Below are positions 1 through 64,000 of a stretch of 64,000 bases of DNA, in pieces; position 1 is the stretch's first letter; every line of letters starts with the position of its first letter. The position numbers and the translations under genes are program-made. The notes beneath the pieces are model-generated. The model ran no database searches, was not told the origin of the DNA, and worked only from the letters and a program-made list of their open reading frames with translations. This stretch comes from Hoylesella nanceiensis DSM 19126 = JCM 15639 (lineage in GTDB: Bacteria; Bacteroidota; Bacteroidia; Bacteroidales; Bacteroidaceae), in NCBI RefSeq assembly GCF_000379965.1, contig NZ_KB904327.1, positions 707,405-771,404 on the forward strand, written 5' to 3'.

Positions 1-66
1 TATTAATAATAGGTGGAAACCCAAACGATATGTTTTGAAATATTCTTTTAGTGCTTTATATATCAT
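1..66 (-). CDS. 5' end of a gene cut by the window edge, coupled to tamB
   Basis: An ATG overlaps the stop codon of the upstream tamB gene (TAATG arrangement, one shared base) and opens a frame of 22 codons that runs off the window edge. The visible residues begin MIYKALKEYFKTY and turn hydrophobic at the end, which would suit the start of an exported protein. In many Bacteroidetes tamB lies next to a BamA/TamA-type outer-membrane beta-barrel gene, so that is the likeliest identity, but nothing in these 22 residues proves it. The overlap implies translational coupling with tamB. Confidence 0.5.
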   Translation of the reverse strand, partial: MIYKALKEYFKTYRLGFHLLLI

Positions 67-3000
67 TATTTTACTTCTTTTGTTGGTTGAGTAACTGCGG
101 GAATACTATCATTCTCTACGACATTATTTTTCTTTTCCTTAGTTTTAAAACGGAAGATGTCTTGGAAATGTTGTAGTTTTCGTCTCCACAAGAAGCCCAC
201 TTCATATTCTCCAATATAACCATCAAGCCAATCATACGAGTCACGTTTATAGTAACCTTTAAGGTATTTATTTGAGTTAGGATTCAAACGATATTCTACA
301 GTGATGTTATCTAAGAAGGTATCTTTTGTACCTTCGACGTTTGTTCCACCCGAAGAGAAGCTTCCTCCGACAATCACATTTAATCTATTATCAAGGAATC
401 GTTTTGCAAACTTAACCGAATAATTGGTTCGTGTACTTCCCGAAGCATCATTACTATTATCCATATTGAAGCTCATATCAAAGGTTTTCAATGCACTTCC
501 TGTGATAGCATTAATCTGTGACTGCAAGAAAGAGTTTAAAGATGAACTCATTGAGAAGTTATTTGAGGCTCCACCATATAAGTATTGACCTGTGGTTAGC
601 ATTGTTACTGCAATCTTTCCACGCTCTTCTTTACTCATTGCTTGTAGCTGATTAGCGATATCTGTATCCTCTTGACAAGACACAATGAACTCTAATCCCA
701 TATTCTTTAGGGTGTTTGTCACCTTCACTCCACAATTAAATAGCACCGCTCTCTTAGCTCCTTCTTGAGTAGTAACAGTAGCTTTGTTTTGCTCTGTCGC
801 TGTAATTTGAATTGTTGGGTTCATTGCTTCTCCTTTAAATTCAACATAACTACCTTCATCAATGATAAAGGTTTTCAAAGGAATTACAGGCAAAGAATAT
901 TTCATTTCACCACTTCTAATAGTATAACGGCCATTTAATTGAATTTCATTTGCATTACTATATCTCATTCGAAGCTCTCCACCTCCAATCAAATCTACAT
1001 AGTTTGAATGGTCAGTATTGAGATCACAACGCACATGAGCATCATTATCTACATTGATTCTAAGATCCATTTCTAATCCATTTACAGTAGGTTTCTTCAC
1101 CACTTGACCTTTTTTCTCTCTAAAATCAACGAATGTTACGAGTCCTTCAAAGCGGTTATCGTTATTCAATGGAGAATCTAATAGGATGTAAGTCATACTT
1201 GTTGAACCTAATACATCTAACGTTCCTCGCATCTTTAATTGCGATAATGGACCTGCAACAGAACCTGCAAAGTTCACCCATGCCTTACCAAATGCAAGTG
1301 ATTTTCCATTATCTTCAGCATCTATCAATAGATAATTATTGGCTTTCATCTTTAGATTGAGCTTCATATTATCTAGATCTGAGAAATCAAAATAACCCGA
1401 AGTTAAGAGCGGTTCTTCGTTATGTGAATAGAAATTGAAATTCTCGAAGAGTAAATTACTTCCCACAATGCGTACTGGGTCATCGTCCATTTTAAGCTCA
1501 ATACCATAAGGAACACTTACAAGATAAGCGGAATCAAGATATACCTCACCATTTACATTTGGCTTATCAGGCGTTCCTTTCACTGCAAGAGTACCATCTG
1601 CATAACCCTTTAGACCTACTATCTGATCTGGAATAAATCCATTTACGATAGATAAAGGTGTGTGTTGCAAAGACAAGTTCACATCTAACGCATCTTTCTT
1701 GGTTGGATTATAAGAACCCTCTACAATTGCAATTTCTTGATTATCACGCATCAAGCGGCCATCAACAGCATGACTTCCATCTGACAAAGGCATATAAACT
1801 AGCTCTGTAGAAAGATTGCCCAAAGGACTATTTTCATAGACCATTCGATCTATTTTCATAGACGATGACACTGAAATAGATTTATCCTTTTTCATAAAAT
1901 GCAAGTCGCCATTCAGCATTCCCTGCATCTTTGGCATGAAAGGCATGATGCTTAACATCTGCGCAACATCAAAATCTTGAAGCGAAAGAGTTACGTCTTG
2001 CATTCCATCTTCACTTTCATTGTTGCTATATATGTGAATACCTGTTTTGTCTTTAGCCAACAATGCCACATCTGCATATATGGTTTGCGTATCAGATATA
2101 TAAACATAATTGCTGTCATTCACGGCAAATTCTTTATAACCAAGAATAACATTCTTATCTTTTATACTCGCTCTTACGCCCTTAGGTTCTATCTCTCCTT
2201 GCAAACCTAATGCCAAAGCAAGTTTGTTTTTAGAGTCATATAACTTCGTATTGAGCGTTAAATCTTTATTCAACACACTACCATCAAAGAGCGCATTAAA
2301 TACATATTGAGGGTTTCCAGGAGCATTTCGCACCTGAGCAGTGTACTTCAATTGGTTATCTTGCGACACCATATAAAATCGAACCGTATCGATTTGGTTA
2401 GCTTGCGCATAGATATCATATATTTCTGCACTACCATTTAAGCCCATAGAAGGCGATGCCTGCATATCAATATTGGCCGAACCAATCTTATAACCATAAC
2501 GTTTTAAGATTTTCATAAACATGTTATTCGGTCCTGTGGTAAGGTTGATATGTGCTAAAGGCAGCTTCTTTTGTATCTGAAGATAATCGAACTGCTTATT
2601 ACGGATCTGCTTTTGAACTATGGATGATAAAGCATTACCTTGTTTCAGTAGATATTTATAGCCTCCTTTTGCATTCAATTGTAACTGAAAATCGCCACAA
2701 GAAACATTTGCATAAGTAGAATCACGACGTGTTACAGCATTAAAAACAACGTGTTGAGGGTGATAATCTTTCGTACTATCACGTACAATAATATTATCTA
2801 CATCACCAAATGCCTTATAATTGTCTTTTAAATCGGTTGTTAATCCCACTCTACCTCTAAATCCAACAGTAAGAGGTTCATTCACAATACGAAGCTTATA
2901 CAAATCGGCTTTAGAGAGATTGCATACCGCTGTGGCATCAACCAATCGCTTACTCATCAACGCATCTGCATCGATTGTACCAAAAAGCAATTCGTTTTTA

Positions 3001-4700
3001 CTATCAACAAACACCTTTGCCCTACCATTTTTGATAGTTGCATTGGCTTTTACATTATTAAGTTTATAGTGATTATAAGCAAATTGTTCTATTGCCGCAC
3101 TGAGGTCTAAGCGTGTTTTAGGAGAAAATACATCGGTTCCACTTCCTTTAAAGGCTAGATTTCCGCTAAAAGGTTGAAGTCCTAAGCTTGGCATTAGGCG
3201 TTGCAATTGCAATTGATGTGCTTTAACTTGCGCATCATAGGTCATACTTTTGGTATCAACAAACGCCTTACCGCTGATTTGTCCCACTCCTTCCTTCACA
3301 TAAAAGGTGGTGTTATAGCGTGAACCATTTATCTTAACATGACTATCTAAGGTCATATTCTGAGGCATTCTCACAACGTTTGTAACCGAAGAAGGTAAGA
3401 AAGAGGTAATAAAGTCGAGATTATAACTATTGCCACTCAACACAATATCACCCACAAGGTTGTTGGGTTGATTTACATTTGCAAGGAAACCACTTGCTTT
3501 CAACTTGAAAGCTGACACCATTTGAGCATTTAATGAAGCAATAGTTACATGCTTCATATTACCTCGCACATTACCTGTTATAACCAAAGGATGGGTTGGA
3601 AAGCGTTGAATTGCTGCCGAGTTAGCAGGACCAAGATAGGCAATGAGGTCGGGTTTAGCAATACTTGCATTCAAAGCAAGATTCAACTTACCTGGATTAC
3701 GCTCATCAAAAGCATTTAAATCCATAGTCATTTGTGCCTTTAACTTTGAATATGGCGTCTCTAAAAAGAAGTTTGGAAGCTGCATGTGCATACTATCCAT
3801 TGCAAAAGAACCACCCGCACGTTGTATCTTTAAGCCACTTTTATCTTGTAAAGTGCAATAAATGATTTTTAGATTCAATTTCTCTGGGTTATAAGAAAAA
3901 GAATCTACACCTATTGCTATTTGTGATAATTGAAGATGATTATAGTCGAATCCTCTTTTAACTGTTTCAAAAGGACGATCGTATTTCACTGCACCTTCTT
4001 TCCAATCCAATTGTCTTACTGAATAGCTTTTACGCAAAAGATCGAACAAACCACCTATTACTTCAGCATCAGTTATTTGAGCTTTTACAAATAAACTATC
4101 GTGTGGCATACGCAATTGCACATTGGTTCGCTTCATCTTGAGGTTCAACAGCTTTATTTTCCACTCGTTTTTGGTTGTTGAAGTGTCGGGGGGGACACTG
4201 TCGTTCATATGCACTTTAACATTTGCATCTTCTAAAACAGCAGTGTTTATCAAGGCAAGTTTATTGCGAAGGTCTATTCCTTTACTTGAAATAAGCAAGT
4301 TTTTCACCACTCCACTCACTCTTGCTTCATCTACAAATGTGGTGGTATTAAAGTTTACTCCTTCGAGTTTAAGTTGCTCAACCTCTATATTTTCTTTTAA
4401 TAATGGCAGTAGTTCTACATCAACCAACATATTTTTAACATTGGCAACGGTATCTTTTCGTGTAGAAATACTATCGTTTTGCTGTAATACCTTTAGGTTT
4501 TCTACGCCTAAATGCAATGGGAATACTAGCTTAACACTCTCAACAGAGATGTCTAAGCCTGTTTTTTCAGATGCAACCTGCACCACTTTAGCTACTGCCC
4601 AACGCTGTACTGGTGGGCAATATAAAAGGATTGATAATATAAGAAATAGTGCGATGGGAGTTAATAATACAACCAACACCCAACGAATATATTTTTTCAT
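66..4700 (-). CDS. tamB: TamB-like translocation and assembly protein (DUF490)
   Basis: A 1544-residue protein with an N-terminal signal anchor (hydrophobic stretch about residues 5-30) followed by very long beta-rich sequence and a C-terminal TamB/DUF490 region (roughly 1090-1500). TamB-type proteins are anchored in the inner membrane and span the periplasm as a beta-taco groove that moves lipids or helps insert outer-membrane proteins together with a BamA-family partner. Length and architecture agree with Bacteroidetes members. The start is an ATG with a strongly basic then hydrophobic N terminus. Its stop overlaps the start of the next gene, so the two are probably one transcription unit. 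Precise substrate (phospholipid or protein) is not decided by the sequence. Confidence 0.9.
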   Translation of the reverse strand: MKKYIRWVLVVLLTPIALFLILSILLYCPPVQRWAVAKVVQVASEKTGLDISVESVKLVFPLHLGVENLKVLQQNDSISTRKDTVANVKNMLVDVELLPLLKENIEVEQLKLEGVNFNTTTFVDEARVSGVVKNLLISSKGIDLRNKLALINTAVLEDANVKVHMNDSVPPDTSTTKNEWKIKLLNLKMKRTNVQLRMPHDSLFVKAQITDAEVIGGLFDLLRKSYSVRQLDWKEGAVKYDRPFETVKRGFDYNHLQLSQIAIGVDSFSYNPEKLNLKIIYCTLQDKSGLKIQRAGGSFAMDSMHMQLPNFFLETPYSKLKAQMTMDLNAFDERNPGKLNLALNASIAKPDLIAYLGPANSAAIQRFPTHPLVITGNVRGNMKHVTIASLNAQMVSAFKLKASGFLANVNQPNNLVGDIVLSGNSYNLDFITSFLPSSVTNVVRMPQNMTLDSHVKINGSRYNTTFYVKEGVGQISGKAFVDTKSMTYDAQVKAHQLQLQRLMPSLGLQPFSGNLAFKGSGTDVFSPKTRLDLSAAIEQFAYNHYKLNNVKANATIKNGRAKVFVDSKNELLFGTIDADALMSKRLVDATAVCNLSKADLYKLRIVNEPLTVGFRGRVGLTTDLKDNYKAFGDVDNIIVRDSTKDYHPQHVVFNAVTRRDSTYANVSCGDFQLQLNAKGGYKYLLKQGNALSSIVQKQIRNKQFDYLQIQKKLPLAHINLTTGPNNMFMKILKRYGYKIGSANIDMQASPSMGLNGSAEIYDIYAQANQIDTVRFYMVSQDNQLKYTAQVRNAPGNPQYVFNALFDGSVLNKDLTLNTKLYDSKNKLALALGLQGEIEPKGVRASIKDKNVILGYKEFAVNDSNYVYISDTQTIYADVALLAKDKTGIHIYSNNESEDGMQDVTLSLQDFDVAQMLSIMPFMPKMQGMLNGDLHFMKKDKSISVSSSMKIDRMVYENSPLGNLSTELVYMPLSDGSHAVDGRLMRDNQEIAIVEGSYNPTKKDALDVNLSLQHTPLSIVNGFIPDQIVGLKGYADGTLAVKGTPDKPNVNGEVYLDSAYLVSVPYGIELKMDDDPVRIVGSNLLFENFNFYSHNEEPLLTSGYFDFSDLDNMKLNLKMKANNYLLIDAEDNGKSLAFGKAWVNFAGSVAGPLSQLKMRGTLDVLGSTSMTYILLDSPLNNDNRFEGLVTFVDFREKKGQVVKKPTVNGLEMDLRINVDNDAHVRCDLNTDHSNYVDLIGGGELRMRYSNANEIQLNGRYTIRSGEMKYSLPVIPLKTFIIDEGSYVEFKGEAMNPTIQITATEQNKATVTTQEGAKRAVLFNCGVKVTNTLKNMGLEFIVSCQEDTDIANQLQAMSKEERGKIAVTMLTTGQYLYGGASNNFSMSSSLNSFLQSQINAITGSALKTFDMSFNMDNSNDASGSTRTNYSVKFAKRFLDNRLNVIVGGSFSSGGTNVEGTKDTFLDNITVEYRLNPNSNKYLKGYYKRDSYDWLDGYIGEYEVGFLWRRKLQHFQDIFRFKTKEKKNNVVENDSIPAVTQPTKEVK

Positions 4701-4829
4701 AATAGAATTTCAAAAATAGTTCTGCGCTAGGTCATAGCGAATTTAACTGCAAAGTAAGCTATTTTTTCTGAATTCTGCTATAAAATTATATCTTATTTTT
4801 CATTTCTCACCTATTTATATATAAAGAAA

Positions 4830-4873
4830 AACTCCTTTTACTTCTATCGTTTATTATAGAAATAAAAGGAGTT
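4830..4873 (-). terminator. Rho-independent terminator of the fimbrillin-like gene
   Basis: Arms AACTCCTTTTA and TAAAAGGAGTT are perfect complements, with an inner TTCTAT/ATAGAA pairing. On the minus strand the hairpin starts about 20 bases after the stop codon of the fimbrillin-like gene and is followed by TTTTTC. Confidence 0.85.
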
Positions 4874-4894
4874 CTATTTATAAAGATCAAAAAA

Positions 4895-6565
4895 TTACTT
4901 GTAAGTAATAAATGCTCTTACTTGTGTTCCTGTGAAAGAATTATTACTTGTTTTCTTTCCTTTTGAGGCACTACCAAAAGTGAATCCACTACTATTTGCT
5001 GTTACAGTCCAAGCATTTGCAATTCCAGGATTTTGCTGTTCATCAGAAGTCCAATACCAAGTCTCTAGTGGTGTTCCGCCAGCTTGTGTAAAAGCAGCAC
5101 GCACGATACTATAAGTCCAACTATAGTTCTTGCCCATTGCATTTGTAACAACAGATTCATTTTGATTGCTTAATGATGTAAGTGCCACTTTCCATTGGCC
5201 CACACTAGGTAAGAACCACTTCTTACCTGCAACTCCAGAAGTATAATGTCCTGCTGCATAAAAAGCTGGATAAAGTGATTGAGCATCTCCTTTTACTACC
5301 TTTTCATAAGTACTTCCCAAGCTTGATGATAGGTCCCAAGTTTGTGAAGAACCAGTGTATTGATTGATAGCCTGACCTAAACCTGTGTTACTATTTGCAT
5401 AAATGTATGATGTTTTCTTTCCTCTTGGTAATTCATTCCATGTATAATTTGCACCATTTCCTGCACTTTTCAATGCGATTGCTAAACCTCTAGACTCATC
5501 TACAACGATAGCTACAGGGTTCTTTGTGATATTCGCAAGAAGAGTACCTGTTGTTCCATCGCTGAAAAGATAGGTCTTCTTATAGTATAATTTCACTTTA
5601 AAGATATAAGAATCACCTGCAGCGAAAGTAATTGCAGAGCTAAAGCTTAAAGGAATTGATACATTTGAAAGATTCTTTTCATATAAGCTACCACTATTGA
5701 TCTTAACATTTAAATCAGAAGGTGTTGCACCTGGATAGGTGTAAGCATAAGTATTAGCAGTTCCATACCATGTATAGCCCGATTCTATACCTGACTCTAA
5801 TTGTCCGTTAAGAGTGTTTGACGCACTATAAGATGCATTATCGTGAGTATAAGCTTTTGTTGCTGGATCGTAATAAACCTTGCTTGGCTTTGTTGTTCCA
5901 GTCTTAGAAACAACAGAGAAGCTTGTTGTTCCGTTGAATGGAGCCCATGTTTGGAACTTCACTTTAAAGCGTGCACCAAGACGTTTCATTGCAAAGCTTA
6001 CTGTTTGCTTACGTCCAGTACCAATAGTTTCTGTTTGTGTTGCCATCATTGCAGACTCGGGTTTGCTACTAACAAACTTACCACCAGAATATGATACATC
6101 ATCATTATGAGCAACAAAATCATAATTTCCAGCATCAAGTAACATATAACCTTGTGATCCTGAAGCTGCAGTAAATCTACCGCCAGAGAACTTTCCTTTG
6201 ATAGAAGCTTTCAAAACTCCTGATTGGAAAGCATAAATAGTATAGTTTGAGTTGCTAATTGCTCTTGTTGCTTGTGCTTTAGTAACTTGTTCTTTCTCTG
6301 CTTCTACAACAGCTTCGATACCATTACCTAAATCAACAATTTTGCTCTTAACTGCTGATTGTACACCACGAGTTGCTACTTCTTTATCTGCTCCGAAATC
6401 TTCTGCAGTAAAGTTAAATACAACTCCTTTATCACTATCACCTGAAGCACTTCCATTTGAATTTGAACCGTTATCTAAAACGTCGCTATTGTTACTGCTA
6501 CATGAGCACAATAGGCCAAATGCAAGCGCAAAAAGAGTGCGGAATGTCATTCTTTTTTTATTCAT
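4895..6565 (-). CDS. Fimbrillin-like lipoprotein with C-terminal Lcl/DUF1566-type domain
   Basis: A 556-residue exported lipoprotein. The signal peptide ends in a lipobox-like LCSC with the lipidated Cys at residue 22, followed by a Ser/Asn/Gly-rich linker. Residues about 50-370 resemble the fimbrillin/Mfa-like fold (VVFNFTAEDFG start, a YMLLDAGNYDFVAHN segment, then beta-rich sequence). Residues about 440-556 resemble the Lcl_C/DUF1566 type (KKWFLPSVGQW, ETWYWTSDEQ, a closing VRAFITYK). Such proteins are subunits or tips of Bacteroidales surface fimbriae or related adhesins; a C-terminal Lcl-like domain is more typical of tip or accessory subunits than of the main stalk subunit. It stands alone with its own promoter and terminator, with no second fimbrial gene nearby. 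Family call is by pattern; exact fimbrial class is not certain. Confidence 0.75.
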   Translation of the reverse strand: MNKKRMTFRTLFALAFGLLCSCSSNNSDVLDNGSNSNGSASGDSDKGVVFNFTAEDFGADKEVATRGVQSAVKSKIVDLGNGIEAVVEAEKEQVTKAQATRAISNSNYTIYAFQSGVLKASIKGKFSGGRFTAASGSQGYMLLDAGNYDFVAHNDDVSYSGGKFVSSKPESAMMATQTETIGTGRKQTVSFAMKRLGARFKVKFQTWAPFNGTTSFSVVSKTGTTKPSKVYYDPATKAYTHDNASYSASNTLNGQLESGIESGYTWYGTANTYAYTYPGATPSDLNVKINSGSLYEKNLSNVSIPLSFSSAITFAAGDSYIFKVKLYYKKTYLFSDGTTGTLLANITKNPVAIVVDESRGLAIALKSAGNGANYTWNELPRGKKTSYIYANSNTGLGQAINQYTGSSQTWDLSSSLGSTYEKVVKGDAQSLYPAFYAAGHYTSGVAGKKWFLPSVGQWKVALTSLSNQNESVVTNAMGKNYSWTYSIVRAAFTQAGGTPLETWYWTSDEQQNPGIANAWTVTANSSGFTFGSASKGKKTSNNSFTGTQVRAFITYK

Positions 6566-6749
6566 TGTTGTCTAAAAATTTATTTTTTACTACTGTTAAA
6601 TCTTTTTTACAGTACTACATAGTTTTCTTTTATTGATTATTTCTTATGTATACTAAATCTAAAAACTATAAAAATTTTAACGGTTTTCACCTAACTTTAT
6701 TATCCTAATCATTTCAGTTCTTCTTCATTATCTATACAATAAGAGATTG

Positions 6750-6780
6750 CAAAACTACACATTTATCTTGTAACAACAAA
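6750..6780 (-). promoter_or_regulatory. Bacteroidetes-type promoter of the fimbrillin-like gene
   Basis: On the minus strand TTTG (6777-6780) is followed after 19 bases by TAGTTTTG (6750-6757), an exact match to the TTTG / TAnnTTTG consensus of the primary sigma factor in Bacteroidetes. Transcription would start near 6743, leaving a 5' leader of about 175 bases before the ATG at 6565. Confidence 0.65.
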
Positions 6781-6951
6781 ATTTTAGATGTATTTAGATG
6801 ATAAAAGTCAATCTAAATACACTAATCAATGATATAGATTAATTATTTTCACTTTCTTAAGTAATTTAAAAGCATCTTTTTTCAATGCTTTCTATAACTA
6901 TTTATAGTATAGTATGAAAAGAATACCACTTTATATCTACCTTTAAGCTCC

Positions 6952-7061
6952 AATAATATCCCATCCTAATAGCAATGTTTATTCGCCTCATTTTCTATGC
7001 TTTTAACATCTAAACACATCGCTATTGTAATGTAATAGCAATACTTTTAAAACAATACTAT
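6952..7061. repeat. 22-bp periodic palindromic array, copy 1 (five units)
   Basis: Five consecutive 22-base units (starts at 6952, 6974, 6996, 7018 and 7040) share the framework of a left half like AATGCTTTTA and a right half like TAATAGC, with a few variable bases between. The fourth unit has GCTATT and AATAGC facing each other, so it can form a hairpin. Units are diverged but the period is exact. The array lies in the 711-base gap between the Cys-rich small gene and the fimbrillin-like gene; the rest of that gap holds only the promoter described separately and no recognisable gene. Confidence 0.7.
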
Positions 7062-7276
7062 ATAACAATCAGTAAATAAATGCTTTAACATCAAAAGATA
7101 CAGGCACAAAGAATAAGCCCTGAATCGATAAGAGACAGAGAAAAATGAGATAAAATCAAAGTGAGAGTAGGATTTTACTAAGATATCAACTACATTAAAC
7201 TAAAAGATTATGAAGTTGATTTCATCATTCTAAACAAACACCTTTTGAGAAGAAAAAGAATAAAAAAGGATTCTGA

Positions 7277-7519
7277 TTAATAGCACTTTTTGCAAGGACG
7301 TCGTCCTTTTGCACGTGCTTGCGCCTCTGTTAACGACACGATTGAACCCGAACAACGACTTAAGCCACTACAATTGGTGGTGGCATGAAATACTTGCGCT
7401 TTGGGACCTGTACATATATAAACCTTTGTTGCTTGCGCTTTGATGACAGGTTTATGGTGAACTTGAAACCAAGGAGTAGTTAACAATAGAGCCAATGGAA
7501 TACTTTTGAGTAGTAGCAT
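7277..7519 (-). CDS. Small exported Cys-rich protein, function unknown
   Basis: An 80-residue protein when started at the ATG at 7519. This start gives a clean hydrophobic signal segment (MLLLKSIPLALLL), whereas the longer frame to 7588 needs a GTG start and adds an unconvincing extension. The mature part carries VYICTGPKA, then TTNCSGLSRCSG, and ends PCKKCY, giving four or five cysteines arranged like a small metal-binding or disulfide-bonded module. Similar short exported proteins with a VYxCxGxxAxxYHxxxxC pattern are common in Bacteroidales and their role is unknown to me. It follows the pseudouridine synthase gene by 76 bases on the same strand and may be co-transcribed. Confidence 0.7.
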   Translation of the reverse strand: MLLLKSIPLALLLTTPWFQVHHKPVIKAQATKVYICTGPKAQVFHATTNCSGLSRCSGSIVSLTEAQARAKGRRPCKKCY

Positions 7520-7595
7520 AGTTTTATTTGATAAATAAGTAATTATAAAAGCAAAGGTATGTGTTAGTGTTTTATACTGAAGGGGCACCGCCCTT

Positions 7596-8264
7596 TTATG
7601 GTGCTATCGCCCTCCATAGGTTATCATCAGGCAAAGGAGCCTCTACAACGATAGGTTCTTTAGATACGGGATGAATAAATTCTATTCGACGTGCTAATAG
7701 AGAAATACTTGCATCTGGATTGCTTCTAGGTGCACCATACTTAAGATCTCCTTTAATAACACAGCCCATATGCGCCAATTGGCAACGTATTTGATGATGT
7801 CTTCCTGTGAGAAGAGCCACCTCTAACAAGGCATATCGCTCACTTTTAGAAATAAGTTGGTAGTTAAGAATAGCCTTCTTACTATTAGGTTTCTCTTTAT
7901 CGTAAGCGTAACTCTTGTTTTGTTTCTCGTTACGAACTAACCAATTAACAAGCGTTCCTTGCTCTTCTTTAGGCATATTGGCTGTTATTGCCCAATAGGT
8001 TTTATGCACTTCGCCCTTACTAAACATCGTATTAAGACGTGACAAGGCTTTTGAGGTTTTAGCAAAGACCACTATTCCAGCTACAGGACGATCTAAACGA
8101 TGCACCACTCCTACAAAAACATTGCCTGGCTTAGCATACTTTTCTTTAATATAAGCCTTAACAATATCGCTTAAGGGGGTATCACCTGTCTTGTCGCCTT
8201 GCACAATTTCACCACTAGATTTGTGCACAATAATAATGTGATTGTCTTCGTAAAGAACCTGCAT
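7596..8264 (-). CDS. RluA-family pseudouridine synthase
   Basis: A 222-residue protein starting at the ATG at 8264 (MQVLYEDNHIIIVHKSSG); the upstream extension to 8291 requires a TTG and is not needed. It carries the RluA signature VVHRLDRPVAG, where the Asp is the catalytic nucleophile that isomerises uridine in rRNA or tRNA, and later LLTGRHHQIRCQLAHMG, the family's C-terminal motif. No S4 domain is present, as in the short single-domain RluA members. The RNA target cannot be told from the sequence. Its gene lies just upstream of the small Cys-rich gene. Confidence 0.9.
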   Translation of the reverse strand: MQVLYEDNHIIIVHKSSGEIVQGDKTGDTPLSDIVKAYIKEKYAKPGNVFVGVVHRLDRPVAGIVVFAKTSKALSRLNTMFSKGEVHKTYWAITANMPKEEQGTLVNWLVRNEKQNKSYAYDKEKPNSKKAILNYQLISKSERYALLEVALLTGRHHQIRCQLAHMGCVIKGDLKYGAPRSNPDASISLLARRIEFIHPVSKEPIVVEAPLPDDNLWRAIAP

Positions 8265-8364
8265 AAAATGCTTCTTTGAGTTAAATAACAACGTATTAAG
8301 ATACTACTCCATTCCACTTGCAAGTAAAAAGGAGCATTATTGATTTGAAAGAATGGTATAAAAA

Positions 8365-8441
8365 CAAAGTGAATTATTAACGCTTACTATCTTAGTTGCT
8401 CCCGAGAGGAGTAGATTTGCAAGTATTAAGAATTCACTTTG
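8365..8441 (-). terminator. Long hairpin terminator after fabG
   Basis: Outer arms CAAAGTGAATT (8365-8375) and AATTCACTTTG (8431-8441) are perfect complements, with further inner pairing including CTCC/GGAG. On the minus strand it begins 13 bases after the fabG stop and is followed by TTTTTAT. Confidence 0.75.
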
Positions 8442-8454
8442 CTGATTATTATCA

Positions 8455-9201
8455 TTACATATTCATGCCACCATCAACCTGAATCACTTGTCCGCTGATG
8501 TAACTAGACATGTCTGAAGCCAAGAATAGAGCACAAGAAGCGATATCTTCTACTGTACCACCACGGCGAAGAGGTATCTTGCTTGTCCATTCTTTACGTA
8601 CTTCGTCGCTCAATGCTTGTGTCATTGCAGTGTCGATGAAGCCTGGAGCAATTGCATTTGCACGCACTCCCTTAGGTCCCATCTCTTGAGCTACACTCTT
8701 AGCAAGTGCAATCATAGCTGCTTTTGATGCTGCATAGTTTGCTTGTCCTGCATTACCATGCACACCAACAACGCTTGCCATGTTGATGATTGAACCACCA
8801 CGTTGACGCATCATGATTGGAGTACAAGCATGAATGAAGTTAAATGCACTCTTAAGATTCACGCCAATAACGGCATCCCATTGTGCTTCTGTCATACGAA
8901 GCATTAATCCGTCTTTTGTGATTCCTGCATTATTAACCAAAATATCGATTGAACCAAATTCTTCTTTCACTTGATTTACAACCTGAGCAGATTGTTCAAA
9001 ATCGGCAGCATTGCTAGCATAACCCTTAGCTTTTACGCCTAATGCAAGAAGTTCTTCTTCGGTTTGTTTACCATTTTCATCTATTACAAGGTCTGTAAAC
9101 GCTACATTTGCGCCTTCTGCGGCAAACTTTAAAGCTATTGCCTTACCAATACCACGAGCTGCTCCTGTTACTAAAGCAGTCTTACCTGTTAATAATCCCA
9201 T
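8455..9201 (-). CDS. fabG: 3-oxoacyl-[acyl-carrier-protein] reductase
   Basis: A 248-residue short-chain dehydrogenase that uses NADPH to reduce 3-oxoacyl-ACP in fatty acid elongation. It shows the Rossmann motif TGAARGIG near residue 12, the NNAG motif near residue 90, the catalytic Ser-Tyr-Lys set (NMASVVG, then ANYAASKAAM) and the closing SSYISGQVIQVDGGMNM typical of FabG. The ATG start and length match the family. It lies downstream of a TetR-type regulator on the same strand, about 80 bases apart, and has a strong terminator of its own, so the two probably form a short operon. Confidence 0.93.
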   Translation of the reverse strand: MGLLTGKTALVTGAARGIGKAIALKFAAEGANVAFTDLVIDENGKQTEEELLALGVKAKGYASNAADFEQSAQVVNQVKEEFGSIDILVNNAGITKDGLMLRMTEAQWDAVIGVNLKSAFNFIHACTPIMMRQRGGSIINMASVVGVHGNAGQANYAASKAAMIALAKSVAQEMGPKGVRANAIAPGFIDTAMTQALSDEVRKEWTSKIPLRRGGTVEDIASCALFLASDMSSYISGQVIQVDGGMNM

Positions 9202-9282
9202 GTTTTGATGTTGTTTATTATTAATACTATTATATGTTCTTTATTAAAGAATCAATATTGTTTATTTATTAATTAGCTTGAT

Positions 9283-9879
9283 TTAAAGAATTAATCCCGA
9301 CTTACCCAAGGCTCCATACACTACCTTAGCAACCAAAGGCTTACTGCTTTCGGCTGTTAATCCATGACCTAATCGCCCGTAAATGAAGGGCACCTCAAGT
9401 CCTTTAATACAATAATGAGTGATGTCTGCCACAAGTTCTACGTTTTCAATATCGAACTCTCCTTCGGCTTTTCCTTCGGCATAAACCTTTCGAAATAATT
9501 CTATTTCGTCTTCATCAAATTTCTTTCGAACCTTTTCTACCATCCAAATATTTCGAAAGAACTCTGCTCTAAGATTTCCATTGCGCACAACTGTCTCTTT
9601 AATCATACTTAAGTGTGTGTAGATAAGCTCAATAATCTTATCTTGAGGACGCATTTTCATTGCTGCCACCTCATCTAATCGGTCAGATAAACGCTCTAAC
9701 TCTGATTCGATAACAGCGTAGTAAACATCGTCTTTCTTACTAAAATAAGTGTAAAGAGTGCGTCGCCCTTTTCCAGAAGCAACTGCAATATCATTCATTG
9801 TGGTGTTGGCTATACCGTTTTTAGCAAACAGCTGTCGGGCAACATCAACCAATTTTTGCCGTGTTTTAGATATTGACAT
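9283..9879 (-). CDS. TetR/AcrR-family transcriptional regulator
   Basis: A 198-residue protein from the ATG at 9879 (MSISKTRQKLVDVARQLF); the longer frame to 9912 needs GTG. The N-terminal TetR DNA-binding domain (about residues 5-55) has the usual NGIANTTMNDIAVASG and TLYTYFSKKDDVY segments. The C-terminal ligand-binding part is variable. The gene precedes fabG on the same strand, so it may control its own operon and hence fatty acid synthesis, in the manner of FabR/FadR-like TetR proteins; this is inference from position only. Confidence 0.88.
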   Translation of the reverse strand: MSISKTRQKLVDVARQLFAKNGIANTTMNDIAVASGKGRRTLYTYFSKKDDVYYAVIESELERLSDRLDEVAAMKMRPQDKIIELIYTHLSMIKETVVRNGNLRAEFFRNIWMVEKVRKKFDEDEIELFRKVYAEGKAEGEFDIENVELVADITHYCIKGLEVPFIYGRLGHGLTAESSKPLVAKVVYGALGKSGLIL

Positions 9880-9928
9880 AATACTTTTCTTAATGTTTAA
9901 TATTGCTTGCACAATGTTCTCTTATGTG

Positions 9929-9965
9929 CAAAAGTATAATAATTATTTGAACCCCGCAACATGTT
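9929..9965 (-). promoter_or_regulatory. Promoter of the tetR-fabG unit with overlapping palindrome
   Basis: On the minus strand GTTG (9957-9960) is followed after exactly 20 bases by TACTTTTG (9929-9936). The perfect palindrome AACATGTT (9958-9965) overlaps the upstream element and is a candidate operator for the TetR protein. Start of transcription would fall near 9922, about 43 bases before the ATG. Confidence 0.55.
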
Positions 9966-10043
9966 TGGGTGTTTTTATTGTAAAGTAACAATTCGAAAAC
10001 TCCCTTACGAATAAGCATTAAGAATGAAAAGGAGACAGAAAAA

Positions 10044-10077
10044 GGCAGACTACAACTTTTAAAAGCTATAATCTGCC
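10044..10077 (-). terminator. Strong hairpin terminator downstream of galK
   Basis: GGCAGA and TCTGCC close a nearly continuous 17-bp stem (with G-U pairs) whose centre is CTTTTAAAAG. On the minus strand it is followed by TTTTT. It lies about 180 bases after the galK stop; the 22-bp array and a second hairpin lie between. Confidence 0.7.
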
Positions 10078-10102
10078 ATTGGTATAAATGCTTTATTATT
10101 TG

Positions 10103-10138
10103 AAAATGACAATTACACTAATGTATAATTGCCATTTT
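10103..10138 (-). terminator. Second hairpin in the galK 3' region
   Basis: Arms AAAATGACAATTA (10103-10115) and TAATTGCCATTTT (10126-10138) pair at 12 of 13 positions around a 10-base loop. The minus-strand reading ends in CATTTTC, so it may act as a weak terminator or as an RNA-protecting 3' hairpin. Confidence 0.45.
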
Positions 10139-10175
10139 CTTTGTCTATAACCTCGATATATAATTTTGTTATAAT

Positions 10176-10255
10176 GATGCTTTTATATCGCAATAGTAAT
10201 GCTTTTAGGGCATAACAGCAATACTTTTACATCGTAATTACTACTCTTTTATATC
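10176..10255. repeat. 22-bp periodic palindromic array, copy 2
   Basis: Units start at 10176, 10198, 10220 and 10242 with framework AATGCTTTTA ... TAAxAGC. Three are clear; the fourth is partial and abuts the galK stop codon at 10260. The array therefore forms the first part of the galK 3' region. The gap from 9880 to 10259 holds this array, two hairpins and the tetR promoter and no gene. Confidence 0.75.
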
Positions 10256-10259
10256 TTGA

Positions 10260-11420
10260 TTATGATATTTTTCTTGAGCCTTCGCTAATTACAACGTCGT
10301 AAACACCAGGTGTTTTACCATATTTTGCTTCATATTTTGCTTTAGCATCTGCAATAAACTTGTCGTAAAGTTCTTCCTTTACAAGGTTGATTGTGCAGCC
10401 TCCGAAGCCTCCACCCATGATTCTACTACCTGTAACTCCGTTCTCTTTAGCCACTTCATTGAGGTAATCTAGCTCTTCACAAGATACTTCATATTCTTTG
10501 CTTAGGCCATGATGAGTTTCATACATCTTAGCTCCTACTGTCTCATAGTCACCTTTTTCAAGTGCATCGCATACTGCAAGAACTCTGTCTTTCTCACCTA
10601 ATACGAAATGAGCACGTTTATAATCTTCTTCAGAAACATTAGCTTTCACTGATTCAAGCATATCCCAATCAGCGTCACGAAGGGTTTCAATCACCTTATC
10701 AGCATATTTCTTTTGAAGCTCTGCCACTACATTTTCACAGCTTTGACGACGCTTGTTGTATGCAGAAGAAGCCAACTCGTGTTTTACTTTTGAATCAACA
10801 AGTACTAAACGGTAGCCCTTTGGATCGAATGGGAAATATTCAAATTCTCTTGAACGACAATCTAGTCGCATCAATTTTCCTTCTTTTCCAAATACACTTG
10901 CAAACTGATCCATGATTCCGCACTTAACACCTACATAATTATGTTCGGTTGCTTGACCTGCCAAAACCATATCCCACTTAGCAACTTTGTTATCTCCGAA
11001 AAGATCATTCAAAGCAAAAGCGAAACAACTTTCAAGTGCTGCAGATGATGACATACCTGCTCCTAAGGGCACATCTCCAGAGAATGCTGTGTTGAAACCT
11101 TTTACATCAACACCTAGTTTGCGCATTTCTTGAACAATACCATAGATATATTTTGCCCATGAAGTATGTGGACCTTCAGGATCTGTTACTTTAAATTCAA
11201 CACGGTCTTTAAGGTCTATTGAGTAACACATTACCGTATCAGTGCCATTGGGGCGCACTTCTGCCATAATACCTTTATCTACTGCACCTGGAAAAACAAA
11301 TCCTCCGTTATAATCGGTGTGCTCTCCAATAAGGTTAATACGACCTGGTGAAGCATAAATATTACCTGTCTTTCCATCAAAATGTTTGATGAATCTACTT
11401 CTTACGTGTTCGATGTCCAT
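10260..11420 (-). CDS. galK: Galactokinase
   Basis: A 386-residue GHMP-family kinase that phosphorylates galactose to galactose 1-phosphate with ATP, the first committed step of the Leloir pathway. The ATG at 11420 is chosen because it gives the normal start MDIEHVRSRFIKHF; the frame to 11477 depends on a TTG inside the intergenic sequence. The GalK signature GRINLIGEHTDYNGG lies near residues 27-41, the ATP-binding loop PLGAGMSSSAALE follows, and the third GHMP motif is SRIMGGGFGGCTIN. It is the third gene of galM-gluP-galK, 75 bases after gluP. Confidence 0.96.
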   Translation of the reverse strand: MDIEHVRSRFIKHFDGKTGNIYASPGRINLIGEHTDYNGGFVFPGAVDKGIMAEVRPNGTDTVMCYSIDLKDRVEFKVTDPEGPHTSWAKYIYGIVQEMRKLGVDVKGFNTAFSGDVPLGAGMSSSAALESCFAFALNDLFGDNKVAKWDMVLAGQATEHNYVGVKCGIMDQFASVFGKEGKLMRLDCRSREFEYFPFDPKGYRLVLVDSKVKHELASSAYNKRRQSCENVVAELQKKYADKVIETLRDADWDMLESVKANVSEEDYKRAHFVLGEKDRVLAVCDALEKGDYETVGAKMYETHHGLSKEYEVSCEELDYLNEVAKENGVTGSRIMGGGFGGCTINLVKEELYDKFIADAKAKYEAKYGKTPGVYDVVISEGSRKIS

Positions 11421-11495
11421 ACTTACTTGTATTAAAGGGGTTAACGATAATAGTGAACCTTGCCCACAAAAAGGCAAGGTTCATTATATTTTTAA

Positions 11496-12809
11496 TTAAA
11501 CTGGAATATCTTTATTGATGTTCTTGCTTCCGATGATTGCATAGAAGAAGAGGTAAGCTAAACCTGCTAGAGGTACGATATATGAAATCAAATAGCCTGA
11601 TTTATCTGCGATGAAAGATTGGATAAGTGGCAAAACTCCTCCACCTACTACCATCATCATGAAGATACCTGATGCAGCTGCTGTATATTTACCTAATCCT
11701 TCTGTTGCAAGGTTGAAGATTGAAGACCACATTACTGATGTACACAAACCGCAAAGAACAAGTAGAAGTGCAGCAACAGGAACGGTTGTCATTTGGAATG
11801 ACTCACCTGTAAACACTGGCATAAGCATTGTTGTAGACTTACCTAAAACGATTGCAGCAACTACAAGAATCATACCTACGCATGATGTTGTAACCATCAT
11901 AGTCTTACTTGATACAAGGTTTGCAATGAAACCTGCTGTAAAACGACCTACAAGCATCAAGAACCAGTATGTAGCAGCAACGGTTCCTGCGATAGAAGCT
12001 GCGTTACCTAAGATACCACCACCCTTTTCTGTTGTATCAGAAAGGTAGAAAATAAGTGTTCCTGGGATACCAACTTCGATACCAACATATAGGAAAATAC
12101 CAATTGCACCAAGTACAAAGTGGCGGAATGACCATGGACTTGCCTCGAATACTGTTGATTCTGTTACAGAACCACCTTCTGGATCTGAGATAGGAATGAA
12201 CAAAAGAACAACGAAAGCCAATGCGAATACAGCCATTGCGATGTATAAAACCATGTTAACGTCTGCTATTTGTGTGCTTGCAGTTACTGTACCAATCAAT
12301 GCTCCTACGAAGATTGGAGTCAAAGTACCTGTCAAAGAGTTAAGTGTACCACCGATAAGGTTAAGTTGGTTACCACGGTTTCCACCACCACCGAGTAGGT
12401 TAAGCATTGGGTTTACAACAGTATTAAGGATACATACAGAGAAACCTGCGATGAATGCACCTAATAGATAAATTGTGAAACCTGTGTAGTTAGAAGATGA
12501 ACCGATAGCTCCTGAAAGGAATTGTACAAACACTCCCACGAAACCAAAAGCGATACCAACTAATGCAGTCTTCTTATAACCAATCTTTGTTAATAGTTTT
12601 CCAGCAGGAATACCCATAAAAAGATAAGCCAAGAAGTTCATAGCATTACCTAACATACCTACGACGTTAGCACTTTCTCCTTGGAAAGCACCTTTCCAAA
12701 TTACACCAATTGGTGCTGCTAAGTTTGTCACAAACGAAATCATTGCATACAAAAACATCATTGTGATAATAGCAATGATGCTTCCTTGTTGCTTCTTTAC
12801 TTTTTCCAT
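11496..12809 (-). CDS. gluP: Glucose/galactose MFS transporter (FucP/GluP type)
   Basis: A 437-residue inner-membrane protein with about 12 hydrophobic segments, of the FucP/GluP group of the major facilitator superfamily, which import sugars with protons or sodium. The segment GNAMNFLAYLFMGIPAGKLL is typical of the first half and MWSSIFNLATEGLGKYT of the second half of the GluP group. Position between galM and galK makes galactose or glucose the likely substrate. ATG start, no unusual features. Confidence 0.9.
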   Translation of the reverse strand: MEKVKKQQGSIIAIITMMFLYAMISFVTNLAAPIGVIWKGAFQGESANVVGMLGNAMNFLAYLFMGIPAGKLLTKIGYKKTALVGIAFGFVGVFVQFLSGAIGSSSNYTGFTIYLLGAFIAGFSVCILNTVVNPMLNLLGGGGNRGNQLNLIGGTLNSLTGTLTPIFVGALIGTVTASTQIADVNMVLYIAMAVFALAFVVLLFIPISDPEGGSVTESTVFEASPWSFRHFVLGAIGIFLYVGIEVGIPGTLIFYLSDTTEKGGGILGNAASIAGTVAATYWFLMLVGRFTAGFIANLVSSKTMMVTTSCVGMILVVAAIVLGKSTTMLMPVFTGESFQMTTVPVAALLLVLCGLCTSVMWSSIFNLATEGLGKYTAAASGIFMMMVVGGGVLPLIQSFIADKSGYLISYIVPLAGLAYLFFYAIIGSKNINKDIPV

Positions 12810-12968
12810 TTTCTAGTTATTTATTTATTATTTTTTATTTCTTAGTTGCTTATTCTACATTATTTATAAGTCGCAAAACACTTTATAGCAGTTGTTTCTG
12901 CCAAAAGACTAAGTTCTGCAACATTATATTATAATGAGAACTTTCGATAAAAAGCTTTATATCTCCGT

Positions 12969-14060
12969 TTATTTCTCTACTCCGAATTTATAGATTGTTT
13001 TTTGTTTATATTGCTCTCCTGGACGTAATACAACAGAAGGGAAATATGAATGATTAGGAGTATCGGGGAAATGTTGTGCTTCAAAGCACACTGCACTGCG
13101 TCGTGGATAAGTTGCACCATGTTGCCCTGCGAATCCATCTGCCCAGTTATCAGAATAGAACTGCACACCAGGTTCTGTTGTATACACTTCCATTGTGCGT
13201 CCTGAAACAGGTTCTTTAATTTTTGCAGCAAAGCTCAACTCGCCTTCTTCCTTTTTGTTTAGAACAAAACAATGGTCGTAACCTGCACCATTCTTTATTT
13301 GTTCATGATCTGCATCGATGTCTTTTCCAACTGCCTTTGGCGTTCTAAAGTCAAAAGGAGTTCTCTCAACAAAACGTATTTCACCTGTTGGAATAGATGT
13401 TTCATCGATTGGAAGATAATAGTTTGCATTGATTTCGCACTCTAAGGTGTCGATAGTTGGAGTTGGATTTCCAATACCTGTTAATGAAAAGAATCCATGA
13501 CTTGTAAGGTTAATAATGGTCTTTTTATTGGTAGTTGCCATATATTCAATAACCAATTCATCATCATTTGTGAAGGTATATATCACAGTTATTTTCACTT
13601 CACCAGAGTAACCTTCTTCACCATAAGGACTAATATACTTCAATACCAATGTATGATTATTCATTTGAAGTGCGTCCCATACTTTTGCATTAAAGCCAGT
13701 TTTTCCTCCGTGTAGAGAGTTAGGACCATTATTAATATGCAAGAAGTATTCCTTTTTATCTAATTGGAAACGACCTTTTGCAATACGATTTCCATATCGT
13801 CCAATCAATGTAGACAAATAAGGTTCAGGCGAATTCATTAAACTTTGGATACTATCATGACTCTGAATAACATTGGCATGATTTCCATTTTTATCGGGTA
13901 CCATAATAGAAACAATTGCACCCCCATAATTGCTTATGGCAACTTCGTTTCCATTCTCATTAGTCAAAAGAAACAAATCAGTCTCTTTGCCGTCAATAGT
14001 GGTTTGAAAGTCTGAGCGTTTCAAGCCACAAAGATATTCTTTTGCTGCTGTGTTCATCAT
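12969..14060 (-). CDS. galM: Aldose 1-epimerase (mutarotase)
   Basis: A 363-residue galactose mutarotase that interconverts the anomers of galactose before phosphorylation. It shows TLIGRYGNRIAKG, NSLHGGKTGFNAKVWD (with the substrate-contact His), NLTSHGFFSLTG (catalytic His) and the C-terminal VCFEAQHFPDTPNH with the catalytic Glu. No signal peptide, so it acts in the cytoplasm. Two ATG codons in a row (14060 and 14057) are both possible starts. First gene of the operon galM-gluP-galK. It is a paralogue of the C-terminal domain of the GH43 fusion protein at 36413-38509. Confidence 0.95.
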   Translation of the reverse strand: MMNTAAKEYLCGLKRSDFQTTIDGKETDLFLLTNENGNEVAISNYGGAIVSIMVPDKNGNHANVIQSHDSIQSLMNSPEPYLSTLIGRYGNRIAKGRFQLDKKEYFLHINNGPNSLHGGKTGFNAKVWDALQMNNHTLVLKYISPYGEEGYSGEVKITVIYTFTNDDELVIEYMATTNKKTIINLTSHGFFSLTGIGNPTPTIDTLECEINANYYLPIDETSIPTGEIRFVERTPFDFRTPKAVGKDIDADHEQIKNGAGYDHCFVLNKKEEGELSFAAKIKEPVSGRTMEVYTTEPGVQFYSDNWADGFAGQHGATYPRRSAVCFEAQHFPDTPNHSYFPSVVLRPGEQYKQKTIYKFGVEK

Positions 14061-14084
14061 CAATTGTTTAGCTTAACATTTATG

Positions 14085-14116
14085 CAAAGTAAACGAAAAA
14101 AAACGAATAGAACAAA
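14085..14116 (-). promoter_or_regulatory. Promoter of the galactose operon
   Basis: On the minus strand TTTG (14113-14116) is followed after 20 bases by TTACTTTG (14085-14092), one mismatch from TAnnTTTG. It lies about 25 bases upstream of the galM ATG, giving a short leader. Confidence 0.6.
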
Positions 14117-14318
14117 TGAACACCTAAAAATTTACACTCCCTCAAAGGTTAAAAACATATAAATTAAAGGATAAAAAACCTCTTCTCGTGATTTATGATA
14201 AGTTTTTTAACTTATATCTATACAAATTTAATTGGAGGTATACCACATACGTCAGGGCAAAATGGAAACAAGTCTTCATATTTCCACTTCACAAAAGACC
14301 TACACAACGATTCATATT

Positions 14319-15638
14319 TTATTCTGTTACCACCTCTTTGCGCACACTTCCATCGCTATATTTCACGATATTAACTCCCTTTTGAGGTGTTAGAATGCAA
14401 CATCCATCAATGGTATAGCGTGCAACTTCTATTGTATTGGTCTGCTTTAGGGATAAAGGAGTGATTGAAGTTGCTGTAGCATCATCAATACTACATTTTG
14501 CAGCATTCTCTATTTGTCCTGTTTGTAGATTTATCAACAACACACAAACACTCAACTTCGCCTTATCTTGTATGATTGTCTTTCGAGAGATATTACGAAA
14601 TACATACTCGTGACTTTGTGTTTCATTCGCAATAATTGGAGTTTGAATATAACCTCTTAAAGGATAAGTCACCCCTTCGGCAGCTATTGCAACCGAATTA
14701 TTCACATAACCTCTTAATTCATAAGGGGAATTGATAAAGAAATCGAGTTCTTTTGTTATCCCACTATCAACAGTTCTACCCGAATAAGCATTGGCTTGTG
14801 CCCAAGAAGGGTGCGACATTCCATCTTCTATCAACACATAAGCAAAGCCATAAGGCGCATCTTCACGATCTAAACAAAATGTTACACGAGGAATAACAGT
14901 AATATTCTCTTTTTCAGTATCCCACTTTGCCGATATTTCGATATCCATATCTGCCCCTTTTGTCTTTTCTTCCTCGAACTCTGCATTAGCTTTATGATAA
15001 GGCAAGAATAGATTTCGATTCATTACAAGTGTGGGTCTACTTGAATAATCTCGTGCTTTACTGGCATAATCTTGGCAATGTAACGCATCACGAGAAGTGT
15101 GAACGACAATTCCTATAACGTCATTAGGATAAATATTCAACAGATTTTCCATCAAAGCAAGGCCTCGAGGACAATATTGACACGACATTCGGGTGTATTC
15201 TTCTACCACAATTCTGCGGTGAGGGACTTTCTTTACGGTCTGCCTTGGAAAGGTTATAGATTTTATCGAAGCACTATTTGGTTGGCCATTTACTTTCGTA
15301 ATGGCCAATTCTAACGTTGTTTTAGATATCTCATGATATGGAGGTACGTCTATTTCTACAGTTACTCCCTCCATTTTTTCTAATGATTTGGGAAAGTTGT
15401 AAACTTTGGTTTGAATGACTTTTCCGTCAAATGACAAGCTATATTCAAAAGACTGAATGCTAGAAGCACCATGATTGGTTACCAACACTGGGCATTTTGC
15501 ACTTGTTTCATAGAGTGAAACATATACTTTTCGATCGATAGTAGATGGAGAAAGACTATAATTTTCTGCAGAAAGAGATCCTGCATAACAAACGAGTGCA
15601 ATGATTGTCAAAAGTTGTATGTAAATTCTTTTTATCAT
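14319..15638 (-). CDS. Omp28-like exported protein with thioredoxin fold
   Basis: A 439-residue exported protein from the ATG at 15638, which starts a standard signal peptide (MIKRIYIQLLTIIALVCYAG); an ATG at 15668 would add ten residues. After an N-terminal beta-sandwich-like part, residues about 150-260 carry VVEEYTRMSCQYCPRG, the thioredoxin-like CxxC segment typical of the Omp28 family of Porphyromonas and relatives. The C terminus (EVARYTIDGCCILTPQKGVNIVKY) is like the short C-terminal segment on many exported Prevotella proteins, related in look to a type IX secretion signal but truncated. Likely periplasmic or surface, perhaps a redox protein; function not established. Confidence 0.75.
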   Translation of the reverse strand: MIKRIYIQLLTIIALVCYAGSLSAENYSLSPSTIDRKVYVSLYETSAKCPVLVTNHGASSIQSFEYSLSFDGKVIQTKVYNFPKSLEKMEGVTVEIDVPPYHEISKTTLELAITKVNGQPNSASIKSITFPRQTVKKVPHRRIVVEEYTRMSCQYCPRGLALMENLLNIYPNDVIGIVVHTSRDALHCQDYASKARDYSSRPTLVMNRNLFLPYHKANAEFEEEKTKGADMDIEISAKWDTEKENITVIPRVTFCLDREDAPYGFAYVLIEDGMSHPSWAQANAYSGRTVDSGITKELDFFINSPYELRGYVNNSVAIAAEGVTYPLRGYIQTPIIANETQSHEYVFRNISRKTIIQDKAKLSVCVLLINLQTGQIENAAKCSIDDATATSITPLSLKQTNTIEVARYTIDGCCILTPQKGVNIVKYSDGSVRKEVVTE

Positions 15639-15746
15639 AAAGTGTAAATATCTGTGTTTAGAAGGCATCTATAAATAATACATTTTCTTATCATAAAGCA
15701 AGAGCATCAAGTCTCGTCTGTATCTAAGATCCTTATAACAAGGGTA

Positions 15747-15777
15747 CAAAATTATAAAAAAAAGAGAAAACAACAAA
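15747..15777 (-). promoter_or_regulatory. Promoter of the Omp28-like gene
   Basis: On the minus strand TTTG (15774-15777) is followed after 19 bases by TAATTTTG (15747-15754), a full match to the Bacteroidetes consensus. The leader would be about 100 bases. Confidence 0.6.
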
Positions 15778-15991
15778 GGAGAAACAGAGTAACAGAGTTG
15801 CTTTAAAGAATAAAACAACATTATTCTTTAGAGGGACTTGCCTATAAAGGAATAGGATTTCTGCTCCACTCAAGCGCTTTAAATGATCCTTATTCTGTTG
15901 ATTAACTTGAAAATAGGTTCGGGCTATTCTGTTTATATCATACAGACACGCCTTTTTCCCAAAGAAGAGAAAAGCAATTGAAAACAGAAGA

Positions 15992-16083
15992 ATACTTTCT
16001 AGAGAACAAAAGGATTGATTTTACAATTCAAAAGTAATGCTATTACCTTGCAAAAGCATTGCCATTGCAGGGTAATAGCATTG
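15992..16083. repeat. 22-bp periodic palindromic array, copy 3
   Basis: Units start at 15992, 16014, 16036 and 16058, followed by a partial ATTG. The best units read AATGCTATTAC ... CAAAAGC and ATTGCCATTGC ... GTAATAGC. The array begins about 40 bases after the folC stop. The gap 15639-16123 also contains a perfect 9-bp inverted repeat TAAAGAATA/TATTCTTTA at 15804-15830 without a T-run, and no gene. Confidence 0.78.
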
Positions 16084-16123
16084 AGTTGAATGAGTAAATA
16101 AAACGCAAGTAAAAATGAATTGC

Positions 16124-17425
16124 TTATTGCTTTAACCATAGTTGAGATATTAATACCTCGGAAATGATGTAATTACTGCCACCAATAAACAAACAATCAT
16201 CGTTCTTCATAGTAGAGAGTGCTGCGCAACAAGCCTCCTCCACCGTAGGATAAGAAGTGCCTTTAAGTCCTCTCAATTTTGCTTTTTGCTCCACAACATG
16301 TTCTGATAATGCCCGTTTACAAGAGGCTTTAGTAAAATAGTAGACGGCTTTTTCTGGTAAAAGTTGTATAACAGCATCGATGTCTTTATCGTCCACCATT
16401 CCAAAAACGATGTGTAGTTGACTACAATCTAATTCGTTTAGCTGTTTAGAAAGAGAGTTCCAAGCTGCCTCATTGTGACCAGTATCACAGAGAATGTAAG
16501 GAGTTTGCGATAGAGTTTGCCAACGCCCTGCAAGTCCCGTCAATGTTTCGACATGCTTGAATCCCTCTTTCACATGATCAGTAGCTATGTCGAATCCAAG
16601 TAATTGCAACTCTTTCACCGCTGTTAAGATGGTGTTTGAGTTCTTCACCTGATAGCTTCCTTTTAGCTGTCCTTCAACTATTCCAAAGTGTTTTGTTGTA
16701 TATTCCCATGCTTTATCTGCATTTTGAACATAAGAAGTCACTTCGGGTTGATCTTCCGCAAGGATCAATTTGGCATTTTCCTCTAACGCTTTCGCCTTAA
16801 ATACAGGTAATGTTTCGTCGTTATACTCCCCTATCACAACGGGTGTTTGATGTTTTATCACTCCAGCTTTCTCACTTGCTATCTTCGATAAAGAATCTCC
16901 AAGGAGCGCAACATGATCGAGTCCAATATTGGTTATCACCGACAACACGGGCGAAATGATATTGGTGCAGTCGAGTCTTCCACCCAATCCCACTTCAATA
17001 ACAGCCACGTCCACCTCGCTATCGGCAAAATATTTAAAGGCAAGAGCTGTTGTTAATTCAAAAAAAGAAGGGTGAAGAGGTTCGAAAAAAGAAGCATTTT
17101 GATGTACAAAATCCACTACATAATCTTCTGAAATACATTCGCCATTCACTCTTATACGCTCTTTAAAATCAACAAGATGCGGCGAAGTGTAGAGCCCAAC
17201 ACGATATCCTGCGCTCTGTAAGATAGCAGCTAAGGTATGAGAACACGAGCCTTTGCCATTCGTTCCCGCAACATGTATGGTTCGATAGTTACGGTGCGGG
17301 TGATTGAAATGCTTATCGAGCGACTCCGAATTAAATAATCCTGGCTTATAAGCACTGTTTCCTACCTTCTCGAAAACAGGCATACTGTTAAACAAATATT
17401 CAATTGTTTCTTGATATGTTCTCAT
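16124..17425 (-). CDS. folC: Folylpolyglutamate synthase / dihydrofolate synthase
   Basis: A 433-residue Mur-ligase-family enzyme that adds glutamate to dihydropteroate and folates using ATP, in the cytoplasm. The ATP-binding loop HVAGTNGKGSCSH lies near residue 55, followed by SPHLVDFKERIRVNG and VGLGGRLDCTN, the usual family motifs, and the Mur-ligase C-terminal domain. The ATG at 17425 is preferred to the TTG at 17437. It follows dnaJ on the same strand with about 150 bases between, which contain a long inverted repeat. Confidence 0.95.
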   Translation of the reverse strand: MRTYQETIEYLFNSMPVFEKVGNSAYKPGLFNSESLDKHFNHPHRNYRTIHVAGTNGKGSCSHTLAAILQSAGYRVGLYTSPHLVDFKERIRVNGECISEDYVVDFVHQNASFFEPLHPSFFELTTALAFKYFADSEVDVAVIEVGLGGRLDCTNIISPVLSVITNIGLDHVALLGDSLSKIASEKAGVIKHQTPVVIGEYNDETLPVFKAKALEENAKLILAEDQPEVTSYVQNADKAWEYTTKHFGIVEGQLKGSYQVKNSNTILTAVKELQLLGFDIATDHVKEGFKHVETLTGLAGRWQTLSQTPYILCDTGHNEAAWNSLSKQLNELDCSQLHIVFGMVDDKDIDAVIQLLPEKAVYYFTKASCKRALSEHVVEQKAKLRGLKGTSYPTVEEACCAALSTMKNDDCLFIGGSNYIISEVLISQLWLKQ

Positions 17426-17473
17426 TTTTTCGTGCAAAATAATGGGGTATTAGGAATGTCTATTTATCAAAAT

Positions 17474-17547
17474 AAAGGTGTAAAAAGGTCCTATTGCATG
17501 CAAACACATACCATTTACACTGCAATGAACTACCTTTCTACACCTTT
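17474..17547 (-). repeat. Long inverted repeat between dnaJ and folC
   Basis: Arms AAAGGTGTAAAAAGGT (17474-17489) and ACCTTTCTACACCTTT (17532-17547) pair with one mismatch around a 42-base centre that itself has ATTGCA/TGCAAT pairing and a 22-base internal periodicity (TACC...TACAC at 17509 and again at 17531). On the minus strand it follows the dnaJ stop by 27 bases and ends CCTTTATTTT, so it may terminate dnaJ. Confidence 0.55.
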
Positions 17548-17574
17548 ATCGATTAATAACTTATAGATAAGTGA

Positions 17575-18747
17575 TTAACTAAAATAGTTTTTAAAGCGTT
17601 CAAAAATTGACTTTTTTGTATCATCATCGCCTTTAAAATTATCGCTATCCGCAAATTGCTCGATAGCTTTTTTCTCATCTTTTGATAATGTCTTAGGTAC
17701 GTAAACACTGATGTTTACCACTAAGTCGCCTGTATCGTTGCCATAACCTTGTACTGCGGGCAAACCTTTTCCACGCAAACGAAGGGTCTTTCCTGGCTGT
17801 GTTCCTGGCTCAATCTTTATCTTTACCTTTGTATTCTCAATTGTTGGAATTTCTATTTCTCCACCAAGAGCTGCCATTGGGAATGTAAGTAGAAGATTAT
17901 AGATGATGTCTTGTCCGTCACGCACAAAGGTATTGTTTTGCTCTTCGGCAATATATACCTGAATGTTTCCTGCTACTCCGTTTCTTGGACCAGCGTTTCC
18001 TTTTCCAGGAACATTAACAACCATACCTTCTGCAACGCCCTTTGGAATATTGATTTCAACCACTTCTTCGCCTTTCACAACACCCATTCCATGGCATTCG
18101 TGACATTTATCCTTGATAACAACACCCTCTCCGTGACATTGAGGACACTCTGCTTGGGTCTGCATCATACCAAACATGGTGCGAGTTGTTTGCATAACAG
18201 CTCCACTACCATTACAATTAGGACAAACATCTGCTTCTTTGCCGTTCTCAGTGCCATGTCCATGACAGTGATTACAAACGACATCTTTCTTTACTTTGAA
18301 CTTCTTGGTAACTCCTTCTGCAACTTCTTGTAGAGAAAGACTCACCTTTAATCTTAAATCTGCGCCTTTATATTGTGGACGTTGTGGACCTCTTGAACCA
18401 AAACCACCAAATCCTTCAAAGCCTCCAAAACCCGAATGACCTCCGAAAACATCACCGAACATAGAGAAAATATCGTCCATTGAGAAGCCTTGTCCACCGC
18501 CAAAGCCTTCTCCAAAACCACCTCCTGGAGCATTAAAGCCAAACTGATCGTATTGCTTTCTCTTCTGTTCATCGTGCAATACGTCATAAGCCTCAGCAGC
18601 TTCTTTAAACTTTTCTTCTGCTTCTGGATTGTCGGGATTTCTATCTGGATGGTATTTTATAGCTAACTTTCTATATGCTTTCTTTATTTCATCAGCCGAA
18701 GCGCCTTTATCAACACCAAGAACTTCGTAGTAATCTCTTTTTGCCAC
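17575..18747 (-). CDS. dnaJ: Chaperone DnaJ (Hsp40)
   Basis: A 390-residue type I DnaJ that delivers unfolded proteins to DnaK and stimulates its ATPase. The J domain at the N terminus has the HPD motif near residue 33, followed by a Gly/Phe-rich region (about 75-125), four CxxCxGxG zinc repeats ([32 protein letters not shown]) and the C-terminal substrate-binding domains. The start is GTG at 18747; no in-frame ATG lies upstream and the N terminus [12 protein letters not shown] matches the family exactly. Downstream of grpE by about 40 bases, so one operon. Confidence 0.97.
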
Positions 18748-18788
18748 AAGTTAATTCTCCTATTTTCTTTAATATAACAATACGTGAA

Positions 18789-19367
18789 TTATTGACCAAC
18801 CGCCACTTTGGCATGACGAATAACCTTATCATTCAAGGTATAACCTGTTTGAACACAGTCGATAACTTTTCCTTTCTTATCGTCTCCCATACCTGGAACC
18901 ATCGCAACGGCTTCATGATAATCTACATCAAAATCAGCATCATTGGTTTCAATTTTCTTTACTCCAATGCTGTCTAACTGCTTGATAAACTTGTTATAAA
19001 TAAGCTCCCAGCCTTCTTCTACCGCTGTAATATCTTTTGCTTTTCCCGCATTTGCGATCGCTCTTTCCATATCATCAAGGATTGGAAGGAATGTTGTTAC
19101 GGTTTTCTCGCTACCGTTTAAGATAAGTTCTGTCTTCTCTTTTAGAGTACGTTTCTTATAATTATCGAACTCAGCAACGGTTCTTAAGTACTTATCTTTA
19201 AGCGTTTCGAGCTCTGCTTTTAATGTGTCTACAGTCTCTACAGACTCTCCCTGAGAGGTAGTTTCATTACATTCATTTTGTGAATCTGCTGTATTTGTAG
19301 TTTCTTCAGCATTTAAAGACTCCTTATCAAGAGTCTCTTTTTCTGTATTTTGTCCTTTATTACTCAT
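18789..19367 (-). CDS. grpE: Nucleotide exchange factor GrpE
   Basis: A 192-residue protein with a charged, disordered N-terminal part (about residues 1-50), a long coiled coil (TLKAELETLKDKYLRTVAEF) and the beta-domain at the C terminus with HEAVAMVP and GYTLNDKVIRHAKVAV, the family signature. It releases ADP from DnaK. It is the first gene of grpE-dnaJ. A CAAGC-(5)-GCTTG inverted repeat at 19397-19411 just upstream may belong to its promoter region; hrcA is not nearby. Confidence 0.95.
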   Translation of the reverse strand: MSNKGQNTEKETLDKESLNAEETTNTADSQNECNETTSQGESVETVDTLKAELETLKDKYLRTVAEFDNYKKRTLKEKTELILNGSEKTVTTFLPILDDMERAIANAGKAKDITAVEEGWELIYNKFIKQLDSIGVKKIETNDADFDVDYHEAVAMVPGMGDDKKGKVIDCVQTGYTLNDKVIRHAKVAVGQ

Positions 19368-19422
19368 GTGATTGATTATTTTTATTTAGCTATTCACAAG
19401 CAAAAAGCTTGCCAAAAACATA

Positions 19423-19448
19423 AAAGGAGCCCTTTTACAGGCTCCTTT
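19423..19448 (-). terminator. Terminator between the ABC-F gene and grpE
   Basis: AAAGGAGCC (19423-19431) and GGCTCCTTT (19440-19448) form a perfect 9-bp stem with an 8-base loop; the minus-strand reading continues TATGTTTTT. It lies about 40 bases after the ABC-F stop codon. Confidence 0.75.
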
Positions 19449-19488
19449 CATAAAATATTGTATATCTACTATCAAGTTAAGTCACTGA

Positions 19489-21111
<1,623 letters not shown>

Positions 21112-21214
21112 TTATCTTATAATATATATTCGGGTGCAAAGGTAATAATTTTTATTGGGATGTCCCAGAGGTAACTATTTTATTTTAAGGGTTTTCCAAT
21201 TCTGACCTAACAAA

Positions 21215-21700
21215 TTAGCCTTTTATTCGCTGATAAGCTAATCTTGGACTTCCATCTGCTAGAAAAATGATTCCACAATACACAAACCCATTCTTTTCTA
21301 ACAACCTTTGCATTATTTTATTGTCGTGATGTGTATCGATTCTTATATTAGAATAATGCTCAGAGGCATAAAAAAGTATTTCCTTAAACACTCCTTTTGC
21401 CTCGCCATTAGATGCTATTCGATGTAAAACACCATAGGTATCATTGTTCAACCAGCTTCCTTCTGCAATGGAGTTATATGTAGGATCCGGTCCATCTATC
21501 ATTACAAAATAAGCAACTGCTTTATTTTCTCGAAGTAAGAGATAGCCATTACCACTACGGATGTCAGATAATAACACATCAATAGAAGGATAACCATCTA
21601 CCCATTGATTAACATTACCCGATGCTTTCATCAGCTCTCAAGCCTTAGTAACAATACTTTTGATTTCTAATAAATCACTTTCTATTGCCTTCCTTATCAT
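21215..21700 (-). pseudogene. GNAT-family acetyltransferase frame interrupted by a TGA codon
   Basis: The frame from the ATG at 21700 reads MIRKAIESDLLEIKSIVTKA, then a TGA (21638-21640), then ELMKASGNVNQWVDGYP and onward to the stop at 21215. Sequence on both sides of the TGA fits one GNAT protein of about 161 residues: the part before has the usual beta1-alpha1 start, and the part after has the rest of the fold (LLRENKAVAYFVMIDG, then RIDTHHDNKIMQRLLEKNGF). A single C to T change of a CGA Arg codon would explain it. Translation could restart at the ATG at 21631 to give 138 residues, but this would lack the first strand and helix of the fold. So the gene is either dead, truncated, or read through. 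Confidence 0.8.
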
Positions 21701-21749
21701 TATCTTGGATTAAGCCTCACACCTATTCTATATACTGGGCAAAGCTTTT

Positions 21750-24062
21750 CTACTCGTACACCTCATCTATTCCAAACTCATCATATCCCTGTTCACTATT
21801 ATAACACGGGTCAAAATTAGCTGGAAGATCAAAAGTTGCATTAATATCATAGCCCAATGCCTTATCAGCATACACCTTTTTCATGAAGTAGGCCCATATA
21901 GGTAGAGCCATAGTAGCACCTTGTCCCATTGAAGTTGAATCGAAGTGGATATCTCTATCATCTCCTCCTACCCAACAACCACTCACCAACTGCGGTGTAA
22001 AGCCAATGAACCATGCGTCTGAGTTTCTGTTTGTTGTACCAGTTTTTCCTCCGATTTCGTTCTTCAATCCGAACTTATAACGCAAGCGTCCAGCTGTACC
22101 TTCGTTCACTACTGCTTGTAAAAGGACAAGCATTTTATTAGCACTTTCTGCGTTAATTACCTCGTTCATGCGTGGTTGGAAGCGTGCAATGACGTTTCCT
22201 TGATTGTCTTCTATACGTGTTACGAATAGTGGAGAAATATGAATTCCATTATTAACGAAGGCTGTGTAAGCACTAACCATTTCACCAACAGAGGCCTCAC
22301 AAGGACCTAAAGCTAAAGACATAGAAGGGTGAATATCAGGATTATCAATACCAAAGCTATGAAGTATGTCTACAAACTGATTGGGATTGAGTTTACTCAT
22401 CAAGTAAGCTGATATCCAGTTGTTACTCTGTGCGAGTCCCCACTTTAAGGTAACGAGCTGTCCATAACGGCTTTTACTACCATTTTTTGGCGTCCATGGC
22501 TTACCTGCCACCATGTAAGTCTGTTGCACATTCATCACCTTATCACAAGGACTAAAACCATTTTCCATAGCCAAAGCATACAAGAAAGGTTTAATGGTCG
22601 AACCAATTTGGCGACGACCACCCATCACCATGTCATACATAAAGTGGTTATAATTCATTCCACCCACGTAAGCTTTCACCTGACCAGTTAATCCGTCCAT
22701 ACTCATAAAGCCTGTTCTTAAGAACGACTTCACGTAACGAATAGAGTCCATAGGCGTCATAACGGTATCGATGTCACCATGATAAGAGAATAAAGTCATA
22801 TCGACTTTCGTTCTAAAGGATTGTTTGATCTCATCTTCAGATAAGCCTTTAGATTTCAGCACTCGATATCTTTCACTCTGAACCATAGCTCTATGCATAA
22901 TCTCTCGTACCTGTTTAGATGTAAGATTATCAGAGAAAGGAGCATTGCGCTTTGATTTATTAGCACGATTAAATGCTGGTTGCAAATTCTTGGCTACTTG
23001 CGCAAACACCGCTTCTTCTGCATATTTCTGCATGCGGCTATCTATTGTGGTCATGATTTTCAGACCATCTGTATAGATGTTGTATGGTTTTCCATCACGT
23101 TTAAAATTCTTATTACACCAACCATACAAGGGATCGTTATTCCAAGCGATTGAATCTATCACATATTGGCGTTTATTCCAAGCTGGATAATCATTCAAAT
23201 CAGGACGTCGAGCCATCATATATTGTCTCAAGAACTCTCTGAAATAAGTCGCAATACCATCTTTATGGTCTACTCGATGGAAGTCTAACACAAGCTTTTC
23301 ATCGCACAATTGATTGTATTCTGCAGTAGATAAATAACCCGCTTTTTGCATCTGCGACAACACAACATTGCGTCTATTCAAACATCTTTCGGGATATCTT
23401 ACAGGATTAAAGAGAGATGGATTCTTACACAAACCAATCAAAGTAGCAGCCTCAACCACCGACAATTCGTTTGGTTCCTTATTAAAATAGGTATTAGAAG
23501 CTGTCTTTATACCTACCGAGTTATGCAAGAAATCAAAGTAATTTAAATACAATGCAATGAGTTCCTCTTTGGTATAGTTACGCTCTAACTTCACAGCAAT
23601 AACCCATTCGATAGGCTTTTGCAACAAACGTTCTAAGCTACTGTGTGCAACATCACTATACAACTGTTTTGCTAACTGCTGAGTTATGGTCGAACCACCA
23701 CCTGCATTCTCTTGTCCTAGTATTCCTCTCTTCACTATTGCTCGTCCAAGAGCATAGAAATCAATACCCGAATGTTCATAAAAACGGGCATCTTCAGTTG
23801 CTACTAGTGCTTTAACAAGATATGGAGACAAGTTAGAATAAGGCACACAGATACGGTTTTCTCTATTGAGATTCCATGTTCCCATAACCTTACCATCTGC
23901 GGTATAAACCTGAGTTGCATATCTACTTATTGGATTTTGTAAATCTTCTAGGGGTGGCATGTAGCCAATCCAGCCAAACCAAATAGCTGTAAAGGCCAAA
24001 GATGTGACAAGAATTGATCCTACCAACAATGCCCATAATATACGTACAATTGCTTTTCGCAT
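21750..24062 (-). CDS. Penicillin-binding protein 1A (transglycosylase/transpeptidase)
   Basis: A 770-residue class A penicillin-binding protein that polymerises and crosslinks peptidoglycan. The ATG at 24062 gives [15 protein letters not shown], a proper N-terminal membrane anchor; the longer frame uses TTG. The glycosyltransferase domain shows [12 protein letters not shown] and [15 protein letters not shown]. The transpeptidase domain has the active-site motif GSTIKPF, then SNNW and [15 protein letters not shown]. The protein faces the periplasm. It is divergent from pyrB, with 118 bases between the starts. A -7 element TACTTTTG lies at 24087-24094 on the minus strand. Confidence 0.95.
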
Positions 24063-24180
24063 GTTGTTTAATATAAAAAATATGTGCAAAAGTACATATT
24101 TCTTTTCAAATAAAGATGCTATCCATAAAATTATGATTACCTTTAGTGCTCAAATAAATATCATCTATTCAAATCGTATT

Positions 24181-25128
24181 ATGGCAAAGAATGATTTTGT
24201 TACAATTGCAGATTTATCAAGAGATGAGATCCTTCATCTCATAGAATTAGCCTCTTTGTTCGAGAAACACCCAAACAGAGAGCTTTTAAAAGGTAAAATT
24301 GTTGCTACACTTTTCTATGAACCATCAACAAGAACACGCCTTAGTTTCGAAACAGCAGCCAACAGATTAGGCGGAAAGGTAATCGGTTTTTCTGACGCTA
24401 AAGCTTCAAGTGTTGCCAAAGGAGAAACCCTTAAAGACACCATTCTTATGGTATCGAACTATGCCGATATCATTGTTATGCGTCACTTCCTAGAAGGTGC
24501 AGCACTATATGCAGCCGAAGTAGCTCCTGTTCCTATTGTGAATGCTGGCGATGGCTCGCACATGCATCCCTCACAGTGCCTTCTCGACCTCTACTCTATT
24601 TACAAAACGCAAGGCACTCTCGATAATCTCAACATCTATTTAGTAGGAGATTTGAAATATGGAAGAACGGTTCACTCGCTCATCACAGCCATGAAACATT
24701 TCAACCCAACCTTTCATTTCATTGCTCCCAAAGAGCTTTCAATGCCTAACGAGTATAAGCTTTATTGCCAAAAGCATAACATTAAGTATTTTGAGTACTA
24801 CAATTTCGACGAAGATGTCATCGCCAATGCCGACATTATCTATATGACACGAGTTCAGAAGGAACGTTTCTCTGACCTCATGGAATATGAAAAGGTGAAA
24901 AACGTGTATATTCTTAAGAATGATATGCTTGGAAAAGCAAAAGAGAACATGAAGATTTTGCATCCACTTCCACGTGTAAACGAAATTGAATATGCGGTAG
25001 ATGACAACCCTCATGCATATTACATTCAACAAGCTCAGAATGGTCTTTACGCACGAGAAGCTATCTTTGCCCATGTTTTGGGATACACTTTAGAAGATAT
25101 AAAAAATGACCCTACAATTCTTAAATAA
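24181..25128 (+). CDS. pyrB: Aspartate carbamoyltransferase catalytic subunit
   Basis: A 315-residue enzyme that joins carbamoyl phosphate and aspartate in pyrimidine synthesis. The ATG at 24181 gives [13 protein letters not shown]; the longer open frame covers the divergent promoter region and is not real. Carbamoyl phosphate binding motif [13 protein letters not shown] lies near residue 50, [11 protein letters not shown] near residue 80, and HPLPRVNEI in the C-terminal domain. The stop codon overlaps the pyrI start (TAATG), so the subunits are translationally coupled as the classic holoenzyme pair. Confidence 0.97.
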
Positions 25129-25586
25129 TGATTATGAAAAAAGAACGACTTGTTGCCGCTATTGAAAACGGTACTGTTATCGACCATATTCCTGCCGAAA
25201 AAACTTATCAAGTGGTTAGTCTTCTAGGCTTAGAGCACACTCTTTCGCCTGTAACTATTGGCTACAACTATCCTTCGAGCAGATTAGGAACAAAAGGAAT
25301 TGTAAAGATTTCAAATAAATTCTTTACCGATGAAGAAATCAACCGCTTATCGGTTATTGCACCAAAGATTATCCTTAACACCATTCACAACTTTGAAGTT
25401 ACTCAAAAGAGAATGGTAGAAACACCTGATGTTCTACGTGGAATAATTAAATGTAACAATCCAAAGTGTATCACCAACAATGAACCAATGTCTACAATAT
25501 TCCACACTACTGGTGAAGATAAGCAGATTTTAAGATGCCATTATTGTGATATGGAACAAAATATCAATGAAGTTGAGTTGGTTTAA
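25128..25586 (+). CDS. pyrI: Aspartate carbamoyltransferase regulatory subunit
   Basis: A 152-residue regulatory chain. The N-terminal allosteric domain binds nucleotides and the C-terminal domain carries the zinc site, here CNNPKCITN and CHYC (four Cys). It assembles with PyrB to the ATCase holoenzyme. The first ATG overlaps the pyrB stop by one base; a second in-frame ATG at 25134 is also possible. A terminator follows within 40 bases. Confidence 0.96.
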   Translation: MIMKKERLVAAIENGTVIDHIPAEKTYQVVSLLGLEHTLSPVTIGYNYPSSRLGTKGIVKISNKFFTDEEINRLSVIAPKIILNTIHNFEVTQKRMVETPDVLRGIIKCNNPKCITNNEPMSTIFHTTGEDKQILRCHYCDMEQNINEVELV

Positions 25587-25622
25587 ACAAACCTTCACAA
25601 GGTTATTGTATTATAATATAAT

Positions 25623-25651
25623 AAGGAGAGACGTTGGTTCTCTCCTTTTTT
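25623..25651 (+). terminator. Terminator of pyrBI
   Basis: AAGGAGAGA (25623-25631) and TCTCTCCTT (25639-25647) form a perfect 9-bp stem with a 7-base loop, followed by a run of T. Confidence 0.85.
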
Positions 25652-25665
25652 AGGACCAGTATATA

Positions 25666-25704
25666 ACAAAAAAGAGTTACTTCTATGTTAGAAATAACTC
25701 TTTT
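25666..25704 (-). terminator. Terminator of tRNA-Cys
   Basis: AAAAGAGTTA and TAACTCTTTT form a 10-bp stem with a 15-base loop. On the minus strand the stem ends in TTTTTT, just 8 bases after the 3' end of the tRNA. Confidence 0.75.
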
Positions 25705-25711
25705 AAAGGAG

Positions 25712-25782
25712 AGGCATCTAGCAGAGTCGAACTGCTCTACACGGTTTTGCAGACCGTTACCTAACCGATCGGCCAAGATGCC
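25712..25782 (-). tRNA. tRNA-Cys (anticodon GCA)
   Basis: On the minus strand the acceptor arms GGCATCT and AGATGCC pair fully, followed by the discriminator T that is characteristic of tRNA-Cys. The anticodon stem ACGGT/ACCGT encloses the loop CTGCAAA with anticodon GCA. The T arm is AGCAG-TTCGACT-CTGCT. CCA is not encoded. Length 71 bases. Confidence 0.95.
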
Positions 25783-25840
25783 ATATCTTTTATGCGAGTG
25801 CAAAGATATACTTTTTATCTGACTCTACAAAATTTTCGCT

Positions 25841-26029
25841 TCATTTTTTAACAGAACAACTACTTTTAGAGTGTTTTATTGCCTTTGCCTGCTCTATTTT
25901 ATTGTGCAAATCGCAGCCTGTACAACCTTCGCAACCTGTTTTTTTTCTTGTAAAACTCTTGTAAAGATGCACCACAACATAGCCTAACGCTATGGCAACA
26001 ACTATAAAAACAATTACATATTGTATCAT
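25841..26029 (-). CDS. FeoB-associated-type Cys-rich membrane protein
   Basis: A 62-residue protein with one N-terminal membrane segment (MIQYVIVFIVVAIALGYVVV) followed by a short tail with GCEGCTGCDLH and a final SSCSVKK. This layout is that of the small FeoB-associated Cys-rich membrane proteins, which are usually encoded next to the ferrous iron transporter gene feoB. No feo gene is present in this window, so the link to iron is by resemblance only. It lies between tRNA-Cys and glyA on the same strand. Confidence 0.75.
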   Translation of the reverse strand: MIQYVIVFIVVAIALGYVVVHLYKSFTRKKTGCEGCTGCDLHNKIEQAKAIKHSKSSCSVKK

Positions 26030-26040
26030 ATAAAAGAAAT

Positions 26041-26065
26041 ATAGGGGCTGTAAAACCGCCCCTAT
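26041..26065 (-). terminator. Hairpin after glyA
   Basis: ATAGGGGC and GCCCCTAT form an 8-bp GC-rich stem with a 9-base loop, 30 bases after the glyA stop. The following T-run on the minus strand is weak (ATTTCTTTT). Confidence 0.6.
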
Positions 26066-26094
26066 ACCATATCTATTATTATGCGATTTCTATA

Positions 26095-27375
26095 TTAATA
26101 AGCGAATAAAGGATAATCTTTCATTGTAGCATTAACCTTTTCTCTCACCATCTTAATCACTCTTTCGTCTTCAGGATTATTCAATACTTGCTCAATTAAT
26201 TCAGCAATAAGCACCATTAAATCCTCTTTTGCACCACGTGTTGTGATAGCTGGAGTACCTAAACGAATTCCCGATGTTTGGAAAGCAGAACGAGAATCGA
26301 ATGGAACCATATTCTTATTAGCAGTGATATCAGCCTCAACAAGTGCCTTTTCTGCTACCTTTCCTGTTAAATCAGGATATTTAGAACGAAGATCAACCAA
26401 CATAGAGTGGTTATCTGTACCACCACTTATGATACCAAATCCACGTCCAATAAGCTCATCAGCTAATACCTTTGCATTCTTTTTCACTTGCAAAGCATAT
26501 TCTTTCCATGATGGTTGAAGGTTCTCATAGAATCCAACAGCCTTAGCACCGATAACGTGTTCAAGTGGTCCACCTTGTATTCCAGGGAATACAGACGAGT
26601 TAATGATTTGGCTCATCATCTTCACTTCACCCTTAGGAGTAGTTAATCCCCAAGGATTCTCAAAGTCTTTACCCATCAAAATAACACCTCCACGTGGTCC
26701 ACGCAGTGTCTTATGAGTTGTTGAAGTTACGATGTGTGCATATTGAACAGGATTATCTAGCAAACCTGCAGCAATTAAACCAGCTGGGTGAGCCATATCT
26801 ACTACAAGGATTGCACCTACTGCATCGGCAATCTCACGCATGCGTTTGTAATCCCATTCACGACTATAAGCCGAACCACCACCTATAATTAACTTTGGTT
26901 TATGTTGATGAGCAAGACGCTCCATTTCATCATAATCAACACGTCCAGTTTCTTCATTTACATTATAACCAATAGGATTATAAAGCAAACCAGATGTGTT
27001 TACAGCACTTCCGTGGCTCAAGTGACCTCCATGTGCAAGGTTTAAACCCATAAAGGTGTCACCTGGTTTAAGAACAGAAAGGAACACTGCTTGGTTAGCT
27101 TGCGCTCCTGAGTGAGGTTGAACATTAGCAAACTCGGCACCAAAAAGTTGTTTAACTCGTTCAATTGCAAGTGTTTCAACTTGGTCTACTACTTCACAAC
27201 CACCATAATAACGGCGTCCTGGTAGTCCTTCGGCATACTTATTAGTTAAATAAGAGCCCATTGCTGCCATCACTTCGTCACTAACAAAGTTTTCTGAAGC
27301 AATAAGTTCAACTCCTTTTAATTGTCTTTGATGCTCTAATTTGATAAGATCGAAAATCTGATTATCTCTTTCCAT
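26095..27375 (-). CDS. glyA: Serine hydroxymethyltransferase
   Basis: A 426-residue PLP enzyme that converts serine and tetrahydrofolate to glycine and methylene-tetrahydrofolate. Visible family motifs are [11 protein letters not shown] near residue 25, [12 protein letters not shown]-like sequence ([13 protein letters not shown]), [12 protein letters not shown] and the PLP-lysine segment [14 protein letters not shown]. Length and ATG start are normal. A -7 element TACATTTG lies on the minus strand at 27424-27431. Confidence 0.97.
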
Positions 27376-27477
27376 TGTGCTGATATATTAAAATAAGACT
27401 GATAATTCATTTGAATTACGTTGCAAATGTAATCAAAAAAAGTGAGAATTATGCCACTTCAACTTTTAATTTCTCTA

Positions 27478-28773
27478 TTATATTTTTATAGGGATAGCCA
27501 AAATAAACTCCGTTAAATCGGCTTTGGTTGCATGAGCCTTTACTTGTGCACCAAGAGTGAGGTTCTTTAACTTATTGAAAGTGTAGTAAATACCCACATG
27601 TTCGTAGTAGGGTTTCTCTATAATTGAGGCATTTTCTCCCATTGCTCGATAGAGATAATAGCCCAATGCTACAGACAATGAGAGATTATTATAGAAAACT
27701 TGATGCTTTGCTGCTATACCAACCGACCATCGACTATGCTTCATTGCTATGCCATGACTTTGATCTAACTCTCTCACTCTATTGGCATAAGTACCATAAA
27801 ATACATCAACTCCCACTCCAGAAGCCCATCTTTGCGCATAACGATACATCAAATCGCTACGAAACGAACAAGCTGTATAAAACTTAAAGTTTCCTGTTCG
27901 ATATTCAGGGTCAGTGGGTTGTGTTCCGAATTGTGTTCTCTGCCATTCTTCATTAAGTGTCTTTCCACCTAAGCCAAAGGTAAACTGAGTGTAGAAATAG
28001 GGCTTAAAACGCTTTTGAATGGTATCTTTTGAATGATTGAGAATGACTTTTCGCTCGGGAGAATACACTAATCCGAGCATTGGACCGAAATAGTTTGCGC
28101 CCTTATTAGGGCGATTAAGTGCGCCATTACTATGGTGAAAGAAATCCAAGCCTGCTCTTATTCCCCATTTATCATCAAGATAATAGGTTGCTTTTAGAGC
28201 CGAGCCAAAATAGATAAGCAAGTGAGAACCAATAAATTCATTATCTGCATTGGTTAGTTTGTCGTATTTTTTTAGTGCATAAGCCACTCCAAAATTCAAC
28301 TGATAAGCAAAATCCCAATGCTTTGTTCGATAAATAGGACGATAGAAAAAGCCATAAACACTGGCTATACTACCTAACTTTGAGTGGTAATTCACAGGCT
28401 CTAACAATCCCCAGTCGCTATCTTTTTCACGGTGCATGGTTACATTCGACATCGTATAGCGCATGGCAACACCCAGTGTTGGATAGTTATAATCACTCGA
28501 ATAGCTATTGCTATCTTTAGGAAGTGCGGTATAATGATAAGCCATTTCGACAGACATGGTATTGCGCTTTTTTAGCCATTTGCGCACATACTCATCTAAA
28601 ACCAATACTTTTGCAGGTTCTACCGACACCGAAAAGCCATGATTAGAAGCCACACTATCTTTATTTTCCGCTTTTAAATATAAAGGAATTACGAAGAGAG
28701 ATATACATAATAATAGAACAAGTTGATATCTCTTACGACATAACGGGAAATAAAGGAGTGAGCTATTCATCAT
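27478..28773 (-). CDS. PagL-like lipid A deacylase / acyloxyacyl hydrolase family outer-membrane protein
   Basis: A 431-residue exported protein with an N-terminal signal segment (LVLLLCISLFVIPLYL) and many alternating beta strands of outer-membrane barrel type. Its clearest family mark is FFHHSNGALNRPNKG near residue 215, matching the catalytic H-S-N motif of PagL, which removes a 3-O-linked acyl chain from lipid A. It is longer than PagL itself, as is normal for the Bacteroidetes members; a second barrel-like part follows. Two ATG codons in a row at the start. Substrate in this organism is inferred. Confidence 0.72.
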   Translation of the reverse strand: MMNSSLLYFPLCRKRYQLVLLLCISLFVIPLYLKAENKDSVASNHGFSVSVEPAKVLVLDEYVRKWLKKRNTMSVEMAYHYTALPKDSNSYSSDYNYPTLGVAMRYTMSNVTMHREKDSDWGLLEPVNYHSKLGSIASVYGFFYRPIYRTKHWDFAYQLNFGVAYALKKYDKLTNADNEFIGSHLLIYFGSALKATYYLDDKWGIRAGLDFFHHSNGALNRPNKGANYFGPMLGLVYSPERKVILNHSKDTIQKRFKPYFYTQFTFGLGGKTLNEEWQRTQFGTQPTDPEYRTGNFKFYTACSFRSDLMYRYAQRWASGVGVDVFYGTYANRVRELDQSHGIAMKHSRWSVGIAAKHQVFYNNLSLSVALGYYLYRAMGENASIIEKPYYEHVGIYYTFNKLKNLTLGAQVKAHATKADLTEFILAIPIKI

Positions 28774-28790
28774 ACTTTTGAAATCAAATA

Positions 28791-30164
28791 CTAAGATGTG
28801 GTGGTGTTATGGTGCATATTTTGAGTTTGAATGTCCATTTCTTTAAAGGTCATTCGCACCACTGGAACTGATATTAAGAATGCCAACAGGTCGCTAATAG
28901 CCTGACACATCTCTACTCCTTGTAGCTGAAAGAGACGTGGAAGAATTAATATCAAAGGAATAAAGAACAATCCACTTCGTGCAGACGCCAACAAATTAGC
29001 TCTCCACGGCTTACGAATTGTTTGTAAAAGCATATTACTAACAATAGTAAAACTTAAAAGGGGCAACACCGAAAGCTGCCATTTCAATGCCTCACACCCT
29101 ATTGCAACCACTTCAGCATCACGTCTAAACAGGTCTATAATCTCAACAGGAAAACACCAACCTGCACACGACAATAATAAAAGGAAGATGAAACAAACTT
29201 TCATCGAGAACCAAAACCCTTGTTTTACTCGTTGATATTGTTGTGCTCCATAGTTGAAACCACAGAAAGGTTGAAAGCCTTGTCCAAAGCCAATAACGGC
29301 TGCAAGTACCATCATTGTACATCTACTTACAATAGACATTGCTGCAATTGCAACGTCTCCATACGCACTTGCGGCAGTATTGAGTAATATCATTGCAATA
29401 CAAGCCAAGCCTTGACGTGACAAAGAGGGTGTTCCTCCTGCAATAATTTCTTTAAAGAGGGCTACTTTGGGGGTAAAATTGCGCCACGAGTATCTTATAT
29501 TTCCCCCTAAATAGGTCATTCTTAATAAGATAAGGAAACTAACAAACTGACCTATTACTGTTGCAAGTGCAGCACCTGCAACGCCCATATCAAAAACAAA
29601 AATAAACAAAGGATCGAGCAACACATTCACTATTGCGCCTGAAAGAATGCCCCATAAAGCCAAACGTGCATTGCCCTGAAAACGCATTTGGTTGTTCATT
29701 GTTAACGAAGAGGTGAAGAAAGGCGTTCCAAGTAACGATATTCCAAGATATTGTTCGGTGTAAGGTAGAATGGTTGGAGTACTTCCTAACCACAAAGACA
29801 GGGGTGTTATGCACGCTTCTCCAATCAAAAGAACAGCTATACCCAATGTAAATGAGAGGAAAAAGCCCGTAGATGCCATACGTTGTGCATTATCATGGCG
29901 TTGCGCTCCCAATTCTCTTGAGATATAATTTCCTGATCCATGCCCAAAGAAAAAGCCTATTGCCTGCACAAAAAACATAACAGAAAACACTACACCCACA
30001 GCTGCTGTGGCTTGAGTGCTGAGCTTTCCGACAAAGAAAGTATCGGCAATATTATAAAATCCTGTTATGAGCATAATCACAATAGAGGGCAATGCCATCT
30101 TGATTATTGCACGAGAAACAGGTGCTTGCGTTAATAACTGATAGTTGTTACTTTCTTTTTTCAA
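28791..30164 (-). CDS. MATE-family multidrug or metabolite exporter
   Basis: A 457-residue membrane protein with about 12 hydrophobic segments. The MATE pattern is clear: LPSIVIMLITGFYNIADTFF near residue 25 and GFGQGFQPFCGFNYGAQQY in the second half. Such proteins export cationic compounds with sodium or protons. The start appears to be a TTG at 30164 (reading MKKESNNYQ), because no in-frame ATG lies upstream and the first internal Met falls too far inside the first membrane segments. It is separated from the upstream SIMPL gene by a hairpin. Confidence 0.88.
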   Translation of the reverse strand: MKKESNNYQLLTQAPVSRAIIKMALPSIVIMLITGFYNIADTFFVGKLSTQATAAVGVVFSVMFFVQAIGFFFGHGSGNYISRELGAQRHDNAQRMASTGFFLSFTLGIAVLLIGEACITPLSLWLGSTPTILPYTEQYLGISLLGTPFFTSSLTMNNQMRFQGNARLALWGILSGAIVNVLLDPLFIFVFDMGVAGAALATVIGQFVSFLILLRMTYLGGNIRYSWRNFTPKVALFKEIIAGGTPSLSRQGLACIAMILLNTAASAYGDVAIAAMSIVSRCTMMVLAAVIGFGQGFQPFCGFNYGAQQYQRVKQGFWFSMKVCFIFLLLLSCAGWCFPVEIIDLFRRDAEVVAIGCEALKWQLSVLPLLSFTIVSNMLLQTIRKPWRANLLASARSGLFFIPLILILPRLFQLQGVEMCQAISDLLAFLISVPVVRMTFKEMDIQTQNMHHNTTTS

Positions 30165-30186
30165 TGGTGCTAAAATCTTATCATAT

Positions 30187-30224
30187 AATAAGGCGAACCC
30201 AACTAAGTGGTATTTCGCCTTATT
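30187..30224 (-). terminator. Hairpin between the SIMPL and MATE genes
   Basis: AATAAGGCGAA and TTCGCCTTATT form a perfect 11-bp stem with a 16-base loop. It lies about 60 bases after the SIMPL stop and just before the MATE start. The T-run is stronger on the plus strand (TATTTTATATTT) than on the minus strand, so its terminator role is uncertain. Confidence 0.5.
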
Positions 30225-30285
30225 TTATATTTCCATATTAATCTTTTATCTTACTTAAAAGATGTTGTTTAGTCTTTTATTTCTC

Positions 30286-31002
30286 TTAATCTTTAAGTGA
30301 ATAAGTGATGGTTGTAACCACTCTTACCTTCTTTATTTCTGGTGTATTCTCATCTCTGTCTTCGATTGAGAATTGACCTTGGTCAGCAGAAACAATCTTA
30401 TTCAACTTACTCTTACTATTCTTTGCAAACTGATCTGCAGCCAATTGCGCATTAGCAATAGCCTCCTCGAGCATTTTGGGCTTCATATCTTTGAAAGAAA
30501 TATACTCGTATGAGATACTATTTTCATAATCATCGCTAAGTACTGCAATTCCTTCTTGAAGCAATTTACCACGTGCTTTCAAAGCTGCTTGAACCACTTT
30601 TACATTGCGAGAGATAACTGTTACAACCGAAGTCATATTATATCTATTTACAATTCGAGATGGATCGTAAGCATCTACCACATTATCATCTACCTTTGGA
30701 GCATTGATAGTGATTTCATTTTCTTTTATTCCATGTTGCATAAGGAATTGCTTAATCTTTTGTTGTGTACGTTCTACCCTCTCATAAAGATCACTTAAAT
30801 CGTTTCCTGCATCCTTTGTTACAATGGGCCAAGTCACTTTATCTGCCTCAACTTCACGTTCAGAAAGTCCCTTAACGGTTACTCTTCTATCACGATTTGT
30901 AAAATTGTCGATGCCAGCTTTTAAGCTCAAGCCCAAGACAATAATAGCAATTGCAAGTATTGCAGGCCCTGCAACACCTAAAATTAAACGCTGTCTGTTC
31001 AT
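30286..31002 (-). CDS. SIMPL (DUF541) domain protein
   Basis: A 238-residue protein with one N-terminal membrane anchor (LILGVAGPAILAIAIIVLGLS) and a SIMPL domain (about residues 40-238) with VTVKGLSEREVEADKVTWP and the closing RVVTTITYSLKD. The family occurs in periplasm or membrane of many bacteria and its biochemical role is not settled. It follows the epimerase-like gene by 54 bases on the same strand and is probably co-transcribed with it. Confidence 0.85.
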   Translation of the reverse strand: MNRQRLILGVAGPAILAIAIIVLGLSLKAGIDNFTNRDRRVTVKGLSEREVEADKVTWPIVTKDAGNDLSDLYERVERTQQKIKQFLMQHGIKENEITINAPKVDDNVVDAYDPSRIVNRYNMTSVVTVISRNVKVVQAALKARGKLLQEGIAVLSDDYENSISYEYISFKDMKPKMLEEAIANAQLAADQFAKNSKSKLNKIVSADQGQFSIEDRDENTPEIKKVRVVTTITYSLKD

Positions 31003-31056
31003 AATTTTCTACTTAATTAATTGGTTAACTATTCTGTTTTTCTATGTATATACACT

Positions 31057-32154
31057 TTAGGCAGTGGTTAAAAGAATACGAACGATGCGATCGGCACTAC
31101 GTCCGTCCCATCGATCAGGAATACCACTGTGTTTCCATTTATCGCTAACCATATCGTTTAGATATTGGTTTAATAATTCTACATCATCACCCACAAGGAC
31201 GTTTGTACCCACTTTCACGGTTTCGATGTGTTCGGTATAGCTGTTAAGAGTGATACAAGGAACACCATTAAAGGTTGCTTCTTCTGCCACATTACCTGAG
31301 TCTGTAATCACACCACACGCATTTTTTGCCAAGAAAGCAAATGAAAGATAAGACAAAGGCTCAACAACTCGAATAGAATCAGCGCATGAATGTTCGCTAA
31401 TCCATTTGTTTACAACCTTTGCAGCATCGTCTCTGAGAGGAGCAATGACTGTCTTCTTATCTGCAACTTTCAACAAAGCAGTTAGTACTTCGTCTACTTT
31501 CTTCTCGTCTTTGATAAGCGCTTTGCGGTTAAGAGTGAATAAAAGATAGTTCTTTTCTTTCAAATTCAATTCTTCTAAAAGATGAGATGTAGATGTTCTT
31601 GTGTGATTAAAGCGAAGAGTGTCCATCAAAATATTACCTACCATGTAGATATTTGATGAGTCTACTCCCTCTTTAATAGCAACACTATTACCGCCAATAC
31701 CAGCTGTAAACAAGTAATCGCTCAAACCATCGATAACCAATCGGTTGATTTCCTTAGGCATATTGATATCGAAACTGCGTGTTCCTGCAACCAAATGTGC
31801 AAGTTTAATGCCTTGTTTTTTGGTGACAATTGCAGCAGCAAGTGTTGAAGCAAGGTCGTCAACAACAATCACTACATCGGTTTTATGCTGTGTTAAATAA
31901 GTTTCGAAAGCAGACATTACACGGCCTGTAAGCTCATTTAAGTTCTCACAAACAACATCAAGATACACGTTGGGCTGTTCTATTTGAAGGTCATCAAATA
32001 GAGTTGGCTCTAAAGTTTCATCGCTTTTAGAACCTGTGTATACTAATTCGAAAGCTACTTGCTCTCCGTTTTCCTGGAATCTCTTTATAGAATGAATGAT
32101 AGGTGCTACCTTTATAAAATTAGGACGAGCGCCTGCCACAATGCAAATATTCAT
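31057..32154 (-). CDS. WecB-like UDP-N-acetylglucosamine 2-epimerase homologue with altered active site
   Basis: A 365-residue protein with the two Rossmann halves of the non-hydrolysing UDP-GlcNAc 2-epimerases. Fold motifs are present: AGARPNFIKVAP at the start, VVDDLASTLAAA, MPKEINRLVID and DSGNVAEEATFNGVP. Several usual catalytic motifs are changed: the family TGQH is YTGSK, HVEAGLR is HLVAGTR (Glu lost), the HRxEN motif is LNRKAL (His lost), and the RDxTERPE segment reads NSYTEHIE. It may therefore bind a nucleotide sugar without the standard epimerase chemistry, or act on another substrate. Cytoplasmic. First gene of a probable two-gene unit with SIMPL. Confidence 0.8.
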   Translation of the reverse strand: MNICIVAGARPNFIKVAPIIHSIKRFQENGEQVAFELVYTGSKSDETLEPTLFDDLQIEQPNVYLDVVCENLNELTGRVMSAFETYLTQHKTDVVIVVDDLASTLAAAIVTKKQGIKLAHLVAGTRSFDINMPKEINRLVIDGLSDYLFTAGIGGNSVAIKEGVDSSNIYMVGNILMDTLRFNHTRTSTSHLLEELNLKEKNYLLFTLNRKALIKDEKKVDEVLTALLKVADKKTVIAPLRDDAAKVVNKWISEHSCADSIRVVEPLSYLSFAFLAKNACGVITDSGNVAEEATFNGVPCITLNSYTEHIETVKVGTNVLVGDDVELLNQYLNDMVSDKWKHSGIPDRWDGRSADRIVRILLTTA

Positions 32155-32187
32155 CTTTTATTCTTTTATTGTATTTCGATATACAGG

Positions 32188-32218
32188 CAAAGTAACAAAA
32201 ATAAATTGAAACTTCAAA
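32188..32218 (-). promoter_or_regulatory. Promoter of the WecB-like/SIMPL unit
   Basis: On the minus strand TTTG (32215-32218) is followed after 19 bases by TTACTTTG (32188-32195), one mismatch from consensus. The ATG is about 34 bases downstream of the second element. Confidence 0.6.
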
Positions 32219-32281
32219 ACTTTTAAGTTGATGTTTTTTATTTATCACATCAAATTTTGATGCGCCTTAAATAAGATGAAT

Positions 32282-32391
32282 AATGTATTGCGTTTACAAA
32301 GGAATTGTGAGGTGATTATAAAAGGAATGCTTTTAGGGTGTAAAAGGATTGATATTACACTCTAAAAGCATTGTAATTATAGCTCAATAGC
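32282..32391. repeat. 22-bp periodic palindromic array, copy 4, running into a gene
   Basis: Five units start at 32282, 32304, 32326, 32348 and 32370, followed by ATTG at 32392. The clearest read AATGCTTTTA ... TAAAAGG and ATTGATATTAC ... TAAAAGC. The last unit overlaps the 3' end of the sulfatase maturase gene: its last four residues and stop codon (AIEL, stop at 32377) are written in repeat sequence. Confidence 0.8.
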
Positions 32392-33606
32392 ATTGTTTTT
32401 AGCCCACTCCATCACATTACTTGGTGGGCGACCTGCTTCATATTCGGCTTTCATAAAGTCCATATAAGGTGCAACATGCGCAAAGAAACGCTTATAGCCC
32501 TTACACAAATAGTTGAGACCTGGCATGCCATAGCAATCGGTTATGAATCTATTTTTAGGACATTCGCCATTACATGCAAACATATAGGGGCACTCTTTGC
32601 ATTGTTTAGGCAACAAATTGTGTTTGTTTTTACCAAAGGTTAGTTGCTGAGGACTATACATCATTTCTGTAAGCGTTTTGTCTTTGATGTTTCCTAACTT
32701 ATATTCTGGAAACACAAAGTGGTCGCATGCATACACATCTCCATTGTGTTCCATCACTCCTGCGTGTCCACATGTGCGTGCAAGGGTGCATATACTTGGA
32801 GTAACTCCTACCCAATTGGCTAACGTTGCATCGAAAAGTTGAACATAATAGTCGCCTACATCTTCTTTAATCCACTCATCAAAAATAGCGCAAAGGAAGG
32901 CTCCCCACTGCTCGGCACTAACCGAATAAGACGTAACCCGTAGATCTTTATCTTTTAAAGAGGCAAGATGTCTGCCATCTGTGTGTTGTATTTGGCGTTC
33001 AACAATTGGAGTGAACTGAATGAAATGACAACCAATGTTTTTAAAGAAGTTGTAGAATTCGATGGGATGATCGGCATTTTGATTGTTAACAACAGCCATT
33101 GCATTCCATTCTACACCATGTTTGTTAAGCAATTCTATTCCTCTCATCACCTCATCAAAGGTATCCTTGCCACGAGGTGTGGTGCGATAGAGGTTGTGCA
33201 TGGCTGCTGTTCCATCAATAGAAAGCCCAATTAAAAAGTCATTATCTTTAAAGAAACGACACCAGTCATCAGTTATAAGGGTTCCATTGGTTTGTAAGCT
33301 ATTTTGAATATCATATCCTTTGCCATACTTTTGTTGTAACTTCAGTGCCTTTTCGTAGAATGATATAGGACGAAGAAGGGGTTCACCGCCATGCCAAGTG
33401 AAGGACACTTGGGGCTGAGTTTGCGACAAGAGATATTGTTGAATAAACTTTTCGAGGAGCGTTTCGTCCATCCACATACTCTTATTACTTGCATATAAGA
33501 ACTGCTTTTCTAAGTAATAACAATATTTACACGATAAATTACAGCTACTGCCAACAGGCTTTAGCATCACATAAAGTGGTTTGGCGAAGGGTGCGTATGT
33601 ATTCAA
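32377..33606 (-). CDS. Anaerobic sulfatase-maturating enzyme (radical SAM/SPASM)
   Basis: A 409-residue radical SAM enzyme that converts the active-site Ser or Cys of sulfatases to formylglycine without oxygen. The SAM-cluster motif CNLSCKYCYYLEK lies near residue 21, TWHGGEPLL follows, and the C-terminal SPASM part has the Cys-rich CKECPYMFACNGECPKN and YLCKGY. The sequence TYAPFAKPLYVMLKPVG before the cluster matches the N terminus of characterised Bacteroides maturases, which supports the TTG at 33606 as start; the first ATG (33567) would cut this part. It lies downstream of a sulfatase gene whose motif is of the Ser type, a natural substrate. The 3' end runs into a 22-bp array. Confidence 0.93.
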   Translation of the reverse strand: MNTYAPFAKPLYVMLKPVGSSCNLSCKYCYYLEKQFLYASNKSMWMDETLLEKFIQQYLLSQTQPQVSFTWHGGEPLLRPISFYEKALKLQQKYGKGYDIQNSLQTNGTLITDDWCRFFKDNDFLIGLSIDGTAAMHNLYRTTPRGKDTFDEVMRGIELLNKHGVEWNAMAVVNNQNADHPIEFYNFFKNIGCHFIQFTPIVERQIQHTDGRHLASLKDKDLRVTSYSVSAEQWGAFLCAIFDEWIKEDVGDYYVQLFDATLANWVGVTPSICTLARTCGHAGVMEHNGDVYACDHFVFPEYKLGNIKDKTLTEMMYSPQQLTFGKNKHNLLPKQCKECPYMFACNGECPKNRFITDCYGMPGLNYLCKGYKRFFAHVAPYMDFMKAEYEAGRPPSNVMEWAKNNAIEL

Positions 33607-33743
33607 AACGTATGGTTTTACGTTATATCACAAAGAGAGGTCAAGATGTTTATAAAACAAACCCTACTCTTTGGGAATATAAAGGGTATTTATTTTTAAT
33701 GTTTTTGTTAAATAGAAGCAACTGAAATGCCTTATAATGTGGA

Positions 33744-33785
33744 GCACTTCTTATTACTTCACTATGCAAAGATAATAAGAAGTGC
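33744..33785. repeat. Perfect 13-bp inverted repeat between sulfatase and maturase
   Basis: GCACTTCTTATTA (33744-33756) and TAATAAGAAGTGC (33773-33785) pair perfectly around a 16-base loop. On the minus strand it lies 85 bases after the sulfatase stop and 140 bases before the maturase start, with no T-run on either side. It may stabilise the sulfatase message or mark a processing site. Confidence 0.6.
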
Positions 33786-33869
33786 CGTTGATGCCATAGA
33801 AAATAATAAGTAATTTACGTCATCTTATTATATAAGAGCACCCCACTCTATTTGTTTTTACATTCTTTT

Positions 33870-35426
33870 TTATTTCTTACTACGTTCTCTTCGTAAGATG
33901 TTTTGCATATCGTAAACCACTTGTGGGTGGTCTTTTGCTACGTTCTTTTCTTCGAAATTAGATGCTTGCATATCGAAAAGCTGTGGCTGAGCGTTATTAC
34001 CTGTTTCGATTTTAGGTCCCCATTGAATCATCTTTGGCCCATCACTTGGTTCGATATACTTCCATTTTTGAGTTCTAACTGATAATACTCGGGTATTACT
34101 TTGCTCTAGAACCCACTCACGAGCATTTGTTTTTTCACCTAAAAGATTAGACAAGTGGTTTTCACTATCAAAGGCACTTCCCTTTGGTAGACGTGCTCCT
34201 ACAAGATGAGCAAATGATGCAAGCCAATCAATCTGCGACAAAAGAACATCTGACTCTTGATTCTTTGCAACCTTATTCTTCCATGAAACAATTACAGGAA
34301 CGGCTGTTCCGCCTTCAAAAGAGCTGTATTTATTGCCTCTGAAAGGTCCTGCTGGGCTATGTCCGTTAAGCAATTCTTCTGCTCTATCTTGATAACCATC
34401 ATCTACAACGGGTCCATTGTCACTACTAATAACGATGAGTGTGTTATCTAAAAGATGATATTTCTCTAGTGCTTTCACGATTTCTCCTACCGACCAGTCG
34501 AACTGTGCAATAGCATCTCCACGCACTCCCATTTTGTTTTTGCCTCTAAATCGATCGTGAGGGAAGCGTGGAACGTGTACATCATTGGTAGCAAAATACA
34601 TAAAGAAGGGCTTTTCTCTATTTTCAGAGATAAACTTAATGGCATGGGTTGTTATGCTATCGGCAATGTTTTCGTCTTTCCAAAGAGCCTTTCCACCGCC
34701 TTTCATGTAACCAATTCGACCGATACCATTCACAATACTCATATCGTGTCCGTGACTAGACTTTTGATTATACAACAATTCAGGATTATCTTTTCCTGTT
34801 GGTTCGCCCTCGAAATTACGATAATAGTTCACCTCTATAGGCGCATTTTCATCATAATTTGCTACTTTTCCATTCTCTATAAAAACGCAAGGAACACGAT
34901 CGGCAGTGGCTGCCATAATGTAATGATAATCGAAACCGATATCACCTAGAGCCGAAGGAAGTGGCGCATTCCAATCTTGTTGACCTGTTTTATCTCCTAA
35001 ACCCAAATGCCATTTGCCTATTGCGCATGTTGTATAACCTGCACTTTTAAACATATCGGCCATTGTAAACTGCTCTGGTCGAATAATCATACCTGCATTT
35101 CCTGGCGCAACATCGGTGTCTTTACGTCGCCAAGCATATTCGCCTGTGAGTAAAGAATAACGAGATGGGGTACTTGTTGACGCTGTTGCATGGGCATTTG
35201 TAAAACGAATACCATTTTTTGCTAGCTTATTTACATTGGGAGTTTGTATATTTTTGGCTCCATAACACTCTAAATCACCATATCCAAGGTCGTCTGCATA
35301 AATCAAAATAACATTGGGTTTACTGGTATTTTTGTTCTTTTGCTCTTTAGATTCTTTTGCTTGTGCTGTTAAAGCCACTAAAAGTGCGGGAGAAAGAGCA
35401 TAGGTTATTTGGGCTATTTTCTTCAT
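33870..35426 (-). CDS. Ser-type sulfatase (arylsulfatase family S1), exported
   Basis: A 518-residue sulfatase with a signal peptide (MKKIAQITYALSPALLVALT). The metal-binding start NVILIYADDLGYGD lies near residue 38 and the activation motif STPSRYSLLTG starts at Ser85, the residue converted to formylglycine. Further metal/catalytic segments are CAIGKWHLG and VISSDNGP. Enzymes of this kind remove sulfate from host or dietary glycans in the periplasm. The maturase needed for Ser-type activation is encoded just downstream. The exact sulfated substrate is not decided by the sequence. Confidence 0.93.
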   Translation of the reverse strand: MKKIAQITYALSPALLVALTAQAKESKEQKNKNTSKPNVILIYADDLGYGDLECYGAKNIQTPNVNKLAKNGIRFTNAHATASTSTPSRYSLLTGEYAWRRKDTDVAPGNAGMIIRPEQFTMADMFKSAGYTTCAIGKWHLGLGDKTGQQDWNAPLPSALGDIGFDYHYIMAATADRVPCVFIENGKVANYDENAPIEVNYYRNFEGEPTGKDNPELLYNQKSSHGHDMSIVNGIGRIGYMKGGGKALWKDENIADSITTHAIKFISENREKPFFMYFATNDVHVPRFPHDRFRGKNKMGVRGDAIAQFDWSVGEIVKALEKYHLLDNTLIVISSDNGPVVDDGYQDRAEELLNGHSPAGPFRGNKYSSFEGGTAVPVIVSWKNKVAKNQESDVLLSQIDWLASFAHLVGARLPKGSAFDSENHLSNLLGEKTNAREWVLEQSNTRVLSVRTQKWKYIEPSDGPKMIQWGPKIETGNNAQPQLFDMQASNFEEKNVAKDHPQVVYDMQNILRRERSKK

Positions 35427-35566
35427 TGTATAGGATTTTTCTTTATTAAAACAATGCCAATGTTTTATTATTAATGTAGTAATACTATCTGTATTTCTCT
35501 ACTAAAGGAATACATTGCAAAGATAATAAATCTTTTCTTTAGAAGGCATTCTAACGTAAAAATTCA

Positions 35567-35574
35567 TAACTTTG
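35567..35574 (+). promoter_or_regulatory. -7 element upstream of the exonuclease gene
   Basis: TAACTTTG matches TAnnTTTG and lies 26 bases before the ATG of the exonuclease gene. No clear TTTG is at the right distance upstream. Confidence 0.45.
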
Positions 35575-35600
35575 TAGATTATAATTGCATTTTACACGTC

Positions 35601-36092
35601 ATGAAAGATTTTGTAGCGATAGATTTTGAAACTGCTAACAGTGAAAGAAGCAGCGTTTGTTCGATTGGAATTGTGATTGTTAGAGATGGAGTAATTACTG
35701 ATTCGTTCTATTCTACTATTCAACCTGAACCCAACTATTATTCATATTGGTGCACTAAAGTGCATGGACTCACTAAAAGTGACACGGAAGAGTCGCCTTG
35801 CTTTCACGAGATTTGGAAGCAAATTGAACCTAAGATTGGCGATTTGCCCTTTGTTGCACACAATAGTAGATTTGATGAGAGCTGTCTTAAAGCGGTATTT
35901 AAGGTGTATCAAATGGATTATCCCGATTACACTTTCTTCGATACACTTAGTGCTGCACGTCGAATACTCCCCCATTTACCTAACCATCAGTTGCATACTG
36001 TTGCTCAAGAATGTGGCTATTGCTTAGATAATCACCATCATGCTCTTGCCGACGCCGAAGCTTGTGCCCACATCGCCCTGCAAATTCTGTAA
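35601..36092 (+). CDS. DnaQ-like 3'-5' exonuclease
   Basis: A 163-residue DEDDh-family exonuclease. Motif I is FVAIDFETAN, motif II lies in VAHNSRFDESCL, and motif III is HHALADAEACAHIAL, so all acidic residues and the His are present. This single-domain type resembles the proofreading epsilon chain of DNA polymerase III but is short and free-standing, so it may act in DNA repair or RNA trimming. It is divergent from the sulfatase gene. Confidence 0.88.
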   Translation: MKDFVAIDFETANSERSSVCSIGIVIVRDGVITDSFYSTIQPEPNYYSYWCTKVHGLTKSDTEESPCFHEIWKQIEPKIGDLPFVAHNSRFDESCLKAVFKVYQMDYPDYTFFDTLSAARRILPHLPNHQLHTVAQECGYCLDNHHHALADAEACAHIALQIL

Positions 36093-36412
36093 GGGAAAGG
36101 TATGATAGTTGTCGGAAGGAAGGTAGAATTAAGTAACAAATTCAGCTACTAATGTATTTCTTTTTTCAGCTTTCACAGTTTATTTTCATTATTTATAAAT
36201 ACAGGAAATTCTACCCAAGAAAGCTAACATAGCCCTACTTGAGTAGAATTATCCACTAAACACTTAAACACATACAATAGTTATAACCTTATTTGAATAT
36301 CACTTTGTATCAAAAAATCTAATTCGTTATCACTACGATTCTCTTTATTCTAAGTCTTTTCAATAAATTAAAACTTTCGATTTGCTTTTTACATTATATC
36401 TATAAAACGTTA
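36093..36412. other. Intergenic region between convergent exonuclease and GH43 genes
   Basis: The 320 bases contain no convincing gene or terminator. The only structure seen is the word GGTAGAATT at 36122-36130, its inverted copy AATTCTACC at 36207-36215 and a third partial copy at 36243-36250. Confidence 0.5.
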
Positions 36413-38509
36413 TCAGCGTGTTGAAAATTTATATATTGTATGACTTTTATATACTTCTCCAGGACTAAGCCAAGTACTTGGCCAGTTATTATGATTAGGA
36501 CTATCAGGATAATGTTGTGTTTCTAAGCACACTGCAGAATGTTTTGGATAGCGATAACCATGCTTTCCTGCAAAAGATGCATCAAGAAAGTTACCTGTGT
36601 AGACCTGTATTCCAGGTTCATTGGTAAATACTTGCAACATGATTCCTGTCTGAGGGCTATATAATGAAGCTGCAACCTTATGCTCATCAGGTCGTCCGTT
36701 ATTCCAAGTATTTAAGCACCAGTTATGATCAAAGCCATGTGCATTACGTGTCATAGCAAAAGATTGGTTATTGATATCTTTACTTAATGGTGTTGGTTTA
36801 CGAAAATCCATAGGTGTACCATTTACCTTTAGTATTTTACCCGTAGGCATATAGGTCGTATCTGCGGGTGTATAATAATTAGAATTGATATAAAGGAATT
36901 GATTTTCTCCATGCAAAGAAGGATTTCCATTAAGATTAAAATATGAGTGATTTGTCATATTTATAACCGTTTTCTTATCTGTGGTTGCCTCATAACGAAT
37001 ATCAATTGCATTATTTGCTGTAAGTGTATAAAACACTTTTGCAGAGATTGTACCAGGGAAACTATTATCCCCATCGGGAGAAACAAGACTCATTTCTATT
37101 GTAGAATCATTCAATTGCTTACCATCATACACTTGGTATTGCCATCCTTTAAATCCTCCATGTAGACAATGTCCAAAATTATTCTGAGGTAATTGTATTG
37201 TTTTTCCATCTATAGTAATGCGACCTTGATTGATTCGATTGGCATAACGTCCGATAGCTGCACCAAAATCAGAACCAAAATTTTGATAATCTGCATATTG
37301 CATAATATTATCATAGCCTAAAACAACATCTTGTAGAACTCCCTTTCTATCTGGAACCATAATTGAAACTATACGAGCACCAAAATTTGTAATACATACT
37401 TCCATACCATTACGATTCACTAGTGTATAAAGCCGTGTTTCTTTTCCATCTACACTAGCATTAAAGTTATTAGGATTTAAGCCTGAGCGTGTTATAACAC
37501 TATTGTTTTTTGTACTGATTGAAGGAAGAATATCTGCATTAGAATTTGAATTATCTACGACCAAAGGCCATCCATCAGCCCAAACAATATGACTAAGCCA
37601 TACCATACGACCAGCATCTGGATCTGTACTTTTAAATCCATGATAAATCATATAGTCATTCCCTTTATCATCTGTAACCAATGATGAGTTGTGTCCAGGA
37701 CCAATAATACTATTATTTTTATTTAATAACACCTCATAATGGTTATCAAGTAAACTCTTACCTGATTTATCAACATATGGTCCAAAGAGATTTTTTGAAC
37801 GTCCAACAGTTACTTTATATGTACTACGTACTCCTTCACAGCATGTTCCTGATGAACCAAATAAATAATAAAATCCTCCTTTTCGTTTGATATTAGTAGC
37901 CTCCATAAATGTTCCTGCAATCTTTTGAGGCTTACTTCCTTGCTTTATATGTAAACCATCATTTGTTAGTTCAACACCATAAATACCACGGAAAGATCCA
38001 AAGAAAAGATATTTCTTTCCCCCTTCCTCTATATAAAAAGGATCAATACAATTTTGGATTCCTATTTGTTTACTTGTAAATAAACATCCTTGATCGGTAA
38101 ATGGTCCAGAAGGAGAATTACTTATAGCAAGTCCAATACCTGCATCCCATTCTCCACCCCATACTGATTTAGAATAGTATAAATAATACTTTCCATTCAC
38201 TCGTTGTATATCAGGAGCCCAGATTCCTCCTTTAGGGAGCCATTTGGGTCTTGAGGTATCTGTAAAAGCAGTTCCGACTTGTTTCCAATCCACTAAATTC
38301 AAAGAATGAAATATGGGAACATTATGGATATCTTCTGTTGCATAGAGATAAAAGCTTCCATCTTCAGCACGTATTACTGTAGGATCTGGCGCACTAGTTT
38401 CTATCACAGGATTTTTATAAGTCACAGTTTGCGAATATAAAACCTGAGGTAATAGCGGCAAGAATGTACTCATTGCCGTTGTCAAGATTGTTTTTGTTAA
38501 TTTTTTCAT
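36413..38509 (-). CDS. GH43 glycosidase fused to aldose 1-epimerase, exported
   Basis: A 698-residue protein with a signal peptide and two catalytic domains. Residues about 30-325 are a five-bladed GH43 domain: the catalytic base Asp in SAPDPTVIRA, the pKa-tuning Asp in IQNCIDPFYIEE and the acid Glu in FMEATNIKRKG are all present. Residues about 340-698 are a GalM-type mutarotase with HGGFKGWQYQVYD, NMTNHSYFNLNG and VCLETQHYPDSPNH. GH43 enzymes cleave arabinan, arabinoxylan or galactan side chains with inversion; the attached mutarotase would quickly re-equilibrate the released sugar. The ATG overlaps the TGA of the upstream regulator gene by four bases (ATGA), so both are translationally coupled. 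Sugar specificity is not decided. Confidence 0.9.
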   Translation of the reverse strand: MKKLTKTILTTAMSTFLPLLPQVLYSQTVTYKNPVIETSAPDPTVIRAEDGSFYLYATEDIHNVPIFHSLNLVDWKQVGTAFTDTSRPKWLPKGGIWAPDIQRVNGKYYLYYSKSVWGGEWDAGIGLAISNSPSGPFTDQGCLFTSKQIGIQNCIDPFYIEEGGKKYLFFGSFRGIYGVELTNDGLHIKQGSKPQKIAGTFMEATNIKRKGGFYYLFGSSGTCCEGVRSTYKVTVGRSKNLFGPYVDKSGKSLLDNHYEVLLNKNNSIIGPGHNSSLVTDDKGNDYMIYHGFKSTDPDAGRMVWLSHIVWADGWPLVVDNSNSNADILPSISTKNNSVITRSGLNPNNFNASVDGKETRLYTLVNRNGMEVCITNFGARIVSIMVPDRKGVLQDVVLGYDNIMQYADYQNFGSDFGAAIGRYANRINQGRITIDGKTIQLPQNNFGHCLHGGFKGWQYQVYDGKQLNDSTIEMSLVSPDGDNSFPGTISAKVFYTLTANNAIDIRYEATTDKKTVINMTNHSYFNLNGNPSLHGENQFLYINSNYYTPADTTYMPTGKILKVNGTPMDFRKPTPLSKDINNQSFAMTRNAHGFDHNWCLNTWNNGRPDEHKVAASLYSPQTGIMLQVFTNEPGIQVYTGNFLDASFAGKHGYRYPKHSAVCLETQHYPDSPNHNNWPSTWLSPGEVYKSHTIYKFSTR

Positions 38510-41500
38510 TGTTCTTTATTAAATTCTTTAGGTAATATTCCAAATTGTTCATAGAAGCACTTTGTGAAATAACTAGGGCTTGAAAATCCTACACTATAGC
38601 AGATCTCATTTACTTTCAACTCTCCCTCTTTTAGCATTTCAGCAGCGGCTTTAAGTCTTTCTATTCGTATATAATTATTGGGTGATTGGTCTAATGTACC
38701 ACGAACCTTGCGATTTAAGCTCGTACGACTCATGTTCATTTCCGCTGCCAACAGATCTACATTAAAGTCACAATTGCCAATATTGCGTCTAACAGCATCT
38801 TTTAATTTCTTCAAGAACTCTACATCCGCAGGACTAATAGAAGTTGAAGAGGCTAAAACAAAAGGCGATGTGGCATACATTCTTTTTATTTCTTCACGCT
38901 GACGTAATAAATTTTGTGTTGTTTCCAACAAGTTATTCATGGAGAAAGGTTTCACGATATAGGCATCTGCACCACTTTCCATTCCTTTCATCTTGCCTTG
39001 TTCAGAAGTAACTGCAGTTAAAATAATAACTGGTATATGCGAAAGTTCTACATTATATTTAATACTACGACACAATTCTATACCATCCATCGGTTCCATC
39101 ATCACATCAGTAATTACAAGATTTACATTATTTTGCTGCATCTTTAATAATGCTTCCTCTCCATCAGTTGCAGTTATTATATTGTATGCTTTTTCCAAAC
39201 AACGTTTCTCATACTCCAACATTTGAACATTATCTTCTACTAACAAAAGTGTATAAGGATGTATTAAGTTATCTTGAGTACTTATTTGATTGTCTTTATT
39301 TTGCGTTGTTTCTTCTATTCCATTGTCACTTAGCTTGACAGAAACTTTTTGTTGCAGTGGCAAAGTAAGCACAAACACATTTAAATTTGTGTCTTCACCC
39401 ATATATAAATGTCCACTATGTAGCTCTGCCAACGAACGAGCTAGAGCTAAACCAATGCCCGTTCCTGAAACAGAATGCTCGGAAGAATCAATATGAAAGA
39501 ATGGTTCAAATATTTTCTCACGCAAATTTACAGGTATGATATTTCCATCATTTGTAATAGTAAGACTAAATTCTCTCTCATTAGCCTTCAATGTTACTGA
39601 TATATAAGATTGACAATACTTTACAGCATTATTAATAAGATTACTAATTATCTTAGTAAAGCTTTCATGATCCACATATCCATACAAACTTTCGCATTGA
39701 AAAGAAAGAGTTGATGTAATATTTTTCTCACGCATTACAGAATGAAAACGATGATATACGTTCGTAACTAGCTTTGTTATATTACAATATTCAAAATTTA
39801 ATCGTAAACCATCAATCTCTGTTTTTCGAAAATCTAATAACTGATTTATCAAATTTGTTAGTCTACGTGTATTCTCATACATGATGTCAAGATCCTCTTT
39901 TACATCACCATTTTGTATCTGTCCTTCTGCAAGTATATTTTCTAACGGGCCTAAAATAAGTGTAAGAGGTGTACGTATCTCATGTGCCACATTAGTAAAG
40001 AAGTGTATCTTACTTCTATATAACTCTTGCTCTTTACTTGTTTCAAAAGCTTGCATAGCCAAAACACGACGTTTTTCTGTACGATTATTCCAATAACGCA
40101 TCATCCACCAAATCAAAATCGCAATCAAAATAACGTACAACATCTTTGCCCAGAAAGAAAGTAAGAAGAAAGGATGCACTTTAATTTCTAAGTTATATCC
40201 ACCTGGATACGGCTTTCCATGTTGATCTTTCATTCGAACTATTAACTTATAGGACCCCGCAGGTAAATTAGAATAAGTGACAAAGAAGTCCGAACCCATT
40301 GCTTGCCACTCTTTATCGAATCCTTCAAGTTTATATTCTAATGAAATTAAATCTTGCTTTGAATAACTTAAAGGTACAACATGTAACTTAAATGAGTTTT
40401 GATTATAACCTAAAGACAAATTACGAGTAAATACAATATTCTCTTTCAAGGGGGTATTCACACTAAAGTTGTCAACATATTCATTATTGATATATAAGTC
40501 TGTCGCTATCAATCGAGGTACGCCTTGAATCTTTTTTAATGAAGAAGGTGAGAAACGTACAATGCCATTAAGACTTCCAAAATAGATACATCCATGCTTA
40601 TCTATAAGAGAAGAACTATAGTTAAATTGATTATCAAGAAGCATCATACGATTTGTATAGGTGCTTATATCATTACATTGAGGATCATAACGCACAATTC
40701 CATTGTAACCAGAGAACCAAAGAACTCCATTTTCATCTTCTACCATTCGAAAATAGGTCGCAGTTTTATTGAGTACTCCTTGGTTTAAAGAAACAAACTG
40801 CCCATTTGAGAAGTTAAAACGACATGCTCCTCCACCCTGTGTGGTCACCCAAATAATTCCTTTATGATCTTCAAATATACTTAATATCTTATCTGTAGTA
40901 AGTCCAGAATTACCTACTTTAAAGTTTATCCATCTACCATTATTATACCTAAATACTCCATTTGTTTGTGTGGCTAGCCATAAGTTTCCATGTGAATCAA
41001 AGTGAACATCATTTACTAACACTGGCGGTATGTGTTTATCATATGTAAAAGTATTAGTAGTTGGATTATAAGTACATAATCCTCGTATTGTTCCTAAATA
41101 GATTTTACCTTGTGGCGAACGTGCAATACTAAAGATAGTATTATCATGAAGCGCCCCAGGTTGTCCATCAGCCTTAAATTCTTTTACTATTTGAAGTGTA
41201 TGAGTGTTTATGATTTTTATTCCAGAAGCGAATGTACCTACCCATAATTCATTTCCATCCATACATAAACTCTGTACGTTAGGAAATAATTTACTAGCAG
41301 TAATGTGAGTAAAAGTCTCTCCAGTAGAATTCATATAGCTAAGTCCTCCGTCCTCAGTTCCTATCCATATTTTACCCTCTTGATCCATCACCATCTCCCT
41401 TGTACGTCGTCCATACAAACCATTTCCTTTACCTTGTGGTACAAAACGTTCAAAGAAAGGACGAGTTGTGGGTAGATAATTCAATCCTCCGAAATAAGAT

Positions 41501-42459
41501 CCTGCCCACAAACCACCTTCACGATCTTTGTATAAACAATAAAGAGGATTATCAGAAATAGAAAAAGGGTCGATTGGATTATAGGTATAATGTCGTAAAG
41601 AATGGTTCTTCTCATTATAAGCTAACATACCTTGCTCTGTTGCTGCCCATATTTCATTACCATGCAGAATGATATTACGCACAAAAAGATCTTTACCTTC
41701 TACTGTAGTAATTATCGGATCTAAGCTTAATTTCTCAGAATTAATAATGGATAATCCTTGTCTATCAGATCCTATAACATATCGATTGTTCCCTAAAGGA
41801 TATATTGCAGACACAATATTGCCAGTAAATGGTAATTTACCATCTTGCGTTTGAAAAGGTTTTAGAATATGAAACGTTAAGTTTGTAACATATAATCCTC
41901 CTCCAAAAAAACCAAGCCATACCCTTCCAGTGCCATCAATGCACATTCCTGAAACATTAGGATAGTTCTTCAAAGCAAAATGCGATAACGTCTTTTTCTG
42001 AATGTCGTAACAAAAAACTCCTTGTTCATTTGCAGTTATGTATATTTTATCTTGGTAAGCTTTAATTACATTTACCATATTTGCAATACTTTCACCATCT
42101 GAGCTACGCAGATTAAAGCGTGTAAAAGAATCATTCTGTGGGTTATAAATCCAAACTCCACAATCTGTTCCCACCCATATACAGCCATTTAAATCTTCAA
42201 AAAGAACATTTATATAACTACTTCCTAAGCCATGTGCATCCGAACTACCATAATAAGTTTTAAAAGAAGAACCATCATAACGATTAAGACCAGATTTGGT
42301 TCCAATCCACATAAATCCCATTCTGTCTTGCAATATAGCAAGAACAGTACTTTGAGATAATCCAGATTCAACACCAATATGTCTAAAAAGAGTATTACTC
42401 TTCCCCACTTTACAGATAAGTAAGAACAACACTATTAATATGATTTTTATTCTTCTCAT
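38506..42459 (-). CDS. Hybrid two-component system regulator (HTCS)
   Basis: A 1317-residue one-protein sensor-regulator of the type that controls glycan utilisation loci in Bacteroidetes. In order: signal peptide, two beta-propellers of Reg_prop repeats (about 25-680, with repeated WIGT and LWAG-type motifs), a Y_Y_Y domain (about 690-755), one membrane helix (about 768-788), a histidine kinase with phospho-acceptor His826 in NVAHEIRTPLTLI and ATPase motifs GTGIGLALARS, a receiver domain with phospho-acceptor Asp1118 in VITDVMMEPMDG, and an AraC-type DNA-binding domain at the end (about 1215-1315). It would sense a periplasmic oligosaccharide and activate the neighbouring locus. Its stop overlaps the GH43 fusion start. 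Confidence 0.96.
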   Translation of the reverse strand: MRRIKIILIVLFLLICKVGKSNTLFRHIGVESGLSQSTVLAILQDRMGFMWIGTKSGLNRYDGSSFKTYYGSSDAHGLGSSYINVLFEDLNGCIWVGTDCGVWIYNPQNDSFTRFNLRSSDGESIANMVNVIKAYQDKIYITANEQGVFCYDIQKKTLSHFALKNYPNVSGMCIDGTGRVWLGFFGGGLYVTNLTFHILKPFQTQDGKLPFTGNIVSAIYPLGNNRYVIGSDRQGLSIINSEKLSLDPIITTVEGKDLFVRNIILHGNEIWAATEQGMLAYNEKNHSLRHYTYNPIDPFSISDNPLYCLYKDREGGLWAGSYFGGLNYLPTTRPFFERFVPQGKGNGLYGRRTREMVMDQEGKIWIGTEDGGLSYMNSTGETFTHITASKLFPNVQSLCMDGNELWVGTFASGIKIINTHTLQIVKEFKADGQPGALHDNTIFSIARSPQGKIYLGTIRGLCTYNPTTNTFTYDKHIPPVLVNDVHFDSHGNLWLATQTNGVFRYNNGRWINFKVGNSGLTTDKILSIFEDHKGIIWVTTQGGGACRFNFSNGQFVSLNQGVLNKTATYFRMVEDENGVLWFSGYNGIVRYDPQCNDISTYTNRMMLLDNQFNYSSSLIDKHGCIYFGSLNGIVRFSPSSLKKIQGVPRLIATDLYINNEYVDNFSVNTPLKENIVFTRNLSLGYNQNSFKLHVVPLSYSKQDLISLEYKLEGFDKEWQAMGSDFFVTYSNLPAGSYKLIVRMKDQHGKPYPGGYNLEIKVHPFFLLSFWAKMLYVILIAILIWWMMRYWNNRTEKRRVLAMQAFETSKEQELYRSKIHFFTNVAHEIRTPLTLILGPLENILAEGQIQNGDVKEDLDIMYENTRRLTNLINQLLDFRKTEIDGLRLNFEYCNITKLVTNVYHRFHSVMREKNITSTLSFQCESLYGYVDHESFTKIISNLINNAVKYCQSYISVTLKANEREFSLTITNDGNIIPVNLREKIFEPFFHIDSSEHSVSGTGIGLALARSLAELHSGHLYMGEDTNLNVFVLTLPLQQKVSVKLSDNGIEETTQNKDNQISTQDNLIHPYTLLLVEDNVQMLEYEKRCLEKAYNIITATDGEEALLKMQQNNVNLVITDVMMEPMDGIELCRSIKYNVELSHIPVIILTAVTSEQGKMKGMESGADAYIVKPFSMNNLLETTQNLLRQREEIKRMYATSPFVLASSTSISPADVEFLKKLKDAVRRNIGNCDFNVDLLAAEMNMSRTSLNRKVRGTLDQSPNNYIRIERLKAAAEMLKEGELKVNEICYSVGFSSPSYFTKCFYEQFGILPKEFNKEQ

Positions 42460-42587
42460 AATTATAAGTTTCTTATATAAGATAGCTTTTCCTAAGAGAT
42501 TCTAGAATTTTATTATTTTATCAAACAATACAAAGATTCGATTTTGACTTAACCATTATTTTGTCTAGACCTCATTCGTAATTTATT

Positions 42588-45182
42588 CTATTGAGATAAT
42601 GAAACACAAGGTTTGGTAGACAAAAAGCTATTTGTATTTAAACATTTATCCATCAACACTTTCATCCAATGTCCACCAAGAACAGAACGACCACAAAAGA
42701 TCTGATAGTTTCCACTATTCACCCAATACCAATCACTAAAAGGAACCCTATTCTTAGTTTTATCAGCAAACTCCCATACGAGATCAGCAACTTGACTAAA
42801 ATCGTTTTGATTGTCAGCTAAACATGCAACCCACATTTCCCAATCCGATTTCGTATATCGTTCACGATTATCTAAAGGTATACCATATTGCTCTTTCTTA
42901 GTTAAGTAATATTGAAACTCTTTCTCTTTCATATCTTTAGAGAACAGATTTAGGTTCCATAACTTATCCCAAACCATGTTATACTTCAAACTCCAGGTTC
43001 CTTTTCTATCGTAAGCCAATCTATAGTGGTCACCATCATTAGAAGTTCTTTCCAAAATAGCTGCCATTTCACGTGCTTTGTTCATATAAGTATTATATGT
43101 TAAGCAATCTCCTTGCATCTTAGCTAATTGTGCATAACCTGCAATTCCCATAATAGCTTTTATAGAAAGATTCACATTATGAGCAAGATGTCCTGCAAAG
43201 TCATCAGTGCATAATTGGTTTGCTGGGTCTTGTCCATTCTCTACAAGGTAGTTAGTCCATTGTGTAAGTTGTTTCCAATACTTTCTTGCTAGATCTGCGT
43301 TACCTTCTTTTAAGCAAGTCATAGCTGTGAGAATTACCATATTTCCAGCTTCTTCGACAGGCATATTTTTACCAAATTCTCCATTAACACCAGGAAAACA
43401 AGTTGCATATTTTTGTTTATCTGCAATTGGATAAAATCCCAAATCGTGAGCAGGAAAACTAAAACCCCATCTTGTACTATCTGCACAATATTTAAATATA
43501 CCTTCCAATGCACCTTTCTCTAATTCTGTGTTATAGGTTAAAAATAATGGAGCTGCAGGATAAGTTACATCTACTGTATTAATAAAGCCACCAGAACTAT
43601 TCTCTTTAGAGAAATACATAACGTCTCCATCTTTATCAACAAATAGTTTATGAGCAGCTAAAGTCTGTCGATAAGAAGCAGATAGAACCTCAGCATATTT
43701 CTTATTACCAGCTTTTAGAGCATCGTCATAGATTTTCTTGTCCCACAATTGTGCACGTTGCATATAAGCATTATAATTATTATGGAAATCTTCGAAGGCG
43801 TCAGTAAGTTGCTTTCCATCTTTTGCCCAATATGCTTTATAACGTTTTCCTAGGAATTGAACATCCTCCACTTCATCATATCCAATCATCATATAACTAG
43901 AATCACGCTCTATTAACCCAAAATTATGTAAGTAGCCTAACGCAGGCATATCACTTTCATCATTACTTTTGAAGCTTTCCTTATTCCCTTTTACTAAAGT
44001 TCCTTTTTTAATAAACTGATTTTCTATTATGCTTTGATTGGCAATTGTTACATTACCATTGACATTAGGTAATAATACATACCCCCAATCAATACAAACT
44101 AAATCACCACTTTTACCCAAAACATTCTGTTCTACACTTCCAGCTTTAAGATAATCTATTCCCTTAACAGTTTGAATTGTAGACATCGTTGGCTGAGTAC
44201 TCTTTATAACAGTCAATTCTGGAGTTGTTCCAAGATATATTTGAACATTATGTTTTCGTGTGTCATTAGCGCATACCTGATAAGAGATATAATTAATAGG
44301 TGTAGAAAGCAGATTTAAATCATTAAGAAACATAGGAGCTGTAAACACTAATTTTAAGTCAACTCCTCCACAACGAAAAGTGTAGTAAGTATTAGTAGCC
44401 ATTACCTCGCAACTCATTTGAGTAGCATTTTCTATATTTCTAGTTTTTTTTGCCTTCACATCTACAAACATTCCGATATCAGCATTTGCACCTCCTTTGG
44501 TATTATGCACATGATAAGCAATAATATTATCACCCACACGTAAACCTTTTTTCACCTCATCTGTTAATCGAATTTCTTCATTCTGTATCCATGTTTCTCC
44601 CGTTTCTATCACAGATATACCATTCACATATATCTCACATTTATCATCATGAGAAAATATCATCCACAAATCATGTTTCAAATCCTCTTTTGTCAATACA
44701 AAATGGCGACGAATATAGATATCTGAATTTTCTTTAGTCCAAGGAGTATTAATATTTAAATATTCTCTAGGAGTACCAAATGCAGCTTGCTGCGTAGCCC
44801 ATTTTGCATCATTAAATTCACGTTCAATCCAACTATTCTCAGGTTTTTCATAACACACTTTCGCCATCCAGCCTTTTACATCCGCCATAGGAGCTACAGG
44901 TTTTAACACCCTAGCATTTTCTTTACCCATAAAACGATAAGTAACTCCATCAACACGCAATAAACCTTCAATAGATTTCGGTGCTCCACTCCAATGCTTA
45001 GTCACACCATCATATAAGTTTAAATAAGGAGACCAAATTGAGAAATAAGGGTCATTCATTATCAATGGAACTGCAGGTAAATGCAATTCTGTTTTCTTGT
45101 AAGGTTCAAAAAGCGATCGAGTCTGCGCTTGCAGAGTAAAATGATTGATCGCAAGAATTAAAAATAGTAATAGATTTTTCAT
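42588..45182 (-). CDS. DUF4965/DUF1793 family exported enzyme with inserted beta-sandwich
   Basis: An 864-residue exported protein with signal peptide (MKNLLLFLILAINHFTLQA). The N-terminal part starts with VPLIMNDPYFSIWSPYLNLYDG and GLLRVDGVTYRFMG as in the DUF4964/DUF5127 domains of so-called glutaminase-like proteins. Residues about 125-235 carry an insertion (IYIRRHFVLTKEDL, FSHDDKCEIYVNG) resembling a galactose-binding-type beta-sandwich. The rest has the DUF4965 and DUF1793 (alpha/alpha-barrel-like) pattern with DDFAGHLAHNVNLSIKAI and SDWEMWVACLADNQ. In Bacteroidetes such genes are frequent in glycan loci and may be glycosidases, but the activity is not established to my knowledge. Same strand as the regulator and GH43 fusion, 128 bases upstream. 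Confidence 0.8.
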   Translation of the reverse strand: MKNLLLFLILAINHFTLQAQTRSLFEPYKKTELHLPAVPLIMNDPYFSIWSPYLNLYDGVTKHWSGAPKSIEGLLRVDGVTYRFMGKENARVLKPVAPMADVKGWMAKVCYEKPENSWIEREFNDAKWATQQAAFGTPREYLNINTPWTKENSDIYIRRHFVLTKEDLKHDLWMIFSHDDKCEIYVNGISVIETGETWIQNEEIRLTDEVKKGLRVGDNIIAYHVHNTKGGANADIGMFVDVKAKKTRNIENATQMSCEVMATNTYYTFRCGGVDLKLVFTAPMFLNDLNLLSTPINYISYQVCANDTRKHNVQIYLGTTPELTVIKSTQPTMSTIQTVKGIDYLKAGSVEQNVLGKSGDLVCIDWGYVLLPNVNGNVTIANQSIIENQFIKKGTLVKGNKESFKSNDESDMPALGYLHNFGLIERDSSYMMIGYDEVEDVQFLGKRYKAYWAKDGKQLTDAFEDFHNNYNAYMQRAQLWDKKIYDDALKAGNKKYAEVLSASYRQTLAAHKLFVDKDGDVMYFSKENSSGGFINTVDVTYPAAPLFLTYNTELEKGALEGIFKYCADSTRWGFSFPAHDLGFYPIADKQKYATCFPGVNGEFGKNMPVEEAGNMVILTAMTCLKEGNADLARKYWKQLTQWTNYLVENGQDPANQLCTDDFAGHLAHNVNLSIKAIMGIAGYAQLAKMQGDCLTYNTYMNKAREMAAILERTSNDGDHYRLAYDRKGTWSLKYNMVWDKLWNLNLFSKDMKEKEFQYYLTKKEQYGIPLDNRERYTKSDWEMWVACLADNQNDFSQVADLVWEFADKTKNRVPFSDWYWVNSGNYQIFCGRSVLGGHWMKVLMDKCLNTNSFLSTKPCVSLSQ

Positions 45183-45221
45183 TATGCGTAATAAATTTTA
45201 TATCAATTGTGTTTTCTTTAT

Positions 45222-45252
45222 ATCTGCAAAAGTATTGATTTTAGATCTGCAA
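45222..45252 (-). promoter_or_regulatory. Promoter region of the DUF4965 gene with a direct repeat
   Basis: On the minus strand TACTTTTG (45227-45234) lies about 45 bases before the ATG. The word ATCTGCAA (plus-strand reading) occurs at 45222-45229 and again at 45245-45252, 23 bases apart, on either side of the -7 element. A perfect palindrome TTCATATATGAA lies farther upstream at 45311-45322. The 317-base gap 45183-45499 has no other recognisable content. Confidence 0.45.
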
Positions 45253-45499
45253 GAATATAACAATCACACAAAAGAATAGCAAAATTGGTTCATTTTTCAT
45301 ATTTTGCCCATTCATATATGAATATATAAGTAAAATATCACATAAAATGATTGGGCTATTCGCCACATAAAGAAGTATCTAAAACATCTCTTTCTTTTTT
45401 TGTTTTCCATGTATTATCAGTCTTAGGCAATGATTGTTTTCGTAAAGATAAATATTCTTTTTAATTTAACATGCAAATTAAACAATTTTATTCACAACA

Positions 45500-46747
45500 T
45501 TATTTATACTTATGCATCTTCAACCGAAGTTCAAAGTCTTTATCTTCTAAAAACAAATTCATCAACTTATCCGACAATTCTTTATCAAGTTGCTTATCTG
45601 GTTGCCCTCTTCTTTGTAAGAACTCTTCGGGAATTTGAATTGCTTCATTAGACACTTTGATGGGTCCTGCAACGCTTGTTAAGATATAAGCAACACAATC
45701 ATCAATCAGCATCATATCCTCGGGATTGTCTAGAAAAGCCTCAGCGGCATCACCAAGAGCAATCACTAGCATAAGATACATAATGAATTGCTTACCATCA
45801 TTATACAAAAACAAGACATGATTGCCTTTCTTTGGTAAATCAGGGTGTTCAAAATACAAATACAACCAACGACAATAAACATAACCTTTACGCCATAACT
45901 CAGTTACAAACGAGCTCCATTCTTCCTTTTTATCAAAATAGTTTATTCGGAGCGCATCATCTTCTTGTGGCTCAACAACATCTTTATGCTTGATATAAAT
46001 AGAAATATGAAGACGATCGCTATAAGGTCCATAGCGTTTTAAGCTAGAAATTTTAACTTCAAACATATCTTGCCAGCCCATATCTAAAAATAAAGCTAAA
46101 GACTCGTTCTTATCTTTTGGAATGTATCCAAGAATAAAATCGAAATCAAAATCATCAGGATCACCCTCATAGTCATCTACTAAAGCCACAGCTATAGCAT
46201 TCTTGTCATACTTATTATATTTATCACGCACAAGAACAAGTTTCGTTCCCACTTCTAACTCGTCCCAAACTTCATCTATATCATGAAAGGCTATGCCAGC
46301 AACAGGACACTCCATGAAAAGTGTCTTATCTGCAACAAAAGACTTTATAAAATTCTTTTCCCTTGCAAGAGAGTCTAAAGAGTCCTCGTTAGGCGTAGAA
46401 GTGATATCTCCTTGCAGACAAACAGAATCTCTTTTGTGCTTATCTTTGTCTTGTGATAGAGAAGATTGGCCTACCGAAGAGGTAGAATTAGCTTCATCAT
46501 TATTATCTTTACTAAACAGGTATGCTTGAAATAATTCATTCAAAACAGCATCACTACTTATGTCTGTAATTCCCTTCGAATCTAATTGCTTCTGTATATC
46601 AATTAATTCTGCATCACACTTAGGACAAGTACCTTGACAATCACCCTCGTGTTTACATTCAGAAGGGAGATAATCTAATCCATATTTTTCAGCTATATAT
46701 GTTCGAATATTTTTAAGTAATTCGCATTTATCTTTTCCTATGTTCAT
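45500..46747 (-). CDS. HIRAN-domain protein with Cys-rich N-terminal segment
   Basis: A 415-residue cytoplasmic protein with three parts. Residues 1-65 hold a conserved-looking module with SECKHEGDCQGTCPKCDAEL, i.e. Cys31, 37, 41 and 44 in a Cx5Cx3Cx2C arrangement, plus Cys8. A variable Ser/Asp-rich stretch follows. Residues about 144-255 are a HIRAN domain (MECPVAGIAFHDID, KYDKNAIAV, FILGYIPKDKN), a fold that binds DNA ends or stalled forks in HLTF/Rad5-type proteins and is also found alone in bacteria. The remaining 150 residues are not recognised. The gene follows the radical SAM gene by 18 bases, so the pair is an operon. The Cys-rich part could bind Fe-S or zinc or be modified by the radical SAM partner; this is inference. 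Confidence 0.75.
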   Translation of the reverse strand: MNIGKDKCELLKNIRTYIAEKYGLDYLPSECKHEGDCQGTCPKCDAELIDIQKQLDSKGITDISSDAVLNELFQAYLFSKDNNDEANSTSSVGQSSLSQDKDKHKRDSVCLQGDITSTPNEDSLDSLAREKNFIKSFVADKTLFMECPVAGIAFHDIDEVWDELEVGTKLVLVRDKYNKYDKNAIAVALVDDYEGDPDDFDFDFILGYIPKDKNESLALFLDMGWQDMFEVKISSLKRYGPYSDRLHISIYIKHKDVVEPQEDDALRINYFDKKEEWSSFVTELWRKGYVYCRWLYLYFEHPDLPKKGNHVLFLYNDGKQFIMYLMLVIALGDAAEAFLDNPEDMMLIDDCVAYILTSVAGPIKVSNEAIQIPEEFLQRRGQPDKQLDKELSDKLMNLFLEDKDFELRLKMHKYK

Positions 46748-46765
46748 TTTGTATAGATTTTTATG

Positions 46766-47431
46766 CTAAATATTAGTACGTTTTTCGATATAATTGGTTT
46801 CCACAATATTTGTAAACCCCATCTTTTGGAGCTGATCAATACTCCTTTTAACATCTTCATCTGTATTGAAATGAGGGATATGTGGTACCTTAATCGTTAT
46901 TTTTTCTATCGGAACACACTTCTTTATGGTCTTAAATTGTCGCACCACTTTAGAGTCCACTCCTGTATATTGCTTATAAATAGACTCGTTCATGTCTTTA
47001 ATATCTACAATCCATTCATTCACATAAGGTGCTAAATCCTCGATAGTAGCAACCGAGCAATAAAGCGATGTTTCAAGTGTTATCTTCCAATTAACTGGAC
47101 AGAGTTGAGCAAAGGCGATAATAAAGGCATGATTTTGAATAGGTTCTCCTCCACCAAAGCAAATTCCTCCGCCTGTTGTTTGAAAGTAGATATTATCTAT
47201 TTTCACTATGTCATACACCTCTTTAGGCGAAAGTTGTTGAATGTCTCTGCGCAAAATTAAATCATCTTTCTCGAAAGTAGAACTATGACATTGCTCATTC
47301 AAACAATACTTGCATTTTAGTGGACAGCCAATAAAGCCAACAAGGGTTGTAATTCCTTTCCCATCTGTAGCCATTCTGTGACGACTGATACCGAAAAATA
47401 ATTTCCTTTCTTGTCTAAGATTGTTGCTCAT
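46766..47431 (-). CDS. PflA/NrdG-like radical SAM protein
   Basis: A 221-residue radical SAM protein. The cluster motif GCPLKCKYC has Cys36, 40 and 43 and is followed by another Cys at 48. GGGICFGGGEP is the SAM-binding GGE motif, and EWIVDIKDMNESIYKQYTG resembles glycyl-radical activases. It is shorter than pyruvate formate-lyase activase and has no extra ferredoxin domain. No glycyl radical enzyme is nearby; its only close partner is the HIRAN protein gene 18 bases downstream. Substrate unknown. A consensus promoter lies 360 bases upstream. Confidence 0.85.
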   Translation of the reverse strand: MSNNLRQERKLFFGISRHRMATDGKGITTLVGFIGCPLKCKYCLNEQCHSSTFEKDDLILRRDIQQLSPKEVYDIVKIDNIYFQTTGGGICFGGGEPIQNHAFIIAFAQLCPVNWKITLETSLYCSVATIEDLAPYVNEWIVDIKDMNESIYKQYTGVDSKVVRQFKTIKKCVPIEKITIKVPHIPHFNTDEDVKRSIDQLQKMGFTNIVETNYIEKRTNI

Positions 47432-47789
47432 ACTATACTCTTTTCATTTTACAACTCCATATATAACCCTACTTTATTATATATTAAGCTTCAGAGTTCA
47501 TTGTTTTTATATATTACATTTGAAAATAAAAGATATCGATTTGATTTAATTAGTCAACAGATTTTTGATAAACTCTCTATAATTTCTTTACTCCAAATAA
47601 ACTTTTAGCAGTTTCTTTTCACACCTTCTCTTCATTGCAAAATACCATTGCTTTGAAAAAGTTGTTCAATATAGTTTGATAAGTCACATACATCTAAAAG
47701 ACTAAGACAATATTTGATACTTACAAAACAATATTTGTGGTGAAGCTTTTCATTATGGAGCTAGCTGTAGTTATTCTTATCTACTGACA

Positions 47790-47821
47790 CAAAGATACAA
47801 ACAATGTTTAATTGATACAAA
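47790..47821 (-). promoter_or_regulatory. Consensus promoter far upstream of the radical SAM gene
   Basis: On the minus strand TTTG (47818-47821) is followed after 20 bases by TATCTTTG (47790-47797), a full consensus match. The radical SAM ATG is at 47431, so the leader would be about 350 bases. In that leader only very short frames are seen (one of 24 codons beginning MYVTYQTIL). A weaker second promoter-like pair (GTTG, 19 bases, TATCTTTT) lies inside it. The 959-base gap 47432-48390 also holds array copy 5 and the SusC-locus promoter. Confidence 0.5.
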
Positions 47822-47990
47822 GAACACGTCAAATTATTTTCATTTTGTTGGCACATTTCTCTATTCTAATCCACGCTCTAAGCCTATTTTCTTATATAAT
47901 ATCGATGGGATAAAGGAATTACTCCATTCTTCACAAAGCCCATTAATATTCAAAGTGTTATATCTTTTATAATACTTTCATTTCAAATTC

Positions 47991-48060
47991 AATGCTTTTG
48001 ATATTGAATATCATTGACTTTGCACCGCAATTACATCGTTTTTAGAGTGTAATAACATTG
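47991..48060. repeat. 22-bp periodic palindromic array, copy 5
   Basis: Units start at 47991, 48013 and 48035, followed by ATTG at 48057. They read AATGCTTTTG ... GAATATC, ATTGACTTTGC ... GCAATTAC and ATCGTTTTTAG ... GTAATAAC. This copy lies about 330 bases upstream of the TIG lipoprotein gene, in the middle of a long gap. Confidence 0.72.
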
Positions 48061-48310
48061 TGTTTATTCTTATATAATATTACCAATGTAACTATACTTG
48101 ATTTTATTCTAAAGCCAAAAGATAAAATACCTAAGAATTCATACATCTCATTCTTTAATGATTAACACATAAGTATTCTTTATTGGATTTGTGTTTCTTA
48201 CACCTTAATATTATATGGTGTTTTAAAAACTTTTTCCATTAAATGTAAATATGAGCCATTTCTGATATAAATTGATTCATTTTTATTATTCTTAAGTTCT
48301 TATTTCTTCT

Positions 48311-48318
48311 TAACTTTG
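48311..48318 (+). promoter_or_regulatory. -7 element of the SusCD operon
   Basis: TAACTTTG lies 72 bases before the first ATG of the TIG-SusC-SusD-DUF1735 operon. No TTTG is at the usual distance upstream, which would suit a promoter that depends on an activator such as the HTCS regulator. Confidence 0.5.
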
Positions 48319-48390
48319 TTGCACCTATAATAATCAGATGTTAATTAAGATTAATCTAAGACTTACATAAAACATAAAAAAAATAAACCT

Positions 48391-49872
48391 ATGCAAAAAA
48401 CAAAACAACCTTTATTGGTGAAAATTTGGTTAACTACTTTTCTATTAACCATCTATTGCATCTCCGCATGCAAAAATGAGTCAGACAACACTGACATAGA
48501 AAACTACAATCCGACACAATCTGTTAGTATTACAGACTTTATCCCAAAGAAAGGAGGAGCTGGTCAAAAGTTAGTTGTGTATGGTACTAATTTTGGAAAT
48601 GATACAGCAAATGTTCAAGTAAGTATTGGTGGTAAACGGGCAATACTTCTTAATACAAAGAACAATTGCTTATATTGTCTTGTTCCAAGTGGAGGTTATT
48701 CTGGAGAAATTGATATAACTATTGGACATAAAACAGGGCAAATACAACATGCGCAGGCTTCAGAGAAGTTCAATTATGAACGTAAAATGATTGTTGGCAC
48801 ATTGTGTGGAACACGTAATCAATTTGATGATCAAGGTTGGCACGATGGTCCTTTCAGCACTGCTACAGGCTTTTCAGGTGAAGGCTGCCTTACATTTGAT
48901 CCTCAAAATGAGGATATTTTATATATTGTCTATGATGAGAATGCACATGGAATACAAGCCTTAGATCTTAAAAGACAAGAGATAAGAACAGTTTTATCGA
49001 TGTCGAAATTCGACAATCATAGATTACGTTCTATTGATTTTACTAAGGATGGACAATATATGCTTGTAACAACCGACCGAGATGATAGGCAACTACAAAG
49101 TCCTAGTGTATGGATTGTAAAACGTAATGTAGATGGGTCTTTTTCAGATAACTCAAATTCACAAATACTTGCGGCATATAAACAATGTAATGGAGCTGCA
49201 ATTCATCCTATAAACGGAGAGCTTTACTTCAACAGTTATGAACGTGGACAAGTTTTTCGCTTAGACATGAATAAGTATTTTGAAACTCTTGAAAACGAAG
49301 AAACCTGGTATCCTAATTGGACTGATGGCAATTTTAAAGAACTTTTCACAATTCAAGATGTTAGTTGGGAATTTAAAATATTTATCCATCCTACGGGGAA
49401 ATATTGCTACATTGTAGTGATTAATAAGCATTATATTCTCCGTTCTGATTATAATGAAAAGACAAAGAGCTTTGCCCCACCATATGTTGTGGCAGGACAA
49501 GCACGAAATGCAAACTGGATTGATGGTGTTGGCACAGGTGCACGTATCAGTAGACCCTATCAAGGGTGCTTTGTAAAAAACGAAACTTACGCTGCCGAAA
49601 ACCGAGACGATGTTTATGATTTCTATTTCTGCGACAACTGGAATCATTGTATAAGATATCTCACACCTGATGGCATTGTAAGAACTTATGCAGGACGTGG
49701 AACTTCTTCTCAAGCTGGCGATGGAAACAGTTGGGGTTCTGAAGATGGAGATCTTCGAGAAACAGCTCGTTTTAATAGTCCTACAGGTATTGCGTATAGC
49801 GAAAAATACAAATCTTTCTATATTCTTGATACAAGAAGTCGCAAGATACGTATAATTTCAAAAGAAAAATAA
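48391..49872 (+). CDS. TIG/beta-propeller surface lipoprotein of the utilisation locus
   Basis: A 493-residue lipoprotein: the signal peptide ends in CISAC with the lipidated Cys near residue 27. Residues about 40-120 form an IPT/TIG domain (FIPKKGGAGQKLVVYGTNFG). The rest has NHL-like propeller repeats, ending with TYAGRGTSS and RFNSPTGIAYSEKYKSFYILD. Such proteins sit on the cell surface in SusCD loci and may bind glycan. It is unusual that this gene comes before susC rather than after susD. The susC-like gene follows after 23 bases. Confidence 0.85.
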   Translation: MQKTKQPLLVKIWLTTFLLTIYCISACKNESDNTDIENYNPTQSVSITDFIPKKGGAGQKLVVYGTNFGNDTANVQVSIGGKRAILLNTKNNCLYCLVPSGGYSGEIDITIGHKTGQIQHAQASEKFNYERKMIVGTLCGTRNQFDDQGWHDGPFSTATGFSGEGCLTFDPQNEDILYIVYDENAHGIQALDLKRQEIRTVLSMSKFDNHRLRSIDFTKDGQYMLVTTDRDDRQLQSPSVWIVKRNVDGSFSDNSNSQILAAYKQCNGAAIHPINGELYFNSYERGQVFRLDMNKYFETLENEETWYPNWTDGNFKELFTIQDVSWEFKIFIHPTGKYCYIVVINKHYILRSDYNEKTKSFAPPYVVAGQARNANWIDGVGTGARISRPYQGCFVKNETYAAENRDDVYDFYFCDNWNHCIRYLTPDGIVRTYAGRGTSSQAGDGNSWGSEDGDLRETARFNSPTGIAYSEKYKSFYILDTRSRKIRIISKEK

Positions 49873-49895
49873 ATCTACAACACAACCTTAAAACA

Positions 49896-52800
49896 ATGAA
49901 AAAGCTATTTATTATATTCATAATGTCTTGCTGCATGCCATTAATAGCTATGGCTCAAGACCAACTAGATATAACAGGTTCGATTACCGATAATAAAGGA
50001 GAGCCTCTTATTGGAGTTAGTATAACTGTGAAAGACGAGAAAGGTTTAGGAACTATATCAAATATTAATGGTAAATACTCCATAAAAATACAACAATATC
50101 AAACATTAGTTTTCTCGTATATAGGTTTTAAAACCGTAAGTATTTTGGTGAAAGGAGATACTAAAATTATCAACATTAAAATGCAAGAAGAAAAAATAAA
50201 TGCTGTTGATGAAGTTGTTGTAACAGGACTTGGCAAACAAAAGAAACTAACAATAACAGGAGCTATCACGAATGTTGATGTTGATAAACTAAGAAAATAT
50301 CCAACATCCAACTTCACTAATGCTCTAGCAGGCAATGTCCCTGGAATCATTACTATGCAGTCTTCTGGACAACCTGGTAAAAATACATCACGTTTCTGGG
50401 TTCGAGGTATATCTACTTTTGGTGCAAGTAGCGATGCAATGATACTAGTCGATGGTTTTGAACGCCCTAATATTGACGATTTAAATATTGAAGATATTGA
50501 GAGCTTTTCTGTTCTTAAAGATGCATCTGCAACAGCTATTTATGGTTCTAAAGGTGCTAACGGGGTCATTTTAATTACCACTAAGCATGGTAAAGCAGGA
50601 AAAATAAATATTACTGCAAAGGGGGAAACTTCTTATAACACAAGAACTATCACCCCTAAATTTGTCGATGCATACAATTATGCAACTCTCCTTAATGAGG
50701 CACGCATAACTCGAAACCTTGCTCCACAATATCAACCTGAAGAATTGGAATTGATAAAATCTGGCTTAGACCCTGACTTTTATCCTAACGTTGATTGGAC
50801 TAATCTTCTTCTAAAAGATGGTGCTATTAGTTATCGTGCAGATATAAATTTAAATGGTGGCGGTAATACTGCACGATACTTCGCTTCTCTTGCCTATGTT
50901 GAAGATCAAGGAATGTATAACACAGACGAAACATTACGAAAAAAATACAATACAAATGCCAATTATAAACGTTGGAATTATAGAATGAACCTGGATATTG
51001 ATATCACTCCAACTACTATTCTTAAGCTAGGAATATCTGGAAATTTAAATAAACGCAATAGTCCAGGACTTGGAGATCAGTATGTCTGGGGAGAATTATT
51101 CGGTTTTAATGCCCTAAGTTCACCTGTGCGTTATTCTAATGGTTATATCCCTGCCTACGGACGCAATACTTACCAAATGAATCCTTGGGTTTCTGCTACA
51201 CAAACAGGATATAATCAAGAATGGAATAATAATATACAAACAAATATAACGATAGAACAACAACTTGATTTCCTTACTAAAGGACTTACATTTACGGGAA
51301 GATTTGGTTACGACACTTACAATAGTAACTACATTCACCATCGCCTTTGGCCTGCTATGTATCGAGCTAATAGCAGAGATGCTCTTGGAAATATCGTTTG
51401 GGATAAATTCTTTGAAGAATCACCTATGACACAATCATCTGGAGGAGATGGTTCCCGTCGTGAATTTTTAGAAACATTACTACGCTGGAATCGCACTTTT
51501 TCTAACGTCCATAATGTTGGTGCAACTACCCGTTTCACTCAAGATGAATATATTCAAACACAAAACTTAGGTTCTGATATTAAGAATTCAGTTAGTAGAA
51601 AGAATCGAAGTGTTGCAGGACAAATCACCTATAATTATGCATTGCGATACTTTGTTGATTTTAACTTTGGATATAATGGTTCTGAAAACTTTGCAGATCA
51701 TCACCGATATGGTTTCTTCCCTGCTTTCTCTTTGGCATGGAATATTGCTGAGGAATCTTTTATTAAGAAGGCTTTACCCTTTATCAACATGTGTAAATTA
51801 CGCTATTCGTGGGGTAAAGTAGGAAATGATAATACAGGAGCAGCACATCGCTTTCCTTATTTATACACCCTTGATTTTACTAATGACGGATATCGTTGGG
51901 GATCAAATTTAACAAGTGGCATTACAACGGGAATGCATTACACACAAGTTGCATCTCCCAATGTTACATGGGAAGTAGCTAAAAAGAATGATATTGGTTT
52001 TGATCTCGTTGCATTCAACAATCGATTCTCTATAACTTTTGATTATTTCCACGAAAAACGAACTGGTATTTTCATGCATCGTAGATTCCTTCCAGATATT
52101 ATAGGACTAGAAAGTAATCCTTGGGCAAATGTTGGTGCCGTTCGTTCTAAAGGCTTTGATGGTAATTTCCAATACAAAGACCATCTCGGAAACGTAAATT
52201 GGACAATCAGAGGAAATATTACTTACAATAAAAATACTATATTAGAACGTGATGAAGAAAACAATGTTTATCCCTATCAATACGAGAAAGGATACCGCAT
52301 TGGGCAACAAAGAGGCTTAATTGATCTTGGTCTTTTTAAAGATTATAACGACATTCGTAATTCACCAAAACAAATTTGGGGTAAAGTACAACCCGGTGAT
52401 ATAAAATACAAGGATATCAATGGTGATGGAGTTATTGATAATGGCGACCGTGTTGCCATAGGGGCAACCAATATACCTAATCTAATTTATGGCTTAGGTG
52501 CATCTTTTAGTTGGAAAGGTTTCGATTTTAATTTCCATTTTCAAGGTGCAGGTAAATATACATTCCGCTTAAGTGGAAAAACTGTTTATGCCTTTAGTGA
52601 AGGTAGATGGGGAAACATTCTCAAAGATATGACGAATAATAGATGGATTTCAGCTGACATTTCAGGTTCAAAAGAAACTGAAAACATTAATGCTACCTAT
52701 CCTCGTTTAAGCTATGGAACTAATCATAACAACCAGCAACCCTCTACATTCTGGTTAAGAGATGGACGTTATCTACGTCTAAAAAATATCGATATAGGTT

Positions 52801-52982
52801 ATAGTCTTCCCAAACAATTACTTAGTTCACTTCACCTTGAGAATGTTCGCTTCTATATTTCTGGACAAAATCTTATTACTTGGTCGAGTTTTAAGCTATG
52901 GGATCCAGAACTTGGTAGTAGCGAAGGCGAGGCTTATCCTATAACAAAATCAGTGACTGCTGGTGTTCAAGTTAGTTTATAA
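49896..52982 (+). CDS. SusC-like TonB-dependent outer-membrane transporter
   Basis: A 1028-residue outer-membrane protein. After the signal peptide comes a carboxypeptidase-regulatory-like domain (about 25-105, with GSITDNKGEPLIGVSITVK), then the plug (VVVTGLGKQKK, VRGISTFG, DASATAIYGSKGANGVILIT) and the large beta-barrel ending in GVQVSL with a terminal hydrophobic residue. SusC proteins import oligosaccharides using TonB energy together with SusD. The downstream susD-like gene follows after 18 bases. Confidence 0.96.
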   Translation: MKKLFIIFIMSCCMPLIAMAQDQLDITGSITDNKGEPLIGVSITVKDEKGLGTISNINGKYSIKIQQYQTLVFSYIGFKTVSILVKGDTKIINIKMQEEKINAVDEVVVTGLGKQKKLTITGAITNVDVDKLRKYPTSNFTNALAGNVPGIITMQSSGQPGKNTSRFWVRGISTFGASSDAMILVDGFERPNIDDLNIEDIESFSVLKDASATAIYGSKGANGVILITTKHGKAGKINITAKGETSYNTRTITPKFVDAYNYATLLNEARITRNLAPQYQPEELELIKSGLDPDFYPNVDWTNLLLKDGAISYRADINLNGGGNTARYFASLAYVEDQGMYNTDETLRKKYNTNANYKRWNYRMNLDIDITPTTILKLGISGNLNKRNSPGLGDQYVWGELFGFNALSSPVRYSNGYIPAYGRNTYQMNPWVSATQTGYNQEWNNNIQTNITIEQQLDFLTKGLTFTGRFGYDTYNSNYIHHRLWPAMYRANSRDALGNIVWDKFFEESPMTQSSGGDGSRREFLETLLRWNRTFSNVHNVGATTRFTQDEYIQTQNLGSDIKNSVSRKNRSVAGQITYNYALRYFVDFNFGYNGSENFADHHRYGFFPAFSLAWNIAEESFIKKALPFINMCKLRYSWGKVGNDNTGAAHRFPYLYTLDFTNDGYRWGSNLTSGITTGMHYTQVASPNVTWEVAKKNDIGFDLVAFNNRFSITFDYFHEKRTGIFMHRRFLPDIIGLESNPWANVGAVRSKGFDGNFQYKDHLGNVNWTIRGNITYNKNTILERDEENNVYPYQYEKGYRIGQQRGLIDLGLFKDYNDIRNSPKQIWGKVQPGDIKYKDINGDGVIDNGDRVAIGATNIPNLIYGLGASFSWKGFDFNFHFQGAGKYTFRLSGKTVYAFSEGRWGNILKDMTNNRWISADISGSKETENINATYPRLSYGTNHNNQQPSTFWLRDGRYLRLKNIDIGYSLPKQLLSSLHLENVRFYISGQNLITWSSFKLWDPELGSSEGEAYPITKSVTAGVQVSL

Positions 52983-53000
52983 CCACATTATTTACAAATT

Positions 53001-55073
53001 ATGAAAAAGAAAAATATTATCCTCATATCAGTATTTCTTGGATCAGGAATTCTCTTTTCGTCGTGTAGCGATTATTTAGACTCTGACAAATATTTTGAAG
53101 ATCGAATTACCATAAATAAGGTTTTTACAAGTAAACAACGAAGTCAACAATGGTTGGCTTATGCATTTTCTTTCTTAAAGAACGAGAATGCTGATGTCGT
53201 AGGTAAAGAAAAAGAGACCAACTCTTTCACTTTTGCAGACGACATGTATTATGGTGACCGAGATGTAAACTACGATTCAAAGGAATGGAATGAACTTTCT
53301 TATAACACTTTTATGCAAGGTCAATACAATGAAGACAATTTTAACCAAGCATGGACAATGTGTTATAAAGGTATTTACCAAGCATCTGTATTTATTAATA
53401 ATATAGATATGAATACAGAAATGACAGATAAAGAGCGCTTAGACTACAAAGGACAAGCTCGTTTTGTACGTGCTTATTATTATTGGTTACTCCTCCGTAG
53501 ATACGGACCTGTTCCTATTGTTCCCAATGAAGGAATAGATTACACTCAAAGTTACGAACAAATTGCTATACCTCGCAACTCTTATGAAGAGGTTGTAGAT
53601 TATATCTCGAATGAAATGATACAAGCGGCTAAAGAAATCCAGTACACAAAACGTGACGGAGAAAATTGTGCTCGCCCTACAAAAGGTGCCTGTCTTGCAA
53701 CTCGTGCTCTTGCTCTTATCTATTCAGCTAGTCCTTTAGCTAATGGAAACAATGATACTTATGCAAAATCATTAGTGGATGATAAAGGAAAAGCATTATT
53801 AAATTCAACTTATAAAGAAGAAAAATGGGCAAAAGCAGCTGCCGCTTGTAAGGATGTTATGGAACTTGGGGTTTATGATCTCTATCACGCTTCATTCAAT
53901 ACGACCGAAGCTGTAGGAGATCCCAAAACAATAGTTCCAGCTGATTCGACTTGCATTTTCGCTCAAAACACCTGGCCTAAAGGTTGGAAAGACATCGATC
54001 CATTTAAATCTTATCGTGTTTTATTTAGTGGTGATATAGCTCCTGAAGATAATACAGAGCTTATTTTTTCTCGAATTGATCAAAATGCGACAGAAATTAA
54101 TCATAGCATGAAATCATTTGCACGCCATTCTATGCCCCGAGATTTTGGCGGATGGAACACACATGGCTTAACACAAAAGATGGTCGATGCCTATTATATG
54201 AATGATGGTAGCGATTGTCCAGGTAAAGATCGGGAACTAAATGGAGGAAATGGAACTGAGCGCTTAACAGGCTTTACAACATTACAGGATTATCGACAGG
54301 GAAAATACAAACCTTTAGCTGCAAATGTATCTCTCCAATACGCTAATAGAGAGCCACGTTTTTATGCTTCTGTTGGTTACAATGGATCGGTTTGGGAATA
54401 CCTTGGTGACCCTGAGCCTACACATCATAACAGACAAACATTCTATTATCGAGGTAGTGGTAACGGCTATAATAATTCTCAGTTCTATCTTCGTACTGGT
54501 ATTAGTGTAAAGAAATATGTAAATCAAACAGATGTTCCCGACAGAGAGGATTATCGAAATATTAAAGATAAAGCAGAACCAGCTATTAGATACGCTGATA
54601 TCCTTTTGCTTTATGCAGAAGCTCTTAATGAGCTTGAGGGAACTTATTCTATTGCTTCATGGGATAAGAACACAACTTACACTATTCAAAGGAACATTGA
54701 AGAAATACAAAAGGGAATTCACCCTATACGTATTCGTGGTGGTGTACCTGATTATGACGCCCAGATTTATTCAAATAAGAATCTATTAAGAGATAAAATA
54801 AAACGTGAACGTATGATCGAATTCATGGGCGAAGGAAAAAGATACTTTGATTTACGCCGTTGGAAAGATGCTCCCAAAGAACTGAATCAACAAATTTATG
54901 GTTGTAATATCATGATGGATGCAAATCATAAAAGTGAGTTTCATCAAATTATCCCCATAAATAATTTACGTATGACGTTCTCTGATCGGATGTATTTTTG
55001 GCCAATACGCCATAGTGAACTAAAACATAACTCACGTCTTACTCAAAATCCTGGATGGACCTACAACGATTAA
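53001..55073 (+). CDS. SusD-like glycan-binding lipoprotein (RagB/SusD family)
   Basis: A 690-residue lipoprotein with lipobox FSSC (Cys22) and the helical SusD fold: GQARFVRAYYYWLLLRRYGPVP near residue 155 and the C-terminal RDKIKRERMIEFMGEGKRYFDLRRW and FWPIRHSELKHN are family hallmarks. It forms the lid of the SusC transporter and captures oligosaccharides at the cell surface. At 690 residues it is long for the family (often 500-600), with insertions in the central part. Confidence 0.95.
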   Translation: MKKKNIILISVFLGSGILFSSCSDYLDSDKYFEDRITINKVFTSKQRSQQWLAYAFSFLKNENADVVGKEKETNSFTFADDMYYGDRDVNYDSKEWNELSYNTFMQGQYNEDNFNQAWTMCYKGIYQASVFINNIDMNTEMTDKERLDYKGQARFVRAYYYWLLLRRYGPVPIVPNEGIDYTQSYEQIAIPRNSYEEVVDYISNEMIQAAKEIQYTKRDGENCARPTKGACLATRALALIYSASPLANGNNDTYAKSLVDDKGKALLNSTYKEEKWAKAAAACKDVMELGVYDLYHASFNTTEAVGDPKTIVPADSTCIFAQNTWPKGWKDIDPFKSYRVLFSGDIAPEDNTELIFSRIDQNATEINHSMKSFARHSMPRDFGGWNTHGLTQKMVDAYYMNDGSDCPGKDRELNGGNGTERLTGFTTLQDYRQGKYKPLAANVSLQYANREPRFYASVGYNGSVWEYLGDPEPTHHNRQTFYYRGSGNGYNNSQFYLRTGISVKKYVNQTDVPDREDYRNIKDKAEPAIRYADILLLYAEALNELEGTYSIASWDKNTTYTIQRNIEEIQKGIHPIRIRGGVPDYDAQIYSNKNLLRDKIKRERMIEFMGEGKRYFDLRRWKDAPKELNQQIYGCNIMMDANHKSEFHQIIPINNLRMTFSDRMYFWPIRHSELKHNSRLTQNPGWTYND

Positions 55074-55097
55074 AAACTCTTTAAATTTTAAATCAAT

Positions 55098-56120
55098 ATG
55101 AAATCAAGATATATTATAAGATTAATAACCTTACTTCTTTGTTATGTTTTTATATTAACTTCCTGCAATGATGAATGGAAAGAAGAACAATATAAACAAT
55201 ATATCAGCTTCCGAGCTCCTCTCGGAGAGTTGGGAGTAACCGATGTATATATTCCATACAGCAGAAGAAATCCTGATAAAACATTTGTAAAAGGAAGCGG
55301 TTTATCGTCTTACCAATTGCCAATTATTGTCAGTGGTTCTACAACTAACGACAAAGATATCACTGTACACATTGCCCACGACAGCGATACTCTCAAGGTT
55401 CTTAATGAAGCACGTTTTCTTCAGCAGTCTAAATTATGGTATACTGATATCAAAGATTATACTACAATTCCAGAGAATATTAAGATTCTAGCTAAGGAAA
55501 ACATAGGATTAGCTAACATTGAATTTAATTTCAATGGTATAGACATGAGTCATAAATGGTTACTTCCACTGACTATTGTAGATGGAGCCACATATAATTA
55601 TACTGCACATCCTCGCAAAAACTATGCTAAAGCTTTACTTCGAATATTCCCTTTCAACGATTATTCGGGTGATTACTCTGGAAGTACTCTAAAGATTTTC
55701 GTAACTGGAGAAGAGGCTAATGCTACTGCAAAATCAATTATTCGGAGCTATGTTGTAGATGAAAATACGATTTTCTTCTACGCTGGCGATGTCGATGAAA
55801 ATCGTACAGATCGTGCTATGTATAAAATTTATGCAAAATTTAATGGAGTAAAAGAAGGTACTGTTGATCTTTATACAGATAATCCAAATCTAAAATTTAA
55901 AGTAAATAAGCAGGCCTCTTTCCATATTATCGAGCAAAAAGATGATGTCAGGCCCTATCTAAAGCATCGTTATGTTATTATTAACAACATCAATTATAAC
56001 TATGTTGATTATACATCTTCACCAGGTTCTGAATTCAAATGGTCTGTAAATGGAACACTTACCCTAGAAAGACAAATAAATACTCAGATACCAGATGAAG
56101 ATCAAGCTATAGAATGGTAA
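55098..56120 (+). CDS. DUF1735/DUF4361-type surface lipoprotein (SGBP-like)
   Basis: A 340-residue lipoprotein with lipobox LTSC (Cys near 23), followed by sequence like the BT_3987-type DUF1735 domain (YISFRAPLGELGVTDVYIPYS, then LPLTIVDGATYNYT) and a C-terminal lipocalin-like or DUF4361/DUF4973 half with FNDYSGDYSGSTLKIFV. Such proteins close SusCD operons and probably act as surface glycan-binding proteins. The gene follows susD by 24 bases and precedes the operon terminator. The domain names are assigned by pattern. Confidence 0.78.
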   Translation: MKSRYIIRLITLLLCYVFILTSCNDEWKEEQYKQYISFRAPLGELGVTDVYIPYSRRNPDKTFVKGSGLSSYQLPIIVSGSTTNDKDITVHIAHDSDTLKVLNEARFLQQSKLWYTDIKDYTTIPENIKILAKENIGLANIEFNFNGIDMSHKWLLPLTIVDGATYNYTAHPRKNYAKALLRIFPFNDYSGDYSGSTLKIFVTGEEANATAKSIIRSYVVDENTIFFYAGDVDENRTDRAMYKIYAKFNGVKEGTVDLYTDNPNLKFKVNKQASFHIIEQKDDVRPYLKHRYVIINNINYNYVDYTSSPGSEFKWSVNGTLTLERQINTQIPDEDQAIEW

Positions 56121-56178
56121 AAGATTATGTAAGTCTTTTACGAACTAAACAATTCTGAAAAAGCATTTCACACAAGAT

Positions 56179-56225
56179 ATTAGGTCATAGTAACGAGTTG
56201 ATTACTATGGCCTAATTCTTTTTAT
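56179..56225 (+). terminator. Terminator of the TIG-SusCD operon
   Basis: ATTAGGTCATAGTAA (56179-56193) and TTACTATGGCCTAAT (56202-56216) pair at 14 of 15 positions around an 8-base loop, followed by TCTTTTTAT. Confidence 0.88.
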
Positions 56226-56466
56226 AAAGGCTATAACACATTTTTTTTCACACTTGTATACTTATAAATATACTCAAGCTGCCTTCTGAGAATTCATCGA
56301 ACCCCTTCTCGTCTATAATATTTGAGACATGATCATTTATTGTTTCCTTTTATTTGTGATTTATTTTCTCTCTTAAGTAACACAAGAAAAACTTCTTTAA
56401 AGGCGAGCTAAGTTAGATTTTCACAAGGAACAGCGACCGAAATTTTCATTCATTTTATTCTAAGAA

Positions 56467-56499
56467 TTGGTTCATTTCAAATGAAAACAATTAACTTTG
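56467..56499 (+). promoter_or_regulatory. Promoter of the RelA/SpoT-type hydrolase gene
   Basis: TTGG (56467-56470) is followed after 21 bases by TAACTTTG (56492-56499). The spacer contains the near-palindrome TTCATTTCAAATGAA (arms of seven bases), a possible operator. The gene starts 75 bases further on. The rest of the 454-base gap 56121-56574 holds the operon terminator and nothing else recognised. Confidence 0.5.
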
Positions 56500-56574
56500 T
56501 AAACAAACAGCTAAACAACTACTGAAAGAAAACGAAAACAAGACACAAAAATCATTTTATTTTAGAATTATCTT

Positions 56575-57024
56575 ATGGCACAAACAGAAATACTCTCAAA
56601 CAATATGCTTCTAAAAAAAGCATTAGACATCGCTACCAATGCTCATAAAGAGCAGACTGACAAAGCTGGAAAACCTTATATTTTGCACCCCATTAGGGTT
56701 TCTGAAAGATGTAACACAGTCGAAGAAAAAATTGTTGCACTACTTCATGACGTTATTGAAGACACAGAAATAACACCAACAATTTTGCTTTCTGAAGGAT
56801 TTCCTGAGCATATTGTCGAAGCCATTCTTTCAGTTACCAAGCAAGAAAATGAGCATTATGATGACTTTGTTAAAAGATGCAGCGCAAATAGCATCGGAAA
56901 GGCTGTAAAAATACATGATTTGGAAGACAATATGGACATCACTCGTCTTAAAGAACTTTCCGAAAATGATTTAGAGCGACTAAATAAATACCTCAAAGCT
57001 TATTATTATCTCAAAGGAGAATAG
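56575..57024 (+). CDS. Small RelA/SpoT-type HD hydrolase
   Basis: A 149-residue protein consisting of just one HD-type hydrolase domain. It shows the metal-binding pattern of ppGpp hydrolases: the first His in YILHPIRVSE, the HD pair in VALLHDVIEDTE and the later Asp in VKIHDLEDNMDITR. No synthetase or regulatory domain is present, so it fits the small alarmone hydrolase or related guanosine polyphosphate pyrophosphohydrolase group. It might lower ppGpp or related nucleotides. It stands as the first gene of an accessory stretch with immunity-like genes. Confidence 0.82.
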   Translation: MAQTEILSNNMLLKKALDIATNAHKEQTDKAGKPYILHPIRVSERCNTVEEKIVALLHDVIEDTEITPTILLSEGFPEHIVEAILSVTKQENEHYDDFVKRCSANSIGKAVKIHDLEDNMDITRLKELSENDLERLNKYLKAYYYLKGE

Positions 57025-57597
57025 TAGGCTTTGTGCAGTTGATGAACGCTAATGCCTTTCTTCGTTTCGTCTGAAATAGCATAATTAGCCTTGCTTTATT
57101 GGCGCTCTATTCCGTTGAATGATAGACTTTCTTCTACCTCTATCATATATTTCTATAAGTAGCGAGATATGTCTTACATTCTAACTAAAAATTGTACGCC
57201 TGCATCTCATTATCATTAAATCCCCTGATGTTATAATAAAGTTGAGAAGTAATTCTACTAAGCGATTGTAACAAACAACTTTAGGAAGCTGATAGCAAAT
57301 ATGCTTGCATGGTTTTTCGAAATAGAAAACCTTAAAATAGCGAAAAACAGAATAGTGAAATTACGCTAATATTTTCTCTTATCAGTAGTTTTTAAGTCTA
57401 TACTTTAATCTCATTACATTAAAAACTTACAGAAATCATCTTCCATTCCAAATATTTCTGTAACTTTGTTCTCGGTGATTATCACGTTTTTTGATTGTAA
57501 TTATTTGTATATTAACCCCTTAAAGATTCATTCAAATTCATGCTTCACCAAATTTACAATCACTTATAATTCATTGAACTCACGCTGAATAGAAAAA
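57025..57597. other. Intergenic region with a -7 element
   Basis: The 573 bases show no convincing gene on either strand. TAACTTTG at 57471-57478 could be the -7 element for the Imm26-like gene (leader about 110 bases). A small inverted repeat GTTTTTCG/CGAAAAAC lies around 57310-57350. Confidence 0.45.
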
Positions 57598-58764
57598 ATG
57601 ATGGAGACAGAAAACAGAAACCACAATATAATAAAGATCATATTGCGAAATGAGGATAGAAAATATCTAGGACTTACGCCAATAGAAGACCATTGGGAAA
57701 GAATGGATATAAAACATATTACCTTATTTTTTGATGGAGATATTATTCGAAAAAAGATAACGCATACTGAATTTGAATCACAGCATTTTTTGTATTTGGA
57801 AGAGGATGTGTATGTAGAAACAGCAGAAAACAGAACAATAGTTTTACCAAAGACATCAAAAGGTAAGCCAAAGAAACTAAATTATACGGCAACTACGATG
57901 TTTACACGCATTGGTATGTACTTTATGTACAACGATGGCTATATAGTAATTGCAAACTCAACGACGCAAAAGACTTTTTATTGGACAACTGTTGAGGGCA
58001 AAGAATACAAAAAGCTTTTTGACAAATGGTTTGAAACGTGGAAAAAAGAAACCACTGAAGAAGATTTAAGAGAGCTAGAAACTTTTAAAAACGAAAAGAG
58101 AAAAAAGCAAAAATATAAGGAAGGTGACATTTTTGCCTTTAAAATTGGTAGACGAAACTATGGCTTTGGAAAAATTATTATTGATGTTACAAAAAGAAGA
58201 AAGTCGGAAGAATTTCATAAAAACAAGAACTATGGCTTAGCACATCTAATGGGCCCTGCTTTAATTGTGAAGGTTTATCACAAATTGTCTGATACAAAGG
58301 ACATCGACATTGAGGAATTAAAACACTGTTCTTCGTTCCCTGGACAAGCAGTAATGGATAATCATATTTATTATAATGAAAATCCCATTATTGGAAATTT
58401 ACCTGTGTCTAATGCCGACATGAACGATGCAAATCTATCGATTAGTAAGAGTATTAGCTATGATGATTGGAATATAGCTTATCTTCAATATGGCTTGATC
58501 TATAAAGAAATACCCCTTGAAGAATATATAAAGCATGAAGAAGAACATTGGCATGCTTATAGAAATGAGGGAATAGGATTTGGCTTGTTCATAGGTGGGC
58601 TAGAGGAATGTATAAAAGAAAAATCTAATAAAAAGTTCTTTGAAAGATATACCAATGACTTAAGAGCACCTCAACATGCCAAAGATAGAGAAATCATATT
58701 TAAACTATTTGGATTAGATGCCAATTTAGACTATCAAGGAAACTTGGAGTTGTCTAAGCAATAA
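57598..58764 (+). CDS. Imm26-like protein (putative immunity protein)
   Basis: A 388-residue cytoplasmic protein, without signal peptide or membrane segment. The central part (about residues 160-300) has QKYKEGDIFAFKIGRRNYGFGKI and ends with a GLIYKEIPLEEYI segment, the pattern of the Imm26 family of predicted toxin-immunity proteins. The N-terminal 150 residues and the C-terminal part are not recognised. Two ATG codons in a row are possible starts. No toxin gene lies next to it. Function as immunity protein is inferred from the family. Confidence 0.6.
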   Translation: MMETENRNHNIIKIILRNEDRKYLGLTPIEDHWERMDIKHITLFFDGDIIRKKITHTEFESQHFLYLEEDVYVETAENRTIVLPKTSKGKPKKLNYTATTMFTRIGMYFMYNDGYIVIANSTTQKTFYWTTVEGKEYKKLFDKWFETWKKETTEEDLRELETFKNEKRKKQKYKEGDIFAFKIGRRNYGFGKIIIDVTKRRKSEEFHKNKNYGLAHLMGPALIVKVYHKLSDTKDIDIEELKHCSSFPGQAVMDNHIYYNENPIIGNLPVSNADMNDANLSISKSISYDDWNIAYLQYGLIYKEIPLEEYIKHEEEHWHAYRNEGIGFGLFIGGLEECIKEKSNKKFFERYTNDLRAPQHAKDREIIFKLFGLDANLDYQGNLELSKQ

Positions 58765-59052
58765 ATGATATTTTGAGAGAATCAGAACTATTGAGGCTAA
58801 TCCCTACTTCAATTTACTCTTCTCTCTACAAACTCCTGAGTTCTCTTGTCTTTTTAATTGACCCCATTCTGTATATTCTAATATGAAAGAAAGAAAAAAA
58901 TAAATAATGAAATTGCTCGTTGATATACTGACTTGTATAGAAGTTAATACACGACATTTAACAATGTTCTAGACATTTTTCTTGCTACATTGATAACAGC
59001 ATGTGAAGCATAAAAGAGAACATATTATCGATATTGAATCAAATAACAATTA

Positions 59053-59529
59053 ATGAATAAATTAAAAGAAAAAATTATGAACACATTAGATCACAAGTAT
59101 TTTGGCAAATTATGTTTCGACAAGGCAAACGATACAGGAATCATTTGGACTGGCCAAGTAAATGACATAAACGTAAAAATGTGGTATGACGAAGATATGG
59201 AAGTAAAAAGAGAGGAATTGGACAAATGTGCTCTCTTTTTAGAAAACTTCAAAGACAACATTAAAAGAGCTACCGAAATACTGATTGAGACCTTAAAAGA
59301 GGATAGAGAATATATGGACTATCATCTCGAAGCATGCAAAGAAGCAAACTTACCCAATGACGTTGTTGAGTTTGTTTTGAAAATGACGGTGACTGCCATT
59401 AATCTGTGGATAGGTGATAGCGAGCTAATAACGATAGATTTCATGATTCTACCCGAAGAAAGTGATCAAATCTTATGCGTAAAATTTAATGAAAAAGGAG
59501 AAGTGGATGCTGTTGATTGGGAGAGCTAG
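59053..59529 (+). CDS. DUF2004-type small protein
   Basis: A 158-residue acidic cytoplasmic protein (start at 59053; an ATG at 59077 giving MNTLDHKYFGKL is equally possible and is the more usual N terminus for the type). The pattern YFGKLCFD, then WTGQVNDINVKMWYD and the C-terminal DFMILPEESDQILCVKFN resembles DUF2004 proteins, which often lie in toxin-immunity clusters. The function is unknown. It is preceded by a 288-base gap in which no feature was seen. Confidence 0.6.
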   Translation: MNKLKEKIMNTLDHKYFGKLCFDKANDTGIIWTGQVNDINVKMWYDEDMEVKREELDKCALFLENFKDNIKRATEILIETLKEDREYMDYHLEACKEANLPNDVVEFVLKMTVTAINLWIGDSELITIDFMILPEESDQILCVKFNEKGEVDAVDWES

Positions 59530-59615
59530 GATATTGTTATCTACAGACTTTTCTGTATACGTCCCTAGTCTTTCATTTATGTAGAAACAATATTAAAGTA
59601 TTTCAGGTAATTAAA

Positions 59616-60455
59616 ATGATGAAAGAGAAACTGAATGCCTTTGTGGCTGAATTTAAACAAGAAGCACTACTTGATGCTATTCGAATAAAGTTATCGTCCA
59701 CTCCAGCTCTAGAGATTACACAAAGCAAAGTTGGGGGACTTTTCTATTTGCCTAAATCGGCAACAATACCAACTAATAGCAAAGGTGAACAACTAATGTT
59801 CTTGGCACAGATAAACTGTGAAGAATTGCCCGAGAACTCCATATATCCTCCAAAAGGAATTATGCAGTTTTGGATTTTTGGTGGAGATTATGATATGGGG
59901 AATAACTATGACAACCCATGTTCTGACGAAAACAAACGAGTGATTTATTATCCTACGATTGAAGAACATTATAATTTGGAAGAGTTAACCACTATGTATA
60001 AGCCTAAAGAAAATGAAGACGGTGAATTAATTACTCCAATCTGTACTGACGAGCCTTTATCTATGTCGTTTCAACTTGAAAAACAATGGCGGTTGGTTTC
60101 AGATTTTCGTTTTGAAGAGGCATTTATAGAAAAGTGGAATGCACATTTCCCTGATAAAAAGATAGAAGAGTTCTGGCAGTTAGATGAAGATCTTTCTGAA
60201 ATTGTCTATGAAATGCTGGATATCAAAGAATATTCTCAAATTGGAGGCTATGGATATTTTACACAAACCGACCCACGTATGTACGAGTCTTTATCAGATT
60301 ATACTGAGATATTATTTCAACTGGATTCGTACGATGAAGGTGACGAGTACAAAGTTTTATGGGGTGATTGTGGTGTAGGAAGCTTCTTCGCAACTAAAGA
60401 GCAACTAAAGAACCTCGACTTTGCGAATTGTCTATATAATTGGGATTGTTGCTAG
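59616..60455 (+). CDS. DUF1963 (YwqG-like) protein
   Basis: A 279-residue cytoplasmic protein when started at the ATG at 59616 (MMKEKLNAFVAEF, next ATG at 59619). The longer frame from 59517 relies on TTG and overlaps the previous gene. It shows the DUF1963/YwqG pattern: SKVGGLFYLPKSATIPTN near residue 30, LMFLAQINCEELP, GIMQFWIFG and the C-terminal QIGGYGYFTQTDPR and VLWGDCGVGSFFA. The molecular function of the family is unknown; it is common among small-gene clusters with immunity proteins. Confidence 0.85.
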   Translation: MMKEKLNAFVAEFKQEALLDAIRIKLSSTPALEITQSKVGGLFYLPKSATIPTNSKGEQLMFLAQINCEELPENSIYPPKGIMQFWIFGGDYDMGNNYDNPCSDENKRVIYYPTIEEHYNLEELTTMYKPKENEDGELITPICTDEPLSMSFQLEKQWRLVSDFRFEEAFIEKWNAHFPDKKIEEFWQLDEDLSEIVYEMLDIKEYSQIGGYGYFTQTDPRMYESLSDYTEILFQLDSYDEGDEYKVLWGDCGVGSFFATKEQLKNLDFANCLYNWDCC

Positions 60456-60459
60456 CATA

Positions 60460-60494
60460 TTTCTCTCGTCGATCACACATATTGGCGAGAGAAA
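60460..60494. repeat. Hairpin after the DUF1963 gene
   Basis: TTTCTCTCG and CGAGAGAAA form a perfect 9-bp stem with a 17-base loop just after the DUF1963 stop. No T-run follows, so it is terminator-like at best. Confidence 0.45.
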
Positions 60495-60598
60495 AACTCT
60501 TAAATACATCATAAAAAAGGCCACCATTGATAGTGAAACAATCTTCAAACTCATAAAAAAGATTTGATTGAACCACTTATTTTCTTATTAGAACAAAG

Positions 60599-61012
60599 AT
60601 GAAAGTTATTAGAGATTTTGGCGAATATTTCAAGTATTCGCTTCACGATGCACGCATCAATAGAATTGAATATAAGCAAGGAAATATAATATTGCATTTT
60701 AATTATATTTTTTCGTATGATGAAAATATAGAGCGAACCCATAAAGCACAGATTATTTTTGAACAGGTTGATATTGATGATATTCGTATACTTGTATTTA
60801 ACAATAGGTGGTTAGATGATTTTCAAGGTCAATGTATCGATTTAGAAACATATCAAAGTAAATATAAGAATAGCGAATTTGAAGTTATTGACGAGACTTA
60901 TAACTGGGGAAAAGCCATGTTTCAAGGGTGGCTAAGGACTGAAGATCTACCAGTTCACTGCATTATGGATATACGTTTCAATGGTAAGATGATATATGTA
61001 ATTGAGGATTAA
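60599..61012 (+). CDS. Small acidic protein, unknown, possibly immunity-like
   Basis: A 137-residue cytoplasmic protein starting MKVIRDFGEYF. It has YSLHDARINRIEYKQGNIILHF, a pattern (L-H-D-A/S-R-I followed by beta strands) seen in several small immunity-type families, and an Asp/Glu-rich centre with NNRWLDDFQGQ. I do not recognise the family with confidence. It is the fourth plus-strand gene of this small-gene stretch and ends before array copy 6. Confidence 0.6.
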   Translation: MKVIRDFGEYFKYSLHDARINRIEYKQGNIILHFNYIFSYDENIERTHKAQIIFEQVDIDDIRILVFNNRWLDDFQGQCIDLETYQSKYKNSEFEVIDETYNWGKAMFQGWLRTEDLPVHCIMDIRFNGKMIYVIED

Positions 61013-61123
61013 GGAATGTTCTATGACCAAATTATCATTAGGAATGTTTCAAATTTACTTATCTGCGCACCAATAATAAAACCCTCGGTATCACTACTTT
61101 TCTATCCTACTCCATTCAATTTG

Positions 61124-61233
61124 TATGTTATTCAGTTGTAAAAGCAGTGCTTTTACTCTCTAATTCCTATCCTTTTACGAGCTAAAAGCAATAATATTAC
61201 ATCAGCATAACAACTTATTACTATATTAAAAGA
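61124..61233. repeat. 22-bp periodic palindromic array, copy 6 (five units)
   Basis: Units start at 61124, 61146, 61168, 61190 and 61212. They read, among others, AGTGCTTTTAC ... TAATTCC, TATCCTTTTAC ... TAAAAGC and AATAATATTAC ... CATAAC. The array is in the 365-base gap between two convergent genes, so it is in the 3' flank of both. Confidence 0.78.
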
Positions 61234-61377
61234 AGGTCCCTTGACAAATAATTATAAAGAGACCTCAAAGTAGTTGGACTATAAAAATAAACTATTCTAT
61301 TTTAATTTCTATGCTATTATTAGAAAAAGAGCTTCAAGTTTTATATTAGGTAATTGCTCTTAATACTTCTTTTGCCT

Positions 61378-61812
61378 TTACTTATTAGGTTTTTGCAGGG
61401 TTTGTTTATCTAACTTAGATTCATAGAAAGTTTTTAACACCTCACTGAAAATATCATTTGGAGAGATAACATCAAACAACGTCATCGAAGAACGGAGCTT
61501 TATTGCATCTATATCACCCATTATCAAAGTAATATCTTTACCGCAATGGTTCAGTAGGGCCTTTGTGATTTCTCTCAAACGACTACCAAGAATGGGATGA
61601 GCTAGATAGGCTTCGGCTTCTTCTACATCCACCAATCCATAATATAAAGAGTTTGTACTACTACCTAAACCTTTCAATTGAGGAAAAATATACCACATCC
61701 AATGGCTTTGTTTGCGTCCTTCTTGCATCTCTTTTAATGCCACATTGTAAGTCAAAGAATTATCTTGTGCCTCTATAAATCTTTGAAGGAAGAAAGGATC
61801 TTTCTCTTGCAT
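61378..61812 (-). CDS. DUF1810 family protein
   Basis: A 144-residue cytoplasmic protein with the DUF1810 signature GRKQSHWMWYIFPQLKGLG near residue 32 and YLAHPILGSRLREITKALL. The biochemical role is not established; the family is often seen with NAD- or ADP-ribose-related genes. Here the gene lies 33 bases after an ADP-ribosylglycohydrolase on the same strand, which suits such a link. Confidence 0.9.
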   Translation of the reverse strand: MQEKDPFFLQRFIEAQDNSLTYNVALKEMQEGRKQSHWMWYIFPQLKGLGSSTNSLYYGLVDVEEAEAYLAHPILGSRLREITKALLNHCGKDITLIMGDIDAIKLRSSMTLFDVISPNDIFSEVLKTFYESKLDKQTLQKPNK

Positions 61813-61845
61813 TCCTACTAATTTTTCAAAATTATTTAGAATACC

Positions 61846-62589
61846 TCACAACTCTGGAGTTAATATGCCATAGCAATAGCCCGAAATATCTTGTGGAACT
61901 CTATAGAAAGGTTGAGCAATACTGCCTGCCATTGCAGCGATAGTATCAGAATCTCCACCTAAAGAAATGGCAAGACGAATAACTTCTTCAAAACTATTTC
62001 CATCTAAAAATGCGATAATTGCTTGAGGAACGCTTCCTTGACAAGATGCATCAAAGGTGTAAGTTGCTCGTATATCTTCTATACGAGCATGAAGGTCATA
62101 CCCAAATTGCTTTTCTATATAATTGCGTATTACTGCTTTGCTTTCCCCTTGTTTAGCTAAAAAGACGGCAGTTGCAATGGCTTGAGCTCCTTTTATTCCG
62201 TCTACGTGATTGTGAGTTACTTCTGCAGAGAGCTTAGAAAGTCTTAACACGTCCTCCACCGTATCTGCATACAATCCAATTGGACTTACTCTCATAGCTG
62301 AACCATTGCCAAAACTACCATAAGGTTGAGGATTTAAATCTGTAAGCCAATGCAAAAATCGCCCACCATACCCTACATTTAGATAATTACGCCCTAATGT
62401 TTGCATTGTGGTTACAAGCTCTTTAAAAAAGTGATTTGGACAATCTGTTAGCCATTTTGCTATGGCTAACGTCATAACGGTATCATCTGTAAACCTACTA
62501 GAAGGTGTAAAGAGATAGAAATGTGTTGTCTTTACATTATCTCTTTCATACACTGAACCTATAATATCACCGATAATTGCTCCTAACAT
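61846..62589 (-). CDS. ADP-ribosylglycohydrolase (DraG/ARH family)
   Basis: A 247-residue hydrolase that would remove ADP-ribose from proteins or small molecules using a di-magnesium centre. The N-terminal MLGAIIGDIIGSVYERDN, the metal-binding SRFTDDTVMTLAI and the C-terminal metal site SLGGDSDTIAAMAGSIA are complete. Together with the DUF1810 gene it forms a two-gene unit. The modified target is unknown. Confidence 0.92.
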   Translation of the reverse strand: MLGAIIGDIIGSVYERDNVKTTHFYLFTPSSRFTDDTVMTLAIAKWLTDCPNHFFKELVTTMQTLGRNYLNVGYGGRFLHWLTDLNPQPYGSFGNGSAMRVSPIGLYADTVEDVLRLSKLSAEVTHNHVDGIKGAQAIATAVFLAKQGESKAVIRNYIEKQFGYDLHARIEDIRATYTFDASCQGSVPQAIIAFLDGNSFEEVIRLAISLGGDSDTIAAMAGSIAQPFYRVPQDISGYCYGILTPEL

Positions 62590-62816
62590 TTTCTTTTTCT
62601 AATTTATGATTATATATAAATGAGTTAAATTCTACTTGAAAGCAATATGAGAATTAATTTCTTTAGGAACGTTCCTTACATCGCAAAATCCTATAAAACG
62701 ATCTACTTTTTTGTATGTTATCTCTGTAAACGATCTATTAATTGGCTTATGCCTTGCTATCTTTCTACTTCTTCACCAGAGAAAGAATACCTTATACAAT
62801 TCCAAACAAACAGATA

Positions 62817-62993
62817 TCAACTATTGTCTTCTCTCTCAAAACCCTCATTATCAATCGTTGTTGGTAAAAAGTCTGGATGAGAAAGTTGTCGTTCTCTACT
62901 ATGCTCATTGTGCACTTGCGGAGCCGTTGAACATATTAAATTAATGCATTCACAAGGAACACAAAGGATTCTGGGCGCAATATATGCTTTCAT
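62817..62993 (-). CDS. Small Bacteroidales-type peptide, unknown
   Basis: A 58-residue peptide from the ATG at 62993, starting MKAYIAPRILCVPCECINLICS; in-frame ATGs at 63017 and 63056 would lengthen it. The start MK-x-Y-x-x-P followed by a hydrophobic stretch with a Cys or Ser and then a polar tail is a pattern I know from many short Bacteroidales proteins of unknown role. A TACATTTG element upstream supports expression. Too little is known to name a function. Confidence 0.5.
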   Translation of the reverse strand: MKAYIAPRILCVPCECINLICSTAPQVHNEHSRERQLSHPDFLPTTIDNEGFEREDNS

Positions 62994-63110
62994 GGGAGTA
63001 GTTTTTGTATTTATCATAAACTTGTTTCTTTGGTTATAGATTCTCACAAGGCACATCTTTTGCTTTCATGAGATTAATAGTTAAGACCGTCTTATTTATT
63101 TTGTCTCTTA

Positions 63111-63118
63111 CAAATGTA
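63111..63118 (-). promoter_or_regulatory. -7 element upstream of the small peptide gene
   Basis: On the minus strand TACATTTG matches TAnnTTTG. It lies about 50 to 115 bases before the possible ATG codons of the peptide gene. The upstream element is poor (TTAT). Confidence 0.4.
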
Positions 63119-63383
63119 CAAAAATACTCCTAATCATAATAAGGTTTTACAGCACTTTTTATTACATTAATCTCATATTTTAAATTGATAAGTTCCCAAT
63201 AACATATCTATCTTAAATAAAAAGAAAGATTTCTTCAAGATACACACTCTCTTCCTTATGTATAGATATCCCCTCTAAGCCATTCTTTTCTATTTAAGAA
63301 GTATTTCCTTACTGGTCGCTAAGACAAGCCTTTAATGCTTTATAATTTGTGTTTGTGGGCCTATACAAGGTTCTCTGCATAAG

Positions 63384-63467
63384 TCATCTATTGGGACTTT
63401 GGTCTGAAGTGGTTTCCATAAATGCATAGAAAAGGCCTTCTTCTGCTTTGGGGGAACAAATACTCAT
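63384..63467 (-). other. Very short frame of 27 codons, possible gene remnant
   Basis: A frame beginning MSICSPKAEEG and ending in a TGA has protein-like composition and continues in another frame (IDDLCREPCIG) after the stop, as if a frameshift had broken a longer sequence. No family is recognised. The surrounding 63119-63497 has no other identifiable feature. Confidence 0.25.
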
Positions 63468-63497
63468 TAACCTCTAAGTCCATTCAGACCTAACCAA

Positions 63498-63665
63498 CTA
63501 ATATTTCCTCTCTGACCTTAAAAAGTATTCATTGTGTATTTCTTTAATGCTTTCAAGCTCCTCTTTTGATACAAGCATAATATGGGAACGTAGATATTTA
63601 GTGTTCAATAAGTGTTTTTGATGTTCCTTTTTAATGCCTTCAAGCTCCTCTTCTGATACAAGCAC
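63498..63665 (-). other. Mini-ORF made of two copies of an 87-bp tandem repeat
   Basis: From a GTG at 63665 to a TAG at 63498 runs a 55-codon frame made of two copies of the same 29-codon unit. The first starts MLVSEEELEGIKKEH, the second, with its own ATG at 63578, MLVSKEELESIKEIH. The unit length of 87 bp keeps the frame open. The first copy begins directly after the T-run of the 5S rRNA terminator. It could be a real small gene, a duplicated gene start or a remnant of a larger gene. Confidence 0.35.
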
Positions 63666-63712
63666 AAAAAAAGAGAGCTTAACTGATTACTCAACTAAAC
63701 TCTCTCTAAAAA
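63665..63712 (-). terminator. Terminator of the rRNA operon
   Basis: On the minus strand AGAGAGAGTTTAGTTGAG and CAGTTAAGCTCTCT form a long stem (with G-U pairs) just after the 5S rRNA, followed by TTTTTTT. Confidence 0.75.
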
Positions 63713-63716
63713 AAAA

Positions 63717-63825
<109 letters not shown>

Positions 63826-63902
63826 TATACCTTTATAATATCAATAACATATCTACAAGCAAAATGTATGATTAAATAAATCACAACGGATGAAAATAAT
63901 CT

Positions 63903-64000
63903 GTGTCTGAAAGCTTTGGGCAATTAGTAGTGCTCGGCTTTGACATCACTGTCTTTACACCTACACCCTATCAACGTCGTCGTCTACAACGACCCTCAAA
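63903..64000 (-). rRNA. rrl: 23S ribosomal RNA, 3' end only
   Basis: On the minus strand the sequence TAGACGACGACGTTGATAGG, followed by GTGTAGGTGTAAAGACAG and CCGAGCACTACTAATT, is the conserved 3' end of bacterial 23S rRNA. The gene continues past the window edge. The 3' end near 63903 is estimated. The 77-base spacer to 5S has no tRNA. Confidence 0.9.

Follow-up and report, generated by a model that had tools for sequence, protein, structure and literature searches.

Dispersed arrays of four imperfect palindromes on a 22-bp lattice in Prevotella, a candidate platform for DNA-binding protein dimers

Results and Discussion

In the window, the 64,000-nucleotide stretch of Hoylesella nanceiensis DSM 19126 (the home genome) that we analyzed, we recovered all six arrays with a 22-bp period that had been claimed for it (Table 1), and we lean towards reading them as the core of a non-coding element, dispersed in Prevotella genomes, which acts at the DNA level as a platform for about four putative protein dimers. 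Each unit consists of an imperfect palindrome of 17 bp, YAAAAGC-NNN-GCTTTTR, and a variable spacer of 5 bp. Three to five units per array had been counted originally; the arrays stand, but their size has to be corrected to a block of four 17-bp palindromes, which spans 83 bp and has a palindrome at both ends. When a 22-column profile was built from five arrays, the held-out sixth reached 35 to 58 bits over three units in each case, and with the profile of all arrays the best other place reached 12.7 bits.

Table 1: Arrays found in the window, with scores, half-sites and neighbouring genes.
Array	Position	Strand	Score	Half-sites	Remarks	Context
A1	6967..7049	.	41.9	8	degenerate; four imperfect palindromes of 17 bp, period 22 bp	
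A2	10169..10251	.	45.5	7, detected at 10179-10251	first half-site degenerate; four-unit frame extended by eye	directly 3' of galactokinase gene (10260-11477, minus strand)
A3	16007..16089	.	53.4	7, detected at 16007-16079	last half-site degenerate; four-unit frame extended by eye	on 3' side of folC (16124-17437, minus strand)
A4	32319..32401	.	60.1	8		shares 25 bp with 3' end of sulfatase-maturase gene (32377-33606, minus strand)
A5	47984..48066	.	40.9	8		divergent gap
A6	61117..61199	.	42.1	8		convergent gap

When the spacing was left free, a search arrived at the lattice unaided: 158 of 186 steps in one direction had a half-site distance of 12 and 188 of 212 steps in the other a distance of 10, which together give the period of 22. 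The same periodicity was found in a model-free count of recurring 5-mers in gaps of at least 130 bp, which peaks at lags 22 (robust z 18.5) and 44 (11.5), the next value being 3.0. From 105 two-unit seeds of the home genome (both strands included) a third unit followed in 99, a fourth in 93 and a fifth in 2, and reversed controls gave no seeds. Letters 2 and 3 of the half-site are A in 97–98%, a preference that the detection itself favours, and the spacer letters are near random. That the 12/10 lattice and the count of four persist despite such random-looking spacers supports the proposed selection for spacing, as would be expected if an oligomeric protein occupied one helix face. Exactly one canonical half is present in 209 of 318 palindromes, versus 160.9 expected (sd 8.7, permutation within arrays), and perfect 17-bp palindromes are below expectation in all five species (observed versus expected, sd in brackets: 7 v 19.8 (3.5); 12 v 18.2 (3.4); 7 v 14.1 (2.8); 0 v 16.2 (3.5); 12 v 27.1 (3.5)). 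Lambda operators pair a consensus half with a non-consensus half.

The 464 kb of the home genome that were sampled contain 58 arrays, which extrapolates to about 330 genome-wide, and reversed or shuffled controls gave zero arrays at the same threshold. In agreement with the predicted excess, a genome scan with a three-half-site pattern (at most 3 mismatches) yielded 426 partly overlapping matches and the backwards pattern 0. Arrays occupy 51 of 140 gaps of at least 130 bp and 0 of 44 gaps of 60–129 bp. Their description as intergenic is right for most of them but not absolute, as in 7 of 58 more than 20 bases lie inside a crude ORF call. The location of five of the six window arrays in 3' flanks turned out to reflect a mere tilt: among gaps of at least 100 bp, 13 of 27 convergent ones have an array, as do 29 of the 109 between tandem genes and 7 of the 24 between divergent genes, and tandem gaps show no significant stop-side preference, with 17 arrays closer to the stop and 12 closer to the start codon (p = 0.46).

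Among the 66 home-genome arrays that were compared, 0 of 2145 pairs have 12 of 15 spacer letters in common and the mean spacer identity is 0.380, versus 0.375 (sd 0.002) after shuffling. With spacers randomised in this way, strong arrays persist, 53 scoring at least 40 and only 2 between 25 and 40, which suggests that the arrays have diverged but were kept, i.e. maintained. Weaker chains outnumber those of the reversed sequence, with 53 against 20 at scores 12–14 and 11 against 3 at scores 16–25, and may be decayed copies. This excess lends the originally named alternative of a decaying repeat at best weak support, against which stands the near-empty range between strong arrays and background. 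A non-functional minisatellite whose register is preserved merely by its origin is very improbable: it would account for the large differences between units of one array, for the very weak chains and for the similar adjacent spacers in the relative SUG860 (12 of 47 identical vs 1.8 expected), but neither for the count of four nor for half-sites conserved beside randomised spacers, the few changes in spacing and the nearly vacant scores from 25 to 40.

Related arrays, with species-specific letters, were found in four other Prevotella with a GC content of 36 to 53%, and in each of the other 295 genomes of the phylum sample at most one match was obtained. In three Prevotella the blocks mostly end at four units, namely a cattle MAG (47 seeds, unit 4 in 45, unit 5 in 3), SUG860 (41 seeds, unit 4 in 39, unit 5 in 8) and brunnea (27 seeds, unit 4 in 21, unit 5 in 2), and in P. 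illustrans at four or five, with a fifth unit in 28 of 67 seeds. The units within an array have a coherent polarity in SUG860 only. Viral contigs gave 0 exact matches to a two-unit pattern, and a match to Acinetobacter plasmids was discarded as low-complexity AT-rich DNA without an array.

Some species have in front of the array a leader with the palindromic motif TTGAWWWTCA, the centre of which is 33 bp or three turns away from the first dyad. With at least 8 of 10 letters this motif is present at -30 in 11 of 13 arrays of brunnea and in 19 of 23 of the cattle MAG, in all orientations relative to genes. The leader is absent from SUG860, and in the home genome no more than a trace is seen, with 1 match near 55 arrays vs 2.4 expected and, displaced outwards by one unit, a positive leader score in 4 of 66 arrays. 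The IHF/HU consensus WATCAANNNNTTR occurs at -25 with at least 8 of 9 letters in 7 of 22 views (two per array) in brunnea, 6 of 44 in the cattle MAG and 4 of 156 in the home genome.

Since the centres of the usually four dyads are 22 bp or two helical turns apart, four dimers of one putative DNA-binding protein would fit on one helix face and could touch each other, and in some species the IHF/HU-like leader might bend the DNA onto the array. We infer that a protein binds the arrays, with four dimers cooperating, and that the complex would serve chromosome structure or 3'-end insulation and not only the spread of the element itself; the arrays would have spread by copying and would now be maintained in the home genome. 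Points against a platform of this kind are the lack of the leader in SUG860 and its near-absence in the home genome, the frequent fifth unit in P. illustrans, the excess of weak chains, the possible strong folding of several arrays as RNA (see below) and their placement. For 99 pairs of orthologs we detected no conservation of array position from one species to another, neither upstream (2 of 11, p 0.35) nor downstream (3 of 27, p 0.39), which is weak for an essential site. Conserved gene neighbours were also not evident among 20 families, the lowest uncorrected p of 0.025 coming from one gene fetched three times. A more far-reaching idea, which we regard as possible but doubtful, is that some Prevotella chromosomes have about every 6 to 13 kb a standardised four-dimer platform, consisting of four imperfect dyads at 22-bp pitch and sometimes a bending leader, as a chromosome-organising or boundary system absent from other sampled Bacteroidota, the putative protein co-evolving with the species-specific half-site.

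The variable positions would suit a mobile element that is selfish and non-autonomous. A transposase or recombinase from another locus would bind its four sites, as happens at multi-site transposon ends, and the array would be retained for its role in mobility. Copies of whole modules point in the same direction, as in the cattle MAG a 141-bp module of leader and array recurs with sharp edges and 93% identity (82 of 83 letters being common to two arrays), and in P. illustrans an element of about 395 bp with the array inside is present in 8 copies, counting the query, one of them truncated at a contig end. The unit slots of the cattle arrays also retain their identity, slot 1 having TAT in 18 of 20 and slot 4 ATA in 15 of 20. 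Nevertheless we consider such an element rather unlikely, as terminal inverted repeats or target duplications were not clear by eye in 8 illustrans and 4 cattle copies, no transposase or integrase family is among the 25 commonest of 177 families (105 array-flanking genes, three species), and recent copies are absent among the 66 home-genome arrays. The illustrans element has TTTGTA-like letters at both ends.

RNA hairpin strings, the other function that had been proposed, were not supported as a common one. No overall in-register excess of pairing was seen inside the 17-mer, between the two sides of the 5-bp spacer or over two units, nor when the whole array was treated as a mirror and compared with shifted controls; single columns deviate in both directions (z from -4.4 to 4.8) and off-register one-base shifts reach z up to 2.8. 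Folding of 12 arrays, with the frames of A2 and A3 offset by 10 bases, gave 7 at z <= -2.85 and 5 above -1.5; two of the six window arrays fold strongly and the other four no better than shuffles. The array family is not a typical RNA hairpin family. Transcribed hairpins that act as bidirectional terminators or stabilise mRNA 3' ends are improbable, even if the seven strong folds and the richness of convergent gaps would agree with them, because register-summed pairing is at or below the permuted expectation or not significantly above it save for the one-base shifts, perfect palindromes are below expectation, five arrays do not fold strongly, arrays also lie in divergent gaps, and two relatives have by eye separate hairpins between galK and the array. 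In the window and six further loci (seven sources) Rfam at gathering scores detected only rRNA, tRNA and tmRNA and no family at the arrays. Intrinsic terminators were rejected for these hairpins and the divergent gaps as well, and for the AT-rich half-sites.

Imperfect palindromes or sites of about 22 bp that lie about two turns apart and are bound by oligomers are known from lambda OL/OR, ARG boxes, plasmid iterons and MuA/TnsB sites. Tandem operator arrays are found at one or few loci, in contrast to the hundreds chromosome-wide here, and to our knowledge it would be unusual for a bacterial genome to hold hundreds of near-standardised sites with so sharp a count of four and so strict a helical pitch. 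REP, BIME and RIB elements also comprise hundreds of intergenic imperfect palindromes, often composite and some with an IHF site (PMC2817692, PMC3733652, PMC12306157). The arrays differ from REP/BIME in their exact period and in that pairing is not conserved by compensatory changes, and the consensus has no terminal GTAG or CGTC tag, so that membership was rejected. A RAYT as mover was rejected too, as PF01797 is absent from the six genomes that exceed 200 pattern matches (G000, G012, G269, G270, G271, G273); of the two genomes with 130–150 matches, G225 contains one and in G276 the only match stays below the cut-off. BrickBuilt, a MITE minisatellite of Porphyromonas gingivalis, is another case of short tandem units in a Bacteroidales genome, with 19 copies tabled, IS5-like terminal repeats and 23-nt units between leader and tail (PMC4596501); by this description, its period of 23 differs from the 22 of the arrays.

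BrickBuilt and PINSR surfaced in the one library searched, the accessible portions of which describe no 22-bp palindromic lattice; the original statement that no such family is described has to be qualified because of PINSR, which is probably related. In the excerpted text of its report PINSR is an intergenic, non-coding repeat of the P. intermedia/nigrescens group, found in Prevotella only, with a 188-bp consensus, 177 copies in one strain and 184 in another, and with neither terminal inverted repeats nor a known function; by PCR four related species were positive and no tested species of other clades (PMC4755523). The home arrays are likewise intergenic, non-coding and of high copy number, and the 22-bp lattice and palindromic units do not appear in that excerpt (PMC4755523). 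In P. nigrescens we found a repeat of about 190 bp at 11 places, which bears imperfect palindromes on a 22-bp lattice and is at best 79.7% identical over 197 bp to a repeat of the relative G233. By length, species and place, this repeat of about 190–197 bp is probably PINSR, and the arrays seem to extend this family, published for one Prevotella group. Free-spacing scans were barely above the reversed control in P. nigrescens (9 vs 7 arrays) and in the last G233 scan (15 vs 13), so the link by the lattice rests on BLAST, a separate scan for this link (15 vs 2) and alignments. The home genome retains only the 83-bp core with different half-site and centre letters and has only the lattice and half-site type in common with the P. 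nigrescens-type repeat; with one home array and its flanks as query no full-length similarity was seen, P. nigrescens not being among the matches listed. If a protein fills the arrays, a large nucleoprotein system has gone unnoticed in Prevotella, and PINSR, so far a marker repeat, would become one example of an element more widely spread in Prevotella, the binding code of which could be tested.

The density of the sampled arrays has no clear relation to origin or terminus. Two regions of the home genome, C2 145–255 kb and C5 196–284 kb, are by eye rich in consensus-like arrays among the matches listed.

Results and Discussion

The arrays, rows of imperfect palindromes with a 22-bp period, are a genuine and strikingly regular Prevotella element. 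All six arrays described in the window by the original prediction were borne out, as a profile of three units reaches 38 to 58 bits at these sites against a maximum of 12.7 in the rest of the window. The predicted period of 22 also stands, and the unit itself could be recast: using a floating-spacing search, half-sites (single arms) were found at a distance of 12 in 158/186 steps and of 10 in 188/212 steps, therefore the natural unit is a 17-bp imperfect palindrome plus five free bases. In the home genome of Hoylesella nanceiensis DSM 19126 its consensus is YAAAAGC-AWT-GCTTTTR, with AA at half-site positions 2–3 kept in 97–98%. The centre reads AWT in this genome, TWA in P. brunnea and TAT/ATA in Cattle_2_mag_37 (cattle MAG), and the array-bearing species compared range in GC from 0.36 to 0.53. 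In another genome (G010, contig C3 337418-337478) the lattice takes yet another species-specific form, with half-sites CCTTTTA/TAAAAGG and a TWA centre.

A 464-kb sample of the 2.65-Mb home genome (the window, contig C1 707405-771404, and 20 evenly spaced 20-kb stretches) contained 58 arrays scoring at least 22 vs 0 in the same DNA reversed or block-shuffled, the excess for which a genome scan had been proposed; by extrapolation the whole genome has about 330. In the score histogram, 53 arrays reach at least 40 and 2 fall between 25 and 40. Weaker chains also exceed the reversed control (11 vs 3 at scores 16–25, 18 vs 13 at 14–16 and 53 vs 20 at 12–14) and may be remnants or single sites. By eye, and among the matches listed, C2 145-255 kb and C5 196-284 kb seem rich in near-consensus arrays.

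Three to five units per array had been proposed, and the usual stop is four. Starting from seeds of two units without a preceding unit (both strands counted, most arrays twice), 105 seeds in the home genome continue into a third unit in 99, a fourth in 93 and a fifth in 2 cases. The corresponding numbers are 47, 45 and 3 for 47 seeds in the cattle MAG, 41, 39 and 8 for 41 in the MAG SUG860 and 23, 21 and 2 for 27 in P. brunnea, while P. illustrans ends at four or five (67 seeds; 63, 49, 28 and 1 for the next); reversed controls gave no seeds. Arrays of eight half-sites make up 29/58 in the home genome, 20/24 in the cattle MAG, 15/21 in SUG860, 7/13 in P. brunnea and 9/30 in P. illustrans, the loci of P. 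brunnea, SUG860 and the cattle MAG having been chosen because they match the two-unit pattern; reversed controls yielded one array each for the cattle MAG and P. brunnea and none for SUG860 and P. illustrans.

To our reading, which we hold with slightly better than even confidence, the arrays are best explained as a putative DNA platform for about four dimers. An action mainly at the RNA level is not supported. Variable letters show no overall compensation in local hairpins, where several columns pair below expectation and a few above, and there is no excess for a mirror fold of the whole array (z of -2.1 in the home genome, -3.8 in SUG860, -4.6 in the cattle MAG and -1.9 in both P. illustrans and P. 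brunnea). Perfect palindromes are below expectation in 5/5 species, by at least 2.5 sd in four and 1.8 sd in P. illustrans, and exactly one canonical half is present in 209/318 palindromes of the home genome vs 160.9 ± 8.7 expected (79 arrays, some from loci fetched for strong matches). RNA folding of 12 arrays gave z of -2.85 or lower in 7 and above -1.5 in 5; it is the symmetry of the half-sites that lets arrays fold, but this symmetry is not maintained to perfection. The main rival, that the arrays are a platform for a transposase, appears less likely to us.

Regarding their age, among the spacers of 66 arrays of the home genome 0/2145 pairs agree at 12/15 letters, and the mean spacer identity is 0.380 vs 0.375 after shuffling (sd 0.002), while half-sites retain AA at positions 2–3, which suggests that these arrays are old and have been maintained. 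Copying, by which they would have spread, is still visible in relatives: in the cattle MAG a 141-bp module recurs with 93% identity, and P. illustrans has eight copies of a non-coding element of about 395 bp, which encloses the array and whose TTTACAAAA end is sharp.

Copies of the approximately 395-bp element in P. illustrans
Locus	Coordinates
L052	7462-7856
L058	7327-7722
L198	
L204	
L206	
L208	
L210	
L212	

A leader outside the array, with TTGAWWWTCA at -30, accompanies 19/23 arrays of the cattle MAG and 11/13 of P. brunnea; 33 bp separate its centre from the first dyad, and in part it is similar to an IHF site. It is absent in SUG860 and at most a trace in the home genome, and in a stretch from oral taxon 299 a leader-like word stands at -30 beside 1/3 strong arrays. 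The end units of arrays are mirror images of each other, with TAT in 18/20 first and ATA in 15/20 last slots (unit positions) of the cattle MAG and TTA in 7/8 first and TAA in 7/8 last slots of P. brunnea.

Arrays occupy 51/140 gaps of at least 130 bp in the home genome vs 0/44 gaps of 60–129 bp, and their predicted intergenic position mostly holds, except that 7/58 share more than 20 bases with an ORF as crudely called. Among gaps of at least 100 bp, 13/27 convergent, 29/109 tandem and 7/24 divergent ones carry an array. The proposed preference for 3' flanks is reduced to a mild tendency: in tandem gaps 44/65 arrays of five species (summed by hand) lie closer to the stop codon (17/29 in the home genome, 9/13 in P. 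illustrans, 9/12 in SUG860, 8/9 in the cattle MAG and 1/2 in P. brunnea). No gene family clearly recurs beside arrays, leader direction is unrelated to gene direction, and the suggested comparison of positions between species revealed no detectable sharing. An array occupies the 3' flank of the galactokinase gene galK (window 10260-11477; loci L164 and L168) in both the home genome and SUG860, and in P. illustrans a piece of two palindromes is found there; in SUG860 and P. illustrans separate hairpins lie between galK and the array or piece.

The pattern was present in 13/60 genomes of the genus sample (home genome counted), with more than 200 matches in three, and in 15/16 further genomes (21 to 406 matches each), 10 of the 16 having been chosen for the pattern or via an exact two-unit scan. 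In the family sample 22/151 genomes had a match, at most three, which is about the reversed-control level, except for the home genome and G064 (21), and 3/295 other genomes of the phylum sample had one each with two mismatches allowed. Two exact units were found at 60 loci in contigs of 84,980 species, every title being Prevotella or Prevotellaceae, and viral contigs gave no matches. As the variants of G233, another genome, and P. nigrescens differ in letters, the pattern underestimates the family.

The original prediction knew of no described family, and one lineage form has probably been published. Two strains of P. intermedia are reported to carry 177 and 184 copies of PINSR, an intergenic repeat of 188 bp, with about three quarters of the sites common to both; PINSR also occurs in P. 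nigrescens, P. falsenii and P. disiens and is described as lacking terminal repeats or known function (PMC4755523). A repeat of about 190 bp in G233 matches P. nigrescens at 11 places (79.7% over 197 bp), and its core is the array lattice with half-sites such as CAAAACC/GGTTTTG, the controls of one of the scans being weak. Judged from sequence, this repeat is presumably PINSR, which would then belong to one family with the present arrays. That the two strains have so many PINSR sites in common, as published, fits copies that are old and have been maintained. BrickBuilt is set apart by its period, its ends and its copy number (PMC4596501). Membership in REP/BIME was rejected, as the six most array-rich genomes encode no REP-associated Y1 transposase (RAYT), the tag is absent and pairing is not kept. 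Two Prevotella replicons, NC_022111.1 (1.77 Mb) and NZ_CP082843.1 (0.57 Mb), are recorded as plasmids; with housekeeping genes on it, rpsA and pyrB among them, the latter has the look of a second chromosome.
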